Notes under the pieces: model-generated | Databases searched by the model: none | What the model was told of the DNA's origin: nothing | Seen by the model: the letters and a program-made list of their open reading frames with translations, nothing else | NCBI GenBank assembly: GCA_023213315.1 | Contig: JAKCPI010005176.1 | Coordinates: 1 to 64,000 of the forward strand | Direction of reading: 5' to 3' | Origin: Euborellia annulipes | Lineage: Eukaryota; Arthropoda; Insecta; Dermaptera; Anisolabididae | Length of the DNA: 64,000 nucleotides | Position numbers and translations under genes: made by a program | In this document: positions 1-64,000 of the stretch, one piece after another | Numbering within the stretch: the stretch's first letter is position 1 | Layout: every line of letters begins with the position of its first letter

Positions 1-68
1 AATCCTGGTTTTGCCAACTTTTTTACATTCATATTTAACTTACTTTTGAAAGTTGAATAGACAAAATT

Positions 69-292
69 TCATAAGAATCGTCGGAGCAAAATATCAATTA
101 ATATCTCCCGAGATTTTTTAATTTTATAAAAATTATGTTGTTTTCCCGAAATTCCATTAAACCAGTGTTCATATGAAAAAAAGAGATCATCTTTGTCAGT
201 TTCACATAAACATCGGGCAAGAAATAGTCCATATTTTAAAATTCTGATTATTTTCTTGAAAACCATAATCCAAAAAAATGGTTGATGAGATC
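69..292 (-). CDS. Candidate terminal exon of an unrecognised minus-strand gene
   Basis: Read on the minus strand, a pyrimidine-rich tract ending in TTTTTAG at about 293 is followed by an open frame that runs to a stop at 69. The peptide starts SHQPFFWIMVFKK, includes CETDKDDLFFSYEHWF and ends ILLRRFL. The mixed charged and aromatic composition is unlike the low-complexity shadow frames nearby. I do not recognise the family. It may be the last exon of the gene whose other candidate exons lie at 2665-3013, 3742-3834 and 4784-4915. The splice phases I can read do not join directly, so exons are missing or the gene is decayed. Confidence 0.35.
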
Positions 293-369
293 TAAAAATA
301 ATTTGCAGAAATCAATTAATACATATTTATATGAATCTGTTTTTTAATTTTCAAACGATTTGTATAATT

Positions 370-1148
370 ATATATATATATCGTAGACAGATCGTGAAAT
401 TAGACAGTTCATGAACTGTCAAGAACATTTCATGAACTGCAGCCGGAATCGTGTAATGGTCAAACAGTTACATGATCTGGCTGAAAATTCTAGACAGTTC
501 ATGAAATTGGAATTGAATATGAAACAAGATCGTGTAATGCTCGAAAAATACATGAAATGTCTAGAATTTTTTAGGCAGTTCATGAACCGCACTAACAGCA
601 ATTTAGCCGATCGTGTGCGGTATGCAATTTTTTGGCTAATAAATCTAAAAATTTTATTTTCGAAAATCCAAAAAAGGGCTTCTATAAGTTGTAGACATTT
701 TAAATAACTTCATTTAAAAAAGTTGAGGTAGATAGCTTCAAATTTGTAGCCTTTGGAATCTCCCAAAATTAGAACCCCGGAGCGCACCTTAACTCAAGAT
801 TTACAAAGTGAGGAAGATTTGGAAAATTTAGTAATCGAAAATAATAATAATAATATTGAAAAAATTGACTTTTTTTCGAGATCTTTATTTAGCACAACCA
901 GTACACGATCGGCAAAACTGCTGTTAGGCAGTTCATACGACTTTACTAAAAATTTTAGACATTTCATGTAATTCTCCGAGCATTACACGATCTGTCTAAG
1001 GCCCAATTGCATTTCATGAACTGTCTTGGGGTACAGCCAGATCATGTAACTGTTTGACCATTACACGATCTGGCTGCAGTTCATGAGAAATGTCTAGACA
1101 GTTCATGAACTGTCTAATTTCACGATCTGTCTACAATTTATATATATT
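370..1148. repeat. Fold-back element with about 50-bp terminal inverted repeats
   Basis: The left end (TAGACAGATCGTGAAATTAG then CAGTTCATGAACTG) is mirrored at the right end around 1093-1148. The palindrome CAGTTCATGAACTG and its degenerate forms recur along both arms together with GATCGTGTAATG units. The open frame over 411-707 is a product of this repetition, not a gene. The middle (about 715-800) contains a piece of the TTAA-flanked element seen complete at 8919-9303. No autonomous coding capacity is visible. Confidence 0.75.
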
Positions 1149-1893
1149 TTTGAAATTAATGATTCTTTTTATTTATTCAATATATACCTTTAATATTGTA
1201 TTTTTCTCTGTTGGATGTTTATTTCCGATATCCAAAACAATATAATATAGTGATTATATTTTAGTCAGAATTTTCAAACATTTCTTGGTCAATCATAAAT
1301 TATTTTAGGTTGAAGAATATCTACTATCTGAAAAAAAATAATATTATTTTATCATAAGTCAACCTGATTATTAATTTAAATCAGCCTACATTATTTAATA
1401 TGTGATTGGAGTTTGGGGATTTTTCATAAAATTATTAGCTTTTGTTTATGAATAAGTTCTTCATTATTTATATTTTGTACGGGACATAAATTTTGTAAAA
1501 GTCATGAAATAATTCATTTTTATGTTTTGAATTAATCTATTTTTTTAAAATTTCAAATAAATCACAACAAATTTAGGAGAGGAAACAGAAACATTTTCAG
1601 TGTACAAAAAAAATGAAGTGAGCTAAAAAAAAAAATTAGGGAAAAAAATTAATTAGTGAAAAATATTGGATATGCTAAAATTCTATCAGTTTTTTTTCAT
1701 CGAGTGAATATAAAATAATTTTGCTATTATAAAATGTAATATTAATTATGTGATAATTCCACCAATCTTAATTTCCCTCTTTCAAGTTAGAGTCATACAA
1801 CTCCTTTTTATTCACTTTCAAAATTTAAAAATATATATATATACAAAACAATATATAGAAATAAAATAGATAAAGATCTGTGGATGTAAGACG
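1149..1893. other. AT-rich spacer, no gene seen
   Basis: Simple AT-rich sequence with poly-A and poly-T runs. I see no convincing exon on either strand. If the minus-strand exons on both sides belong to one gene, this would be intron. Confidence 0.5.
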
Positions 1894-2278
1894 ATGATGT
1901 TGGAGTCAGGAAAAAACAAGACGATAGCAACCGAATATTCTTTTATTTCAATTCTCCGCCCTCACGGCTGACGTTTTGGCCCGAGGGCTAGCTGGGCCAT
2001 CTTCAGAACCGGCTGGCAATAATCAAAGTGTGAATTATTGCAAAGACAGCGTCAACATTCAGAATGTGGTCCGCTCATAGCAAAACGGAGAGAAATTTCT
2101 CGGACCACATGCTGAATGTTGTCGCTGTCTTTGCAAAAATTCACACTTTTTGATTATTGCCAGCCAGCTCTGGAAGATGCCTAGACCTCGGGCCAAAACG
2201 TCAGCCTTGAGAGCGAGAATTAAAATAAAAGAATATTTGGTTGCAATCTTCTTGTTTATTTCCTGACTCCAACATCAT
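1894..2278. mobile_element. Inverted-repeat Penelope-like remnant with degenerate hammerhead motifs
   Basis: Two arms of about 190 bp are near-perfect inverted copies starting ATGATGTTGGAGTCAGG and closing at about 2086. Each arm carries an ACGTTTTGGCCC...CATCTTCAG-type block or its complement. On the minus strand at 1970-2006 this reads CTGAAGA, a GC-rich hairpin, then AAAACGTC. That resembles the hammerhead core, but G12 of the GAAA box is lost, and the other arm has CTGGAAGA. Family assignment rests on similarity to the copies at 3853, 37304 and 55290. Confidence 0.55.
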
Positions 2279-2297
2279 ATAAATTAAAGTGATTTTT

Positions 2298-2463
2298 AAA
2301 TTATTCCACTGGGACTATGCAGCCCTAGGAAGACAGGGGGAGTGGAGATTTCCTCGATATGTGATTTTTTTCTTTTTTTTTTAACTTTTTGTTTCTGTTT
2401 TCTTTTTGTATTCCATATTTGTACTTGAGCTCAATAAATAAATAATAATAAATTATTCCAGTG
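2298..2463 (+). mobile_element. 5'-truncated LINE tail with 14-bp target duplication
   Basis: An insert of about 138 bp (2312-2449) ends in an AATAAATAAATAATAATA-type tail. It is flanked by AAATTATTCCACTG (2298-2311) and AAATTATTCCAGTG (2450-2463), one mismatch in 14. Long direct repeats plus an A-rich 3' end are the mark of target-primed reverse transcription. No coding part remains, so the clade is unknown. Confidence 0.65.
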
Positions 2464-2664
2464 AAAGCTATGATCAATAATATTTCTTAAGAAATGGAAT
2501 GTTAAAATATAGTCAATTTAGAAACAATTAAAATAAGAATTTTTGTGTTCTACAACCATTGTACTGTAAGCGATACATTCTAGCATTGAGATATTATAAG
2601 AAAGAAAACTGATAAAACTTTTGGACCTAATGATTAATAATGAAAAGAAAAGCAAAGATGATAC

Positions 2665-3013
2665 CTACATCATTTTCTAATATTGATATAAAATTTTCAC
2701 AATGTTCATACTTTTTATCATCTGTATATGCCATATCCAAATAGGCATATAAACGTAGAATTAATCTTAAAGTATATTTTAATAATTTCTTTTGTGATAA
2801 TTTACATAATTTTCTATCCTCTTCTTTTTTTATATCATACATTAAATAATTTAAAATTGTATTATATTGTTCTTGTAATGATGTTTTGTTATGAACTTCT
2901 AATTCTTTTTTTGGCTAATTTCTTGATGTCCCACACAAATAGAGTCTTGTAATGAAAATGTTAGAACTTCATAAAAAATTTTGTTAAGTATTTGAGAATC
3001 GAGATGATGATTT
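2665..3013 (-). CDS. Candidate internal exon of an unrecognised gene, with a frameshift
   Basis: On the minus strand the acceptor AATTTTCAG (exon begins 3013) opens a frame containing DSQILNKIFYEVLTFSLQ and GHQEISQKK. After one extra base in the A7 run (plus-strand T7 at 2906-2912) it continues as ELEVHNKTSLQEQY, DRKLCKLSQKKLLKYTLRL and YEHCENFISILENDV. The exon ends at a possible donor GTATCA (exon ends 2665). The composition is that of a soluble, charged, leucine-rich helical protein. No family is recognised. The frameshift may be real decay or a homopolymer sequencing error. Confidence 0.45.
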
Positions 3014-3741
3014 CTGAAAATTAAAAATATGGTTAATATAATTATACGAGTATAAAATATTTAAAATTAAAAGATTAAGAGCTTGGAGTGGGGAGCTATG
3101 TAGCGAGATGTAGTCTCGATTTTATATATATATGTAAAGACGAAATTTCTCGGGTTAAGACGCGACGGATGGTGTGATTTACTAAAGGTTTTCCTCTCAT
3201 TTTGGAGTCTAGAGTGTATGTATAGGAAGTACTGATGGAGTTGGATTATTTTCAGTCTTGTTGATCTGTAGATCGGTCAGTGTCTCATTTTGACAGTTAA
3301 GGAAAAATAGTTTTTGCTTAGTATGGCCCAAATCTACCTACTCGCCAAGTCAAAGGGTTATTGGATGCCTCTGAGGAGATGATGTCTCTAACTCCGGAGA
3401 TAAATTTCACTGCACATACCGTCAGCCGGGTAAATCTCCAGGGATTATATAATTAAAATGTATAAAATGACGGGGTAATAATTTAAAATTTTTTAAGTAA
3501 CATACTTTTTGAGGACCAATTAGAGAAGAGTCAAGCCCCCTAGCACTCTAGTCTGAAGTCAATGCTGATAAAAAAATAAAAGAAAAAAATAATTACATGT
3601 AATGAAAAATGTAATAATAAATTAAAAAAAATATTATATTTATCCAAATAATAAATAACTTCTAAAAAGAGATACTGATCCTGAAAAAAAATCAAAATAT
3701 ATATATATAATAAAACATAAAAGAAATTGAATATTGTCTAC
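3014..3741. other. Spacer or intron, no gene seen
   Basis: Mostly AT-rich, with a more GC-balanced stretch at about 3080-3440 that has no sustained open frame or recognisable domain. It looks like an old repeat but I could not match it to another copy in the window. Confidence 0.3.
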
Positions 3742-3834
3742 TTGCATCATATGGAAGGTAAATTAAAGAGAGTTCTTCTAAAGGGTATATAGGGCCAATT
3801 AAATTAAAATGTTCCTTATTTATTTTCATAGGAT
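3742..3834 (-). CDS. Candidate short exon of the left-end minus-strand gene
   Basis: The minus-strand frame reads KINKEHFNLIGPIYPLEEL followed by SLIYLPYDA and reaches a possible donor GTAGAC. The likely upstream boundary is obscured because a mobile element sits at 3853-4177: the 12-mer TTAAAATGTTCC occurs on both sides of it (about 3804 and 4169), as a target duplication would. Function unknown. The peptide is too short to assign. Confidence 0.3.
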
Positions 3835-3852
3835 CTCAAACCAGGATTGATT

Positions 3853-4177
3853 CAAACTAAAGCTAACACAGATTCCAGGTTTAGGTAGATGGATTTAGCA
3901 GTTTATAATAAGAAAAAACAAAATTTTTCTCTTATTCTCTATTAAAATTTATCGGCCAACTCGATGCGCAATATAAGTTTCGTCCTATCAGACATCATCA
4001 GACATTAACAGACATCATGAGGCCCTGATGATGTCTGATAGGACGAAACTTAGATTGCGCATCGAGTTGCCCGATAAATTTTAATAAAGAATAAGAGAAA
4101 AATTGTGTTTTTCCTTATTATAAACTGCCAAATCCATCTACTTAAACCTGGAATCTGTGTTAAGCTTAGTTAAAATG
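3853..4177. mobile_element. Inverted-repeat element with hammerhead-ribozyme-like cores on both arms
   Basis: Arms of about 150 bp mirror each other. Each arm contains, 5' to 3' in its own sense, CTGATGA, then T, a short hairpin (GTC / GAC), then GAAAC. Positions are 3977-4001 on the minus strand and 4025-4049 on the plus strand. CUGAUGA plus a stem plus GAAAC is the catalytic core of the hammerhead ribozyme carried by Penelope-like elements and retrozymes. The extra base after CTGATGA and the poorly formed stem I suggest decay or a divergent form. Possible 12-bp duplication TTAAAATGTTCC flanks the element. Confidence 0.55.
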
Positions 4178-4228
4178 TTCCATTGAGGAACGTAGTTACA
4201 GAAGCTAAGGCATGTTGTTGGATTAGAC

Positions 4229-4514
4229 CATAGGTTCTCAACGTGGGCGATAACCCTAAGTATGCTAAAGTATGATAAACCTATGTATGCCTTTTAATTG
4301 CTCCCATTGAAACATTCCTCTTACTTTCTTCAATTTAAACTCAGACATAGGATTGGGGTCATATCCTATCTTAAGATTAAAATATAATATTACACGTTTA
4401 AATATAATCGTGTCAATAGCTGTTTTAAATTCACGACAGGTGGTAAGTAAATGGGGAGGTCTAGAAAAAACATTCTCAAAGGGGGGGTGAGTACAATAAG
4501 GTTGAGAAACTATG
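4229..4514. mobile_element. Non-autonomous hAT-like element, 8-bp TSD GATTAGAC
   Basis: The ends CATAGGTTCTCAAC and GGTTGAGAAACTATG are imperfect inverted repeats. They are flanked by a perfect direct repeat GATTAGAC at 4221-4228 and 4515-4522. Eight-base target duplications and CA..TG-type ends fit the hAT superfamily. No transposase frame. Confidence 0.8.
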
Positions 4515-4783
4515 GATTAGACCATGACATATTCTAGGTTCCTGTTTGATACTATTTATTAAATGTCAAATTGACATTTATTCAATTTTGAATTACATAA
4601 ATGAGTTGATTGCTTGCTTCTAAAAATAACCAAAAAGTAATCAATTTAATTTAAATATATTTATAAAATTTATTTCTCAGTTGAATAAAGAAGATTGAAT
4701 AGACTAACATTAAAAAATTTCACCTCCCATATCATGCAGTTGAAATTAATTATTAAATCTATATATATATATATTATATATAC

Positions 4784-4915
4784 CTTGAGTAGATTTGTTA
4801 GAAATTCCGTCGTTTCGAGAAATTCCAATATTCTTTTTTTATTGTTTCTAATTAATAATTTAATTTGTATTCTTTGATTATGTGAATAAAATTGAATTTT
4901 TCTTTTACACGAAAC
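4784..4915 (-). CDS. Well-formed internal exon of an unrecognised minus-strand gene
   Basis: On the minus strand the acceptor ATTTTCAG is followed by exactly 44 open codons and the donor GTATAT: 132 bases, phase 0 on both sides. The peptide begins VSCKRKIQFYSHNQ and ends ILEFLETTEFLTNLLK. It is basic and helical and unlike the receptor array. This is the best of the candidate exons at the left end and the main reason to believe a spliced gene is present there. I do not recognise the family. Confidence 0.5.
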
Positions 4916-5067
4916 CTGAAAATAAAAGTCAAAATTAGTAAAAAATCATTAATAAAAAACATATTTTTTTTACATTATTGTTATAATTATTGATAATTAG
5001 ATGTTGGAAGAAGTCATTTGGTTCTAACATTTTTTTCTTAAATTAATAAAGAAAAATTTTAAATAAG

Positions 5068-5172
5068 TTAAATTGTTTCAGCGATCTGTTTGGATTGGTG
5101 AAATGCTTTTGACAATTTATACATGCTAACAAACTTAACAAATTTCATAAATTCAAAAGCTCTTTTTGTAAT
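5068..5172 (-). CDS. Candidate upstream exon of the left-end minus-strand gene
   Basis: After a pyrimidine-rich stretch ending GACTAG, the minus strand is open for 34 codons (starting ITKRAFEFMKFVKFVSMYK, then LSKAFHQSKQIAETI) to a stop. A donor-like GTTAAG inside the frame (after FEFMKF) would leave phase 0, matching the exon at 4784-4915. Its position and composition fit the same gene, but the boundaries are uncertain. Confidence 0.3.
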   Translation of the reverse strand: MTKRAFEFMKFVKFVSMYKLSKAFHQSKQIAETI

Positions 5173-5506
5173 CTAGTCAGTCTAAATAAGAATGAATCAG
5201 GGATGAATATACTTTTAAATATATTGCATAAAACAACTGTTGTTATAGATTAATTATATAAGTAATCTTTATTTAAGCCATGATTTGTGGTGATCAAGGT
5301 TGCTAGTGTTGTCAAAGTAATCTGAGCGGGATATTTGAATTTATCAATATAATTTGAAAGAAATTCAAAATTTAATTAAAATGGGCCCGGGCCTGGTAAG
5401 GGATATCAATAATCACAGTCAATAGTTAAGTAATGCCAAGCGCGGGGAAAGCTCGGGATTGGTGACCCCGAGCAATCAGGGTGTGGAATTCTGGGGGGGG
5501 GGGGGG

Positions 5507-5715
5507 CATTGGCGTAACTAGAGAATTTGGCTGGGGGGGGCCATGGGACCAGCCATCCCCCGGTGGGCCTGGAAAGCCCCTTATTTTCTCAATTTTTCTT
5601 GGGGCAGGGAGCTTTCTGGGAGGGCCCCCCTGCACAGCGCTACGGGGAGGCTAGGGGGGCATGCGCCCCCCGGCAAGGATCTCTGCCCCCCTGGATGCCC
5701 CCCCCCCCCAATCAG
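5507..5715. mobile_element. Degenerate copy of the GC-rich hAT-like element seen at 6980
   Basis: It starts CATTGGCGTAACTAGAG and for about 150 bases follows the reverse complement of the element at 6980-7134, then ends in long C runs. No clear right end or target duplication is visible. The open frames here come from GC-rich low complexity. Confidence 0.5.
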
Positions 5716-5832
5716 CTCGAAAACCAAATAAAAAAATTTCTAAAATTATTCACTTTTCTTTAAAAAAATGTAATTTAGAATTGAAATAAATAGAGACGGG
5801 GTCTAAATGGCCTTCGATGCCGAAAAAGACGT

Positions 5833-6522
5833 TTTTTACTTTCTCGTACCTCTATATATATGTTAATATATAGAGAGAGAAAGTATTGGTTTCATGTCAA
5901 AAATTCGATGTCGAGATTTTGATGGATCTTCACGTTTTGAGGTCCCCTGAATCCAAAAAAGTGGTTTTCGCGACATGGTCTGTCTGTCTGTGTGTGTGTC
6001 TGTCTGTGTGTCTGTCTGTGAACAAAATATCTCAAGAACAAAAAGAGCTAGGAAGTTGAAATTTTATATTTAAGTTAGGCACCCCCATGGGACGTGACAC
6101 GAAGCTTTTAATCAAAATCAGCCAAAGAGTACTAGTACTTTACTGATGCACTTTTTCAGTTTTTTTCGATTTTCTCAAAATTTGCTCCAACGATTTTTTT
6201 TAAAATTCAAAAATCAATTATTTTTTAGATTCTCTATAAAATGTATATTCTCATTTTGTGATTGAAATCTTCTGAATACCACTTTACTCTTGTTCTTCAT
6301 AGGAAAGATAGGAATTTCTCCTATGGTTGCTATGGTAACAAAATATAAATATTTCGCCATACTTATAAATTTTACATCTTGAAAATCGAATGTACCGTAC
6401 TGTCGGAAACTAAATACATGTCGACACAAAAAATCTGGTGAGACAAGCACAGTACACAACTTTCGATTACCGAAGGTAGAGAGAAAGTTGTGTGCTGTGC
6501 TCAGTCACACCAGATTTTTTTT
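5833..6522 (+). repeat. Rep1: about 690-bp composite element ending in a hairpin
   Basis: In order it contains: a TACTTTCTC end with a TA/GA-rich tract; an ATTCGATGTCGAG block; a GTCTGTCTGTGTG microsatellite; an AAGTACTAGTACTTTAC block; and a terminal hairpin bounded by AATCTGGTG and CACCAGATT with inner arms ACAACTTTC / GAAAGTTGT. Other copies lie at 15095-15725, 51216-51901 (reverse) and 52300-53466. Partial copies lie at 7300-7410, 10380-10770, 14905-14928, 37860-38035 and 58065-58160. No coding capacity. Confidence 0.75.
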
Positions 6523-6979
6523 TAAGTATACGAGCATAATCCCATCTTTTCAAACTCAGGTTTCAGGCAGGACGAAGTTTCGGCTGAAATTTGGTCGAAA
6601 CTGGCAGAATCCGAAACTTCTGTCGGTTCCTAAGGTCACACAAAAATTCTGGTGCCACGAGTCACATCAGATTTTTTGTTTCTCTGTTGATGTAGCCTAT
6701 ATATTTATTGACTGCCCCCCTGTTGATAAGTTTCCCCACTCCTGCCCCCCCCACTGAGAATAAGCTAGCGCCGTCACTGCCCCTGCACGAGCCTTCTGGG
6801 GGACCGCTCCCCCCCCCCGGAATCTCCCTCGTTAAGCCCATGGTAACCAACTTAAATATAAAATTTCAACCTCCTCACTCTTTTCGTTCTTGAGATATTT
6901 TGTTTACAGACAGACACACATTTCTGAACTCAGGGGACCATCAAAAATCTCCAATTTTTGACATGAATTCAATAATATA

Positions 6980-7134
6980 CATGGGCGTAACTATGGGGTG
7001 CTGGGGAGGGGCCCGAATCCCCAGAAAGCTTCCTGCTCAAGAAAAATTGAGAAAATATGGGGCTTTCCAGGCCCTCCGGAGGATAGCTGGTCCCATGCCC
7101 CCTCTCCCAGCCAAATTCTCTAGTTACGCCCATG
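6980..7134. mobile_element. 155-bp hAT-like MITE, 8-bp TSD ATAATATA
   Basis: The termini CATGGGCGTAACTA and TAGTTACGCCCATG are inverted repeats. They are flanked by identical ATAATATA at 6972-6979 and 7135-7142. Internal sequence is GC-rich and non-coding. It is inserted beside repeats related to Rep1. Confidence 0.85.
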
Positions 7135-7568
7135 ATAATATACTATAATAAACATTCTAATTTAATAGCGGAGTGTCCGTCCGCCCGTTTGTCTGTCCGT
7201 TTATCACCCTCTTTTTGACGAACTTCCCGATGGGATCGAAATTTTGCAGTCTTATAGAGGACGTTATGGAGAGTCCAGTATATTATCATATAGGTCACAG
7301 ATCATACCCATAGGTAAAGTAAAATCTGATATGAAAAGAACAGAACACAGCTTTCAGTTAAGATTAGAAGACAAGAGAAAGCTGTGTGCTGTGAGACCAG
7401 ATTATTTATAAAAAAAAAAAACTTTCTGAAGGGCATATATTCGAATTTAAACCTTTATTTAGGGATGGAGGGGCGGTAGTATTAATATACAGTCCAGAAG
7501 ATCGTTTCTCCCCTCCTGGGAAATTTGTGAACCTAGGATAGGATCTATGAGGCCTAGTGGCTCTAGAG

Positions 7569-7807
7569 CAAAGGGGGTAATTACCCCCCCCCAAATTTGA
7601 AAAAATACCTTTTTTTCGAGAAAAAATTTATTTTTAACGTAAAATTTTAAAAATTATTACTTAAAAATTTGATTTGTATTTATATTCTGGCAAACAAGTA
7701 CAGAATGCGCCTTTAAATTACCGAAATTAAGAAAAAAATAGTGTGCTGTGCGACGAGTCACACCAGATTACCCCCCCCTTCGAGAAACACCTCTGGATCC
7801 GCCCTTG
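7569..7807. mobile_element. hAT-like element related to the copy at 9517
   Basis: It ends GATCCGCCCTTG and starts CAAAGGGGG, with imperfect 8-bp flanks CTCTAGAG and TTCTAGGG (6 of 8). Its interior matches 9517-9782, including a short Rep1 hairpin end (GTGTGCTGTGCGACGAGTC). Confidence 0.6.
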
Positions 7808-7976
7808 TTCTAGGGGTTATAGCACAATCACCCCATCCAGGCCTAATTCCAAGTTCTAGCTTGTTCAAACAAAATAATTTGATTAGTACATTAGGCAATG
7901 GATTAAATTAATAAAATATATTGATGAAATAATCATTGATTATCAAGAATGGTGTATTTTATAATTTAGTAATAAA

Positions 7977-8826
7977 ATGGAATTTATAAAAGCCACCAGA
8001 TATTTCTACTATCCATCTCTATTATTAGGTGTAACCCCTTTTATTATTTTCAAATCATCAGATAATATAAACATAAAAAATAATCAGATTTATAATTATT
8101 TAGGAAAATTATGTTTAATATTTTTAAATATTTTAATTAATTTCTCTCTCTTTTCTAGAGATTTAAAAAATTTAAATCAATTGGTTTTATTAATATCAGA
8201 TATAATATATGAAATTTCACTTATTACCTCATTTATCTCAATGATAATATATAAAGAAAATTTAAAAAAATTTATCTAATTTGCTTAAAATTTTATGATA
8301 ACAATAAATCAATTCGTAAATATTCTAATTTAATAAATAAATTTATAATAATAAACATAATTTGGTTTTGTTTTAGTAGTAATTTTTTTTATATAATTTT
8401 ACCATTTATAGCAAATAAAACTCTTTCTATTTATTTGTTAAATGAATGGTATTTTTGGGTACCTTATCTCTTTATACAAATTTATGAATTTTTTTCTATT
8501 TTCATTTTCATCTTTTTCTTTATATTTTATATTTTTTCTTTAAAACGTTTAATGAGGATTTATTACAATATAATTTTAATATTAATCAATATTCCATTGT
8601 TCATAATATTTGCTCATTATTGCAAGAAGTATATGAAAAGAAATTATTAATAATGTTTTCTCTTCATCTCTGGTGGATAGTTTATGTTTTATTTTTATTT
8701 TTTACAAGAATTATTTATAATTCAGAAGATAAAATTTTTGGACGAATACGTTCAATTTTATATTTGTTTTATGAGCTCCAACATGTATTGATCGTATGCT
8801 ATTTGTGTGAAAAGATTAAAAAACAG
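7977..8826 (+). pseudogene. Gustatory receptor variable exon A1 (two frameshifts)
   Basis: The N-terminus MEFIKATRYFYYPSLLLG identifies a family A receptor exon, and CEKIKKQ followed by the donor GTAATC at 8827 closes it. The reading frame changes near 8270 (after KENLKKF; the next frame gives LICLKFYDNN) and again near 8490 (after QIYEFF; the next frame gives LYILYFFFKTFNEDLL). If both shifts are real the product is lost; single-base homopolymer errors are also possible. It is closest in its first 25 residues to A4. YAG stands 7 bases before the ATG. It is the first receptor copy from the left. Confidence 0.8.
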
Positions 8827-8918
8827 GTAATCACCTATACAAATGAATAGTGTGTTGAATACTTGGCCTGATGTATACGTGAGTGCATGCTGGGAGTTTG
8901 AGCCCAAATAGGCTTAAG

Positions 8919-9303
8919 GTGCGCGTCTCAAAAAACGGTTAGAACACTGTTGACTACCGAGTTACTCGAGACGGCAAGAGATGGCGTTAGTTTTCCCATA
9001 AGAATACAAGGGACTTTTCCCATTTCATTCTAGAGCTTCCAGCTAATTAATTAAAGGCAAAAAATTAATTATTCTTTAACACAATGATTACTAATTTAAT
9101 TATCTACAACTTATAGAGCTCCTTTTTTAAAATATATTTTAATCTAAAAAAAAATTCATTTTTTCGAAAATAAAAAAAAAGGGCTTCTAAGTTATAGATA
9201 TTTGAAATAGCTTTAATTTAAAAAAAATTTGAGATCGATAGCTTCAAAATTGTGGCCGCTGGAAACTCCCAAAATCAGCACCCCGAGACGCGCACCTTAA
9301 ACC
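8919..9303. mobile_element. TTAA-flanked MITE with GGTGCGCGTCTC termini
   Basis: The left end TTAAGGTGCGCGTCTC is mirrored by GAGACGCGCACCTTAA at the right end, giving a 12-bp inverted repeat inside TTAA. A TTAA duplication would suggest piggyBac-like mobilisation, but the terminus is not the usual CCYT, so superfamily is open. Fragments: about 715-800, 20720-20990 (reverse) and 31409-31560. Confidence 0.65.
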
Positions 9304-9516
9304 CTCCATCTATCAAAAACTCCTAGATAGGTCTGTTCACTATATACACTAGTAGAAAAGCCAAATACTGACACTTGTTAATTCTGCTTCACAACATCGT
9401 AAGGTTTGATTGAAATTTGAAAACTTGATCGTAATTAAACAATAGGGAGAGTGGGGGAATATGGCATCCAAACTCCTCTTCACTGAATTTTGATATAAAA
9501 AAAAATATCTAGAGTG

Positions 9517-9782
9517 CAAGGGCGGATACAGGGGGGGGTAAAGGGGGTAATTACCTCCCCCCCCCCGAGATTCGAAAAAAATACCTTTTTTTTCGCAAAA
9601 AAATTTATTTTTAATGTAAAATTTTTAAAATTAATACTTAAAAATTTGATGTGTATTTATATTCTGGCAAACAAATACAGAATGCGCTTTTTAATTACCG
9701 AAATTAAAAAAAAATAGTGTGCTGTGCGACGAGTCACACCAGATTACCCCCCCCCCGAGAAACACCTCTGGATCCGCCCTTG
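9517..9782. mobile_element. 266-bp hAT-like element, 8-bp TSD CTAGAGTG
   Basis: The ends CAAGGGCGGATAC and GGATCCGCCCTTG are inverted. CTAGAGTG is duplicated at 9509-9516 and 9783-9790. A decayed third copy lies at about 9838-10089. Confidence 0.85.
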
Positions 9783-10471
9783 CTAGAGTGTTAAAATTTT
9801 CAATATAGGTATAGAATTTTTTATATTATTTTAATTCATTTGAAGGAGGGGGGGTGTTAATTACCCAGATCATCAAACCCTACTCCCCAGAAAAATATTT
9901 TCTGGCCAACACTCTGCTTTGAATTATATTCTTGTCTATTTATTTGTATATACCTATATTCAGGTAAACAAGTACAGAATGCAAATTAAATTACGGAAAA
10001 TAAGAGAAAGTTGTGTGCTGGGCAACCAGCAACACCAGATTACCCTCCCCCTTCCTCCCAGCAAAAAACTCCTCAGGATCCGGCCTTAGTTCTCTTTATT
10101 TCTTCTCTTAGTTTTCATTATGTCCGAAGACTTTTCTTTCTTTTTTCTAGACTCGCCTCTTCTAAACATTATAATTAGAGAGCGGAAAAAAAGTCTTTCG
10201 ACTTATGTCAATTTTGAGACTTCCAGATTTTTTTTAGATATCTCCACTGTTCTCACAAAAAGAAACGTTTTTTTAGATTTTCAAAAACGACTTTTTTGGC
10301 TCTTTTTTGCCTCTCAGAGATTTTTATTGAAAAAAGCGACTTTTATGACCAACTTTTGATGATTTACATCTTTAATTCTAATATATCGGCGCAAACTACA
10401 TATATGTCGACAAAAAAGATCTGGTGTGACAAGCACAAAACACTTTCAATTACCGAAGGTAGGAGAAAGTT

Positions 10472-10733
10472 GCCCACGGGGCTTGGAGTAGTTGGTAGCG
10501 TGCCTACCTTCTATACCGAACGTCGCGGGTTCGAACCCCAGGCAGTCCGAAAATTTTATTTAAGGCATTTGGATACCAAATGGCTTAAATATAAATACCT
10601 GGACTCCCAATAGATTTATTAAAACATACGTGTATCGTTCAAAGTCTAACAATGTAAGTTGCCGAAAAGACTGTGTGAATGTGAGTGTGAATGAGAAAAG
10701 AGAGTAAATGTTTTTTTTATAAAAAAAAAGGAC
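10472..10733 (+). mobile_element. tRNA-derived SINE1, inserted in a Rep1 hairpin
   Basis: The head has an A-box-like AGTTGGTAGCGTGCC and a B-box GGTTCGAACCC, the RNA polymerase III promoter of tRNA genes. The body follows, then a GTGTGAATG-type microsatellite and poly-A. AAAGTTG occurs immediately before (10465-10471) and after (10734-10740), splitting the Rep1 hairpin, so this is a retroposition target duplication. Not a functional tRNA: there is no acceptor stem after the B box. Confidence 0.8.
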
Positions 10734-10770
10734 AAAGTTGTATTCTGTGCGACCAGTCACACCAGATTTT

Positions 10771-11352
10771 TACTTTTGTACTAATGAAATTAATTATTTT
10801 TTTATTTATTTAATTAAATTCTAAATAACTCTGGAATATTCTGGTTATTGATAGTTAAGTTCTCTATTTTTTTTTACTTTCTCATATTATTAATTGTTAA
10901 AGTTGATAGAGACTTTTTGCCAAAAACGGGCATTTTACCGACTATTTGGCTAAAAAAGGTAGACTTTAAAGGAGACTTTTTCCGATCTTTAATTTAATAA
11001 AAAGAATATTTATACACTATATAGAAATAACAAATACCTCTGAAATGTGCGTCTTCGCTGAGCGCCTAGAGAGTAGGCATCACTTTGTCTTGAGATGCGA
11101 TGCTTGACAGCTTAGGAAAGGCGCAAACGACACAAGGGTGGCGGACGGGTAGTGGTGGATTAAGAGGCACAAAAATCTGAAAAGAAAACATTGAGTTTAG
11201 GTCTATTTATTCCCTCTTATATATTAATGCATTATTTATAGTATTGATTATATTTAGATAAAAAACAGAAAATTTTTTTTTTTATAAATTCGAGATATCG
11301 AAGATAAATAGTAATAAATGACTCACTTCATTTTATTTAATTCATTTTCAAA
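10771..11352. other. Spacer upstream of B1, no gene seen
   Basis: AT-rich. A GC-balanced patch at 11040-11170 has broken frames resembling an old element but no recognisable domain. The last 100 bases are AT-rich and contain no YAG-7-ATG arrangement. Confidence 0.35.
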
Positions 11353-12176
11353 ATGAATTTTGTTAAAGCAACTTCATATATATTTTTAATTTCAAAATTA
11401 AGTTGTTTGTTAATTTTAAATTCAAAAAATTTGAATTATAATTTTTTTAGAGTTTTAATTTTTTTATTTCTCTCTTTATTAAATTTTTATTCATTTTTGT
11501 ATCATAAATTTAATAATTCGTTTGCGGAATTTTTAAAAATTATCGGATATATTTTTGATTTCATTTCATTAATTATTAATTTCTGGACTTGTTTTAGATT
11601 TGAAAAAGAAATTGCTTCTTTGATTAAGAAAATTAATAATTTAACAATTGATCTAGAACAATTTAATACAATTTCTCTTCTGTCTAAATTTAAAATAAAT
11701 TTATTATTAATTAGTTGTTTCATAGGAATATTGTTTAGATCATTAACAATCGGCTCAAATGATTTAATTCGAAATATAAGCATTACTTTTATAAATGATG
11801 GTAATGATTTTTATATTTTTTTATGTGAATGTCACTTTCAATCCTTTATTGAATTATTTTATTATTTATATCTAAATATTAATAAAAAATTGTTAAAAAA
11901 TTTGAAATTATCAGATATAATATATCTACGTAAACGATGTAGAGAATTTGAAAAAATAACAAATCGTATTAATGATATTTATCAATTAAGAAATTTAATA
12001 TGTTTCGGGCAAAATTTTATTTGGATTAGCCAATTTGGTTTTAAATTGATTGGTTTAATAAGAGATCAATATTTTAAAATGGATATTTGGTATTTTTTGG
12101 AAATTTGTAAATGGATTATTTTTTTAATAATTCGATCGTTTTATTTTTATTTATTTGTAATGCATACAAAAATGAG
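11353..12176 (+). CDS. Gustatory receptor variable exon B1 (divergent, end frameshift)
   Basis: It begins MNFVKATSYIFLISKL and keeps the receptor layout of six hydrophobic segments, but diverges strongly from family A; B2 is its only close relative. Shared marks are the internal-loop IYQLRNLICFGQ (B2: IFQLRNLITIGQ). The open frame runs to HTKMR. The frame that aligns with B2 near the end instead gives ICNAYKNE directly before the donor GTAAGT (12177), as B2 gives CSWIKKE. So one base is probably missing or extra in the T-rich run at about 12135-12160, and the true exon is phase 0. The ATG lies in TTTTCAAAATG, without the YAG spacing of family A. Confidence 0.75.
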
Positions 12177-12389
12177 GTAAGTTTATTTTTAAATTCATTT
12201 CTATTATTTTTTTTTTTTTTACAAATGAACAGTGGCGTTTTTTCAACTTTTTCTTAGGGGGGAGGGGGCAAACATTTTTTTTTCTTAAAATTTACTTACA
12301 AATAGGTACTCAAATTTGGCCAAAAGATATTTAATTGAATTAATTGTAGAATTTTAAACAGTTTATATACTCGTAGATATATTTTGAAA

Positions 12390-12660
12390 TTTTTTTTTTT
12401 TTTTTAACATTCACACTTTTTTCTCATTCACACTGACACTCACACACACATTCACACAGTCTTTTCGGCAACTTAGGCCATTTAAGACTTTAGACGATAA
12501 CCGTTATAATTAATATATATATTGTGGGTTCAAGCATTTCTATTTAAGCCATCTGGTATCCAAATGGCTTAAATAAAATCATCGGACTGCCTGGGTCCGA
12601 ACCCGCGATGTTTGGTATAGGAGGTAGGCACGCTACCTACTACGCCAAACCCGGGAGCCC
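12390..12660 (-). mobile_element. SINE1 copy, reverse orientation
   Basis: Poly-T at 12390-12405 (the tail), a CATTCACAC-type microsatellite, the body, then the tRNA-like head in complement (TACGCCAAACCCGGG near 12650). The B box is slightly changed. Confidence 0.75.
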
Positions 12661-12829
12661 ATCTGATATTTAAAATATGCTATTGGTTTATACTGCCTGG
12701 GGTCCATTGGCTGATTTTTCACTATAAAATTTGTCTACATGCAATTATTTTAAAATAACTTTCGATATCGTAATAGGAAAAATAAGTTTTTGCTTTTTTT
12801 TTATACAATATGGTTTATTTCTACGATTG

Positions 12830-12935
12830 ACTAAAAAACAGGTTGACAATCTGCTAGTATAATTTAAGAAATTAAATATTGATCAATTATTATTGATTAA
12901 TTATTGTTTATGTAAGTTATTTTTTTAGTTTAAAA
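12830..12935 (+). promoter_or_regulatory. Conserved 5' flank of receptor exons (example at A2)
   Basis: Repeated TTGATTAATTA-like motifs (here about 12880-12905) followed by TTTTTTTAG and exactly 7 bases to ATGGA. The same arrangement precedes almost every family A copy (A1, A3, A4, A6-A17, A20, A21 fit the YAG-7-ATG rule; A18 has 1 base; A19 does not fit). TTGATTAATTA could be a homeodomain-type site; YAG could be a 3' splice site or an initiator. The role is inferred only from conservation. Confidence 0.45.
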
Positions 12936-13770
12936 ATGGATTTTATCAAAGCCACACGGTTAATACTTTACCCCTCTAAAATATTAGGTTTAACTCCATT
13001 TGAAATTTTAGGTGAGCCAGGAAATAGGAATATAAAATTCATTAGGCGATATAATATTTTCGGAAAAATATTTCTTTTTATTTTCAATATTACATTTATT
13101 ACTGTTTCATGTGTTATATTAAAAATAGAAGATATAGGTAGTTTGGTAGATTTTTTAACAAATTTGATATTTCAATTTAATTTTTTTTACAACATTTATT
13201 CTAACTATAATACATCAAAGAAAATATAAAATTTTAATTTTGAAAAATTTAAAATATTATGATAATAATTATTCAATCTGTAATAAATATTTTTTGCAAG
13301 TTTTTAGATTAAATATAGTTAATATATTTTGGTGGTTATCGTCTTTTATTTTTGGTACTTTATTTTTTTTTACAAATAAAGGAATTATTGCTTTTTTACT
13401 TATATTTTTTTTTAATGTCTTAATGGCAATATATGAGTTTTTCTTTTACGCCCAATATTATCTTTTTCTATATATTTTGTATTATTTTTTGAAATCGTTT
13501 AATGAAAATTTTTCATATCTTAACGTCCATCAATATTCGTTAATACATTATATATCTCAAATATTACAAGAAATTTATGAATTCAAAATACTTTTAATAT
13601 TATTTGCACAATTTTTTTGGATACTTTTTGTTTTATTTATTTACTTGTCGACTATTATATATAACTCTGAAAAAAAAACTCACTGTCTTTTGATTGTACT
13701 CTCATCTATGTATTACGAAGCTCAACAAATCTTCTTCATGTGTTTTATTTGCGAAAAAATTAAACAAGAG
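12936..13770 (+). pseudogene. Gustatory receptor variable exon A2 (frameshift in T8)
   Basis: Nearly identical to A3 and A8. It starts MDFIKATRLILYPSKILG and ends CEKIKQE before GTAATT (13771). One T too many in the run at about 13183-13190 (8 T where A3 and A8 keep frame) puts the rest out of frame, and the second part reads on as KNLKYYDNNYSICNKYF. Length 835, one more than a multiple of three. Either a very young pseudogene or a homopolymer error. The 5' flank, with TTGATTAATTA-type motifs and YAG 7 bases before the ATG, is shared with A3 and A8. Confidence 0.85.
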
Positions 13771-14021
13771 GTAATTATTTTTTTTTATGTTATTAGTTTC
13801 GAATCTATAACTATACCGGTCAAAAGGGCTTTTAATAAGAATTGAATTTAGAGGCAGTTTTAATTAATTTTAATAATTTACCCTGCAAGTATCTTAATGA
13901 TTTTCTTGGACATCTGCCTAAAAAACAGGTTAACAACCTGCTAGTATAAATTACGAAATTAAATATTGATTAATTATTATTGATTAAATATTGTTTTTGT
14001 AAATTATTTTTTAGTTTAAAA

Positions 14022-14855
14022 ATGGATTTTATCAAAGCCACACGGTTAATACTTTACCCCGCTAAAATATTAGGTTTAACTCCATTTGAAATTTTAGGTG
14101 AGCCAGGAAATAGGAATATAAAATTCATTAGGCAATATGATATTCTCGGAAAAATATTTCTTTTTATTTTAAATATTTCATTTATTACTGTTTCATTTAT
14201 TATATTAAAAATTGAAGATTTAGGTAGTTTGGTAGAGTCTCTAACAAATTTGGTATTTGAATTTAATTTGTTTACAACTTTTATTCTTTCTATAATACAT
14301 CAAAGAAAATATAAAATTTTAATTTTAAAATATTTAAAATATTATGATAATAATTATCCAATCTGTAATAAATATTTTTTGCAAGTTTTTAGATTAAATA
14401 TAGTTAATATATTTTGGGGATTATCGGCTTTTACTTTTAATATTTTTATTTTTTTTGAGAATGAAGGTATTATTGCTTTTATATTTGTATTTTTTTTCAA
14501 TGCCTTTATCACAATTTATGAGTTTTTCTTTTACGCCCAATATTATCTTTTTCTATATATTTTGTATTATTTTTTGAAATCATTTAATGAAAATTCTTCA
14601 TATCTTAACGTCCATCAATATTCGTTGATATATTATATATCTCAATTATTGCAAGAAATTTATGAATTTAAAATAATTATAATATTATTTGCACAATTTT
14701 TTTGGATTATTTTTGTTTTATTTATTTACTTGTCGACTATTATATATAACTCTGAAGAAAAAACCCAGTGCCTTTTGATTGTACTCTCATCTATGTATTA
14801 CGAAGCTCAACAAATCTTCTTTCTATGTTTCCTTTGCGAAAAAATTAAACAAGAG
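14022..14855 (+). CDS. Gustatory receptor variable exon A3
   Basis: An intact 278-codon exon taken as the family type. The cytoplasmic N-terminus MDFIKATRLILYPAKILG is followed by GLTPFEILGEPGNR, echoing the GLxPF motif near the start of insect gustatory receptors. Hydrophobic segments lie at about residues 42-62, 72-92, 122-145, 150-188, 228-252 and 258-272. The loop FLKSFNEN...QLLQEIYEFK precedes segment five. It ends FLCFLCEKIKQE at the phase-0 donor GTAATT (14856). The TM7/TYxxxxxQF part must come from another exon. An in-frame Met 14 codons upstream is ignored because all relatives start at MDF. Confidence 0.88.
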
Positions 14856-15094
14856 GTAATTATTTTTTTATTTTTTAAATTCCACTTCGAAAATGTACAT
14901 TTTCTGTGCGACCAGTCACACCAGATTTTTTATCTACAAAATAGAGTTAATCACTCCGCCTAGCATTTAACCGAGAAGTTGCTCCAAACGCCACATGTGG
15001 CGCAACCAATCAAGAACGCCTTGTAGTTATGCAAAAACTTTACAGGCTAGATATTTTGAATGCCTACTTTTTAGGAATTCTTTTTAATTTTTAT

Positions 15095-15725
15095 TTTCTA
15101 TATACCTAGTATCTTAATATATATAAAGTTTTGGATTTATGTCGAGATTTTGATGGATATACACGTTTTGAGTCCCCTGAATAAAAAAAAAAGTGGTTTT
15201 CGCGACATGGTCTGTCTGTGTGTGTGTGTCAGTGTTCAACTTTAAGCATGAAGGAATTAAGCTATGCGGCTGAAATTTTATATTTAAGTTAGACACCCCT
15301 CTGGAGCGAGAGAAAATAAGCTTTTAAACAAAAAGTAAGGCCAAAAAGTACTAGTACGTATAATACTTTACTTTTTCACTTTTTATCGATTTTCTCAAAA
15401 TTCGCTCAAATGATTTTGATTAAAATTCAAAAATCAATTATTTTTCAAATGCTCTTTCAAATGTATATTCTCATTTAGCCCTCAAAATTATTTGAAGCAT
15501 ACTTTACTCTTTTACTTCATAGGAAAAATAAGAAATGGTTGCAATGGTAACAAGATATAAATATTTTACAATGTTTATAAATTGTACATCTTGAATTTTA
15601 ATATATCGGTGGAAATTAAATATATGTCGACACAAAAAATCTGGTGTGACAAGCACAGAACACAACTTTCGATTTCCGAAGGTAAGAGAAAGTTGTGTGC
15701 TGTGCGACCAGTCACACCAGATTTT
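15095..15725 (+). repeat. Rep1 copy, left end truncated
   Basis: Has the ATTTATGTCGAGATT block, the GTCTGTCTG microsatellite, AAGTACTAGTACG and the complete terminal hairpin AATCTGGTGTGAC...GTCACACCAGATT (about 15636-15725). It lies between A3 and A4. Confidence 0.75.
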
Positions 15726-15933
15726 CTGCTTTTTTACAACCACCAAATAAATAAATTAAGTAATCCTTCAAAAGAAATATGATTGTAGAATTCGAACATT
15801 CATCAAAGTATAAAAGGTCAATTACAAAATTAAATGTATCGTTAATAACGAAAATTATTAAATAAATATAAACATATTGATTAACTAGGAATTGATTAAC
15901 AAGGATCATTATTAACAATTTCTTAGTAGTAAA

Positions 15934-16785
15934 ATGGATTTTAACCGTGCCACTCGATACATTCATTATCCTTCTAAACTCTTAGGTGTGATCCCATTCC
16001 AAATTATAGGCTCACCGGGGAATAGATGTATAAAAAAATTTAGAATTTATAATTATATAGGAAAATTTATACATATTTTTTTAAATATTTCTATATTAAT
16101 GTTGTTTTTTTTGATTCGTGTAGAAAATTTAAATCATTTGGTTCTTTTATTTACGGGCATCTGTTACACATCATCAAATTTATTAACGTTTAGTCTATCA
16201 TTGATTTATCAAAAAAAATTGATATTTCTTTATTTAAATTTTATAAAATTTTATGATCAAAATCAAACATGTCATAAATTTTTAAAACAAATTTTTAGAT
16301 TTACCATTCTAAGTGTAATTTATAATTTTGTATGTTATTCTCTAATTAATTTTTTAATTCCGTATTTAAATAAAGATAATTTTAGTTTTGATAATTTTTT
16401 TATGAAAGTATTTTTTTGGGGGATATATAGTTTAAATGATATTTACGAATACGTTTTCTATTCACAATATTTACTTTTTCTTTTTCTTTTATATATTTTT
16501 TTAAAATCATTTAATGAAGATATGTTAAATAGGAAATTTAATATTCGTCAATATTCAATATTACACAATTTAGCACAAACGGTTCATGAAATTTTTGAAA
16601 TTAAATCATTGTTAATTTTCATAATGCAATTTTGCTGGACAGTTTATGTTTTATTTACATTTTTTAAATGTGTCATTTATGATTGTCCTGATAAAATGTC
16701 TCCTATTCAAATGGTTGAAACTTTAAGTTATGAATTTCTAGAAATAATTCTTATTTGTTATCTTTGTGAGAAAATTAAACAACAG
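15934..16785 (+). CDS. Gustatory receptor variable exon A4
   Basis: Intact, 284 codons, starting MDFNRATRYIHYPSKLLG and ending CEKIKQQ at the donor GTACAT (16786). It keeps GVIPFQIIGSPGNR, YDQNQTCHKFL in the first long loop and LLYIFLKSFNEDML before segment five. With A1 it forms a small subgroup that has RY in place of RL at residues 8-9. The receptor fragment A5 begins only 45 bases after its donor, leaving no room for a private 3' exon before it. TTGATTAAC motifs occur twice in the 70 bases upstream. Confidence 0.87.
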
Positions 16786-16829
16786 GTACATATTTCTTTT
16801 TTTTTTAATATTTATCCTATGAATGTTTA

Positions 16830-17619
16830 AAATTTTATGATGAAAATTTCAACTGTCATAAATATTTCACTTCAGTCTTTTGTTTAACAATTTTTAATAT
16901 AATATGGAGTATACCCTCTGCGGTTTTCGTTTTATTAATTCCGTATTTATATAAAATAATATTTTTTACTTTCTCTTACCTATGTATATATGTAATATAT
17001 ATATAGAGAGAGAAAGTATTGGATTCACACCCACACACCCACCCACCCACCCACCCACCCACAGACAGACCATGTCGCGAAAACCACTTTTTTGGATTCA
17101 GGGGACCTCAAAACGTGAAGATCCATCAAAATCTCGACATCGAATTTTTGACATGAATCCAATACTTTCTCTCTCTATATATATATTACATATATACATA
17201 GGTAAGAGAAAGTAAAAAATATTAACATTTTTCAAATTTTCTACTCGTTTATTTTAAACGGAGCAGTTAGAATATATGAATTTTTATTTATATCGCAATT
17301 TCATCTTTTTCTATCTCTTTTATATTATTATTTCAAATCGTTCAATGATAATTTATTAGAGAATAAATTTATTATTAATCAGTATTCAAATATTTATATT
17401 ATACTAAAATTGATAAGTGAAATTTATGAAATTAAAATTCTACTAATATTTTTTGCTCAATTTTTTTGGATAATTTTTGTTTTATTTTTTTTCTTATCTT
17501 TATTTTTATTTAATATTGATAATAAAATGCCAATTCTAGTGTCATTCGTTTCAACTATGTTTTATGAATTTCAACAAATCTTCATTGTGTGCTTCCTTTG
17601 TGAGAAAATTAAACAACAG
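16830..17619 (+). pseudogene. Gustatory receptor exon A5, 5'-truncated and split by an insertion
   Basis: Homology starts abruptly at KFYDENFNCHKYF (about residue 105 of the family), so N-terminus and first two membrane segments are absent. After LIPYLYKIIF the frame is broken by the fold-back insert at about 16963-17218. It then resumes in the same family at RIYEFLFISQFHLFLS and stays open to CEKIKQQ and the donor GTAATT (17620). Apart from deletion and insertion the remaining sequence is uninterrupted, which suggests recent loss. Confidence 0.85.
16963..17218. mobile_element. Fold-back Rep1 derivative with about 60-bp inverted ends
   Basis: Both ends read TACTTTCTCTTACCTATG inward and continue as matching inverted repeats through the TA-rich and GAGAGAGAAAGTATTGGATT blocks. 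Between them lie a CACCCACC microsatellite and the CCATGTCGCGAAAACC block of Rep1. It sits inside receptor pseudogene A5, so it is younger than that duplication. Confidence 0.8.
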
Positions 17620-17639
17620 GTAATTTAGGAAATTATTAT

Positions 17640-17850
17640 TTTTGGAACGAAGTTCTTTTACGCAACTTACGGTAGGGTGAATTGGCAGAAAACGTACGTA
17701 AACGTAACAAAAAGCAGCTGTAACAAAAATGCGTTACAGCGCCCGAGCGCCGGCGGAAGAAGGCGAGGCTAGCCGAAGCCTTTGCGGATCCCGCCTTCTC
17801 CCCACCAGCTCTAGAGAATTATCTTTAAGGAGGGTCAGGAGCGATGTCTA
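17640..17850. other. GC-rich patch of unknown nature
   Basis: Contains CGCCCGAGCGCCGGCGG, GCGAGGCTAGCCGAAGC and CCCGCCTTCTCCCC, in sharp contrast to the AT-rich surroundings. No frame, tRNA box or terminal repeat is recognised. It is probably a fragment of a mobile element. Confidence 0.4.
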
Positions 17851-18138
17851 AACGTACTTTAAAAAAAAACTAGACTATTATAAGGAATTTTTCAATGCGG
17901 TTTTTTTTTTTAATGAATTAAATTCATAAGAGATTATTGGGACATCTAGCTATAATTTTTTTAATGACTTATTAAAAAATTATAGTAATTAATTTTTTTG
18001 TTATCAAGCAAATTCAAAAAAAAAAACAATCAGTCCCAATAATATTTAATTTTTTTTTAATTTAAAAATGAAATTTATTGTTATTATTAATCACATATTA
18101 ATTAAGAAATTTTTAAAATAAGCTCAGATGATTTATTT

Positions 18139-18722
18139 AAAATTCAACTGAGGGCTCGCTGGTGTAGTGAGCTAGGGTGTCAGCTTCTGCAAAGAAGATC
18201 CCTGTTCAAATCCTTGGCGTGCGGGATTTTTCATTAAATAAAAATATTTATTTAATGTAAACAAATCCTCAAGCAAGCCCTGGATTGGAATATAGGATCT
18301 TACCACATTAGCCCTCAGGCAACTCTACGAGGAGAGGGAGTTGCTGTGACATCCCGTCCTGTGGAAGGGACGTAAAGAAGGTTCCCTCTCAGTGATGCAT
18401 TCCTCGAAAGGAGCAGGCTACACGCCGGTGCTGAGGGAGTCCCTCCTCAATTAGGACATCCTCCATAGCATAGAAGAGGTTGGATATAAGGAGCCGGTTG
18501 GAACCAGAAATAAGGATTAGTTCACTAGCTAGAGACGAAAGCAGGAGGAGGAGTTAGAGATAGGAAATGATGTAACTTCACGGGGTGCCGGTAGATGGCT
18601 ACGGCCAGAGGCCGGTTGGGTTTGAGGTGTGTGTCTTCGTACACGAAAGCACCTCGGGCAAATAAACGGGGATCCCGATAGGAATTTCAAATAAATAAAA
18701 AAAAATAAATAAAATTCAACTG
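18139..18722 (+). mobile_element. SINE2: 560-bp tRNA-headed retroposon with 12-bp TSD
   Basis: The insert 18151-18710 is flanked by a perfect 12-bp repeat AAAATTCAACTG (18139-18150 and 18711-18722). The head has an A-box-like GCTGGTGTAGTGAGC and B-box-like TGTTCAAATCC. The end is A-rich (AATAAATAAAAAAAAATAAA-like). A reverse partial copy of the head sits at about 21395-21505. No protein is encoded. Confidence 0.8.
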
Positions 18723-18975
18723 TCAAATTAGTTCAGCATTGTTGCAATAGATGGCAGGCTAGTCTAACAGACGATATAGTATTAGCCTATATCTGGCCTA
18801 TATTTATATATTTGTATGCTTTTATAAAAGATACATAATATATAATAACATTTATAAAGTATTTATTGTAAAAAGATCAATGAAAATCAACCAAATGCAT
18901 TAAATATTATTAGCTACCATTCTGACATCTCTTGGCAAATTTTTGAATTACTTGATATTTGGGCATACTTTTGAT

Positions 18976-19228
18976 CAGGGGCGGATTAAAGGGGTGGGGC
19001 GAGGTGGGCGATCGCCCCCCCCCCCGAGAAGAAATTCACAATGTTATAAAAACTAGTAATCTAAAGAAATTATGATTTACGGGCTTTAATTTCATTTGAA
19101 TTTGTTACCAATCAATTTAAATAAATAGGAAAGGGGTCTAAATGGCCATAGATGCCCACAAAGTCCTTAAATAAAAAAAATAAAAAAAAAACCGCCCCCC
19201 CCGACAAAATTGCATTAATCCGCCACTG
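18976..19228. mobile_element. 253-bp hAT-like element, 8-bp TSD CTTTTGAT
   Basis: Ends CAGGGGCGGATTAA and TTAATCCGCCACTG, with CTTTTGAT at 18968-18975 and 19229-19236. The interior contains part of the SINE3 sequence (GGGGTCTAAATGGCC). Confidence 0.85.
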
Positions 19229-19601
19229 CTTTTGATGACACACTACGTCATCTTAGCGGGAAAAACATGCGTAACCACTTCGCTCCCGAGCCCCCTTAAC
19301 TCTATTTCTTTCTATATTATTTAAAAAAAAGAAATGAATTATTTATTTTTTAAATAATACCCATATTAAATTATATTCTGAGTTGAAGAAAAGGCGTGAG
19401 AAACTTCTTTCCTGGCGGGGGTCCCACAACCCCACACGTTGTTTTTTTTAATTTGTCCTTTTCGGCAACTAAGCTTAGGTCATTAGGTATTTGAATATAT
19501 TATTACCGATTGCTTTTCGTGGACGTAGAAAATTATTTATTGATTTACCTTTTATTGATAAATTTTTATGAAATTATTACTAATACTCACTTAGTTTTAA
19601 A

Positions 19602-20432
19602 ATGGATTTTATGAAAGCCACATGTGTGATATTTTATCCTGCAAAAATAACAGGTTTTATACCTTTAGAAATTTTAGGAACGCCAGGAAATAGGAATATA
19701 AAATTCATTAGAAGTTATAATTATATAGGAAAATTAGTCCTGTCTTTTTTAATAATTTCATTTTTTCTTTATATTTATTTAATCAAAGTAGAGGATTTAA
19801 AAACTTTAGTTAAGTTACTAGCATGTATATTCTATGCAATCGAAGTTATTATGACTCTTATTTTGTCCATATTATATCAGGAAAAATTTAAAGAATTATT
19901 TTTTAATTGTTTAAAATTTTACGATGATAATTATTCCACTTGTACTAAATATTTTTTTAAAGTTTTTAGATTAACAATTTTGTATGTATTCTGGGGTATA
20001 TCATCTAGTTTTGTTGTTTGTATTTGTCCCATATTTTATTCAGTAAATTTAAGAGTTTCTTTTTCGTTAGCCGAATTTTTTGCATCTTTCTTTATATCGC
20101 TCTATGAATTTTTCTTTCACGTTCAATATCACCTTTTTCTATCTATTTTATATTATTTTTTGAAATCGTTTAATGAAAATCTATTAAAAAATATTAACCT
20201 CAATCAGTACTCATTATTATATTATATTTCACAAGTGATACACGAAATTTATGAGATTAAAATAATCTTAGTATTTTTCGCACAATTTATTTGGATTCTT
20301 TTGGTTACATTTATTTTCTTATCAGAATTTGAAGATAAAATAGTAAATCTTGTATTATTAATAGCAACTATATATTATGAGGCTCAACAGATCGTCTTTT
20401 TGTGTTTTCTTTGTGAAAAAATTAAACACCAG
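19602..20432 (+). CDS. Gustatory receptor variable exon A6
   Basis: Intact, 277 codons, MDFMKATCVIFYPAKITG to CEKIKHQ at the donor GTAATT (20433). Cys replaces the otherwise common Arg at residue 8. It shares the ending KIKHQ with A11 and the GTPGNR motif with A11 and A14. It is surrounded by hAT-like elements but is itself unbroken. TTATTGATTT and TTATTGATAA lie within 70 bases upstream, and CTTAG stands 7 bases before the ATG. Confidence 0.87.
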
Positions 20433-20604
20433 GTAATTTTGGGAAATTTATTTCGTACCTATAACTAATTTTATTATTATTATTTTTATTAAGGTCTTTT
20501 CGGCATCTCTGGCCATTCAGACACCGACACTATTTACTTAAATTGATTGGTGGCCAATTCAATTTAATTAAATTGTTTTCGATAAATAAAATAAATATCA
20601 TTCA

Positions 20605-21043
20605 TAGCAGGTGTTCTCAAACTGTGCCTAGCGGCGCCCCAGGGCGCCGCGACTGTTCTCTTAGGGCGCCATGAAGATTTTTTAAATATTGCAAAAAAAT
20701 AGTATTCTCTAATTTTTCGCTATTAGTCGAAGTGCTAATTTTGGGAGATTCCAGAGGCAACAATTTTGAAGCTATCGACCTCAAATTTTTTTTTAAATTA
20801 AAGCTATTTAAAATATCTACAACTTATAGAAGCCCTTTTTTTGATTTTCGAAAAAATGAAATTTTTTTTTTAGATTAATCGCATTAAATAAAAGATATTT
20901 TTTAAAAAATTCGCTCTATATCTTCTTATAGATAATTAAATTAGTAATCATTGGGTTAAAAAATAATTAACTTTTTACCGTTAATTAAATTAGCCTGCCC
21001 AAAATATTGTCCGGCATGCCATTGGTACAGTACAACATCCCTG
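20605..21043. repeat. hAT-like end fragment and reverse piece of the TTAA MITE
   Basis: CAGGTGTTCTCAAACTGTG near 20610 resembles the 5' end of many hAT elements. From about 20720 to 20990 the sequence is the reverse complement of the interior of 8919-9303. No gene. Confidence 0.5.
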
Positions 21044-22134
21044 ACCTACACTGTTAAAAAATTTCGATGATTTTACAATTTTTGTTGTAAGCAAATTTCA
21101 AGACCAATAGATACTAAATTTACTATACAGTTGAATTATATTTTTACAAAACTCTTTGCAAAAATCATTTACAAATGTGTGGTAATTTTACTAATATTTA
21201 GCAATTTTACAGTCCAAATGTCTGGTAATTTTACCAATATTTAGCAATTTCGAGTCCAAATTTGGTAATTTTACAAATATTTAGCAATTTTACAATCCAA
21301 ATGTTTGTAATTTTACTAATTTTTAGAAAAAAGAGAAAAAATTTAACGACTGGACCCATAGGTTATTGACCTTTAGGGGACGTCTCTACCTGAATGGAGT
21401 GAAATAAATATTTTTATTTAATGAAAAATTCCTCCAGGATTTGAACACTGACCTTTTTTTGTAGAAGTCTTGCTGCCTAGCCCATTTGACCATCGCATCA
21501 CCTCTTAACTGAATTATCTATCTCTGCTATTTGGCATTCAAGTATGACCTCATTGTAAACTATTTTTACTAAATAATAAAATAAAAAATAAACTTAAAGT
21601 TATCATAATATTATTATTTTTTGTATTATTATAACTTAAATAAATCCTTATAGTGCCAAAAATGTCTTTATTAAGAATGCTAAAAAGCAATCGAAACAAA
21701 GTCGGCCATGTTGGCCAGCCTTAAAAGGAAAATTACTATACCCTTGTATTGTAAAATTAGAAATTTGTAAATTACAAACCTTTTCTAAAATTACAAGCGT
21801 GTTCTAAAATTATAATGCCGTTGTATTGTAAAATTAGAAACCTTTTTGTAAAAATTACAAACCCTTTTTCTAAAATTACAAACCGTGTTCTAAAATTACA
21901 ATGCCGTTGTATTGTAAAATTAGAAATCGTATGGTAAAATTACAATATTTACTCTAATTTTCCAAGAGAATTGTTATTTTAAAATGTTTTTTTGGTTGTA
22001 AAAATTTTTTGAATGCATAGGATTTGTAAATTTAGTATACAAATGTATGGTAGTTATCATTTACAAGGAAAATTTGTAAATTTACTATACTAAAACATAC
22101 TAAAATTAAAATTTTTTTTTTTTACAGTGTAGGT
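21044..22134. mobile_element. 1.09-kb element with internal repeats and near-perfect 8-bp TSD
   Basis: Termini ACCTACACTGT and ACAGTGTAGGT are inverted. Flanks are CATCCCTG (21036-21043) and TATCCCTG (22135-22142), 7 of 8. The interior is built of degenerate direct repeats around GGTAATTTTAC and TAAAATTACAA. It is split near 21395-21505 by a reverse SINE2 head. Non-coding. Confidence 0.7.
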
Positions 22135-22435
22135 TATCCCTGTATTTTTTTTATTTATTCATAGTGGCTAACCGAAGTTATCCAGATTTTTAAAACTAGA
22201 TAACAGTTACAAATCTAAATAAATCCTTAGTTTGAAATGCCTCCAAAATTATTTTGCTAGGTAGGAGCTCCAATTGATTAATATTAATAATAGGAAAATT
22301 CAAAAGAAAAAAATATCTTTCCCTAATTCCCTACTTTATTAACTGCAAAATATTAATAACTATTAAGAAATTATTTATTGATTTACTATCTATTGATTAA
22401 TTAAAGTGAAATTAGCCTGATTTCTCAGTTTTAGG

Positions 22436-23290
22436 ATGGATTTTATAACAGCCACTCGATTAATACTCTCCCCGGCCAAAATGTTAGGTTTAACACCATA
22501 TGAAATTTCAGGAAAATCAAGAAATAGGAATGTAAAATTTATTAGAAGTTATAAATACATAGGAAATTTAGTTCATTTTATTTTAATGTTAATTTTTCTT
22601 TCTCTAATGTTGACATTTCGCGTGTATGATTTAGATTCTTTATTCGCATGCATTTCAGGTTTATTGTATATATTGAATATTTATACAACATTTTTCCTAA
22701 CTATAACACATGGTGAAAATTTTAAAATTCTATATTTAAATTTTTTGAAATTTTATGATGAAAATTCAACTTGTCATAGATATTTTCTGAAAATCTTTAG
22801 ATTATCATTAATAAATTTAATTTGGAGTATGACGTCGTTTATTTTTGCTGTTTTAATTCCATTATTTTTTACAATGAATTATAGATTTAGCATTATGAAT
22901 TTTTTTGTAGTTGTTTTTTTAAATGAATTTCTTGTAATTTATGAATTTTTCTTTTACGCTCAATATCAACTATTTCTTTCTATTTTATACTATTATTACA
23001 AATCATTTAATGAAAATTTATTAGAAAATAGAATTATTACAAATTTAAAACATTATCCTTTATTATTTTCTATAACACAATTATTACAAGAAATTTATGA
23101 ATGGAAAGTTATAATAATATTTTTATCTCAATTTTTTTGGCAAATTTTGATTTTATATTTTTTCTTAACATCCATTATTTATAACACTAAACAAAAAATC
23201 TCTTTTCTCATCTCTTTAATTTCATCTCTTTATTATGAGGCACAACAAATCTTCATAGTATTTTTGTTTTGTGAAAAAATTAAACAACAG
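22436..23290 (+). CDS. Gustatory receptor variable exon A7
   Basis: Intact, 285 codons, MDFITATRLILSPAKMLG to FLFCEKIKQQ at the donor GTAAAT (23291). The usual PGNR motif is altered to KSRNRN. The loop has YDENSTCHRYF. Upstream, TTATTGATTT and TATTGATTAATTA occur within 60 bases, and TTTCTCAG lies 7 bases before ATG, a sequence that reads equally as a splice acceptor or as an arthropod initiator (TCAGTT). Confidence 0.87.
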
Positions 23291-23439
23291 GTAAATTTCT
23301 TATTTTTATCTATTAATAAGTAGTCTAATTTTTTTTTTTTTTTTGCATGAGTTTAATTTAAGTTTAGTAATAGTAATTATGTAATTAGTCCTTGAAAAAT
23401 CAAGGTATGACGTAGAAAAATTCCGAAATATTAATAGTT

Positions 23440-23591
23440 TCGGATCTATAAATATAAAGAATGTAAAAATGTTTTCAAACGAGGAATTCCGGTCAAAAAA
23501 ACTTTTAAATAAGAATTGAATTCAGAGGCAGTTTTAATTAATGATTTTCTGGGACATCGACGTAAAAAGCAGGTAAACAACCTGCTAGGAT
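23440..23591 (+). repeat. Duplicated 5' flank block of the A2/A3/A8 group
   Basis: Resembles the 150 bases before A3 (GAATTGAATTNAGAGGCAG, CAGGT..ACAACCTGCTAG). It is separated from A8 by the hAT insertion at 23592-24260. It shows that the A2/A3/A8 duplications copied the upstream region along with the exon. Confidence 0.7.
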
Positions 23592-24260
23592 CATAGGCGC
23601 CGGAACTGGGGGGGGGGGGCAAGGGTACATTGCCCCCCTGGCATCCTACAGGAGGGGGCAGGGGGGGCAAAATTTCTTCTTTTATTTCATTTATTTTTAA
23701 AAATGATACATTTTTACTTTTAAAAAATAAAATCTTTTAAATTAAAAAAAATTAAAAGAGTAAGAAATTCAGACCGAAAACTCCCCAACTACGCTAATTT
23801 TTCGGCAAGGATGCAGGATGGGAAAAAACAAAAATAAAAATTTTTTATTTTCCCCAAAAAATTAGCGTAGGCCCTAGTTGGGGAGTTTTCGGTCTACAAT
23901 TCTCTCGGCATCACTCATTAAGCTTCAAGTAAGAAATTCATTTTTTTCCAAAATATTTTATATAGACCCTATTGTATTTCTAATTTCTAAAAACATTTTA
24001 TATTGAATTAAAAGAAGAAAATTAAAAATATTTATTTACTTCAATGTACAAATATAGCCTAAAAAAATTTTTGATAAAATCACTAGCAAATTTTTAAAAA
24101 TTTTAATTTTATTAAAATTGTGATTTTATTTAAAATTTTTAAAGCTTTATAGTAGATTTGTTTTTGTTTTATACTATTTGGACATATTAAATTATTTTAA
24201 TTTTCTAAAAAAAAATTTTTTTGCCCCCCCCCCTGATACAAATTCGTTCCGGCGCCCCTG
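23592..24260. mobile_element. 669-bp hAT-like element, 8-bp TSD GCTAGGAT
   Basis: Ends CATAGGCGCCGGAAC and GTTCCGGCGCCCCTG are inverted. GCTAGGAT is duplicated at 23584-23591 and 24261-24268. The empty site is visible in the paralogous flank of A3 (CCTGCTAGTATAAATTACG), which lacks the insert. A related element lies reversed at 52743-53257. G-rich and C-rich runs near both ends, no transposase. Confidence 0.9.
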
Positions 24261-24342
24261 GCTAGGATTAATTATGAAATTAAATATTGATTAATTATTA
24301 TTGATTAAATATTGTTTTTGTAAATTATTTTTTAGTTTAAAA

Positions 24343-25180
24343 ATGGATTTTATCAAAGCCACACGGTTAATACTTTACCCCGCTAAAATATTAGGTTTAA
24401 CTCCATTTGAAATTTTAGGTGACCCAGGAAATAGGAATATAAAATTCATTAGGCGATATAATATTTTCGGAAAAATATTTCTTTTTATTTTAAATATTAC
24501 ATTTATTACTGTTTCATTTATTATATTAAAAATAGAAGATTTAGGTAGTTTGGTAGATTTTTTAAAAAATTTGATATTTCAAATTAATTTTTTTACAACT
24601 TTTATTCTTTCTATAATAAATCAAAGAAAATATAAAATTTTAATTTTGAAATATTTAAAATATTATGATAATAATTATCCAATCTGTAATAAATATTTTT
24701 TGCAAGTTTTTAGATTAAATATAGTTAATATATTTTGGGTGTTATCGGCTTTTACTTTTAATATTTTTTTTTTTTTTTTTTGAGAATGAAGGTATTATTG
24801 TTTTTATATGTGTATTTTTTTTCAATGCCCTTATGGCAATATATGAGTTTTTCTTTTACGCCCAATATTATCTTTTTCTATATATTTTGTATTATTTTTT
24901 GAAATCATTTAATGAAAATTTTTCATATCTTAACGTCCATCAATATTCGTTAATACATTATATATCTCAAATATTACAAGAAATTTATGAATTCAAAATA
25001 CTTTTAATATTATTTGCACAATTTTTTTGGATTATTTTTGTTTTATTTATTTACTTGTCGACTATTATATATAACTCTGAAAAAAAAACTCACTGTCTTT
25101 TGATTGTACTCTCATCTATGTATTACGAAGCTCAACAAATCTTCTTCATGTGTTTTATTTGCGAAAAAATTAAACAAGAG
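24343..25180 (+). pseudogene. Gustatory receptor variable exon A8 (frameshift at an 18-T run)
   Basis: Begins MDFIKATRLILYPAKILG and ends CEKIKQE before GTAATT (25181). A T run of about 18 at 24764-24781 replaces the ATTTTTATTTTTTTTGAG of A3 and throws the frame; after it the frame resumes at NEGIIVFI and MAIYEFFFYAQ. Length 838, one over a multiple of three. The part after the run matches A2 more closely, the part before matches a mixture of A2 and A3, so the copy looks like a mosaic. Confidence 0.85.
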
Positions 25181-25316
25181 GTAATTATTTTAATTTTTTT
25201 TTCTAAGTTCAAAAAATAATAAAGGTGGTAAAATCCTTATTTGAAATATTCTAAGTTCAAATTTGTTGCTCGAATTTTATAGCATATATTTTAATTTGGA
25301 TTGATCTGCATACATA

Positions 25317-25398
25317 TAAGGGCGGATCCAGAGGTGATTCTCAGGGGGGAGGGGGGGGGGTAATCTGTTGTGACCCCCCCCCTTGCATCCGCCCTTGT
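25317..25398. mobile_element. Short hairpin MITE of the AAGGGCGGATCC type
   Basis: AAGGGCGGATCCAGAGG and GCATCCGCCCTTG form inverted ends around a GC-rich core. It is an internally deleted relative of 7569 and 9517. No clean target duplication. Confidence 0.55.
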
Positions 25399-25710
25399 CT
25401 TCATATGATCTGTCAATTGGCCAGCAGCTAACCGAAAAGTTACTCCAAATGACACGTGTGGCGCCACTAATCAAGAACGCCTTGTAGTTATGCAAAATCT
25501 TTACAAACTATATATTTGGGATGCCTACGTTTTAGGAATTTGTACATCAGCTTTTTAGTGCTGAAAAAATTGAGTTTAAATTAATTTTAACTAAGTTAAA
25601 CGTTAAGCGTTTAACGCCAGGGAATAGGAATATAAAATCCATTCGTCTAACTATTAATAAAAGAAGAAGTTTATAATAATAGTCCTAATATTTTTTTTCT
25701 CAATTTTTTT

Positions 25711-26014
25711 AAATTCTGATCTTTGCCCCCGGGTCTGGCGTAGTAGGTAGCGTGCCTACCTCCTATACCAAACGTCGCGGGTTCGGACCCAGGCAGTCCG
25801 ATGATTTTATTTAAGCCATTTGGATACCAGATGGCTTAAATAGAAATGCCTGAACCCCAAATTGATATATTAATTACAACGGTTATCGTCAAAGTCTTAT
25901 ATGGCCTAAGTTGCCGAAAAGACTGTGTGAATGTGTGTGTGAATGTGAGTGTGAATGAGAAAAAAGTGTGAATGTTTTTTTCTAAAAAAAAAAAAAAAAA
26001 TTCTGAGCTTTGCC
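25711..26014 (+). mobile_element. SINE1 copy with 17-bp target duplication
   Basis: The insert 25728-25997 has A box GGCGTAGTAGGTAGCG, B box GGTTCGGACCC, the GTGTGAATGTG tail and poly-A. It is flanked by AAATTCTGATCTTTGCC (25711-25727) and the same sequence with one change (25998-26014). This is the clearest complete SINE1 in the window. Confidence 0.88.
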
Positions 26015-26163
26015 TTGTATTTATGATCAAGGATGCATCAATTATGCGTATTAATATCCACAAATTCTAAAATTCTTTATAATAATTTCAAGTAAATTAA
26101 TTCAATTAAGAAATTGCTTAACGATTAAGTTGATTATTATGAAATTTCTAAATTAGTTCTAGT

Positions 26164-27018
26164 ATGGATTTTACGAAAGCCACTCGGTTAATTCTCTACC
26201 CTTCTAAAATTATAGGCTTAACCCCTTTTGAAATATTAGGTTTTCCAGGAAAAAGGACTATAATATTTATAAAGGTCTATAATTATATAGGCAAATTTTT
26301 GCTTATTCTTTTAAATGTTTTCTTAATTATAATACTTTCTACAATTGGTGTTAAAAATTTATCATCTGTAGTGCAAATTCTATCAAGATTAATTTATGAA
26401 ATAAATTGTTTTATGACATTTATTCTTTCAATATTATATCAAAAGCAATTTAAAATTTTACTTTTGAAATTATTAAAATTTTATGATAATAATTCCAATT
26501 GTCAAAAATATTTATTAAATATTTTTATTTTAACAATTTGCACAATTTTATGGTATATTCTGAGTTATGTTTTGCTTAGAATATTACCAAATTTTTTTAC
26601 ATTTACTGACATTCCTTCAGTTTATAATGTTTTTTTTACTAATGCACTTTATATGATTATTGAAATATACGAATTTTACTTTCTCGCTCAGTATCATCTT
26701 TTTCTTTCAATTTTATTTTATTTCTTCAAAACATTTAATGAAAATTTATTGGAAAATAAATTCGATAATAATCTAAATTATTATTCATTTTTACATGATT
26801 TATTACAAATTTTGCACGAAATTTATGAATTAAAAATAATATTTGTATTTTTCTCGCAATTTTTTTGGAGTCTGTTTGCCTGCTTTCTTTTCTTATTATC
26901 AGTTATCGACGACTCTAAAGTGAAATTTGAATTTTTTATTTTTGTTATATCAACTTTATTTTTTGGAGTTTATCAAGTTTTCTTTCCCTGTTTTTTATGT
27001 GAAAAAATTAAACAACAG
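26164..27018 (+). CDS. Gustatory receptor variable exon A9
   Basis: Intact, 285 codons, MDFTKATRLILYPSKIIG to FLCEKIKQQ at the donor GTAATT (27019). First of the GFPGKR subgroup (A9, A10, A12, A13, A15, A16; A17 is related), which has FYFLAQYHLF in place of FFYAQYYLF and STLFFGVYQVFFPCFL at the end. The 5' flank with AATTAAGAAATTGCTTAACG and CTAAATTAG 7 bases before ATG is shared across the subgroup. Confidence 0.88.
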
Positions 27019-27111
27019 GTAATTTTATGATATTTGATTATTGTATGCTTTTAGTGGGATGAACGTTTAATATTTCAAAACAATATTACCATAAAAAAAT
27101 CGCCTATCAGG

Positions 27112-28096
27112 TCTATTCTCTAAGCAAAAAAGTTAACTTTTAACTTCTGAAATCAGCGTTAATTCATTTTAACTCCTCCTTGTCTCAAATTGCTATTCTA
27201 TAAGCAAAAACTTTAACGACAATGCCTTAACTTTTAGTCACTTTTGTTAAAAATTTGTCAAGTTCAGGGAGTGTCTTTAATATTTTAACGCCATGTTTAA
27301 TGCTTCAAAATGGCGTCTTTAACCTAAAAAGTAAGGTTATGATTTTGACAGCTGTTTGGTTTAGAGAATAGCATTTTTTAAAGCTGGTGTATCAGATAGA
27401 CCTACTTGATTGAAAATAAATCAAGTTAGCAATGCGCATGCGCGAGAGGTTATTGTGCGATATTAAAACACGAACAAGCAGAAAACATAGCTATGGTTTA
27501 TATAAGAATGCCTGGACACCAAATATATATAGGGCTATTATTAATTAACGCTTATCGTCAAAGTCTTATATGGTCTAACAATTGTAAGTTGTCGAAAAGA
27601 CTGTGTGAATGTGTGTGTAAGTGTGAATGAGAAGAAAGTGTGAGTGTTTGTTTTTCTAAGAAAAAAAAAAACAATGCTCTCTTAATATGGTTCGTTAATA
27701 CCTGGTGCTAAAAAGAAAAATGTTAACATCGCTGTTAAAACTTGGTTTAGAGAATAGCAGAGCATTTTTTAACCCTGATGTTATTAAAGTCAGCGCCATA
27801 AGTGTGCAGGTCTTCTCTCTCTAAGCAAAAATATTAATTTTTAACATCTGAAATCAGCTTTAATTATTTTAACACCTTCTTGCCTCAAATTGTTATTGTG
27901 TAAGCAAAAATTTTAACCCCAAAACAGTAACATTTAGTCAATAGTGTTAAAATAATCTAGGGGTGCCTTTAATATTTTACCGCCATGTTCATTGCATCAA
28001 AATGGCGCCTTTAACCTAAAAAGTATATTACTTTACTTTTTAGCACCCAATTTAGTATGTTAAATTTTAACGTCTATTTTTAGAGAATCGAACTGT
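27112..28096. mobile_element. TIR element CAGGTCTATTCTCTAAG with nested SINE1 tail
   Basis: Begins CAGGTCTATTCTCTAAGC and ends TTTTAGAGAATCGAACTG. The interior repeats ATTCTCTAAGC, TTAACTTTTAAC and GCCATGTTTAATGC. A reverse, shorter relative spans 40381-40904. A SINE1 3' part lies inside at about 27490-27672. No clear target duplication. Confidence 0.6.
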
Positions 28097-28109
28097 ATGA
28101 GTGTTATAT

Positions 28110-28275
28110 TTTTCATTCAAATATCTTTTGTGGTCTGGGGTGGGGGATTTTCTCTTTCCGTCCCATATGAAAAAAAATTTATTTCAATTTAATTGGCTAC
28201 CAACCAATTGAAATAAACAGAGATGGGGGGTCTAAAAGGCCTCAGATAGCGAAAAAGACGTTAAATTAAAAAAAA
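28110..28275 (-). repeat. SINE3 copy
   Basis: Recurring block with a CTTTCCGTCCCATATGAG-type head, AATTGGCTACCAACCAATTG, GGTCTAAAAGGCC and GCGAAAAAGACGTT. In the best copy (43255-43430) the complement contains GGTTCGCTTCC, a degenerate B box. Further copies: 19120-19190, 20490-20580, 34950-35110, 35430-35545 and 39210-39345. Confidence 0.55.
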
Positions 28276-28402
28276 ATCTTTTGTGTTAAATATTCGAAAA
28301 AAATTCTTTATTCTAATTTCAAGAAAATTAATTCAATTAAGAAATTACTTAACGATTGAGTCAATTGATTTGTTATTATAATATTTCTAAATTAGTTCTA
28401 AA

Positions 28403-29257
28403 ATGGATTTTACGAGAGCCACTCGGTTAATTCTCTACCCTTCTAAAATTATAGGCTTAACCCCTTTTGAAATATTAGGATTTCCAGGAAAAAGGATTAT
28501 AATATTTAAAAAGATCTTTAATTATATAGGGAAATTTTTTCTTATTCTTTTAAATGTTTTCTTAATTTCAATACTTTTTACAATTAAAGTCAAAAATTTA
28601 GCTTTTTTTGCACAATTTCTAACATTATTTTTTTATGAAATTAATTTTTTAATGACATTTATTCTTTCCGCACTATATCAAAAGCAATATAAAATTTTGT
28701 TTTTGAAAGTTTTAAAATTTTATGATGATAATTCCAATTGTCAAAAATATTTCTTGAATATTTTTGTATTTATAATTTTTATAATATTATGGAATATATT
28801 AAGTTATTTTTTGCTTGCAATACTTCCAAATGTTTTCTTAAAATCTATTGTAGTCCCTTCGGTTTTGAATATATTTTTTTCTAATATATGTTATCTAATT
28901 ATTCAAGTATATGAATTTTACTTTTATTTTCTGTATCAACTTTTTCTTTCAATTTTATTTTATTTCTTCAAAACATTTAATGAAAATTTATTAAAAAATA
29001 AATTCGATAATCTAAAGTATTATACTTTTTTACATGACCTATTAGAAATTTTACATGGAATTTATGAATTAAAAATAATATTGGTATTTTTTACACAATT
29101 TATTTGGTATCTTTTTGCGTTCTTTCTTTTCTTAATATCGGTTATCTACGATCCTAAAAGAAAATTTGAATTTCTTTCTTTTACTATTTCAACTTTATTT
29201 TATGGAGTTTATCAAGTTTTCTTTCCGACTTTGTTATGTGAAAAAATTAAACAACAG
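28403..29257 (+). CDS. Gustatory receptor variable exon A10
   Basis: Intact, 285 codons, MDFTRATRLILYPSKIIG to LLCEKIKQQ at the donor GTAATT (29258). Closest to A9, A13 and A15. The last segment reads STLFYGVYQVFFPTLLCEK, with Thr-Leu where relatives have Cys-Phe. The loop before segment five has LKYYTFLHDLLEILHG, shared in part with A13 (LKYYTFLHDILQILHG). Confidence 0.87.
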
Positions 29258-29631
29258 GTAATTTTATCATACTAGATTATTATGTGCGCTTAGCGGGTAA
29301 AATGTTTAATATTTCAAGACAATATTACCATATTAGCTCTATAAAAAAGTGAATATTGAGAAATCGCTATTCAAAAAAAAGTTTTGCTGTTACATCCCTT
29401 AGAATTTCGTTCCTCTTTGTCTGTTTTGTTTAAAGTTTCCATATTGAGGTCCTTAATATTCCATCGTCTGAAGCAGCAGCCCTCTAATAAGGCATTGCAT
29501 AATTATATTAAGTTGCAATTTCAGTTATTCGGTTGGGAGGAGGGCGGAAGAAATTTTTAAATTGATTATTTATTATTGATTGATGATTAATTGACTAATT
29601 CTTCTTAATTTAATAATTTCTCAGTTTTAAA

Positions 29632-30482
29632 ATGGATTTTATAAAAGCCACGCGGTTAATACTTTCCCCAGCAAAAATATTAGGTTTGACATCATTTGAA
29701 ATTTTAGGAACGCCAGGGAATAGAAATGTAAAATTCATTAAAACATATAATAATATAGGAAAATCATGTCTTGTTATTTTAAATGTTTTATTTATTACTG
29801 TACTTGCAAAAACAAACGTTAAAGATTTAAAAACTTTAATTGGATTACTAGCAGGTGTTTTATATGAAATGAATTTTTTAATTAATCTTATTTTAATATT
29901 ATTATATCGTGAAAAATTTAAAGATTTAATTTTATTATGCTTAAAATTTTATGATGAAAATTATTATTACTGTAATAAGTATTTCGTTCAAGTTTTTAAA
30001 TTAACCTTAGTAAATATATTATGGGCACTTTCATCTTTTGGTTTGGTATCTTTAATTCCTTTATTTTATAAAATAAATTTTGAACACTTTTCTAATACTA
30101 ACATCTTATGTGTATTTTTTTTAAATAGTTTTATGGGAATATATGAATTTTTCTTTTACGCGCAATATTACATTTTTTTATCTATTTTATATTATTTTTT
30201 GAAATCGTTTAATGAAAATTTACTTAAAAATATTAAATTCAATCAGTACTCATTGTTATGTAATATATCTCAAGTTTTACAAGAAATTTATGAAATTAAA
30301 ATAATATTAATATTTTTTGCCCAATTTTTTTGGTTTCTTTTGGCAACGTTTATATTTTTATCATCGGTTATATATGATTTTGAAAAAAAATACTTTATCT
30401 TTTATCGTTCATAGCAACTCTATATTTTGAGACTCATCAAATCTTCTTTGCCTGTTTTCTTTGTGAAAAAATTAAACACCAG
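29632..30482 (+). pseudogene. Gustatory receptor variable exon A11 (late frameshift)
   Basis: Open for 260 codons from MDFIKATRLILSPAKILG to VIYDFEKK. One base is then lost around the A run at 30382-30390 and the frame stops. The other frame carries on as LYFETHQIFFACFLCEKIKHQ to the donor GTAATT (30483). Length 851, one short of a multiple of three. The first 56 residues are identical to A14, after which the two differ, pointing to gene conversion. Confidence 0.85.
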
Positions 30483-31782
30483 GTAATTTTTTTCTAATTT
30501 TCTCTTATATATGTGTAAACTAGAACTTTTGAAAAATAATCTAGCGGACAGACAAAAAAACTTGTCTCAGGGAAAAAAAACCAAAGTGGAGAATAATGTA
30601 AATTAATAAATACTAACCACTTAAATTACTCTCTCTTATTCAGTATAAGTTAATTAAAAATATTAATATTGTGTTTTTGTTCCTGGAAAGTAGACAACAA
30701 CAAATTATCTAGCAGACAGACTAAGCATGCTCAGTTTTAATTAGGCTAATTATATATTCGATATATAGAAAAGGGAGAATAAAAATGAATTACTAAAGAT
30801 GGGTTTGGGTCGCTAACGGAGGGAGGGGGGGGGGTTATGCAGAGATGTAAAGTCAGGTTGAAATTTTTTTGGAAAGAATTGTGATGTTTTATGCTCTTTA
30901 TTATTATTATTATTATTATTATATGGTGCTATTTATTTAGTAGCCAATTCAATTGAAATAAATTGTCGCATGAGACGGAAAGCGAATCCGTGACCTAATA
31001 TTTTATGATCTTTCCGGTAGCGTAACTAGGTTGGAGCGAAGTGGGGCCCTCGCCCCCCCTCCCCCGCCCCCTGGAGGATACCGACATAGGCGCCCTAGGG
31101 CACCTAAGCCCAGAGATTGTGATTTCATCATATTCTTTCCATAGAATGCCCAAAAAATTGATAGTTTTCTTTAAAATTATATTACAACTTAAAAAACGGC
31201 GCCCTAGTTGAGCTTTGCCCCTCCGCCATTAAAGGCTAGTTACGCCGCTGGTTCTTACTTTAGTTTAAAAGTTTTTTATTTATTATTGTAAATTATAATT
31301 ATTTGGAAAAAATTTTTCTTTGCTGACTTTTCATCACTTTCGCACTAGCTATTAATTTATCGGCCCGTCCTAATGATGAGGGTGTGAGTTTAACAAAAAT
31401 GTTACTTAAGGTGCGCGTCTCGAAAAACCGTTTGAACACAATTCAGTACCGTGTTTCTCTAGGCGGCAAGAGATGGCGTTAGTTTTCCCCATAGGGAAAC
31501 AAGGGATTTATTCCATTTCATTTGAAAGATTCCAGCTAATTAATTAAGGGTAAAATAAAAATAGATCAAATGTGTATTTTTTATGAGAATGATAATAAAG
31601 TGTCTATTTCTTTCATGGATTTGTTGGAATTCCCAAGCTGCGTTAACTAAAATATTAGTTAATTTTCGATACCTGATCAAAAATTCTTGATTCTAATTTC
31701 AAGTAAATGAATTCAATTAAGAAATTACTTAACGATTGAGTTAATTTAAGTGCTATAATATAATTTCTAAATTAGTTCTAGA
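30483..31782. other. Repeat-filled spacer between A11 and A12
   Basis: Holds an (ATT)n microsatellite near 30900-30922, part of a SINE3-like block, a hAT-like element (31015-31251) and a TTAA MITE fragment (31409-31560). No further receptor exon or C-terminal exon seen. Confidence 0.6.
31015..31251. mobile_element. hAT-like element of the CAGCGGCGTAAC type
   Basis: GGTAGCGTAACTAGG and CTAGTTACGCCGCTG form inverted ends; flanks GATCTTTC / GTTCTTAC match only partly. Related to 37492-38922 and 54667-54917, all sharing the GGCGCC-rich internal segment and AAATTGATAGTTTTC. Confidence 0.65.
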
Positions 31783-32640
31783 ATGGATTTTACAAAAGCC
31801 ACCTGGTTAATTCTCTACCCTTCTAAAATTTTAGGCTTAACCCCTTTTGAAATATTAGGATTTCCAGGAAAAAGGATTATAATCTTTAAAAAGATCTATA
31901 ATTATATAGGGAAATTTTTTCTAATTATTTTCAATGTTTTCTTTATTACGATACTTTTTACAATTGAAGTAAAAAATTTAACTTTTTTTGTACAATTTCT
32001 TTCATTATTTATTTATGAAATAAATTGTTTAATGACATTTATTCTTTCTACATTATATCAAAATCGATTTGAAATTATACTTTGGAAATTTTTAAAATTT
32101 TATGATAATAATTCCAATTGTCAAAAATATTTATTACAAATTTTTATTTTAACAATTTTAACAATATTTTGGTCTATTGTGAGTTATGTTTTGCTTAGAA
32201 TATTACCAAATTTTAACACAAATGATCATGAGGTTCCTACACTTTTTAATGTATTCCTTAGTAATGTGATTTATATAATTATTGAAATTTATGAATTTTA
32301 CTTTTTCGTACAGTATTATATTTTTCTTTCAATTTTATTTTATTTCTTCAAAATATTTAATGAAAATTTATTGGAAAATAAATTCGATAATAATCTAAAT
32401 TATTATTCATTTTTACATGATATATTACAAATTTTACATGAAATTTATCAATTAAAAATAATACTTGTATTTTTCACGCAATTTTTTTGGAGTCTTTTTG
32501 CTTTCTTTCTTTTTTTATCATCGATTATCTACGATACTAAAGGAAAATTTGAATTTCTTATTTTTGCTACTTCAACTTTATTTTATGGTGTTTATCAAGT
32601 ATTTCTTCCTTGTTTTCTATGTGAAAAAATTAAACAACAG
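31783..32640 (+). CDS. Gustatory receptor variable exon A12
   Basis: Intact, 286 codons, MDFTKATWLILYPSKILG to FLCEKIKQQ at the donor GTAATT (32641). Trp replaces Arg at residue 8, as in A13, A15 and A16. The next copy, A13, starts 267 bases after this donor and the interval contains only its 5' flank. Upstream, AATTAAGAAATTACTTAACG and CTAAATTAG plus 7 bases precede the ATG. Confidence 0.88.
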
Positions 32641-32907
32641 GTAATTTTATCATACTAAAAATATTATATTATTTTATGCTCTTAATTTGGGAAGTTTAAA
32701 GTCATTGAAACTTACAAGTGATTTTGATTTTAAGATGTCGAAAAAGACATTTAAACAATTTTTTATTTTTTAATCTTGTGTATTAGATACCCGATAGCTG
32801 ATCAAAATTCTTTATAATAATTTCAAGTTAATTAATTCAATTAAGAAATTACTTAACGATTAGAGTCAATTGATTTGTTATTATGTATTTTCTAAATTAG
32901 TTTTAGA

Positions 32908-33762
32908 ATGGATTTTACGAGAGCTACTTGGTTAATTCTCCACCCTGCCAAAATTATAGGCATAACCCCTTTTGAAATATTAGGATTTCCAGGAAAAAGG
33001 TCTATAATATTTATAAAGACCTATAATTATATAGGAAAATTTTTTCTTATTCTTTTAAATGGTTTCTTAATTTTATTACTTTCTACAATCCCAATAAAAG
33101 ATTTAATTTATTTTGTAGAATTTTTTTCATTATTTATTTATGAAATAAATTGTTTAATGACATTTATTCTTTCTACATTATATCAAAAGCAATATAAAAT
33201 TTTGCTTTTGAAATTTTTAAAATTTTATGATGATCATTCCAATTGTCAAAAATATTTCTTGAATATTTTTGTATTTATAATTTTTATAATATTATGGAAT
33301 ATATTAAATTTTTTTTTGATTGGAATACTTCCAAATGTTTTCTTAAAATTTATTCAAGTCCCTTCAGTTTATAATGTTTTTCTAAGTACTACGATTTATA
33401 CAATTATTGGAATTTATGAATTTTACTTTTTTACCCAATATTATGTTTATCTATCAATTTTATTTTATTTCTTCAAAATATTTAATGAAGATTTATTAAA
33501 AAATAAATTCGATAAACTAAAGTATTATACTTTTTTACATGACATATTACAAATTTTACATGGAATTTATGTAATAAAAGTAATACTTGTATTTTTCAAC
33601 CAATTTATTTGGTCTCTTTTTGCGTTCTTTCTTTTTTTAACATCGGTTATCGACGACTCTAAAGGGAAATTTGAATTTTTTATTTTTGCTACTTCAACTT
33701 TATTTTTTGGAGTTTATCAAGTATTTCTTCCTTGTTTTCTCTTTGAAAAAATTAAACAACAG
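32908..33762 (+). CDS. Gustatory receptor variable exon A13
   Basis: Intact, 285 codons, MDFTRATWLILHPAKIIG to FLFEKIKQQ at the donor GTAAAT (33763). The cysteine of the family ending CEKIK is replaced by Phe, the only such case. The interval to A14 is 215 bases, the shortest between two complete family A copies, and consists of AT-rich flank with TTATTGATTC and TTAATTGA motifs. Confidence 0.87.
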
Positions 33763-33977
33763 GTAAATATATGATTATTGTGTGCTTTTTTAAGGTATTT
33801 GTCCAGATATAGCTCAAAATACATTCAATTTTACATTAGGAGGTCTTATTTGAGCCTAGGGAGAATTATTAATCATTAATTAATCAACTAATTGACTTTA
33901 TTTTAAGTAAATTATTTATTATTGATTCATAATTAATTGAAAAATTTATCAAATTTTAATAGTTTCTTAGTTTTAAA

Positions 33978-34828
33978 ATGGATTTTATAAAAGCAACGCG
34001 GTTAATACTTTCCCCAGCGAAAATATTAGGTTTGACATCATTTGAAATTTTAGGAACGCCAGGGAATAGGAATGTAAAATTCATTAAAACATATAATAAT
34101 ATAGGAAAATCATGTCTTGTTATTTTAAATGTTTTATTTATTGATTTCCTTTATAAAACAAAAGTTCTCGATATACAAACTTTAGTTTCGTTTCTTACAG
34201 GTGTTATATATGAATTGAATTTTTTAATAACTCTTATTTTAGCCATATTACATCGCGATAAATTTAAAGATTTAATTTTAAAATGCTTACATTTTTACGA
34301 TGAGAATTATTGTTACTGTAATAAGTACTTTGTACAAGTTTTTAAATTAACATTAGTAAATATATTATGGTATGTTTCATCTTATCTTTTGGCATGTTTA
34401 GTTCCATTTTTTTATAAAACAAATTTCGAAAACTTTTCTTATGTTCAGATCCTATGGGTATTTTTTTTAAATGAATTTATAGGAATATATGAATTTTTTT
34501 TTATGCTCAATATTACCTGTTTTTATCTATTTTATATTATTTTTTGAAATCGTTCAATGAAAATTTATTTAGAAATATTAAATTCAATCATTACTCATTG
34601 TTATGTTATATATCTCAAGTGTTACAAGAAATTTATGAAATTAAAGTAATATTATTATTTTTTTCCCAATTTTTTTGGATTCTTTTAACTACGTTTATTT
34701 TTTTATCATCGGTTATATATGACTCTGAAGAAAAAATAGCTTATCTTATATCGTTAATAACAACTCTATATTATGAAACTCAACAAATCTTCTTTGCGTG
34801 TTTTCTTTGTGAAAAAATTAAACGAAAG
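33978..34828 (+). pseudogene. Gustatory receptor variable exon A14 (frameshift in T run)
   Basis: MDFIKATRLILSPAKILG opens a frame that runs to GIYEFFF, where one base is missing near 34497-34505 compared with TATGAATTTTTCTTTTACGC in relatives. The other frame continues LKSFNENLFRNIKFNHYS to CEKIKRK at the donor GTAATT (34829). Length 851. The N-terminal 56 residues are identical to A11. Probably either a recent pseudogene or a homopolymer error. Confidence 0.85.
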
Positions 34829-35159
34829 GTAATTTTTTTTTTTAATTTTCTTTTATACACTATTAGTGTGAGAAGCGTGTGAGTTTTTGGAATATGTATG
34901 TCTATTGATTATTTTAGAATCTGTGAATGTTATATTTTTTATTGAAAAATCTTTTGTGGTCATCCCAGACGCAGGGATGTTTTCTAGTTCCGTCCCATGA
35001 GAGAAAAATCTATTTCAATTGAATTGGCTCAATTATTCTAAATAAATAACGAGAGTGTTTAAATGGCCTCCCATGCCGAAAAAGACCTTTATATAAATTA
35101 AAAAAAAAAAATATTTTGTGTCTGTTAGATAAAATTGAATTTTTGCTTTCCCGTTGAAC

Positions 35160-35337
35160 CAGGGCCGGAACTAGGAATTTTTTTTTAGGGGGGGGGGCAA
35201 AATTTAATTTGCCGCCCCCTCCTTAAAATTTCTTATACAAAATCATATCATTTTCCCTTTTTTTTTTAGTAAATCTTTCTTTAATTGCCGCCCCCTGATA
35301 TCTGCCGCCCGGTGCACATGCCCCCATTGTCCCCCTG
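35160..35337. mobile_element. hAT-like element of the CAGGGCCGGA type
   Basis: Starts CAGGGCCGGAACTAGG. The interior is the reverse complement of 62615-62791 (GCCGCCCCCT, AAATTTCTTATACAAAA). Flanks CGTTGAAC and TGTTAAAC agree at 6 of 8. Confidence 0.7.
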
Positions 35338-35681
35338 TGTTAAACAATTTACTAAAATCTATTTTATAATTTATGATTATCCTAGTATTTCAAAGTATCA
35401 TTTAATATTTATTTTATCAATGTTAAGAAATCTTTTGTAGTTTGGAATTTCAATTAAATTGGCTACCAATCAAGCGAAATAAATAGGGATGAATTCTAAA
35501 TGACCTCAGATGCCGAAAAAGACTTTAAAACAATTAAAAAAAAAAAAATTGTGTTTGTTAGATATCTGACACCTGATCAAAATTCTTTATACTAATTTGA
35601 ACAAAATTAATTCAATTAAGAAATTACTTAACTATTGAGTTGATTGATTTGTTATTATAATATTTCTAAATTAGTTCTAGA

Positions 35682-36536
35682 ATGGATTTTACAAGAGCCA
35701 CCTGGTTAATTCTCTACCCTTCTAAAATTATAGGCTTAATCCCTTTTGAAATATTAGGATTTCCAGGAAAAAGGATTATAATATTTAAAAAGGTCTTTAA
35801 TTATATAGGGAAATTTTTCCTTATTCTTTTAAATGTTTTCTTAATTTCAATACTTTTTACAATTGAAGTCAAAGATTTAACTCATTTTGTACAATTTCTT
35901 TCATTATTTATTTATGAAATAAATTGTTTAATGACAATTATTCTTTCCACATTATATCAAACTCAATTTAAAATTTTGCTTTTGAAAGTTTTAAGATTTT
36001 GTGATAATAATTCCTGTCATAGATATTTCTTGCGAATTTTTGTATTTATAATTTTTATAATATTAGGGAATATTTTAATCTTTATTTTGATTGGAATACT
36101 TCCATTTGTTTATATAACATCTATTGAAGTACCTTCAGTTTTTAATATATTTTTTTCTCATTTATTTTATACAATTATTAAAATATATGAATTTTACTTT
36201 TACTCTTTGTATTATCTTTTTCTTTCAATTTCGTTTTATTTCTTTAAAATATTTAATGAAAATTTATTGGAAAATAAATTTCATTATAATCTAAATCATT
36301 ATCCAGTTTTACATGACATATTACAAATTTTACATGGAATTTATCAATTAAAAATAATACTTGTATTTTTCACCTACTTTATTTGGTGTCTTTTTGCGTT
36401 ATTTATTTTCTTATCATCGGTTATCTATGATTCTAAAGAAAAATTTCAATTTTTTATTTTTACTACTTCAACTTTATTTTATGGAGTTTATCAAGTATTT
36501 CTTCCTTGTTTTCTATGTGAAAAAATTAAACAACAG
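35682..36536 (+). CDS. Gustatory receptor variable exon A15
   Basis: Intact, 285 codons, MDFTRATWLILYPSKIIG to FLCEKIKQQ at the donor GTAATT (36537). GLIPFEILGFPGKR replaces GLTPF. The first long loop has NNSCHRYFLRIF in place of NSNCQKYF. The frame remains open for a further 28 codons past the donor, but the conserved ending and GT mark the exon boundary. Confidence 0.87.
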
Positions 36537-36776
36537 GTAATTTTATCATACTATTATTTTATGCTCTTTGGGACGTTTAATATTTCAAAACATTGTAGCA
36601 TATTATCAAAATTATTTTAATTTTTGGTTAGGAAGATCATATTTTTAGTAAAGCAATACTTCTCACGAAGTAATATAAATTTCAGCGTTTATTTCAGATA
36701 TCTAATGGTAATCAATTTTTTTTTTTTTTTTATTTTTTTTCAAGGTATCTAATGCACACACACACATACACAGACC

Positions 36777-37033
36777 ATGGGCGTACCCAACAAGGGGCAG
36801 GGGGGCAGCTATCCCCCCTAGAAGCAAGAAAAAAAATTAAATGCTTATAAAGTGATGAAATGAAACAAAATTAGGTAGGGCGATAGCGACGGGGACTCGT
36901 TAGGACTCAAGGGTTTTTATGCCTTTAATTCGAAGGCTTTTCCCCTATATATATATGAAAAAGCTATGTCACAATCTGGACAGCCATGACCTGCCCCCCC
37001 CCCCCCCCAGGTCTGCCCCCTCTAGATTTGATC
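36777..37033. mobile_element. hAT-like element of the CATGGGCGTACCC type, 3' truncated
   Basis: Begins CATGGGCGTACCCAAC and its interior is the reverse complement of 56108-56361. The right end stops at CTAGATTTGAT without its terminal repeat. Flanks ACACAGAC and CCACAGAC agree at 7 of 8, but the missing terminus makes that weak. Confidence 0.6.
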
Positions 37034-37303
37034 CACAGACAATTTTGAAGTCGGGTTGAGGTCGAATTTTTTTTGACATTTACAATACATTCTCTACTTT
37101 GTATATGAAAAAGGAAAAAAAATGACTCGGGTTTTTTGGATAAATCCCGATTCATGATTAGGTAAAAAGAAAAAAAAATAAATGGTTAACTGGTTTCCAA
37201 ACGCTACTAGATTATATCACGTAATAGTAGACAAATTCATATTTTTTATGACATCATATTGAGTGAACAAAGGTGAATAGAGAACATAATTAATTTTCAG
37301 GAT

Positions 37304-37475
37304 TGGTAAACAGGAGAAGAAAAATCAGCAACTTCATTATTTTTATTCCCATCATGTTGACGTTTCGATCCCGGTTGGGATCATCTTCAGAACAACCGAG
37401 TTCGAAACGTCAACGTGATGGGAATAAAAATAATGAAATACAACTAGTTGCTGATTTTTCCTCTTCTGTTTACCA
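37304..37475. mobile_element. Inverted-repeat Penelope-like remnant with a hammerhead-like core
   Basis: The arms TGGTAAACAGGAGAAG and CCTCTTCTGTTTACCA close on a centre that, on the minus strand (37359-37390), reads CTGAAGA, T, GATCCC-AACC-GGGATC, GAAACGTC. All invariant hammerhead core letters (CUGANGA, GAAA, GUC cleavage triplet) are present, stem II is six perfect pairs and ACGT around the cleavage site is self-complementary, as needed for dimeric ribozymes. A second GAAACGTC lies on the plus arm. Confidence 0.65.
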
Positions 37476-37491
37476 ATGATTGAACTACCAG

Positions 37492-38922
37492 CAGTGGCGT
37501 AACCAGGGGGGGGCGAGGGGGCGCGAGCCCCCCGCCCCAGGCGCATCGAGCCCTTGGCGCCCCCCGAAACCGGCATAGGCGCCCTACGGCCTCTAAGATA
37601 TAGCCCAGCGAATGTGATTTTATCATATTCTTTTCATCGATTGTCTTAAAAAATTGATTGTTTTCTTTAAAAATTATATTACAACTTGAATTCTAGTATT
37701 TTAAATGAATTTAATTCCAAAAATAATAAATAACGTATATAGAGGCTTTATAATTAAAATTTTTTTATTTTGCAATATATAAGCCTTAATTTGATGTTTT
37801 ATGGCTGTGGAGATTTACTCAGGATTCGTATAAGCCTTAATATTTAATTTTTTTGAAATTCAAAATTTTTTTAAGCATGAAGGAATTGAGCTATGAGACT
37901 GAAATGTTATATTTAAGTTAAACACCCCCGGGACCGTGAAAATAAGCTTTTAATCAAAATCGGCCAAAAAGTACTAGTATTTTACTGATGTAGTTTTTCA
38001 GTTTTTTTCGATTTTCTCAAAATGAAAGGGCTTTTACCATTCTTCAGGCCCGCCCGAGCCCGCCCGGAATTTTTTCAAACCCGCCCATTCCCGCCCGAGA
38101 TTTAGTGAATGAATGAACGAATGTCTAGCAATTTTTAAATAAAATTTCATTTGCATGCCCGTCCTCCCGAACCCGTTTATTTAGACTTGCTACCCGCCCG
38201 TACCCGCCCGTAATTTTTTCATGGCCTCCAAAGCCCGCCCGGCCCGGTCCGCGGGCCGGGTAGGTAACGGGCCTACGGGCCAACCTGTACCCGTGCAGGG
38301 CTCTAATCGGGGGCTCGGATCCCAGGCAGTCCGATGATTTTATTTAAGCCATTTGGATACCAAATGTCAAAGTCAAAGTCTTATATGGCCTAAGTTGCCG
38401 AAAAGACTGTGTGTGAGTGTGTGGTGTGTGTGTGTGTGTGTGAACACGATTGCTTAAAAACCAAAGCAGCTAGAGAGATGAAATTTGGTATATGCTCCTT
38501 ACACTAAAATTGTCGATTTCTATCAACTTTTGGAGTAAATACGTCACTTGGAAGAAGTACTTTTCCTAATAAGTTTTTTTTAGAAATTTCGATAATTTCA
38601 ATTTCTTTGTTATATTATGATAAAATACTCAATTTTAAAAAGTTTTTATTCTTTGATATTTTTCCGAAAACTGAAGAGTTTTTGAAATAATCACAGAAGA
38701 AAACGACATTTTTCGTAAAAGCAAAGAAAAATCAAAACAAAATCATACAGGTGTCATTAAAAAACATGTAAATATAAATAAATTCGCTGAGGAAATTACA
38801 AGATGCAAAAAATTTGCCCGCCGAAGGCGGCAAGAAGGGGGTCCAGGGGGCGGAGCCCCCTGGAAAATCGGCGCCCTAGTTGAGCTTTGCCCCCCCGCCC
38901 TCAAAGGCTGGTTACGCCGCTG
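37492..38922. mobile_element. 1.43-kb hAT-like element, 8-bp TSD ACTACCAG, with nested repeats
   Basis: Ends CAGTGGCGTAACC and GGTTACGCCGCTG; ACTACCAG at 37484-37491 and 38923-38930. Nested inside are a Rep1 middle piece (37860-38035), a CCCGCCCG-rich stretch (38040-38290), a SINE1 3' part (38318-38443) and a further unnamed repeat. The frames inside are not genes. Confidence 0.85.
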
Positions 38923-39491
38923 ACTACCAGCATTATAAGCCCTATGTATCTATCTATAAATAATTTTGGGCAGTTATCGAATGAAAGTTCTTTAGTCTTT
39001 TAATAGAGAAAGTGCCCTATTATGAAATACTTTTGACTAAAAATTGAATTTTTTCTTTCCTTGAGAATAATTCACTAAATTCTATTTTGTAGTTTATGAT
39101 TTTTCTAAATAATTAAATAATTAATAATTTTTCTAGTTTAATATATATATATATATATCATTTATTTAATAATAATATTATTTATTATTATAATATTTAT
39201 GTTATCAATGGTTCTTAAATCTGGGGTCCCTGGTTTGCTTCTCGTCCCAAGTGAGAAAAATGTATTTCAATTGAATTGGCTACTAATCAATCGAAATAAA
39301 TAGAGTTGGAGTCTAAATGGTCGAAAAAGACCTTAAAACAAATGGAAAAAAAAATCTTTTGTGTTAGATATCCGATATCTGATCAAAATTCCTTATAAAT
39401 ACTAATTTCAAGTAAATTAATTCAATTAAGAAATTACTTAATGATTGAGTTGATTGATTTGTTATTATGAAATTTCTAAATTAGTTCTAAA

Positions 39492-40350
39492 ATGGATTTT
39501 ACAAGAGCCACCTGGTTAATTCTCTACCCTTCTAAAATTTTAGGATTAACCCCTTTTGAAATATTAAAATTTTCAGGAAAAAAGACACTAATATTTATAA
39601 AGATTTATAATTATTTATCGAAAATTTTTCTTATTCTTTTAAATGTTTTTTTAATTACAATACTTTTTACAATGGAGAGTTAAAAATTTAACTTTTTTTG
39701 TACGATTTATTACAATATTTATTTATGAAATTAATTTTTTAATGACATTTATTCTTTCCGCATTATATCAAAAGCAATATAAAATTTTGTTTTTGAAATT
39801 TTTAAAATTTTATGATAATAATTCCAATTGTCAAAAATATTTCTTCGGAATTTTTGTATTCATAATTTTTATAACATTATCGAATATATTATGTTTTTTG
39901 TTGGTTACAATACTTCCATATGTTTTCATAAAATCTATTAAAGTCCCTTCACTTTATAATGGTTTTTTACTAATGCGCTTTATATGATTATTGAAATATA
40001 CGAATTTTTACTTTATCGCTCAGTATCAACTTTTTCTTTCAATTTTGTTTTATTACTTCAAAACATTTAATGAAAATTTATTGGAAAATAAATTCGATAA
40101 TAATCTAAATTATTATTCATTTTTACATGATATATTACAAATTTTGAACGAAATTTATGAATTAAAAATAATACTTGTATTTTTCACACAATTTTTTTGG
40201 TGTCTTTTTGCCTGCTTTCTGTTCTTATCATCGGTTATTTACGACTATAAAGGAAAATTTGAATTTCTTATTTTTGCTACTTTAGTTTTATTTTTAGCAC
40301 TTTATCAAGTTTTCTTTCCATGTTTTCTTTGTGAAAAAATTAAACAACAG
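39492..40350 (+). pseudogene. Gustatory receptor variable exon A16 (three frameshifts)
   Basis: Starts MDFTRATWLILYPSKILG; the subgroup motif is changed to LKFSGKK. Frame is lost near 39678 (after LFTME), again near 39966 and regained near 40005, relative to A9 and A10. Then NFYFIAQYQLFLS continues to CEKIKQQ and the donor GTAATT (40351). The number of breaks and motif changes make this the most convincing true pseudogene of the GFPGKR subgroup. Confidence 0.85.
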
Positions 40351-40380
40351 GTAATTTTATCCGATTGTTTAGAGCTTATT

Positions 40381-40904
40381 CAGGTTTATTCTCTAAAAAT
40401 AGACGTTAAAATTTAACATCAACAAATGGGTGTTAAAAAGTAAAGTAATAACATCAGCGTTAAAAAATGCTATCCTCTAAACCAACTTTTAACAGAGACG
40501 TTAACATTTTATTTTTTAGCACCAGGTGTTAACGACTTATATAAAGAGATGAGTTGTTATTTTCAATCTAGTAGGCCTAATTGACACACCAAAGCTAAAA
40601 GCTATTCTCTAAACAATGTTTTAACTGTGACTTTAACATTTTGCTTTCAACTCAGAGCTCTCAAAATCATAACTTTACCTTTTAGGTTAAAGACGCCATT
40701 TTTATGCATTAAATAAGGCGTTAAAATATTAAAGGCACCCCCTAGACATGACTTTAATTTTTAACACTTTTGACTAAATGTTAACGCTTGGGCTTTAAAG
40801 TTTTTGCTTACAGAATAGCAATTTGAGGCAAGGAAGTGTTAAAATGAATTAAAATTTTTTACACATGTTAAAAGTTAACTATTTCTTAGAGAATAGACCT
40901 GATT
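40381..40904. mobile_element. TIR element, reverse relative of 27112-28096
   Basis: Starts CAGGTTTATTCTCTAAAAAT and ends TTAGAGAATAGACCTG. The interior repeats TTAACATTTT and TTGAGGCAAGGAAG. It begins only 30 bases after the donor of A16. Confidence 0.65.
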
Positions 40905-41125
40905 GTGTGGTCTTAAGCGATTTTTAATATTTCAAGACGATGCACCACCTATATTATTGTTTTATGGCTGGCACTCAGTTTTATTAGTTAGTATCTGATG
41001 AAAATTCTTTATTATTATTTCAAGTAGGCCTATATTAAAAAAAAGTGAAATAAAAATTAAGAAATTACTTATCGATTAAATAGTTGATTGAAATTTAATT
41101 AAGAAATTTCTAAATTAGTTCTAAA

Positions 41126-41984
41126 ATGGATTTTATGAGAGCTACTCAGTTAATTCTATACCCTTCGAAAATATTGGGGTTAACCCCTTTTGAAATATCA
41201 GGAAATCCAGGAAAAAGGACTCTAAAACATATCAAAATTTATAATTATATAGGAAAATGTTTTCTTATTCTTTTACATGGTTTCTTAATTATTTCACTTT
41301 CAACAATTGTTGTAGAGGATTTAAAAAGTTCTATAGTAATGTTAGCAAGTTCTATCTATGAAGCAAATTTTGTAATGACATTTATTCTTTCCACGTTATA
41401 TCAAAAACAATATAAAATTTTGCTTTTAAATCTTTTAAAATTTTACGATAATAATTCCAATTGTCATAAATATTTCTTAGCAATTTTTAAATTAACAATT
41501 TGTATAATATTATGGAATATATTAAGTTTTTTTGTGGTTGGAATATTACCATATTTTTTCATAACTTCCATTCAAGTCCCTTCAATAATTAATATCTTTT
41601 TTTCTAATTTTTTTTTATTTAATCATTGAAATGTACGAAAGTTTCTTTTACATTCAGTATCACCTTTATATTTCAATTTTATTTTATTTCTTTAAAACAT
41701 TTAATGAAAATTTATTAGAAAATAAATTCAAAAATAATCTATGTTTTTATTCAATTTTACATAAAACATTACAAATTTTGAATGAAATTTATGAGTTAAA
41801 AATAATACTAGTATTTTTTACTCACTTTTTTTGGATTCTTTTTGCTCTCTTTCTTTTTTTATTATCGATTATCGATGATTCAAAACAGAAAATTGGCAAT
41901 CTTATGACATTATTATCAACTTTATTTTATGAACTTCACCAAATTTTCTTTGTGTGTTTTATATGGGAAAAAATTAAACAACAG
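41126..41984 (+). pseudogene. Gustatory receptor variable exon A17 (frameshift in T run)
   Basis: MDFMRATQLILYPSKILG with GNPGKR. Open to about 41615, where a T10 run (NFFLF) changes the frame; it resumes at MYESFFYIQYHLYIS and reaches IWEKIKQQ at the donor GTAGGT (41985). Trp replaces the ending Cys, and the donor is unusual for the family. Length 859. Intermediate between the GFPGKR subgroup and the rest. Confidence 0.83.
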
Positions 41985-42244
41985 GTAGGTTTTATTATAT
42001 AATAGAAATGTTTGTGCTTAAGGACTAATTTTAATTTTTTTTTTTTTTTTACATAAGTCCGAAAAAGTCCGTAACCAGGAAGGGTATATGGAAGTTCAAC
42101 CCCTCCCCCCCTTCTCGAAATCCCGGGAAATTATAAATAAATATATAGAGAGAAAGTTTAGTTTAGTTTATAGGTTTAAATGGCCTTCGACACAATAAGG
42201 TCGTTTTGGCCAGCCACATACTGGTTTAATTTAACACAAGAGTA

Positions 42245-43205
42245 ATCACTCAGATTCTAACATTGTTCGCTGATAAAAATCTATAGATGTTTTGTAGCAT
42301 AGCACTATCGGCCCCATATAAAATTGAGTTTAGACTCCTTGGTCTTGTTACGTCCCTTTGGTCCAAATATCTATCGAGGTCTGTCCTTTCGAGCAGAGAG
42401 CATGATAATACCAGGTGGTTTAAGTCGCAGGTGACGGCTGGATCGCAATTGCATACGTCGTCCTCGACGACTCCAATTCTCCTCAAATGAGCAGGAAAAC
42501 AGCCATGCCCGAGTCTCAACCGAGTTATAATAGAATAAAATGCTCTACTGGCCTTTATATTGTTGAACCATGACTGTGAGCCTGCCGCAGGGTTTATTAA
42601 ATAATAATTCCTCCTCTCTCTCTCTGGAGGAAGAATTCCAAAATTCCTGCCATTTGTTAATAAATATATTCCTCACAACAGCAGCCAAATCGTCGGGCGT
42701 GACATGAATGTGGGTATACTCTGAAGAAGATATTGCTTCATTGGCAGCAACATCGGCTGCTTCATTACCAGAAATTCCTACGTGGCTTCTAACCCAGATA
42801 AATTTAATTGATTTGTTCATCAAACGAGCCCTCAAGATTTCCTGCTTTATCTCCAGAATATTAGCTTGCTGGTCAAACAAGTTGCTGTTCTGAAGCTTAT
42901 GGATAACGCTCCTGGAATCCGTAAGAACAGAAAAGGAAGTGTGGTTCACGTGCAAACAGTATTTAAGAGCTTCTAGAATTGCTGTGCACTCTGCTGTAAA
43001 AATGCTGGATTCCCTTGGAAACTTGAACTTTGCAGAAACCCTTGCTTGAGGATCGAAGTAAGCAGCACCAACAGGATCTTTTCTCGAGTGTTTGGACCCA
43101 TCAGTGAATATTAAATAACTACCTGGGTTAATATCATCAACATGAGCTTTGAATATAGTTTCTGTCGCAGCAGGATTATTCCAAAGACAATTATATATAG
43201 AGAGA
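42245..43205 (-). mobile_element. LINE fragment with RNase H domain, reverse strand
   Basis: On the minus strand, from 43205 downward: LIFTDGSKHSRKDPVGAAYF, FTAECTAILEALKYCL, VLTDSRSVIHKL, KFIWVRSHVGISGNEAADVA. These supply the D-E-D-D residues of the RNase H fold. After a frameshift near 42560 the conserved LINE tail LRLGHGCFPAHLRRIG follows with a CNCD...HLVLSCSL zinc-like region. It is the 3' third of an ORF2 from an RNase H-bearing clade (R1, I or Jockey-like). 5' part absent, so inactive. Confidence 0.85.
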
Positions 43206-43254
43206 AACGCGGTGTTAAAATTTGAAATATTGTTTTTTTTTTTTTTATTTATTT

Positions 43255-43430
43255 ATTTAAGGTCTTTTTCGGCATCTAAGGCATCTTTAGACCCCATCCC
43301 TATTAATTTCCAATGATTGGTTGGTAATTCAAATGGAATACATTTTTCTCGCTTGGGACGGGAAGCGAACCCGAGAACACAACCATGAGAAGTTAATGTC
43401 TTCTCTCCGAGCCAGGGGTCACGGGCCTTA
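43255..43430 (-). repeat. Longest SINE3 copy
   Basis: The complement reads a tRNA-like GGTTCGCTTCCCGTCCC box, then AATTACCAACCAATC, GGGGTCTAAAGATGCC, GCCGAAAAAGACC and an A-rich tail (T-rich on the plus strand at 43238-43260). It is the best evidence that the SINE3 blocks are retroposons. Confidence 0.6.
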
Positions 43431-44071
43431 AATACTGTTAGAAATTATAAAAAAAATTTTATATTTTATTACTTCTCGTTTCATCCAAATCCCCTCCTCG
43501 TTGAAAAAACTTTCTGGCTACACCCTGAATCGTATACTTTTATAAAGCAATGAATATCTTTTCAGAAAACAAAAAAAATCTGATGTGACTAACCGCACAT
43601 TATTATGTTATCTTTAATATTGTGGCTACTAACTTAGTATAATTTTCTAAAATTTTTTAAATAATTACCACTTGTCTAAATATTATTTACTTTGCTTTTA
43701 TATATTTTTGCCTTAACCAGGTGGCAAAGGCCAACGCTTTTAACAATTGATTAAGCCTATATGTTAGTGGATGACTCCTCTTTAAGGGTAGAAACTAACA
43801 AAATATATATAAATTATTTATTTATTTATTGTATTTATAGAAAGATGTTCGCATCAGGCCTATTTTTGCTACCGATATAACAAAATATAAACGAGTAGCA
43901 AAAAAAATATCGAAAAATAAACGTAGAGAATATAAAACCATTTCTTAATGGCTAAAGTCGAATAAATAAACAAAAAAACGCTGTTTTTTTAATCATATGA
44001 ATTATAAATATTTATAAAAGCATTTATGGAAATTAATATTTGATTGATTTTTACTTATTTCTTCTAAAAAG
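43431..44071. other. AT-rich spacer before B2
   Basis: A segment near 43830-43920 (GATGTTCGCATCAGGCC, TTTTTGCTACCGATA) resembles one near 55565-55615 and may be a LINE 3' tail. No exon seen. Confidence 0.4.
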
Positions 44072-44938
44072 ATGGATTTCATTGAGGCCACACGACCTCT
44101 ATTAGTTTTTATCAAATTTTGTTCATTTTTCCCAGTTAATATTGTACATTTACCAAACAATAATATTCGTATCACTCAATCATCGTTCTTAACAAAAATT
44201 CGGTTCGGAATTTTTTTAATTCTCGTCCTAACTAATTTTTGTACTTTTTATTTTCATACTATTGATAAATTTACAGATCTTGTTTTTCGGATTGGATTAG
44301 TTTATGATATTCTTACATGTTTCATTAACGTAATGACGTTATTAATATACGAAAATAAATTACATGATATTTTAATGAAAATAAATAAAATACGACTGAA
44401 TAAAAAACAATTTAAATGTTTATATGGTTTATCAATATTTAAATTGTGTTTATTGTTATTTAACGTAATATTTGAGTCTATAGCAAGAACATTCGAAATT
44501 AGAAGCGATCAATTAAGTTTCACGCTATTTTGGTATTTTTCTTTTAATTTATCAATAATATTAAATGATATGTTAGTCGATAGTTGTGAAAGTTTAATGA
44601 AATCTTTTTTTGAAATATCTATTTGTTTTTATATAAATTTAAATCAGGAATTATATTCGGTAAAGATGACGATTAGTGAAATACGAAATCAAATTCAAAA
44701 GCATTTTTCTATTAGCAATTTATTATTAGAAATTGCTAGTATATTTCAATTGAGAAATTTAATTACAATCGGTCAAACATTTGTTTGGATAACACTGGCA
44801 CTTTTTATATCGACAGTTACAATAACAAATCAAAATAATTATTCGTTTCTATCTTGTATTATTTTATCTAAATGGTTGATTGTTATATTAATACGATTGT
44901 TATATTTTTTATTTCTTTGTTCATGGATTAAAAAAGAG
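44072..44938 (+). CDS. Gustatory receptor variable exon B2 (divergent)
   Basis: Intact, 289 codons, MDFIEATRPLLVFIKFC to FLCSWIKKE at the consensus donor GTGAGT (44939), phase 0. Together with B1 it lacks the GLTPFEILG and YYEAQQ blocks of family A but keeps MDF..ATR, six hydrophobic segments and the same exon end. IFQLRNLITIGQTFVW in the region before segment six is the subgroup mark. Context CTTCTAAAAAGATGG has no YAG-7 spacing. It interrupts the family A series, so B and A copies are intermingled rather than separate clusters. Confidence 0.83.
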
Positions 44939-45038
44939 GTGAGTGGAACTTATTATTGTGAATTTATTAGCTCGTGTTTGTTTACTGGAAGATAGGCAAC
45001 CGCAAATGAACAAATTAAGTATTACATAGGCGCTAAAC

Positions 45039-45310
45039 CAGTGGCGTAGTGAGCTCAACTCGCACCCGGGGCACAATACCTTTTTAGCGCCCCCCCTCAT
45101 TCGAAAACCAAATAATATTATAAGTAAAATATACAAAATTATTATATTACACTGGCACTAAATTTAAAATATATTTTCCAGAAACCAATTATAATAAAAA
45201 TAAAAATTATCCAGCATTTTTTTTGTTTTGCGGACCATTTGGAGCCCCTTTGTGAGTAGCGCCCGGGGCATGATGACCCCCCTTGCCCCCCGCCCGTCGC
45301 TACGCCACTG
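45039..45310. mobile_element. 272-bp hAT-like element, 8-bp TSD CGCTAAAC
   Basis: CAGTGGCGTAGTGAGC and GCTACGCCACTG ends; CGCTAAAC at 45031-45038 and 45311-45318. It lies about 100 bases downstream of the B2 donor. Confidence 0.88.
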
Positions 45311-45902
45311 CGCTAAACATAATAGCGAAAGAGAAGTAGGTCTATCACAATCGCTGACAAAAAGGAGAGATCAGCTGATTATGTAAGCATAAATTATTTT
45401 CTTTTATTTGAATAGAAAAATGAAATGTTTACGTAAGCGATGAGAATGGTCAACTATTTGTTTGTTTTTTTAAGTCCTTTCGGCATCTTAGGCTATTATA
45501 AATTTTAACGATACACATTTTGTAAATCTATGTGGGGATCCAGGCACATTAATTTATACCATTTGGTATCTAAATGCTTGGAATCCGAACCAGCGCCCCT
45601 TGGCTTTAAGATTATGAATATTGACATTTGTCAACACCTCTAACCTCTTGGCTACAGGGTGGAGTTTTGCTTTTTTTTTACTGACAAGGAGAAAGAGGTC
45701 AAAGAGTCAAAAATTTAAAAATACGAAAGTAATTTTCTAAAACCATATTATTGTATATTTTGTCAATTATTTCCAAGAAAATAAATTAGTATGTAAGTAA
45801 TTCATTAAAAAGTTACGCCTAGTAAAATTAATGAATTATTGATTAATAATTAATTGATTTTTTTTATTTAGAAAATAAATAAAAAAAAAATTTACTTTTA
45901 GA

Positions 45903-46760
45903 ATGGACTTTATAAAAGCGACGCGATTAATTCTCTACCCTTCAAAAATATTAGGCCTAACACCTTTTGAGATTTTAGGTACATCAGGAAATAGAACAAT
46001 AAAATTTATAAAAATGTATAGCTATTTGGGAAAATTGGTTTTTATGATTTTAAATATTTTGCTAATTATTTCTCTTGTAACAATGAAATTAAAAAATTTT
46101 CAAATTTTTATAGCATTTTTAACTGGATTAATGTATGCAACCAATTATTTTATGACCCTTGTATTATCTATAATTAATCAGGAAAAATTTAAAATTTTAT
46201 ATTTGAAATGTTTAAAATTTCACGATGATAATTTAGTCTGTCGTAAATATTTCTTGCACATATTTAGATTAACAATATTTTATATAATATGGTATGTAGG
46301 AAATTTTGTATCTTCACTTTTAATCGCCAATTATTTTAAAAAGAGTTTTAATATTTCAAAATTTTTTAATATTTTAACCGCCTTTATTTTCAATCCACTT
46401 ATTGTAACGTATGAATTTTTCTTTTACACTCAATATTATCTTTTTCTATATATTTTATATTGTTTTCTTAAAACATTCAATGAAAATTTATTAGAATTTA
46501 GATTTGTTTGTATGTTCAAGCAATATTTATTATTACATTATATATCACAATTGTTACAAGAAATTTATGAATATAAAGTAATCGTAAAATTTTTTTCTCA
46601 ATTTTGCGGGGCTCTTTTTACCATGTTTGCTTTTATATCGTCTCTTATATATGACTCTGAAGTGAAATTATCTTTTCTTTTAAATATAATCACATCTTCA
46701 TTGATTAAAATTAATCAAGTTTTCTTCGCGTGTTTTCTTTGTGAAAAAATTAAACAACAG
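45903..46760 (+). CDS. Gustatory receptor variable exon A18
   Basis: Intact, 286 codons, MDFIKATRLILYPSKILG to FLCEKIKQQ at the donor GTAATT (46761). GTSGNR replaces GTPGNR; the first loop reads HDDNLVCRKYF. Upstream TTATTGATTAATAATTAATTG is a dense run of the shared motif. The YAG lies only 1 base before the ATG, the exception to the 7-base rule. Confidence 0.87.
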
Positions 46761-47642
46761 GTAATTTCATGAAGAAATATATATTTATTATTTTTAATTT
46801 TGTCCTCAATTGTATAGGCCTAAATCTAAATGGGGTTCAGCAACAGAAAGGAAAAATAAAAAAAAAAATGGTTTGAAATAAACTTCGGTTGACTTAAGCA
46901 CACACACATATACACAGGTCAGGGGCTGAGAAATTTTGGAAAATTGTGGGGGTGGGTTATTATAATTTTGTTCAAAGACATTCATTTTAATAGTGAACAA
47001 CTTGAATTATTTCCTCCTACATCTAGCAATTACTATGCAAGAAATGAAACAAAACAGTAAAAAAAATTCTCAAAAACTATTTATATTCAGGGGAGGGAGA
47101 CTACACTGAATTAGAAAAAACTTCGAATACTATATGCATTAGTGTGTCAAGCGCCAAAAAAAATTAAAAATTGAGTTAAGCACGGAATATTGTTTCAAAT
47201 GCTATAATTAAAAGTATTTTTTATGAAATATGTCCTAAATGAATTTATATTTAATGTTACTTGCACAATTGACAAAAAAAATTATATATAATCCAATGAA
47301 AACAAAAAACTTTATTGTTATTTTTCTCAAAACTCTGTAGCTGGCGCTTGACACACTAATGCATAACATGGTCCATATAAGAAACACAATAGACGAAATC
47401 AACTCAACAGGCTTGCCAAGGGGGATATATTGAAAACAATAATCACTATACCTCACAAACACCCTTTTAGAAATTTCTTCCAGTGGTTTTGATATTTATT
47501 TTTTATTTATTATTATTATTGATATTTTTTAAAATTCCGCGATGCTAATTTTCTGATATAAATAATTAATTTCTAGTTTAATGAATTATTGATTTAGAAT
47601 TAATTGATTTTGTTAAAAAATTAATAATACTTGAGTACAATA
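46761..47642. other. Spacer with a mariner-like MITE
   Basis: Apart from the element at 47133-47365 it is AT-rich and without recognisable exons. A CACACACATATACACAG microsatellite lies near 46900. Confidence 0.5.
47133..47365. mobile_element. TA-flanked MITE with about 22-bp inverted ends
   Basis: TA then TGCATTAGTGTGTCAAGCGC at the left is mirrored by GCGCTTGACACACTAATGCA then TA at the right. TA flanks and simple terminal repeats fit the Tc1/mariner group. Non-coding interior. Confidence 0.7.
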
Positions 47643-47993
47643 ATGGATTTTATGAACGCTGCTCGATTTATTCTCTACCCATGTAAAATATTCGGATTAA
47701 CAAATTTTGAAATTTCAGGGACACCTGGAAACAGGACTATAAAATTTATTAAAATTTATAATTATTTAGGAAAATTCGTTCTAATATTTCTGAAGTATTA
47801 CAAGAAATTTATGAATTTAAAATAACACTAATATTATTTTCTCAATTTGCTTGGAATATTTATTCGGCATTTTCTTATTTAATAACAATAATATTAATAA
47901 ATGAATCTGATAAATTACCTAGTCTTTTGAATTTACTCGCAACTTCATCAAGTCTGCTTTGTGTGTTTCCTTTGCGAAAAAATTAAAGAACAG
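47643..47993 (+). pseudogene. Gustatory receptor variable exon A19, internally deleted
   Basis: MDFMNAARFILYPCKIFG and GTPGNR begin a normal copy close to A20 and A21, but after GKFVLIF the sequence jumps to the block LQEIYEFKITLILFSQ, losing some 160 codons and the frame. A second shift lies near 47955. The donor AACAG|GTAAAA (47994) is still present. A non-functional remnant. Confidence 0.85.
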
Positions 47994-48055
47994 GTAAAAT
48001 TATTTCATGACTAGTGTTATTTTGTGTGAGATATATTCCTATATCAATGATTTGA

Positions 48056-48760
48056 TTGTTATATTCAGGGATGATCAAAATCCTTCAAAAAGGATTAGCG
48101 GATCGCGATTCAATTATCCAGCAAGTTCGGGAGATCCGATCCGATTTTGAAAAAGGATCGCTGTTCCAATCCGTCGATCCAGATCCGCGATCCAAAAATC
48201 CGATCGGGACTTGCGATCCGGATCCATCCGATTTGATCCGAAAATCCGATCCAGTTTCAAAATAAATTGCCGAATTAAATAAGAATCTAAATTTGTACCA
48301 AAATTAACGAACTTTCTGGACAGAGTTGGCAATTTGAAAAATAAAGTTTTAAAGGATTAGTAATCCTTTTAAAAGGATCGCAATTGTTTTATTATTGCTT
48401 TAATTTTGTTTTATTATTGTTTTAATTTTGTTTTATTATTGCATTTTTATTGTTTTAATTTTGTTTTGCTATTGTATTTTATTGATTTGACTTTGTTTTA
48501 TTTTGTATTTTTATTGATTTTATTTTATATTGATATTTTGTAAATTTATATGTATGTATTGTAAGAGATGGCCGAGTAGCCCTACCCTAAATTAAAAAAA
48601 AGGATCGCAAAAATCTAGAATTGCTAATCCCTCATAAAGGATTACGGTAGCGATTCGATCCTAAGTCGGAAGAGCAAAAAGGATTTCGATCTATATCCTT
48701 AAATCCACCTCTATTTCGATTTGAATCGCGATCTAGATCCAAGATCCTCCCCAAAAAATT
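48056..48760. repeat. GATCC-rich repeat, split by a LINE tail
   Basis: Dense in GATCCG, GCGATCC and AAAAGGAT units in both orientations (48060-48270 and 48600-48750). It starts CAGGGATGATC, which could be a hAT end, but the other end is not clear. A LINE tail interrupts it at 48384-48597. Nearby open frames are repeat artefacts. Confidence 0.55.
48371..48610 (+). mobile_element. 5'-truncated LINE tail with 13-bp TSD
   Basis: The insert 48384-48597, T-rich then GAGATGGCCGAGTAGCCC and poly-A, is flanked by AAAAGGATCGCAA at 48371-48383 and 48598-48610. Inserted inside the GATCC repeat. Confidence 0.7.
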
Positions 48761-48762
48761 TG

Positions 48763-48940
48763 GATACCAAATGGGTTAAATAGAAATGCCTGGACCCCCC
48801 CCCCCCCCAATAGATATTATAAATAATAATGGTTATCGTCAAAGTCTTAAATGGCCTAAGTTGCCGAAAAGACTGTGTGAATGTGTGTGTGAGTGTGAAT
48901 GAGAAAAAAGTGTGAGTGTTTTAATAAAAAAAAATTTGTA
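48763..48940 (+). mobile_element. SINE1 3' part
   Basis: TTTGGATACCAAATGG, a C12-14 run, GGTTATCGTCAAAGTC, GCCGAAAAGACTGTGTG and the GAATG/GTGAG tail ending in A8. The tRNA-like head is missing. Confidence 0.7.
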
Positions 48941-49058
48941 TAAAGTTGATCAAACCATCGACAGTAGGCGATTAACATAACATTGAAATAATTAAATAAT
49001 TATTGATTCAGAAGTAATTGATTTGTTATTATAAAATGAGTAAGAATTCAGTACAATA

Positions 49059-49907
49059 ATGGATTTTATAAATGCTACTCGATTCTTTTTATTCCCTTCA
49101 AAAATATTAGGCTTAACACCTTTTGAAATTTCAGGGACACCTGGAAATAGGGTTACAAAATATATTAAAATTTATAATTATTTAGGAAAATTCGTTCTCA
49201 TCCTCTTAAATTCATTGTTAATTGGTTCTCTTTGTACAGTAGGATTAACCAATTTGGAAGTTTTCTCCGCTTTCATATCGGGTTTAATGTATGAAATTAA
49301 TTTTTTAACAACATGTATTCTTTCTATAATATATAGAGAAAAATTTGAAAATTTATTCTTAAAATGTTTAAAATATTATGATGAAAATTCAAATTCTCAT
49401 AAATATTTTTTACAAATATTTAAATTTACAATTTTTAATTTAGTCTGGGGTATTGGGAATTTTCTTTTTGTAACTTTAAGTGGATATATTTTGCAAACAG
49501 ATTTTAAAACAACTTCCTTGTTTAATATTTTAATTACTATTTTTCTTTACGTATTCATATCAATGTATGAATTTTTGTATTACTCACAATATCAACTTTT
49601 TCTTGTCATTTTATATTATTTCTTCAAGTCTTTTAATGAAAATTTATTAGAAAATAAATTTAATATTAGACACTATATATTTTTACATAATATTTCACAA
49701 TTATTACAAGAAATTTATGAATTTAAAATAACACTAATATTATTTTCACAATTTACTTGGATTATTTATTCGACATTTGTTTATTTAGTAGCTGTAATAT
49801 ATGAATTGGATAAATTAATTCGTCTTTTGAATTTATTTGGAACTCTATCATATGAACTTCAACAAGTCTGGTTTGTGTGTTTTCTTTGCGAAAAAATTAA
49901 GGAACAG
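49059..49907 (+). CDS. Gustatory receptor variable exon A20
   Basis: Intact, 283 codons, MDFINATRFFLFPSKILG to FLCEKIKEQ at the donor GTAAAA (49908). A20 and A21 share Asn at residue 5, GTPGNRVTKYIKIY, NSNSHKYF and the ending KIKEQ (also in A19). The interval to A21 is 328 bases and repeats the 5' flank AATTATTGATTCAGAAG with GAATTCAG 7 bases before ATG. Confidence 0.88.
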
Positions 49908-50235
49908 GTAAAATTATTTGATACTTTATTTTTCGTTCAACTTTTTGTTTATATATACATATAAAATAAGTCCCTAAATGGTACTCCCAAAATAAATGTT
50001 TCAAAGTCATACAAGGAAAGAAAGAAGTTGAAATATTTTGAAAACCTACAAAATCTACTTAAATCGGGGTGAGGGGGGGGGGGTATTTACGAATTTTTAT
50101 AGTTTAATAAATTAATTGTAAAAAAAAGTCACTGACCTTAGTAGGCGACTAACATAACATTGAAATAATTAATTAATTATTGATTCAGAATTAATTGATT
50201 TGTTATTATAAAATGAGTAAGAATTCAGTACAATA

Positions 50236-51093
50236 ATGGATTTTATGAACGCTACTCGATTCATTCTATTCCCTTCAAAAATTTTAGGCTTAACACCTTT
50301 TGAAATTTCAGGGACACCTGGAAATAGGGTTACAAAATATATTAAAATTTATAGTTATTTGGGAAAATTCGTTCTTATCCTCTTAGATTCATTATTAATT
50401 GGTTCTCTTTGTACAGTGGGATTAACCAATTTGGAAATTTTCTCCGCTTTCATATCTGGTTTAATGTATGAAATTACTTTTTCAATGACATTTATTCTTT
50501 CTTTAATATATAGAGAAAAATTTGAAAATTTATTCTTAAAATGTTTAAAATATTATGATGAAAATTCAAATTCTCATAAATATTTCATACAAATATTTAA
50601 ATTTACAATTTTTAATTTAGTCTGGGCTATCGGGAATTTTCTTTTTGTAACATTAAGTGCATATATTTTGCAAACAGACTTTAAAATGGCTTCCTTGTTT
50701 AATATTTTAATTTTCCTTTTTTTCAATATATTCATAGCAATTTATGAATTTTTGTATTACTCTCAATATAAACTTTTTCTTGTAATTTTGTATTATTTCT
50801 TAATATCTTTTAATGATAATTTATTAAAAAATAAATTTATCGTTAATATTAGACACTATTCTTCATTATTACATAATATTTCACAATTATTACAAGAAAT
50901 TTATGATATTAAAATATTACTAATATTATTTTCCCAATTTTCTTGGATTATTTATTCGACATTTTCTTATTTAGTAGCAGTAATATATGAATCGGATAAA
51001 TTATCGAGTCTTTTGAATTTATTTGGAACTCTATCATATGAACTTCATCAAATCTGCATTGTGTGTTTTCTTTGCGAAAAAATTAAAGAACAG
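50236..51093 (+). CDS. Gustatory receptor variable exon A21
   Basis: Intact, 286 codons, MDFMNATRFILFPSKILG to FLCEKIKEQ at the donor GTAAAT (51094). The youngest visible tandem pair with A20; differences cluster in the loop after residue 195 (NDNLLKNKFIVNIRHYSS). It is the last family A copy: no exon encoding a TYxxxxxQF-like end is visible between its donor and family C, 2.5 kb away. Confidence 0.88.
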
Positions 51094-51215
51094 GTAAATT
51101 TATTTGACACCTTATTTTTCTTTCAACTTTTTGTTTATTCACAAAATGGAATATAATTAATTCACATAGGCCTACTCCTTAAAAACGTTAAAAAATTATT
51201 AAGATTTTAAATCAT

Positions 51216-51901
51216 AAAAAAATCTGGTGTGACTGGCGCACAGCACACAACTTTCTCTTACCTTCGGTAATCGAAAGTTGTGTTCTGTGCTTGTCACACC
51301 AGATTTTTCGTGTCGAAATATATTTAGTTCCCGACAGTACGGTACATTTGAATTCAGATGTAAAATTTATAAGTATGGGAAAATATTTATATTTTGTTAC
51401 CATGGCAACCATTTTTCCTATCTTTCCTATGAAACACAAGAGTAAAGTGGTCTTCAGAAGATTTCAATCGCAAAATGAGAATATACATTTTAAAGAGCAT
51501 CTAAAAAATAATTGATTTTTGAATTTAAAAAAAAATCGTTGGAGCAAATTTTGAGAAAATCGAAAAAAACTGAAAAAGTACATCAGTAAAGTACTAGTAC
51601 TCTTTGGCCGATTTTGATTAAAAGCTTATTTTTCCGGTCCCGGGGGGTGTTTAACTTAAATATAAAATTTCAACCTCGTAGCTCAATTCCTTCATGCTTA
51701 AAATTGAACACACACCCACCCACCCACACACCCACACACCCACCCACCCACAGACAGACCATGTCGCGAAAACCACTTTTTTGGATTCAGGGGACCTCAA
51801 AACGTGAAGATCCATCAAAATCTCGACATCGAATTTTTGACATGAATCCAATACTTTCTCTCTATATATATATTACATATATACATAGGTAAGAGAAAGT
51901 A
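51216..51901 (-). repeat. Complete Rep1 copy, reverse orientation
   Basis: Runs from the AATCTGGTGTGAC hairpin end to GGTAAGAGAAAGTA and includes all blocks in mirrored order. It is the best reference for the full length, about 690 bases. The microsatellite is CACCCACC-rich. Confidence 0.8.
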
Positions 51902-52299
51902 ATATTGCTGACTTTATACACTCTAAGTTATATTGTGTTTCCAAAATTTTTGAAAAAACTTATTAGGAAAAGTACTTCTTGCAATTGATCTATTTATTTC
52001 AAAAGTTGATACAGATCTACAATTTTAGTGTAAGATGTATATGCCAAATTTCATTGACATGACTGATATAAATGGATATATTAATACATGTATACATATA
52101 AAATAAGTTCCTGAATGGTCACAGAAGCAGAAAAAGGGAATTAAAAAAAATAAATTTACGCTTAATTTTCAAAAATTGTGGCGTGGCCGATTCCGACGCT
52201 TGTAATGTTAATTTTTTTTTTTTTTTTTTTTTGTGATATACAGTAGGCCTATATCAATGATTCGATTGTTAAAAAAAAACTTTATGTTATATACATATA

Positions 52300-53466
52300 T
52301 ATAGAGAGAGAGAAAATGTATTGCATTAATGTCAAAAATTCGATGTAGAGATTTTGATGAATATACACTTTTTGAGGTCACCTGAATCCAAAAAAGTGGT
52401 TTTCGCGACATGGCTTGTCTATCTGTATGTCTGTGTTCAATTTTAGGCATGAAGCATTGAGCTAAGATGTTGAAATATTATATTTAAAGTTAGACACTCT
52501 TCTAGAGCGTAAGAATAAGCTTTAAATCAAAATCGGTCAAAAAATACTAGTACTTTACAGAGGTACTTTTTCAATTTTTTTCGATTTTCTCAAAATTCGG
52601 TCAAACGATTTTGATTAAAATTCAAAAATCAATCATTTTTTAGATGCTCTTTCAAAAATATATTCTCATTTTGCTCTCAAAATTGTTTGAAGCACACTTC
52701 ACTCTTGTACTTTATAGAGAAGATAGGAGAAATGGTTGCCATCAGGGGTGCCGGAACGAATTCGAATCAGGGGGGGGGGGGGGGCAAAAAAATTTTTTTA
52801 GAAAATTAAAATAATTTAATATGTTCAAATAGCATAAAACAAAAACAAATCTACTATAAAGCTTTAAAAGTTTTAAATAAAATCACAATTTTAATAAAAT
52901 TAAAATTTTAAAAAATTTGCTAGTGATTTTATCAAAAGTTTTTTTAGGCTATATTTATACTATTTGAAGTAAATAAATATTTTTAATTATCTTCTTTTAA
53001 TTCAATATAAAATGTTTTTAGAAATTAGAAATACAATAGGGTCTAAAGCCTAAAATATTTTGGGAAAAAAAATGAATTTCTTACTCTTTTAATTTTTTTT
53101 AAAAGATTTTATTTTTCTAAAGTAAAAATTTTAACTAAAGTAAAAATGTATCATTAAAATTAAATTGAATAAAAGAAGACATATTGCCCCTTATGCCCCC
53201 TCCTATAGGACGCCAGGGGGGCAATGTACCCTCATCCCCCCAGTTCTGGCGCCTATGGTTGCCAAAAAGACTGTATGTATGTGTGTGTGAATGTGAGTAT
53301 GAATAGAAAAAAGTGTGTTAAAAAATATATATATAGACTATATATAGGCGGAACCTAAAATATCTCGACATAAAAAAATCTGGTGAGACAAGCACAGAAC
53401 ACAACTTTCGATTACCGAAGGTAGGAGAAAGTTGTGTGCTGTGCGACTATCACACCAGATTTTTTT
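52300..53466 (+). repeat. Rep1 copy disrupted by a hAT-like element and SINE1 tail
   Basis: Rep1 blocks run from 52300 to about 52742. A hAT-like element (52743-53257) follows, then a SINE1 3' tail (about 53262-53330), then the Rep1 hairpin end (53367-53466). Confidence 0.65.
52743..53257. mobile_element. hAT-like element, reverse relative of 23592-24260
   Basis: Starts CAGGGGTGCCGGAACG and ends GTTCTGGCGCCTATG. Flanks GTTGCCAT and GTTGCCAA agree at 7 of 8. The right flank continues as a SINE1 tail, not as Rep1, so the match may be chance similarity between the two repeats rather than a target duplication. Confidence 0.7.
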
Positions 53467-53594
53467 ATAGTTATGATAATTTATTATTAATCAATTATAG
53501 TGCAAATCAATTAACTTAATAAGATATTTTTGAAAATTTTCCATTAAGAAAATTATTTTTTACTAGGGGAATGTTTAATTTAATTCATTTCAAG

Positions 53595-54501
53595 ATGGAG
53601 TATTCTCATGTTAATAAGAATTTTTATCGTCTTACAAAATGTCTCGGGCTTTTTCCATTTCATTTAGGTCACGATAAAAATTCTACTCAACATTCAAATA
53701 GTATATTAACAATTGGCTGGATTATTTTTACATTTTCTATAATTTATCAATTAATTCATTTAGTATATCAAAATAGATCAGACGTGGAAACAATTATTCT
53801 CTGGTTAGGTGATATCATCTGTCTTATTTCAGCGATTACTAATTTCCTCACCTGCCATTTCTTTAGATATCAAAGATGTAATTTAATGTTTACATTTGAC
53901 AATATTAAAGGCGTCCATTATCGTTCTATTTCTCGATTTAATTTAATTTTCATAATTTTATTCATTATTTTAAATATTCAACAAATTGTTTTATTTTTAT
54001 ATATATTCCAATTTATTTCAAATTTGAAAAATACTTTTAGTTTTTTTAATAAAGTAATCACCGCAATTCATGATATTATAGGAATGTTATGCTATTTGGA
54101 ATTTATTAGTAATGTTTTAGCAATTTATTTAAATATAATTAAATTGAATGAACAATTGCAAGTAAACAAAATTGATATTAAACAAATTAAATGTATTATG
54201 GGATGCTATAGGAATATTGCAAACGCGGTAAAAATCATTTTTTTTTTTTTTAATAATAATAAATATATTTTTTTAATTTATTATTTTTATATGACAGGTT
54301 AATTCGGTTGCTGGTATTTTTCAAACTTCAAATTTAACACTTTTTTGTTTATTCATCAAATGGGTGATCTGTACACTGTTTTACTTCTTTTTTATTCCTA
54401 CTCTTCCTCTCGTTAATCGAATACTTGCTTTCACTTGGATTTTGAATATTTTTTGTAAGTGTCTCCCAGTAATTTTGGCACCAGTACTCGCAATAAGAAA
54501 G
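53595..54501 (+). CDS. Gustatory receptor C1, two exons of a longer gene
   Basis: Exon 1, 53595-54227 (211 codons), starts MEYSHVNKNFYRLTKCLG, has GLFPFHLG (the classic gustatory receptor GLFPF) and ends CYRNIANA. A 70-base intron (GTAAAA...GACAG) follows. Exon 2, 54298-54501 (68 codons), reads VNSVAGIFQTSNLTLFCLF to LPVILAPVLAIRK and ends at the donor GTAAGA (54502). All phase 0. An in-frame Met 8 codons upstream (MFNLIHFK) is also conserved in C2; MEYS is chosen because C3 and C4 have only that start. The last membrane segment is not found downstream. Confidence 0.85.
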
Positions 54502-54666
54502 GTAAGATAAAGCTTTAATTGAACTAACAAGTGCCGAAAATTGTAAAAACTCTACAATTTTTGCTTTGGAAGGGGGGTGGATTTTATTTTTGAATTTCGT
54601 TAAAAAATACATTTGTAAAAAAAATATCTTTTTTGTAACAAACAAAATGGTTATTTATCATAGATC

Positions 54667-54917
54667 ATAACTAGCCTTTGAGGGCGGAGGGGGCGAAGCT
54701 CAACTAGGGCGCCATTTTTTTAGTTGTAATATAATTTTAAAGAAATCTATCAATTTTTTGGACAATCTATTGAAAGAATATGATAAAATCACCGTCCATG
54801 GGCTATATTTTAGATTCCCTAGGGCGCCTATGTCGGTTCGAGGGGCGCCAAAGGCTTGAAGCGCCTGAGGCGGAAGGGGCAAGCGCCCCCCTTCGCCCCC
54901 ACCTAGTTACGCTACTG
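54667..54917. mobile_element. hAT-like element, near-perfect 8-bp TSD
   Basis: Right end GTTACGCTACTG; left end truncated to ATAACTAGCC. Flanks CATAGATC (54659-54666) and CATAGATT (54918-54925). Same family as 31015 and 37492. Confidence 0.7.
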
Positions 54918-55289
54918 CATAGATTTTAAATATTTTAAATCAAATATGCCTTGAGTGGGGGAATGGCTTTCCCTAAATAATGCCATTAATCTCTAAGGGT
55001 TAAATAAAATTAAAAAAAAAAAAAAAAATGAATGGCACAATATAGATCTTTTCCCTTTCCTTCACTAAGTTTTATCATACCATATTTTTTCTTTCAATAT
55101 ATTTTTTTGAATATTTAAAATTTATCATCAATATAACACTCTGGGCTCCCTTCAAACACGAATAATTTTAGAATTGGGTTTGTGTGTGAACAGAAAAACT
55201 TAAAAAAACCAAATGAGCTACATCTATGAAATTCGATATTGGCCTATAATTCTTATTGATGAGTAGCAAGATGAAGAAAAGCAGCTAGC

Positions 55290-55935
55290 ATTTATTTAAT
55301 TCATTTAAGGCCCATTAGGCATTAGGCTGACCTTTCGGTCCCACTTGAGAACATCTTCAGAGCTTATGGGTTGCCAATAAGACAAAAATATTTATATAAA
55401 CTGCCACAGCTACACACGTCGGCACAGGATTTAGGTGTGTTTATGTAGCTGTGGCAGTTTAAATAAAGGTAAACAAATTCTCATCTCAGAATTGAATAAA
55501 AGATTAAAAACTCATTTGCACAATTCATAACCTTGAAGTTACAATTTAAGAATTTATTTATTTATTTACAAAAGTGTTGGCATCACAAGCCATTTTTGCC
55601 CTCGATACAATTTAAGTATATGAATGTTAATAAATATATTGAGTGAGGAATGGCTTTCCCTAAATGATTCAGGCTGAAACAATGGATGAGTAACAGTCGA
55701 AATTACCTGTAGTCGATTAGAGACCCTATACGACTGTTACTCTTTCAATAATAAACTCAATTGTTTCAACCTGTATATATTTATAAACATTTATGTACTT
55801 AAATTGTAACTTCAAGGTTATGAATTGTGTAATTGAGCGTGTTATATTTATCTCATATTGACAGGCCATAAGCTCTGAAGATTGGTTCGACCGAGATCGA
55901 AGCGTCAGCCTAATGAGCCTTAAATAAAGAAAATC
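55290..55935. mobile_element. Inverted-repeat Penelope-like remnant with two hammerhead-like motifs
   Basis: Minus strand 55329-55360 reads CTGAAGA, a hairpin, then GAAAGGTC. Plus strand 55875-55906 reads CTGAAGA, a hairpin, then GAAGCGTC. Both are followed by AGCCTAATG and a T- or A-rich region. They face each other about 515 bases apart as in the other inverted copies. A further hairpin with arms AAACTGCCACAGCTAC and GTAGCTGTGGCAGTTT spans 55399-55465. One core letter is changed in each motif. Confidence 0.5.
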
Positions 55936-56107
55936 TATTTCCCTGATACTCATCAACAACCCTCGTCCAGCTATAAATCTACTTTTCTCAATATACTTCT
56001 TATAGTAAAATTTTAGATCTGTATCAACTTTTGGAGTAAATCTGTCAACTAAAAGCGGTACCTACCAAAAAGCATTTTGAAAATTTAAAAATGCTTGCTA
56101 CTCTGAG

Positions 56108-56361
56108 CATGGGCGTACCCAGGATCAAATCTAGGGGGGGGGGCATGGTCAGATCATGGTCGTCCAGATTGTGGCATAGCATATAGAGAGGTAAAGCCTT
56201 CGAATTAAAGGCCTAAAAACCCTCGAGTCCTAACAAAAAGAATCATTCCCGTCGCCATACACCAATTTTGTTTCGTTTCATCACTTTATAAACATTTAAT
56301 TTTTTTTGTTGTTCTAGGGGGGGGGCAGCTGCCCCCCTGCACCTCGCTAGGTACGCCCATG
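56108..56361. mobile_element. 254-bp hAT-like element, 8-bp TSD ACTCTGAG
   Basis: CATGGGCGTACCCAGG and GGTACGCCCATG ends, with ACTCTGAG at 56100-56107 and 56362-56369. Complete relative of 36777. Confidence 0.88.
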
Positions 56362-56639
56362 ACTCTGAGCCTAAAAACCAAAAAGTGGCTGAAAATACCG
56401 CTTTTGGGCGGTAATGCAATTAGTAGCCACAGTATTGAAAAATTTAAAGTACTCTAGATAATTAAATTTATAGAAAAATTTGTGAAAATTTCTTTTCACT
56501 CATGTATGAAAATAACGATTGTTATTAATTAATCAATTATAGTGCAAGGCAATTAAACTTAATTAGAAAATTTTTAATATTTTTCATTAAGAAAATGATT
56601 TTATACTTGGTAAGAATGTTTAATTTAACTCATATCAAG

Positions 56640-57538
56640 ATGGAATATTCCCACGTTAATAGTAATTTTTATCGCGTTTCAAAATATCACGGTCTTTTTC
56701 CATTTCATTTAGGTGACAATAAAAATTCCACTCAACATTCAAATCTTATATTAGCAATTAGTTGGATTATTTTTACATTTTCTGTAATTTATCAATCAAT
56801 TCATTTAGAAAACGAATTTAAATCAGACGTGGAATCAATTATGGTATGGTTGGGTGATATCGTCGCTCTTATTTCAGCTATTTCTAATTTCCTCACCTGC
56901 CATATCTTTCGATATCAAAGATCTAATTTAATTTTTTTATTTGACAATATTAAAAACGTCCATTATCGTTCTATTTCTCGATTTAATTTAATTTTCATAA
57001 TTTTATTCATTATTTTGAATATTCAAAAAATTGTTTTATTTTTATATATATTCGAATTTTTTTCAAATAGGCAAACTATTTTTATTTTTATTAATAAAAT
57101 AATCACAATCATTTATGATGATATTGCAATTTTATGCTCTTTGGAATTTACTAGTAATGTTTTAGCAATTTATTTAAATCTAATTAAATTGAATGAACAA
57201 TTGCAAGAAAATAAAATTAATATTGAACAAATTAAATCTATTATGAAATGGTATAGGAATATTGCAAATGCGGTAAATTTTTTTTTTTTAATATTAGTAA
57301 AAATATAATTTTTTTAATTTCTTATTTATACGGATAGGTTGATTCGGTTGCTGATATTTTTCAAACTGCAAATTTAACACTTTTTTGTTTATTCGTCAAA
57401 TGGATGATTTGTACATTGTTTTATTTATTTTTTGTACCTCTTCCTCTCGTCAATCGAATACTTGTTTTCACATGGATTTTGAATATTTGTTTTAAATGTC
57501 TCCCAGTAATTTTGGCACCAGTATTTGCAATCAGAAAG
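56640..57538 (+). CDS. Gustatory receptor C2, two exons of a longer gene
   Basis: Exon 1, 56640-57272 (211 codons), MEYSHVNSNFYRVSKYHG to WYRNIANA. Intron 65 bases. Exon 2, 57338-57538 (67 codons), VDSVADIFQTANLTLFCLF to LPVILAPVFAIRK at the donor GTAAGA (57539). Close to C1 across both exons and in the flank (TTATTAATTAATCAATTATAGTGCAA). Compared with C1 one codon is lost in the loop PLPLVNRIL. Substitutions are mostly conservative, as expected of a functional pair. Confidence 0.86.
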
Positions 57539-57865
57539 GTAAGATAAACCTTTATAATTAAAATAAGGACAAAGAAATGAGTTAACTAAATTCCAGCACT
57601 TAATCAAAAATTCTATTATTACCAACAAATGATGGCATATATCCTTTAAAACACAAAAATTTTCCTTATTTGAAAGAATAAGTAATTTTTATGTTTTTAC
57701 GAAGGTTTTTGGGGAGTCGCCCCTGAATATGCTACTGATTTCTTCTCGTAGCTCATTTTCTTTATGCTTTATTTTGAACAGGGACCTAGGGGATCTCAAA
57801 GAGTGTATTTCCAACAAAATCTCAACAGAGAGAAGTTTTTGTTAGAAAAAATACTAAAAATCATG

Positions 57866-57960
57866 GGAACGCCTTAAGTTAGGCAACCAGAAGCGTTGCT
57901 AGGCTGGGATTTACGTTCTACCCTCTCCCACTCTGGTTGTCTAACTCCTAGGCGTTCTCT
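57866..57960. repeat. Short imperfect inverted repeat
   Basis: GGAACGCCTTAAGTTAGGCA and GTCTAACTCCTAGGCGTTC pair across a GC-rich centre. The piece that follows, CAGTGATTCCTAAAGTGG at 57970, looks like a hAT 5' end. No gene. Confidence 0.45.
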
Positions 57961-58229
57961 TGATTTAAAACAGTGATTCCTAAAGTGGTCTATATCGACC
58001 CCCAGAGGTCGACGACGACCCGATACGCAAATAAATTATAATGTAGTCTACTGCCAGAAACTAAAAACGGTATATGTCGACACAAAAAATCTGGTGGGAC
58101 AAACACAGAACACAACTTTTAATTACCGATGATATGAGTGCTGTACCACCAGTCAGAATAAATATTTCTCTTTTATTTTCTAAATTCTCTAAACTCCGTA
58201 TGTAGTTGTTCGATATTTATATATATAAA

Positions 58230-58925
58230 AAAAAATTATCAGTGATTAAGGTGATTCAGAAGACACTGCCTTCAAAACAAGATCTTACACAGAGGAGCTG
58301 GCAACACACAATTGTAACCCTTAAATGGGTGCCAGGACATGCAGGAATACAAGGCAATGAAGAAGCAGACCAACTAGCAAGGATGGGAGCAAATACTCCT
58401 TTCACAGGGCCCGAACCAGCCTGTGGGCTGTCGCAGAAGCACCTAAGACTGGAAATCGGACGATGGAAGGAAGACGAAAACAAAAAGCTATGGGCAAAAA
58501 ACCCAGGCTTAAGACAAGCGAAGAATTTATAACACTTCCGCAACAAAATGTAAAGAGGCTTATCACTCTAAACAGAAATGAACTAAGACTGATAAGTGGT
58601 CTTCTAACAGGACACTGTCCTTTAAAATATCTAATGAAGATGGGCAGAGCTGATGACAATACATGTCGCCTCTGCAATCTGACAAAAGAAACGGCGGAAC
58701 ACATCATGTGCGAATGTATTGCACTAACCCGTCACAGAAAGCTAATTTTCGAAAGGGCTGAAATAAAACCTGAGGAAATATCAAAAGCCTCTCCAAAGAA
58801 TTTACTGGCCCTGTTAAAAGCGACGGGTCTATTCTAAGGACAAATATTGGACAACAAAGGATAGAACAAAAGATCAATTAATGGTCGCAGTTCAAAGTGT
58901 CTTAGGTCCATAATAATAATAATAA
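58230..58925 (+). mobile_element. LINE fragment with RNase H and C-terminal zinc motif
   Basis: TIVTLKWVPGHAGIQGNEEA gives the end of an RNase H domain. Then comes the ORF2 tail: LRLEIGRWKEDENKKLW, after a frameshift near 58530 FITLPQQNVKRLITLNRNEL, SGLLTGHCPLKYLMKMG, and CRLCNLTKETAEHIMCEC with the C-x2-C...H...C pattern of Jockey/R1-type elements. The stop is at 58835 and the tail ends in (ATA)n. 5' part missing. It differs in sequence from the fragment at 42245-43205, so two LINE lineages were present. Confidence 0.87.
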
Positions 58926-59199
58926 TACACAGAGGGTAACTTATAGTACACTTTTAGAGATGAAGTATTTACCTTTTTTCGAATATAGAGCTTATCACTC
59001 TGACTTTGGGAGGCAGGCAATAGATGAAAAGCCTAGATTCTTCGAATTCGGAAATGCTCTGTAAAAAAAGAAAATATATTAATTTTAATTATAAATTCTT
59101 AGCTTTGAATGTCTAATAAATATAACTTATTTTTATTTCCCCCTCCCCATTTTGGTGATGTTAACATATGTCAATATTGATATTTTATTTATTTTCTTA

Positions 59200-59420
59200 A
59201 AAACAACACGTTTTTCTCATTCACACTCACAATCACACATACATCACACAGTCTTTTCGGCAACTCAGGCCTTATAAGACTTTAACGATACACTAGTTAA
59301 TATATATACATATATATTTGGGGTCCAGGCATTCTTATTTAAGCCATTTAATAAAAATCATCGGACTGCCTGGGGTCCGAATCCGCAACCCTTGGTATAC
59401 AAGGCCAGCACGCTAGCCAC
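59200..59420 (-). mobile_element. SINE1 copy, reverse orientation
   Basis: CATTCACACTCAC microsatellite, AGTCTTTTCGGCAAC, ATTTGGGGTCCAGGC and the complement of the B box GGGGTCCGAATCC. Followed downstream by a second, forward SINE1 3' part at 59945-60140. Confidence 0.7.
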
Positions 59421-60483
59421 TGCAATTTTTGATATTCTTAAAGACAAGGGGTGCAGGCAGTGGCGAATTTCCTATCAGGCAAGTTGACTGAAAAATTTTT
59501 AAGGGTGGTAAATTTTCAAAAATGAGCCAAAATTTTACATTCTGACAAGAATAGGCAGAGGCCTAGGCTAAAGAGGCAATTTATTCGAACTATTTATAGA
59601 CATGTATTGAATATATTTTGTTTTTACGTAAAGGCCCGAAATAAATATTTTGCCTAGGGCCCAAAAGAGTTTAAATCTGCCCCTGAGAATAGACGGAAAA
59701 ATAAATAAATAAAGTAAATCCACCACTGGGTGCGCAGTGAATATTTATTTAAATAATTTAAATACCAAATGGTTTAAATAAATATGCCTTGACGCCAATA
59801 TATTAAAATATCGTTTAATATCTATGTCCTAAAATGCCGAATAAAAAAACAACATATTTTTATATAGAGCTGCCCTAGTTTTTGCGGGGCCCTCCCTAAA
59901 ATATATTGAGTAACATATTATTAATAAAAATTGACCAAACGTCGGGGTTGGACCCAGGAGTCGATGATTTTATTTAAGCATTTGGATACCAGATGGTTAA
60001 ATAGAAATGTGAACCCAAATTGATATATTAATTACAACGTTATCGTCAAAGTCTTATATGGCCTAAGTTGCCGAAAAGACTGTGTGAATGTGTGTGTGAG
60101 TGTGAGTGGAATGAAAAAAAGTGTGAATGTTTAAAAACTCAATAAATAATTAAATAAAAATTGAAACAAATAATTAGTGACGTTAACTTTTCAAAAATTT
60201 ATTGAAACAAAATTGACGAAATTATAAAAACAAAAAAATGTTGTCTTAATTTTTGCATCCCCTGAAAGCTCAGGGGCCGGGGAAGATGCCCCAGGAGCCC
60301 GCTCGCTTGAAATTAATTTTAATTTTCAATTATAATCAAAGGAAATTAATCAAATGAATTGAGTAATCAAATTACTGAAAACATATTTTATTTATTAAAG
60401 ATGCACTTATTTATTTAATTTATAAAATACTTTATCATTTTTCAATAATAATATAATTTCTTAATTTTCTTTAGCATTTCAAA
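59421..60483. other. Spacer with SINE1 fragment before C3
   Basis: Contains GC-poor repeats and the SINE1 3' part at 59945-60140. The last 120 bases are the AT-rich flank of C3. No exon seen. Confidence 0.5.
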
Positions 60484-61423
60484 ATGGATTATTCCCAAGT
60501 TAATAGGAATTTTTATCAACTATTAAAATATTTCGGTCTTTTTCCATTTCATTTAGGTCGTGATCAAAAATCCACCAAGCATTCAAATTTTATTTTAACT
60601 ATTAGTTGGATATTGTTTATATTTACTGTAATCAATCAATCTTTCTATTTGTATACCCGGCGGGGGGGGGGGGCCAACCCGGGGGGGGCCGGTTTTTTGC
60701 AAAAAAAAACAAGGAGGGATATTTCAAAAAGATCAGACTTAGGATCTTTGGTTGTTTTATTGGGTGATCTCATCTGCCTTATATCAGCTATTAGTAATTT
60801 CCTCACCTGTCACTTCTTTCGGTATCGACGTTCTAATTTGATTTTCATATTTATGAAAGACGTACCTTATAATTTTATTTCTAGATTTAATAAAATTTAT
60901 TTTTTCATATTTATAATATTAACTATTCCACAAATTATTTTATTTTTATTTTTGTACAATTTTTTTTTATTATGATAATAGTTTTTTAACTATTCTGAAA
61001 TTTCTCAATGAAATTATCTTCTTAATACATGATACCTTGGGAATATTATGCTATTTAGAATTTATTAATTATGTTTTAGCTATTTATTTAAATATAATTC
61101 ATTTGAATGAAAAATTGCTTGATAAAAAAATTGATATTGACAAAATACAAAATTATACAAGACTATACAGGAACATTGCAAATGCGGTAAAAATAAAATT
61201 GTTAATCTATTATTTATATTAATAAATCAAAAAATCAAAGAATTTATTTAGCGGTAGATTAAGTGGATTTTTTTTCGGGCGGAATTTAAATTTTTTCCAA
61301 TATTTCGAAACTAAATATTGGCCGATATTAAAGAATAATATTATTTTAATTGAAAAGAGAATTAATCATAGGCTCTATTATAGTCGGAGAGCTGGAGACA
61401 AAAATGGGCAAGAGTTTTCTGAA

Positions 61424-62084
61424 GGCTAATATTTTCAGAATAGGTTGCATTTTAGTAATGGAAAGATACTCTAGAGTCAGCACTTCCAGTACCGGGGCGT
61501 TTAGCGGGAATAAGCCGGTAACAGATTGCGGCACTGAAGATGATGTGGTTTTTCGCAGAAATATTTGCCAAATGAAAGACGTATGTGGAGCTAAAAATGC
61601 TGGTTATCTATACAAAATTACATCCCAGCCTAAATCTAAATTACAAATAAAAATGGTCTAGTACATAATCACGCTAAAGTGAACGGTTCGGGAGATATAG
61701 ATGGGTAAAAAATAAAAATTAATATGAAAGGAGACACTAATATAGAGAAATATTTATATCTTGTCACCATGACAACCATTATTAGAATTACAAATTTTAC
61801 CCCTCTATATCTCCCGAACCGTTTACTTTAGCGTGATTATGTACTAGACCATTTTTGGTTGAAATTTAATTTCAAATATTTTGTATAGATGAATTTTTAC
61901 GGAAAACCGCATAGTTTTCGAGATATTTGGGAAAATCCATTTTCCCGCAACTTTACCCGCATAATCCCGCTAAACGGGGCGTTTAGCGGGATTATGCGGG
62001 TAAAGTTGCGGGTATTGAAAGTGCTAACTCTAGAGTATCTTTCTATCACTAAAATGCACTAAACCTATTCTGAAAATATTAGCC
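61424..62084. repeat. Nested inverted repeats within the C3 intron
   Basis: Outer arms: GGCTAATATTTTCAGAATAG...GGGGCGTTTAGCGGGA against their complement at 61970-62084. Inner arms: GGTCTAGTACATAATCACGC near 61655 against GCGTGATTATGTACTAGACC near 61835. The ORF over 61350-61661 is a by-product. Probably a fold-back transposon. Confidence 0.7.
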
Positions 62085-62614
62085 TATTATTTTCTTTTGT
62101 GAACTTTCACAAAAAATTATTGAAATTTTAAAATTCCAAGATTAAAAAAAAAAACTTAATTAAAAAATGACAACATTTAACTCTTGATTTAAATTATTTC
62201 CCTCTAGGAAATGTCCGTCTGTCTGTCGCGCTGTTTGGGCATCTTTCCTTTGGAATTTTAAACGAAATTTTATCTACACAGAAAGGACCTTCTAGGGATT
62301 AAAGAAAAAATATTTTTGTTCCGAAATGTCTATAACTTTTTGAGTTAGGATGTTATGATTCCTCCCTTAGGACTTAAATATGTTTTATATTAATTTATGT
62401 TTAACCTATCTAAAATAAATAATTTTTTAAAGGATGCGCTAGATGATATGTTTCAGGTTTTTATTGGTGGAATAATTATTATTATTTAATTTCGACATTA
62501 GGACATTACGACATTAATTAAAATAATAATTTAAAAGACATTAGGACATTAATATCAAAATATCTAGAAAGAGAATTATTTCACGAATAAAATTTAAAAC
62601 ATATTGCCTGTGTG

Positions 62615-62791
62615 CAGGGCCGGATCTAGGGGGAGGCAGTGGGTGCATTGCCGGGCGGGAGAATCAGGGGGCGGCAATAAAGAAAGATTTTCTAAAAAAA
62701 AAAATAAAATGATATGAATTTTGTATAGAAAATTTTAAGGAAGGGGCGGCAAATTAAATTTGCCTCTAAAAAATCTCGTAGTCCGGCCCTG
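62615..62791. mobile_element. 177-bp hAT-like element, 8-bp TSD CCTGTGTG
   Basis: CAGGGCCGGATCTAGG and GTCCGGCCCTG ends; CCTGTGTG at 62607-62614 and 62792-62799. It lies within the C3 intron. Confidence 0.9.
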
Positions 62792-63754
62792 CCTGTGTGT
62801 CATTTAAAATATTATTTAATACTATGTTTCAACTAGAATCTACGGCCAAGTGTTTAAATTAAATCAGTAATATATATTAATTAATTAATAATATAGTTAT
62901 ACAGTTCAAACGCATGGCAAATAGGAATACAAACAGAATTTTTATAAATTTTTTAGCCTTTTCCCATCTTGGTTTGTTTTTTGTTTTTTTTCTAAATTTT
63001 CCTATAATAAAAATTTGTATTTTATTTCATTTTTATATAGGTGGATTCGGTAGCTGGTATTTTTCAATGTGCAAATTTACTACTTTTTTTGTTTATTCGT
63101 CGAATGGTTAACTATTACGCTGTATTATTTCTATTTATTCTCTACTCTTTCACTTATTGAACGCCTGCTTGATTTGATCTGGATTTGTATAATTATTTTT
63201 AAATGTTTTCCCGTTATTTTGGCACCAATGCTTGCAATTAAAGAGGTAAGATTATAAGCCTTTTTAAAATTCACTAAGAGATTACTAACTTATTATGACA
63301 AAATATTGCTAAAAAGACTTTTTTTTAACACACTTTTTTTCCCATTCAGAAGAAATTATTTTTTCATTTTTATTTAATAAAAGGTTTTTGTTCTGGTTTT
63401 ATTTTTAGTCGTCTGAATCCCCAATACCATTTTGGATTAAATTGAACGTTCGGGGATATAAAGAAATAGAAAAACTTAAAGAAACCTCATTGAGTGTGCA
63501 AAGGAGACTCAAGAGCGCCTGAATGTTATGCAAAAGCTTGGCATAATAGATTAATGTTTTGCCTAATTTAACGGCGGCGAAATATATAAATGTATAATAT
63601 TATCAATATATTCATTTTAATTTAAAAATTTAATCATAATTATCGGAAATCCATTAAATATATTGCCAATCACTTTAATAAATATAATTTTTTTTTTAAT
63701 AATAAAATATAATTATTTTATGATTGATTTCTTATTAATTTTAGTCATTTCAAA

Positions 63755-64000
63755 ATGGAATATTCCCAAGCGACCAAGAATTTATACCGTCTTTCAAAAT
63801 ATTTCGGTCTTTTCCATTCCATTTAGGTCATGATAAAAAATCCACCAAACATTCAAAATATATTTTAACGATTAGTTGGATTATTTTTATATTGTCTGTA
63901 ACATATCAATCTTTTCATTTACATGTTCAGGATAGATATAATGTGGAATCTATTATTGTATGGGCGGGTAATGTCATCAGTCTCATTTCGGCTATTAGTA
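63755..64000 (+). pseudogene. Gustatory receptor C4, partial at window end, early frameshift
   Basis: MEYSQATKNLYRLSKYFG is followed by a one-base loss (GGTCTTTTCC, against GGTCTTTTTCC in C1-C3) near 63810. The other frame continues as LGHDKKSTKHSKYILTIS and VESIIVWAGNVISLIS to the edge. Only about 80 codons are visible. It shows that the family C series goes on to the right, where shared 3' exons would be expected. Confidence 0.8.

Follow-up and report, generated by a model that had tools for sequence, protein, structure and literature searches.

Gustatory-receptor loci in which alternative large 5' exons share a common 3' end form a class that is already known. In the published account of Drosophila Gr39a, each large exon encodes six membrane segments and carries a donor, three small shared exons supply the seventh segment, and purifying selection is reported (PMC2204066). 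Tribolium castaneum Gr214 is described as having alternative long 5' exons and three shared 3' exons (PMC6307266), with 30 variants given for it elsewhere (PMC6720082). Our analysis of one 64,000-nucleotide stretch of DNA (the window) adds a very large further case. Namely, the window very probably holds most of one giant gustatory-receptor gene, in which alternative 5' modules would be spliced to one shared three-exon tail. This putative locus of the Gr39a / Tribolium Gr214 type extends over approximately 77 kb and has 30 modules (21 of family A, 2 of family B and 7 of family C), a number that matches the largest locus of this kind mentioned in the literature surveyed, as far as those sources describe them (Gr214, with its 30 variants). 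As in Gr39a, six-segment large exons with donors are combined with three small common seventh-segment exons and purifying selection, whereas four large exons are described for D. melanogaster and about 30 are present here (PMC2204066); among Blattella germanica Gr60a-m and related genes, the largest is described as having 13 forms (PMC6175461). In comparison with Gr214 as it is described in the literature, three divergent subfamilies would here use one tail, and the C modules have an internal intron.

In agreement with the first-pass annotation, the window contains 27 gustatory-receptor 5' modules, all on the plus strand: 21 A, 2 B and 4 C (Table 1). A tblastn search of the window at E 1e-3, using 11 queries from families A, B and C, found no minus-strand copy. 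When six-frame open reading frames were searched with an A-family profile, all those with E < 1e-4 lay on the plus strand, inside an A copy or B2, and the best one on the minus strand reached E 0.1; family C is too distant for this search at that threshold, and B2 is about 20% identical to family A. The 12 A copies marked as intact in Table 1 are open from ATG to donor (831 to 858 nt), as is B2 (867 nt), all being multiples of three, just as had been claimed for a range of 831-867 bases, and these 12 copies are under purifying selection. The remaining 9 of the 21 A copies are broken in the window's contig, C3729, and 13 of the 30 modules of the locus are not open in C3729 or in the adjoining contig, C1128. 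The short gaps reported after A2, A12, A13 and A20 gave identical lengths on remeasurement (251, 267, 215 and 328 bp), the next 5' block included. Automated annotation could label such exons truncated genes or pseudogenes.

Table 1. Positions of the modules, of an example 5' block and of the shared 3' exons (window positions, unless a contig is named; a slash marks the splice junction)
Feature	Position	Strand	Remarks
A1, degraded A-family 5' exon	7977..8826	+	850 nt; ATG frame with 24 stops; three frame pieces
B1, B-family 5' exon	11353..12176	+	824 nt, donor one base out of phase
A2, A-family 5' exon	12936..13770	+	single frameshift
A3, intact A-family 5' exon	14022..14855	+	834 nt, phase 0
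A4, intact A-family 5' exon	15934..16785	+	852 nt
A5, 5'-truncated A fragment	16827..17619	+	split by repeat-like insert; match begins at A7 residue 104
A6, intact A-family 5' exon	19602..20432	+	831 nt
A7, intact A-family 5' exon	22436..23290	+	855 nt
A8, A-family 5' exon	24343..25180	+	single frameshift at long T run
A9, intact A-family 5' exon	26164..27018	+	855 nt; structure modelled
A10, intact A-family 5' exon	28403..29257	+	855 nt
A11, A-family 5' exon	29632..30482	+	single frameshift near A run
A12, intact A-family 5' exon	31783..32640	+	858 nt
A13, intact A-family 5' exon	32908..33762	+	215 bp to next ATG
A14, A-family 5' exon	33978..34828	+	single frameshift near T run
A15, intact A-family 5' exon	35682..36536	+	855 nt
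A16, A-family 5' exon	39492..40350	+	single frameshift near T run
A17, A-family 5' exon	41126..41984	+	single frameshift near T run
B2, intact B-family 5' exon	44072..44938	+	867 nt, donor GAG/GTGAGT
A18, intact A-family 5' exon	45903..46760	+	858 nt
A19, A copy with internal deletion	47643..47993	+	
A20, intact A-family 5' exon	49059..49907	+	849 nt
Conserved 5' block upstream of A21, example	50110..50235	+	paired TTGAT, AGT near -9; similar before other A copies
A21, intact A-family 5' exon	50236..51093	+	858 nt
C1 exon 1	53595..54227	+	633 nt, phase-0 donor GCG/GTAAAA
C1 exon 2	54298..54501	+	204 nt, donor AAG/GTAAGA
C2 exon 1	56640..57272	+	633 nt
C2 exon 2	57338..57538	+	201 nt, donor AAG/GTAAGA
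C3 exon 1, broken in C3729	60484..61186	+	~63 bp at 60656-60718 missing from contigs C18159, C5685
C3 exon 2	63041..63245	+	205 nt, frame broken in C3729; open in contig C18159
C4 exon 1, start; continues past window end	63755..64000	+	frame broken; exon 2 = C1128 4575-4778
E1, shared 3' exon	C1128 20956-21024		69 nt, phase 0
E2, shared 3' exon	C1128 21621-21710		90 nt, phase 0
E3, shared 3' exon	C1128 21781-21858		78 nt, phase 0, carries TYLVILLQF

In intact modules, a phase-0 donor directly follows membrane segment 6, and families A, B and C all stop at the corresponding point. All 21 A copies have AG/GTA at the joint, and an AG/GT donor is also kept in B2, C1, C2 and C3; the phase of B1 is the exception. 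The phase-0 end after segment six that had been reported for C1 and C2 was seen as well, at a point equivalent to the A-copy joint, though each of these modules is split into two exons by its own small phase-0 intron of 70 or 65 bases, respectively. Among the 12 intact A copies, amino-acid identity falls from 0.89 in the 7 codons leading up to the donor to 0.16 in codons 2-8 beyond it, and the boundary is, in this sense, not due to chance.

Contig C3729 terminates at 64,710, where contig C1128 overlaps its end in a 1.8-kb dovetail at 95.7% identity; another contig, C18159, bridges the join and looks like another haplotype. The linkage is, in other words, an overlap of two contigs at this level of identity and not one molecule. 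In C1128, examined over bases 1-40,000 of 290,729, three further C modules are followed by three phase-0 exons, E1-E3, which encode segment 7 and whose encoded sequence ends MIGAVTTYLVILLQFQLASKSNPNS. By contig overlap, these exons lie about 20 kb past the end of the window, and no other such set occurs in C3729 plus C1128:1-40000. The first-pass annotation had predicted that phase-0 3' exons on the plus strand, ending in TYxxxxxQF, would lie within some 50 kb to the right, and E3 carries precisely such a C-terminal motif of insect gustatory receptors. Its proposal of one locus of more than 56 kb with shared 3' exons gains support through the same overlap, with predicted splicing now extending over the full length given above, and its statement that no exon for the last membrane segment stands among the modules holds in the motif scans and in a search of C3729 with E1-E3.

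When joined in silico to E1-E3, A9, A3, A18, B2 and C1 each gave one continuous full-length match to 7tm_7 (PF08395) at 110-130 bits, the cut-off being 26.6 bits. Among the 5' exons that were tried alone, only A9 came above this cut-off (27.9), the others falling below it or giving no match, and the tail alone gave a weak Trehalose_recp match of 22.1 bits (cut-off 21). One structure prediction, that of A9, has the GR/OR fold. A protein database gave no match for A9 or for the A/B alignment, and Rfam, genome-contig and viral-contig collections gave none either; among solved-structure sequences, the A/B alignment had no match, and A9 had one weak unrelated match (E 0.025). Two features of the Gr39a / Gr214 type are found here: tandem same-strand large 5' exons covering segments 1-6 with phase-0 donors, the C modules using two exons, and, in the sequence read and via the contig overlap, one downstream set of small segment-7 exons.

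Direct support for a giant gene with a shared tail comes from the modules, the donors, their phases, the single 3' set, the contig overlap, the profile and fold fit, and purifying selection. From the sequence we infer how splicing, per-module promoters and ligand function may work. Namely, about 30 alternative 5' modules would be arranged in tandem and in the same orientation over approximately 73 kb, an intact one encoding membrane segments 1-6, and the three small 3' exons would supply the C terminus and the pore-lining segment 7. In any one mature mRNA, a single module would be spliced in phase 0 to these three common exons, and each receptor would therefore have a private ligand-binding half and an identical pore half. 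Module choice would be made mainly by promoter selection, the A modules having their own short conserved 5' block. The donor of the cap-adjacent module would join the first good downstream acceptor, that of E1, the intervening modules being removed as an intron, and the C modules would first splice out their own small intron. If correct, this would place the variable-constant boundary on a solved receptor structure, with the ligand half variable and the pore half constant. That said, the A3-to-E1 intron would be about 69 kb long and filled with repeats, which is a point against the model.

One promoter per module is suggested because the 5' flanks of the modules are conserved over approximately 90 bp and because a paired TTGAT motif is present in 12 of 20 A flanks. 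The strict pair is absent in the other eight (A9, A10, A12-A17), and C2, C4 and C7 are without a clear one. Flank conservation could also partly mark where duplication units end. In a different arrangement, all modules would depend on a single promoter and have a 5' leader exon in common; they would then be mutually exclusive internal cassettes, with the AG near -9 as their acceptor. Indeed, each of the 20 A copies with an ATG has an AG that ends 1 to 7 bases ahead of it, in some cases following a T-rich stretch, and TTTAG stands 9-10 bases before the ATG of C3 and C4. We nonetheless consider this arrangement unlikely: where the last AG ends at -7 or -4, as it does in 14 A copies (in the remaining six an AG occurs later), it is invariably followed by T, as against AG/G at the three C-intron acceptors seen, and conservation reaches to about -90 and takes in the paired motif. 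By itself, the AG near -9, usually AG/T, could be an initiator as well as an acceptor. The locus would offer about 30 natural replicates for how a sensory neuron picks a module, with a 5' block that contains a testable motif. In clustered protocadherins, each variable first exon has its own promoter and the constant exons are shared. The working proposed here would be alike, although the protein family is unrelated and promoter choice is, in our case, a proposal.

Could E1-E3 serve the C modules alone, with the A/B array being separate, orphaned or decaying, and using other 3' exons or none? The C modules are closest to E1-E3 and differ in their two-exon structure, and the broken A copies would fit with decay. 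Against this, C3729 and C1128:1-40000 contain no second 3' set, the 12 open A copies are under purifying selection, joined A9, A3, A18 and B2 match 7tm_7 end to end just like joined C1, and the phase and position of the joint are common to all three families. We therefore regard a tail reserved for the C modules as improbable, and a tail shared by all modules as the better reading.

It is, in turn, highly improbable that private 3' exons exist for each copy and were overlooked. Some gaps do measure 1-3 kb, but the four shortest offer just the 215-328 bp in which the next 5' block is held. The segment-7 motif ([TSA]Y.{5}[QEHK][FLIMYV], preceded by a hydrophobic lead, with a stop no more than 20 residues on) had 0 plus-strand matches in the window and 1 on the minus strand, which was not GR-like, compared with 0-2 in 10 random sequences. 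A relaxed scan returned 92 plus-strand strings, by eye none GR-like outside known copies, and 64 strings on the minus strand, for which we give the count alone. With E1-E3 as queries, no relative better than E 0.13 was found in C3729. In a cross-comparison of the gaps, from which the 40 bases following every donor and the 110 preceding every ATG had been excluded, 50 of 63 shared stretches also matched in the opposite orientation, as repeats do. Private 3' exons were rejected on the strength of these scans, this comparison and the search of C3729 plus C1128:1-40000 with E1-E3. Tail exons in the A21-C1 gap were rejected separately: this gap consists almost wholly of sequence found in other gaps too (51184-52273, 52342-53484), and it contains no segment-7 motif. 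Finally, read-through past the donors to an early stop, yielding six-segment proteins, could draw on the in-frame stops found 3-35 codons on in the 12 intact A copies, yet it is scarcely credible in view of how few residues the resulting tails share and how consistently the donor is kept.

The same genome has a second array on contig C2037, minus strand, with 19 A-like stretches (18 long, 1 short) on one strand and a downstream three-exon tail that is 70% (E1), 90% (E2) and 76% (E3) identical to E1-E3 of C1128. We regard it as a separate locus, its modules being only 23-36% identical to A9. Tentatively, and with slightly less than even confidence, we propose that the array in the window belongs to one locus that works by promoter choice, with a second such locus, equipped with its own tail, in the same genome. 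Three subfamilies, some modules having an internal intron, would feed one constant pore-forming tail. By activating one of approximately 30 short promoters, many of them with the paired TTGAT motif as a common code, the cell would select a ligand-binding half, the channel half being unchanged. A related tail, not linked to the array, is also present on contigs C280 and C10830, with E1 65%, E2 83% and E3 95% identical over 20 residues, and counts as a point against the shared-tail model.

The first-pass annotation had placed shared 3' exons to the right of the window, and a candidate shared tail does lie there. Namely, contig C1128 carries three small phase-0 exons, E1-E3, which encode membrane segment 7 and the C terminus, directly follow C7 in the order of modules and, by contig overlap, fall at approximately 83.9-84.8 kb on the window scale, some 20 kb beyond the window end; ATTAAATAAA stands shortly 3' of the E3 stop. 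E1 was chosen from seven small open AG...GT phase-0 stretches that a filter kept between C7 and E2, and is among the two best-scoring of these, the other being the end of C7. Against 7tm_7, the gustatory-receptor profile, module A9 by itself reaches 27.9 bits, its match running up to profile position 297, the tail alone scores 91.2 bits over positions 299-369, and the two joined in silico score 130.1 bits in a single stretch from 2 to 369. Of eight joined proteins that were constructed, five were scored in this way: besides A9, these were A3 (110.0), A18 (109.8), B2 (113.9; B2 alone gave no 7tm_7 match) and C1 (123.8). At the level of predicted proteins, this shows that module and tail fit together without a seam and that the products belong to the family; it does not show splicing itself, because the tail, common to all, supplies most of the score. 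The tail alone also matches Trehalose_recp at 22.1 bits, barely above the cut-off of 21.

The donor at the module end reads AG|GTA in all 21 A copies, and AG|GTGAGT or AG|GTAAGA in B2, C1, C2 and C3. Amino-acid identity among the 12 intact A copies falls from 0.89 over the last seven codons to 0.16 over codons 2-8 past the donor, and nucleotide identity at the three codon positions drops from 0.93, 0.98 and 0.87 to 0.52, 0.45 and 0.44. Since identity collapses in this way, and since conservation peaks at the joint itself (0.92 for residues 277-285, the highest among the stretches tabulated), we conclude that the A exon ends at the donor.

The path to the tail runs across contigs. With C1 exon 2 as query, matches were found on C1128, C5685 and C18159, and at 31% identity on C280 and C10830. 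C3729 ends at 64,710, and its 62873-64710 overlaps C1128 1-1801 at 95.7% identity; C18159 matches C3729 56417-64710 in three main blocks (96.4-98.6%) and continues collinearly into C1128 (1-2607 at 97.3%, 3172-5684 at 94.0%). We take these contigs for probable haplotype copies of a single site. C1128:1-40000 gave no match to A or B.

Coordinates of the tail exons and of the C modules on C1128
Feature	Exon 1	Exon 2	Remark
C4	889-1522	4575-4778	exon 1 broken
C5	9013-9648	11635-11838	
C6	12910-13545	14484-14687	
C7	16170-16802	18308-18512	exon 2 out of frame
E1	20956-21024		ANRTAVIVHKLILTTKDPEVKEE
E2	21621-21710		LRIFSLQLLHRKVEFSACGFFPIDFTLLYS
E3	21781-21858		MIGAVTTYLVILLQFQLASKSNPNS-stop

By tblastn and by a search of six-frame ORFs with an A profile, the window itself (C3729:1-64000, in an assembly of 903 Mb and 25,949 contigs) holds 27 receptor 5' modules, every one of them plus-strand. 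With those beyond it the total is 30 (21 A, 2 B and 7 C), and the distance from A1 to the end of E3, measured across the joined contigs, is about 77 kb. On C3729 and C1128, 17 of the 30 are fully open (12 A, B2, C1, C2, C5 and C6) and 13 are not. In particular, 12 of the 21 A copies are open from ATG to donor on C3729; six more (A2, A8, A11, A14, A16 and A17, within 12936-41984) are open save for one frameshift each, located in five of them at or close to an A or T run of at least eight and in A16 close to seven consecutive Ts, and some of these may be assembly errors; A1, A5 and A19 show heavy degradation. Of the B copies, B2 is intact; B1 is open, with a donor shifted out of phase by one base. 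Both C1 and C2 are intact and are split by a phase-0 intron, of 70 bases in C1 and 65 in C2; on C3729, C3 and C4 are both broken. What is more, frame breaks vary by contig: C5685 has a broken C1 exon 2 and C18159 a broken C2 exon 2, both of which are open on C3729, and both exons of C3 are open on C18159. Indels, assembly or allelic, are common here. The intact A copies carry a purifying signal, with dN/dS below 1 in 66 of 66 non-independent pairs (median 0.50).

Two related observations concern the other contigs. C3 exon 1 contains a G-run-rich piece of about 63 bp (60656-60718) that is absent from C18159 and C5685; it is either allelic, as an insertion, or an artefact of assembly. C14841:1-10000 is largely collinear with 39.7-49.3 kb of the window at about 95-99% identity, haplotype-like, and holds counterparts of A16, A17 (open across query residues 1-280), B2 and A18, along with the start of an A20/A21-like copy.

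How would one module be chosen among so many? In 59 of 66 pairs of intact A copies the 5' flanks are more alike than the 3' flanks, and the 5' likeness wanes by about -100. When the sequences upstream of 20 A copies are aligned, many show two ATTGATT-like words, and every copy but A18 has AGT near -9. On its plus strand the window has 18 strict pairs (TTGAT-7..18-TTGAT), 12 of them inside 120-bp A-copy flanks (the flanks of 26 modules make up about 5% of the window), and on its minus strand five, three of them close to C1 and C3; counts in 20 second-order random sequences ranged from 0 to 8. A diverged form marks the clade of A9, A10, A12, A13 and A15-A17; A14 is without the strict pair, and its sister A11 retains it. 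ATCAA pairs lie upstream of C1, C3, C5 and C6, with none clear in the flanks of C2, C4 and C7. According to excerpts of one report, isoform-specific drivers of Drosophila Gr28b mark different gut cells, and in Gr23a one upstream region is common to two transcripts (PMC3237578). The modules may have a shared leader. That said, given the conserved 5' blocks and paired motifs, together with the Drosophila driver data, we favour promoter choice as the means of module choice.

The plan is already known, and the Euborellia locus is probably a new, very large instance of it. In the parts of the literature consulted, Tribolium Gr214 combines 30 long 5' exons with three 3' exons that they share (PMC6307266; PMC6720082 likewise gives 30 variants), Blattella Gr60 has 13 (PMC6175461), Anoplophora Gr99 17 and Leptinotarsa Gr48 13 (PMC6720082), and Rhyzopertha has eight loci with alternative splicing (PMC8956072). 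Gr39a shares the plan (PMC2204066), but with four large exons as against 30 modules. Within this genome, C2037 carries 19 A-like stretches on one strand, a downstream segment-7 profile match and its own relatives of E1-E3, and another related tail is present on C280 and C10830; the array-plus-tail plan seems widespread here. One-strand arrays of long receptor exons were also noted on C2037, C25556, C4970, C10125 and C2839, all except C25556 with a downstream segment-7 profile match.

Left of the array, minus-strand open stretches with splice-like edges (2630-4945) are perhaps a neighbouring gene; 2630-2914 matches RasGAP_C weakly (E 0.042, under the cut-off), and 4673-4945 gave no domain match. 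Retrotransposon-like remnants lie at 42253-43252 (minus; RNase H at 42548-43252, E 4.5e-17) and 58361-58834 (plus; zinc-binding RT tail, E 1.2e-4, under the cut-off). Interspersed repeats, mostly in both orientations, are common to 51184-53484 and many other gaps, and in the raw sequence include a hairpin-like piece ending CACACCAGATTTTT. Finally, by eye, AGACAGTTCATGAACTGTC-type words recur in inverted orientation at approximately 385-1135, a stretch that looks like a small DNA transposon.
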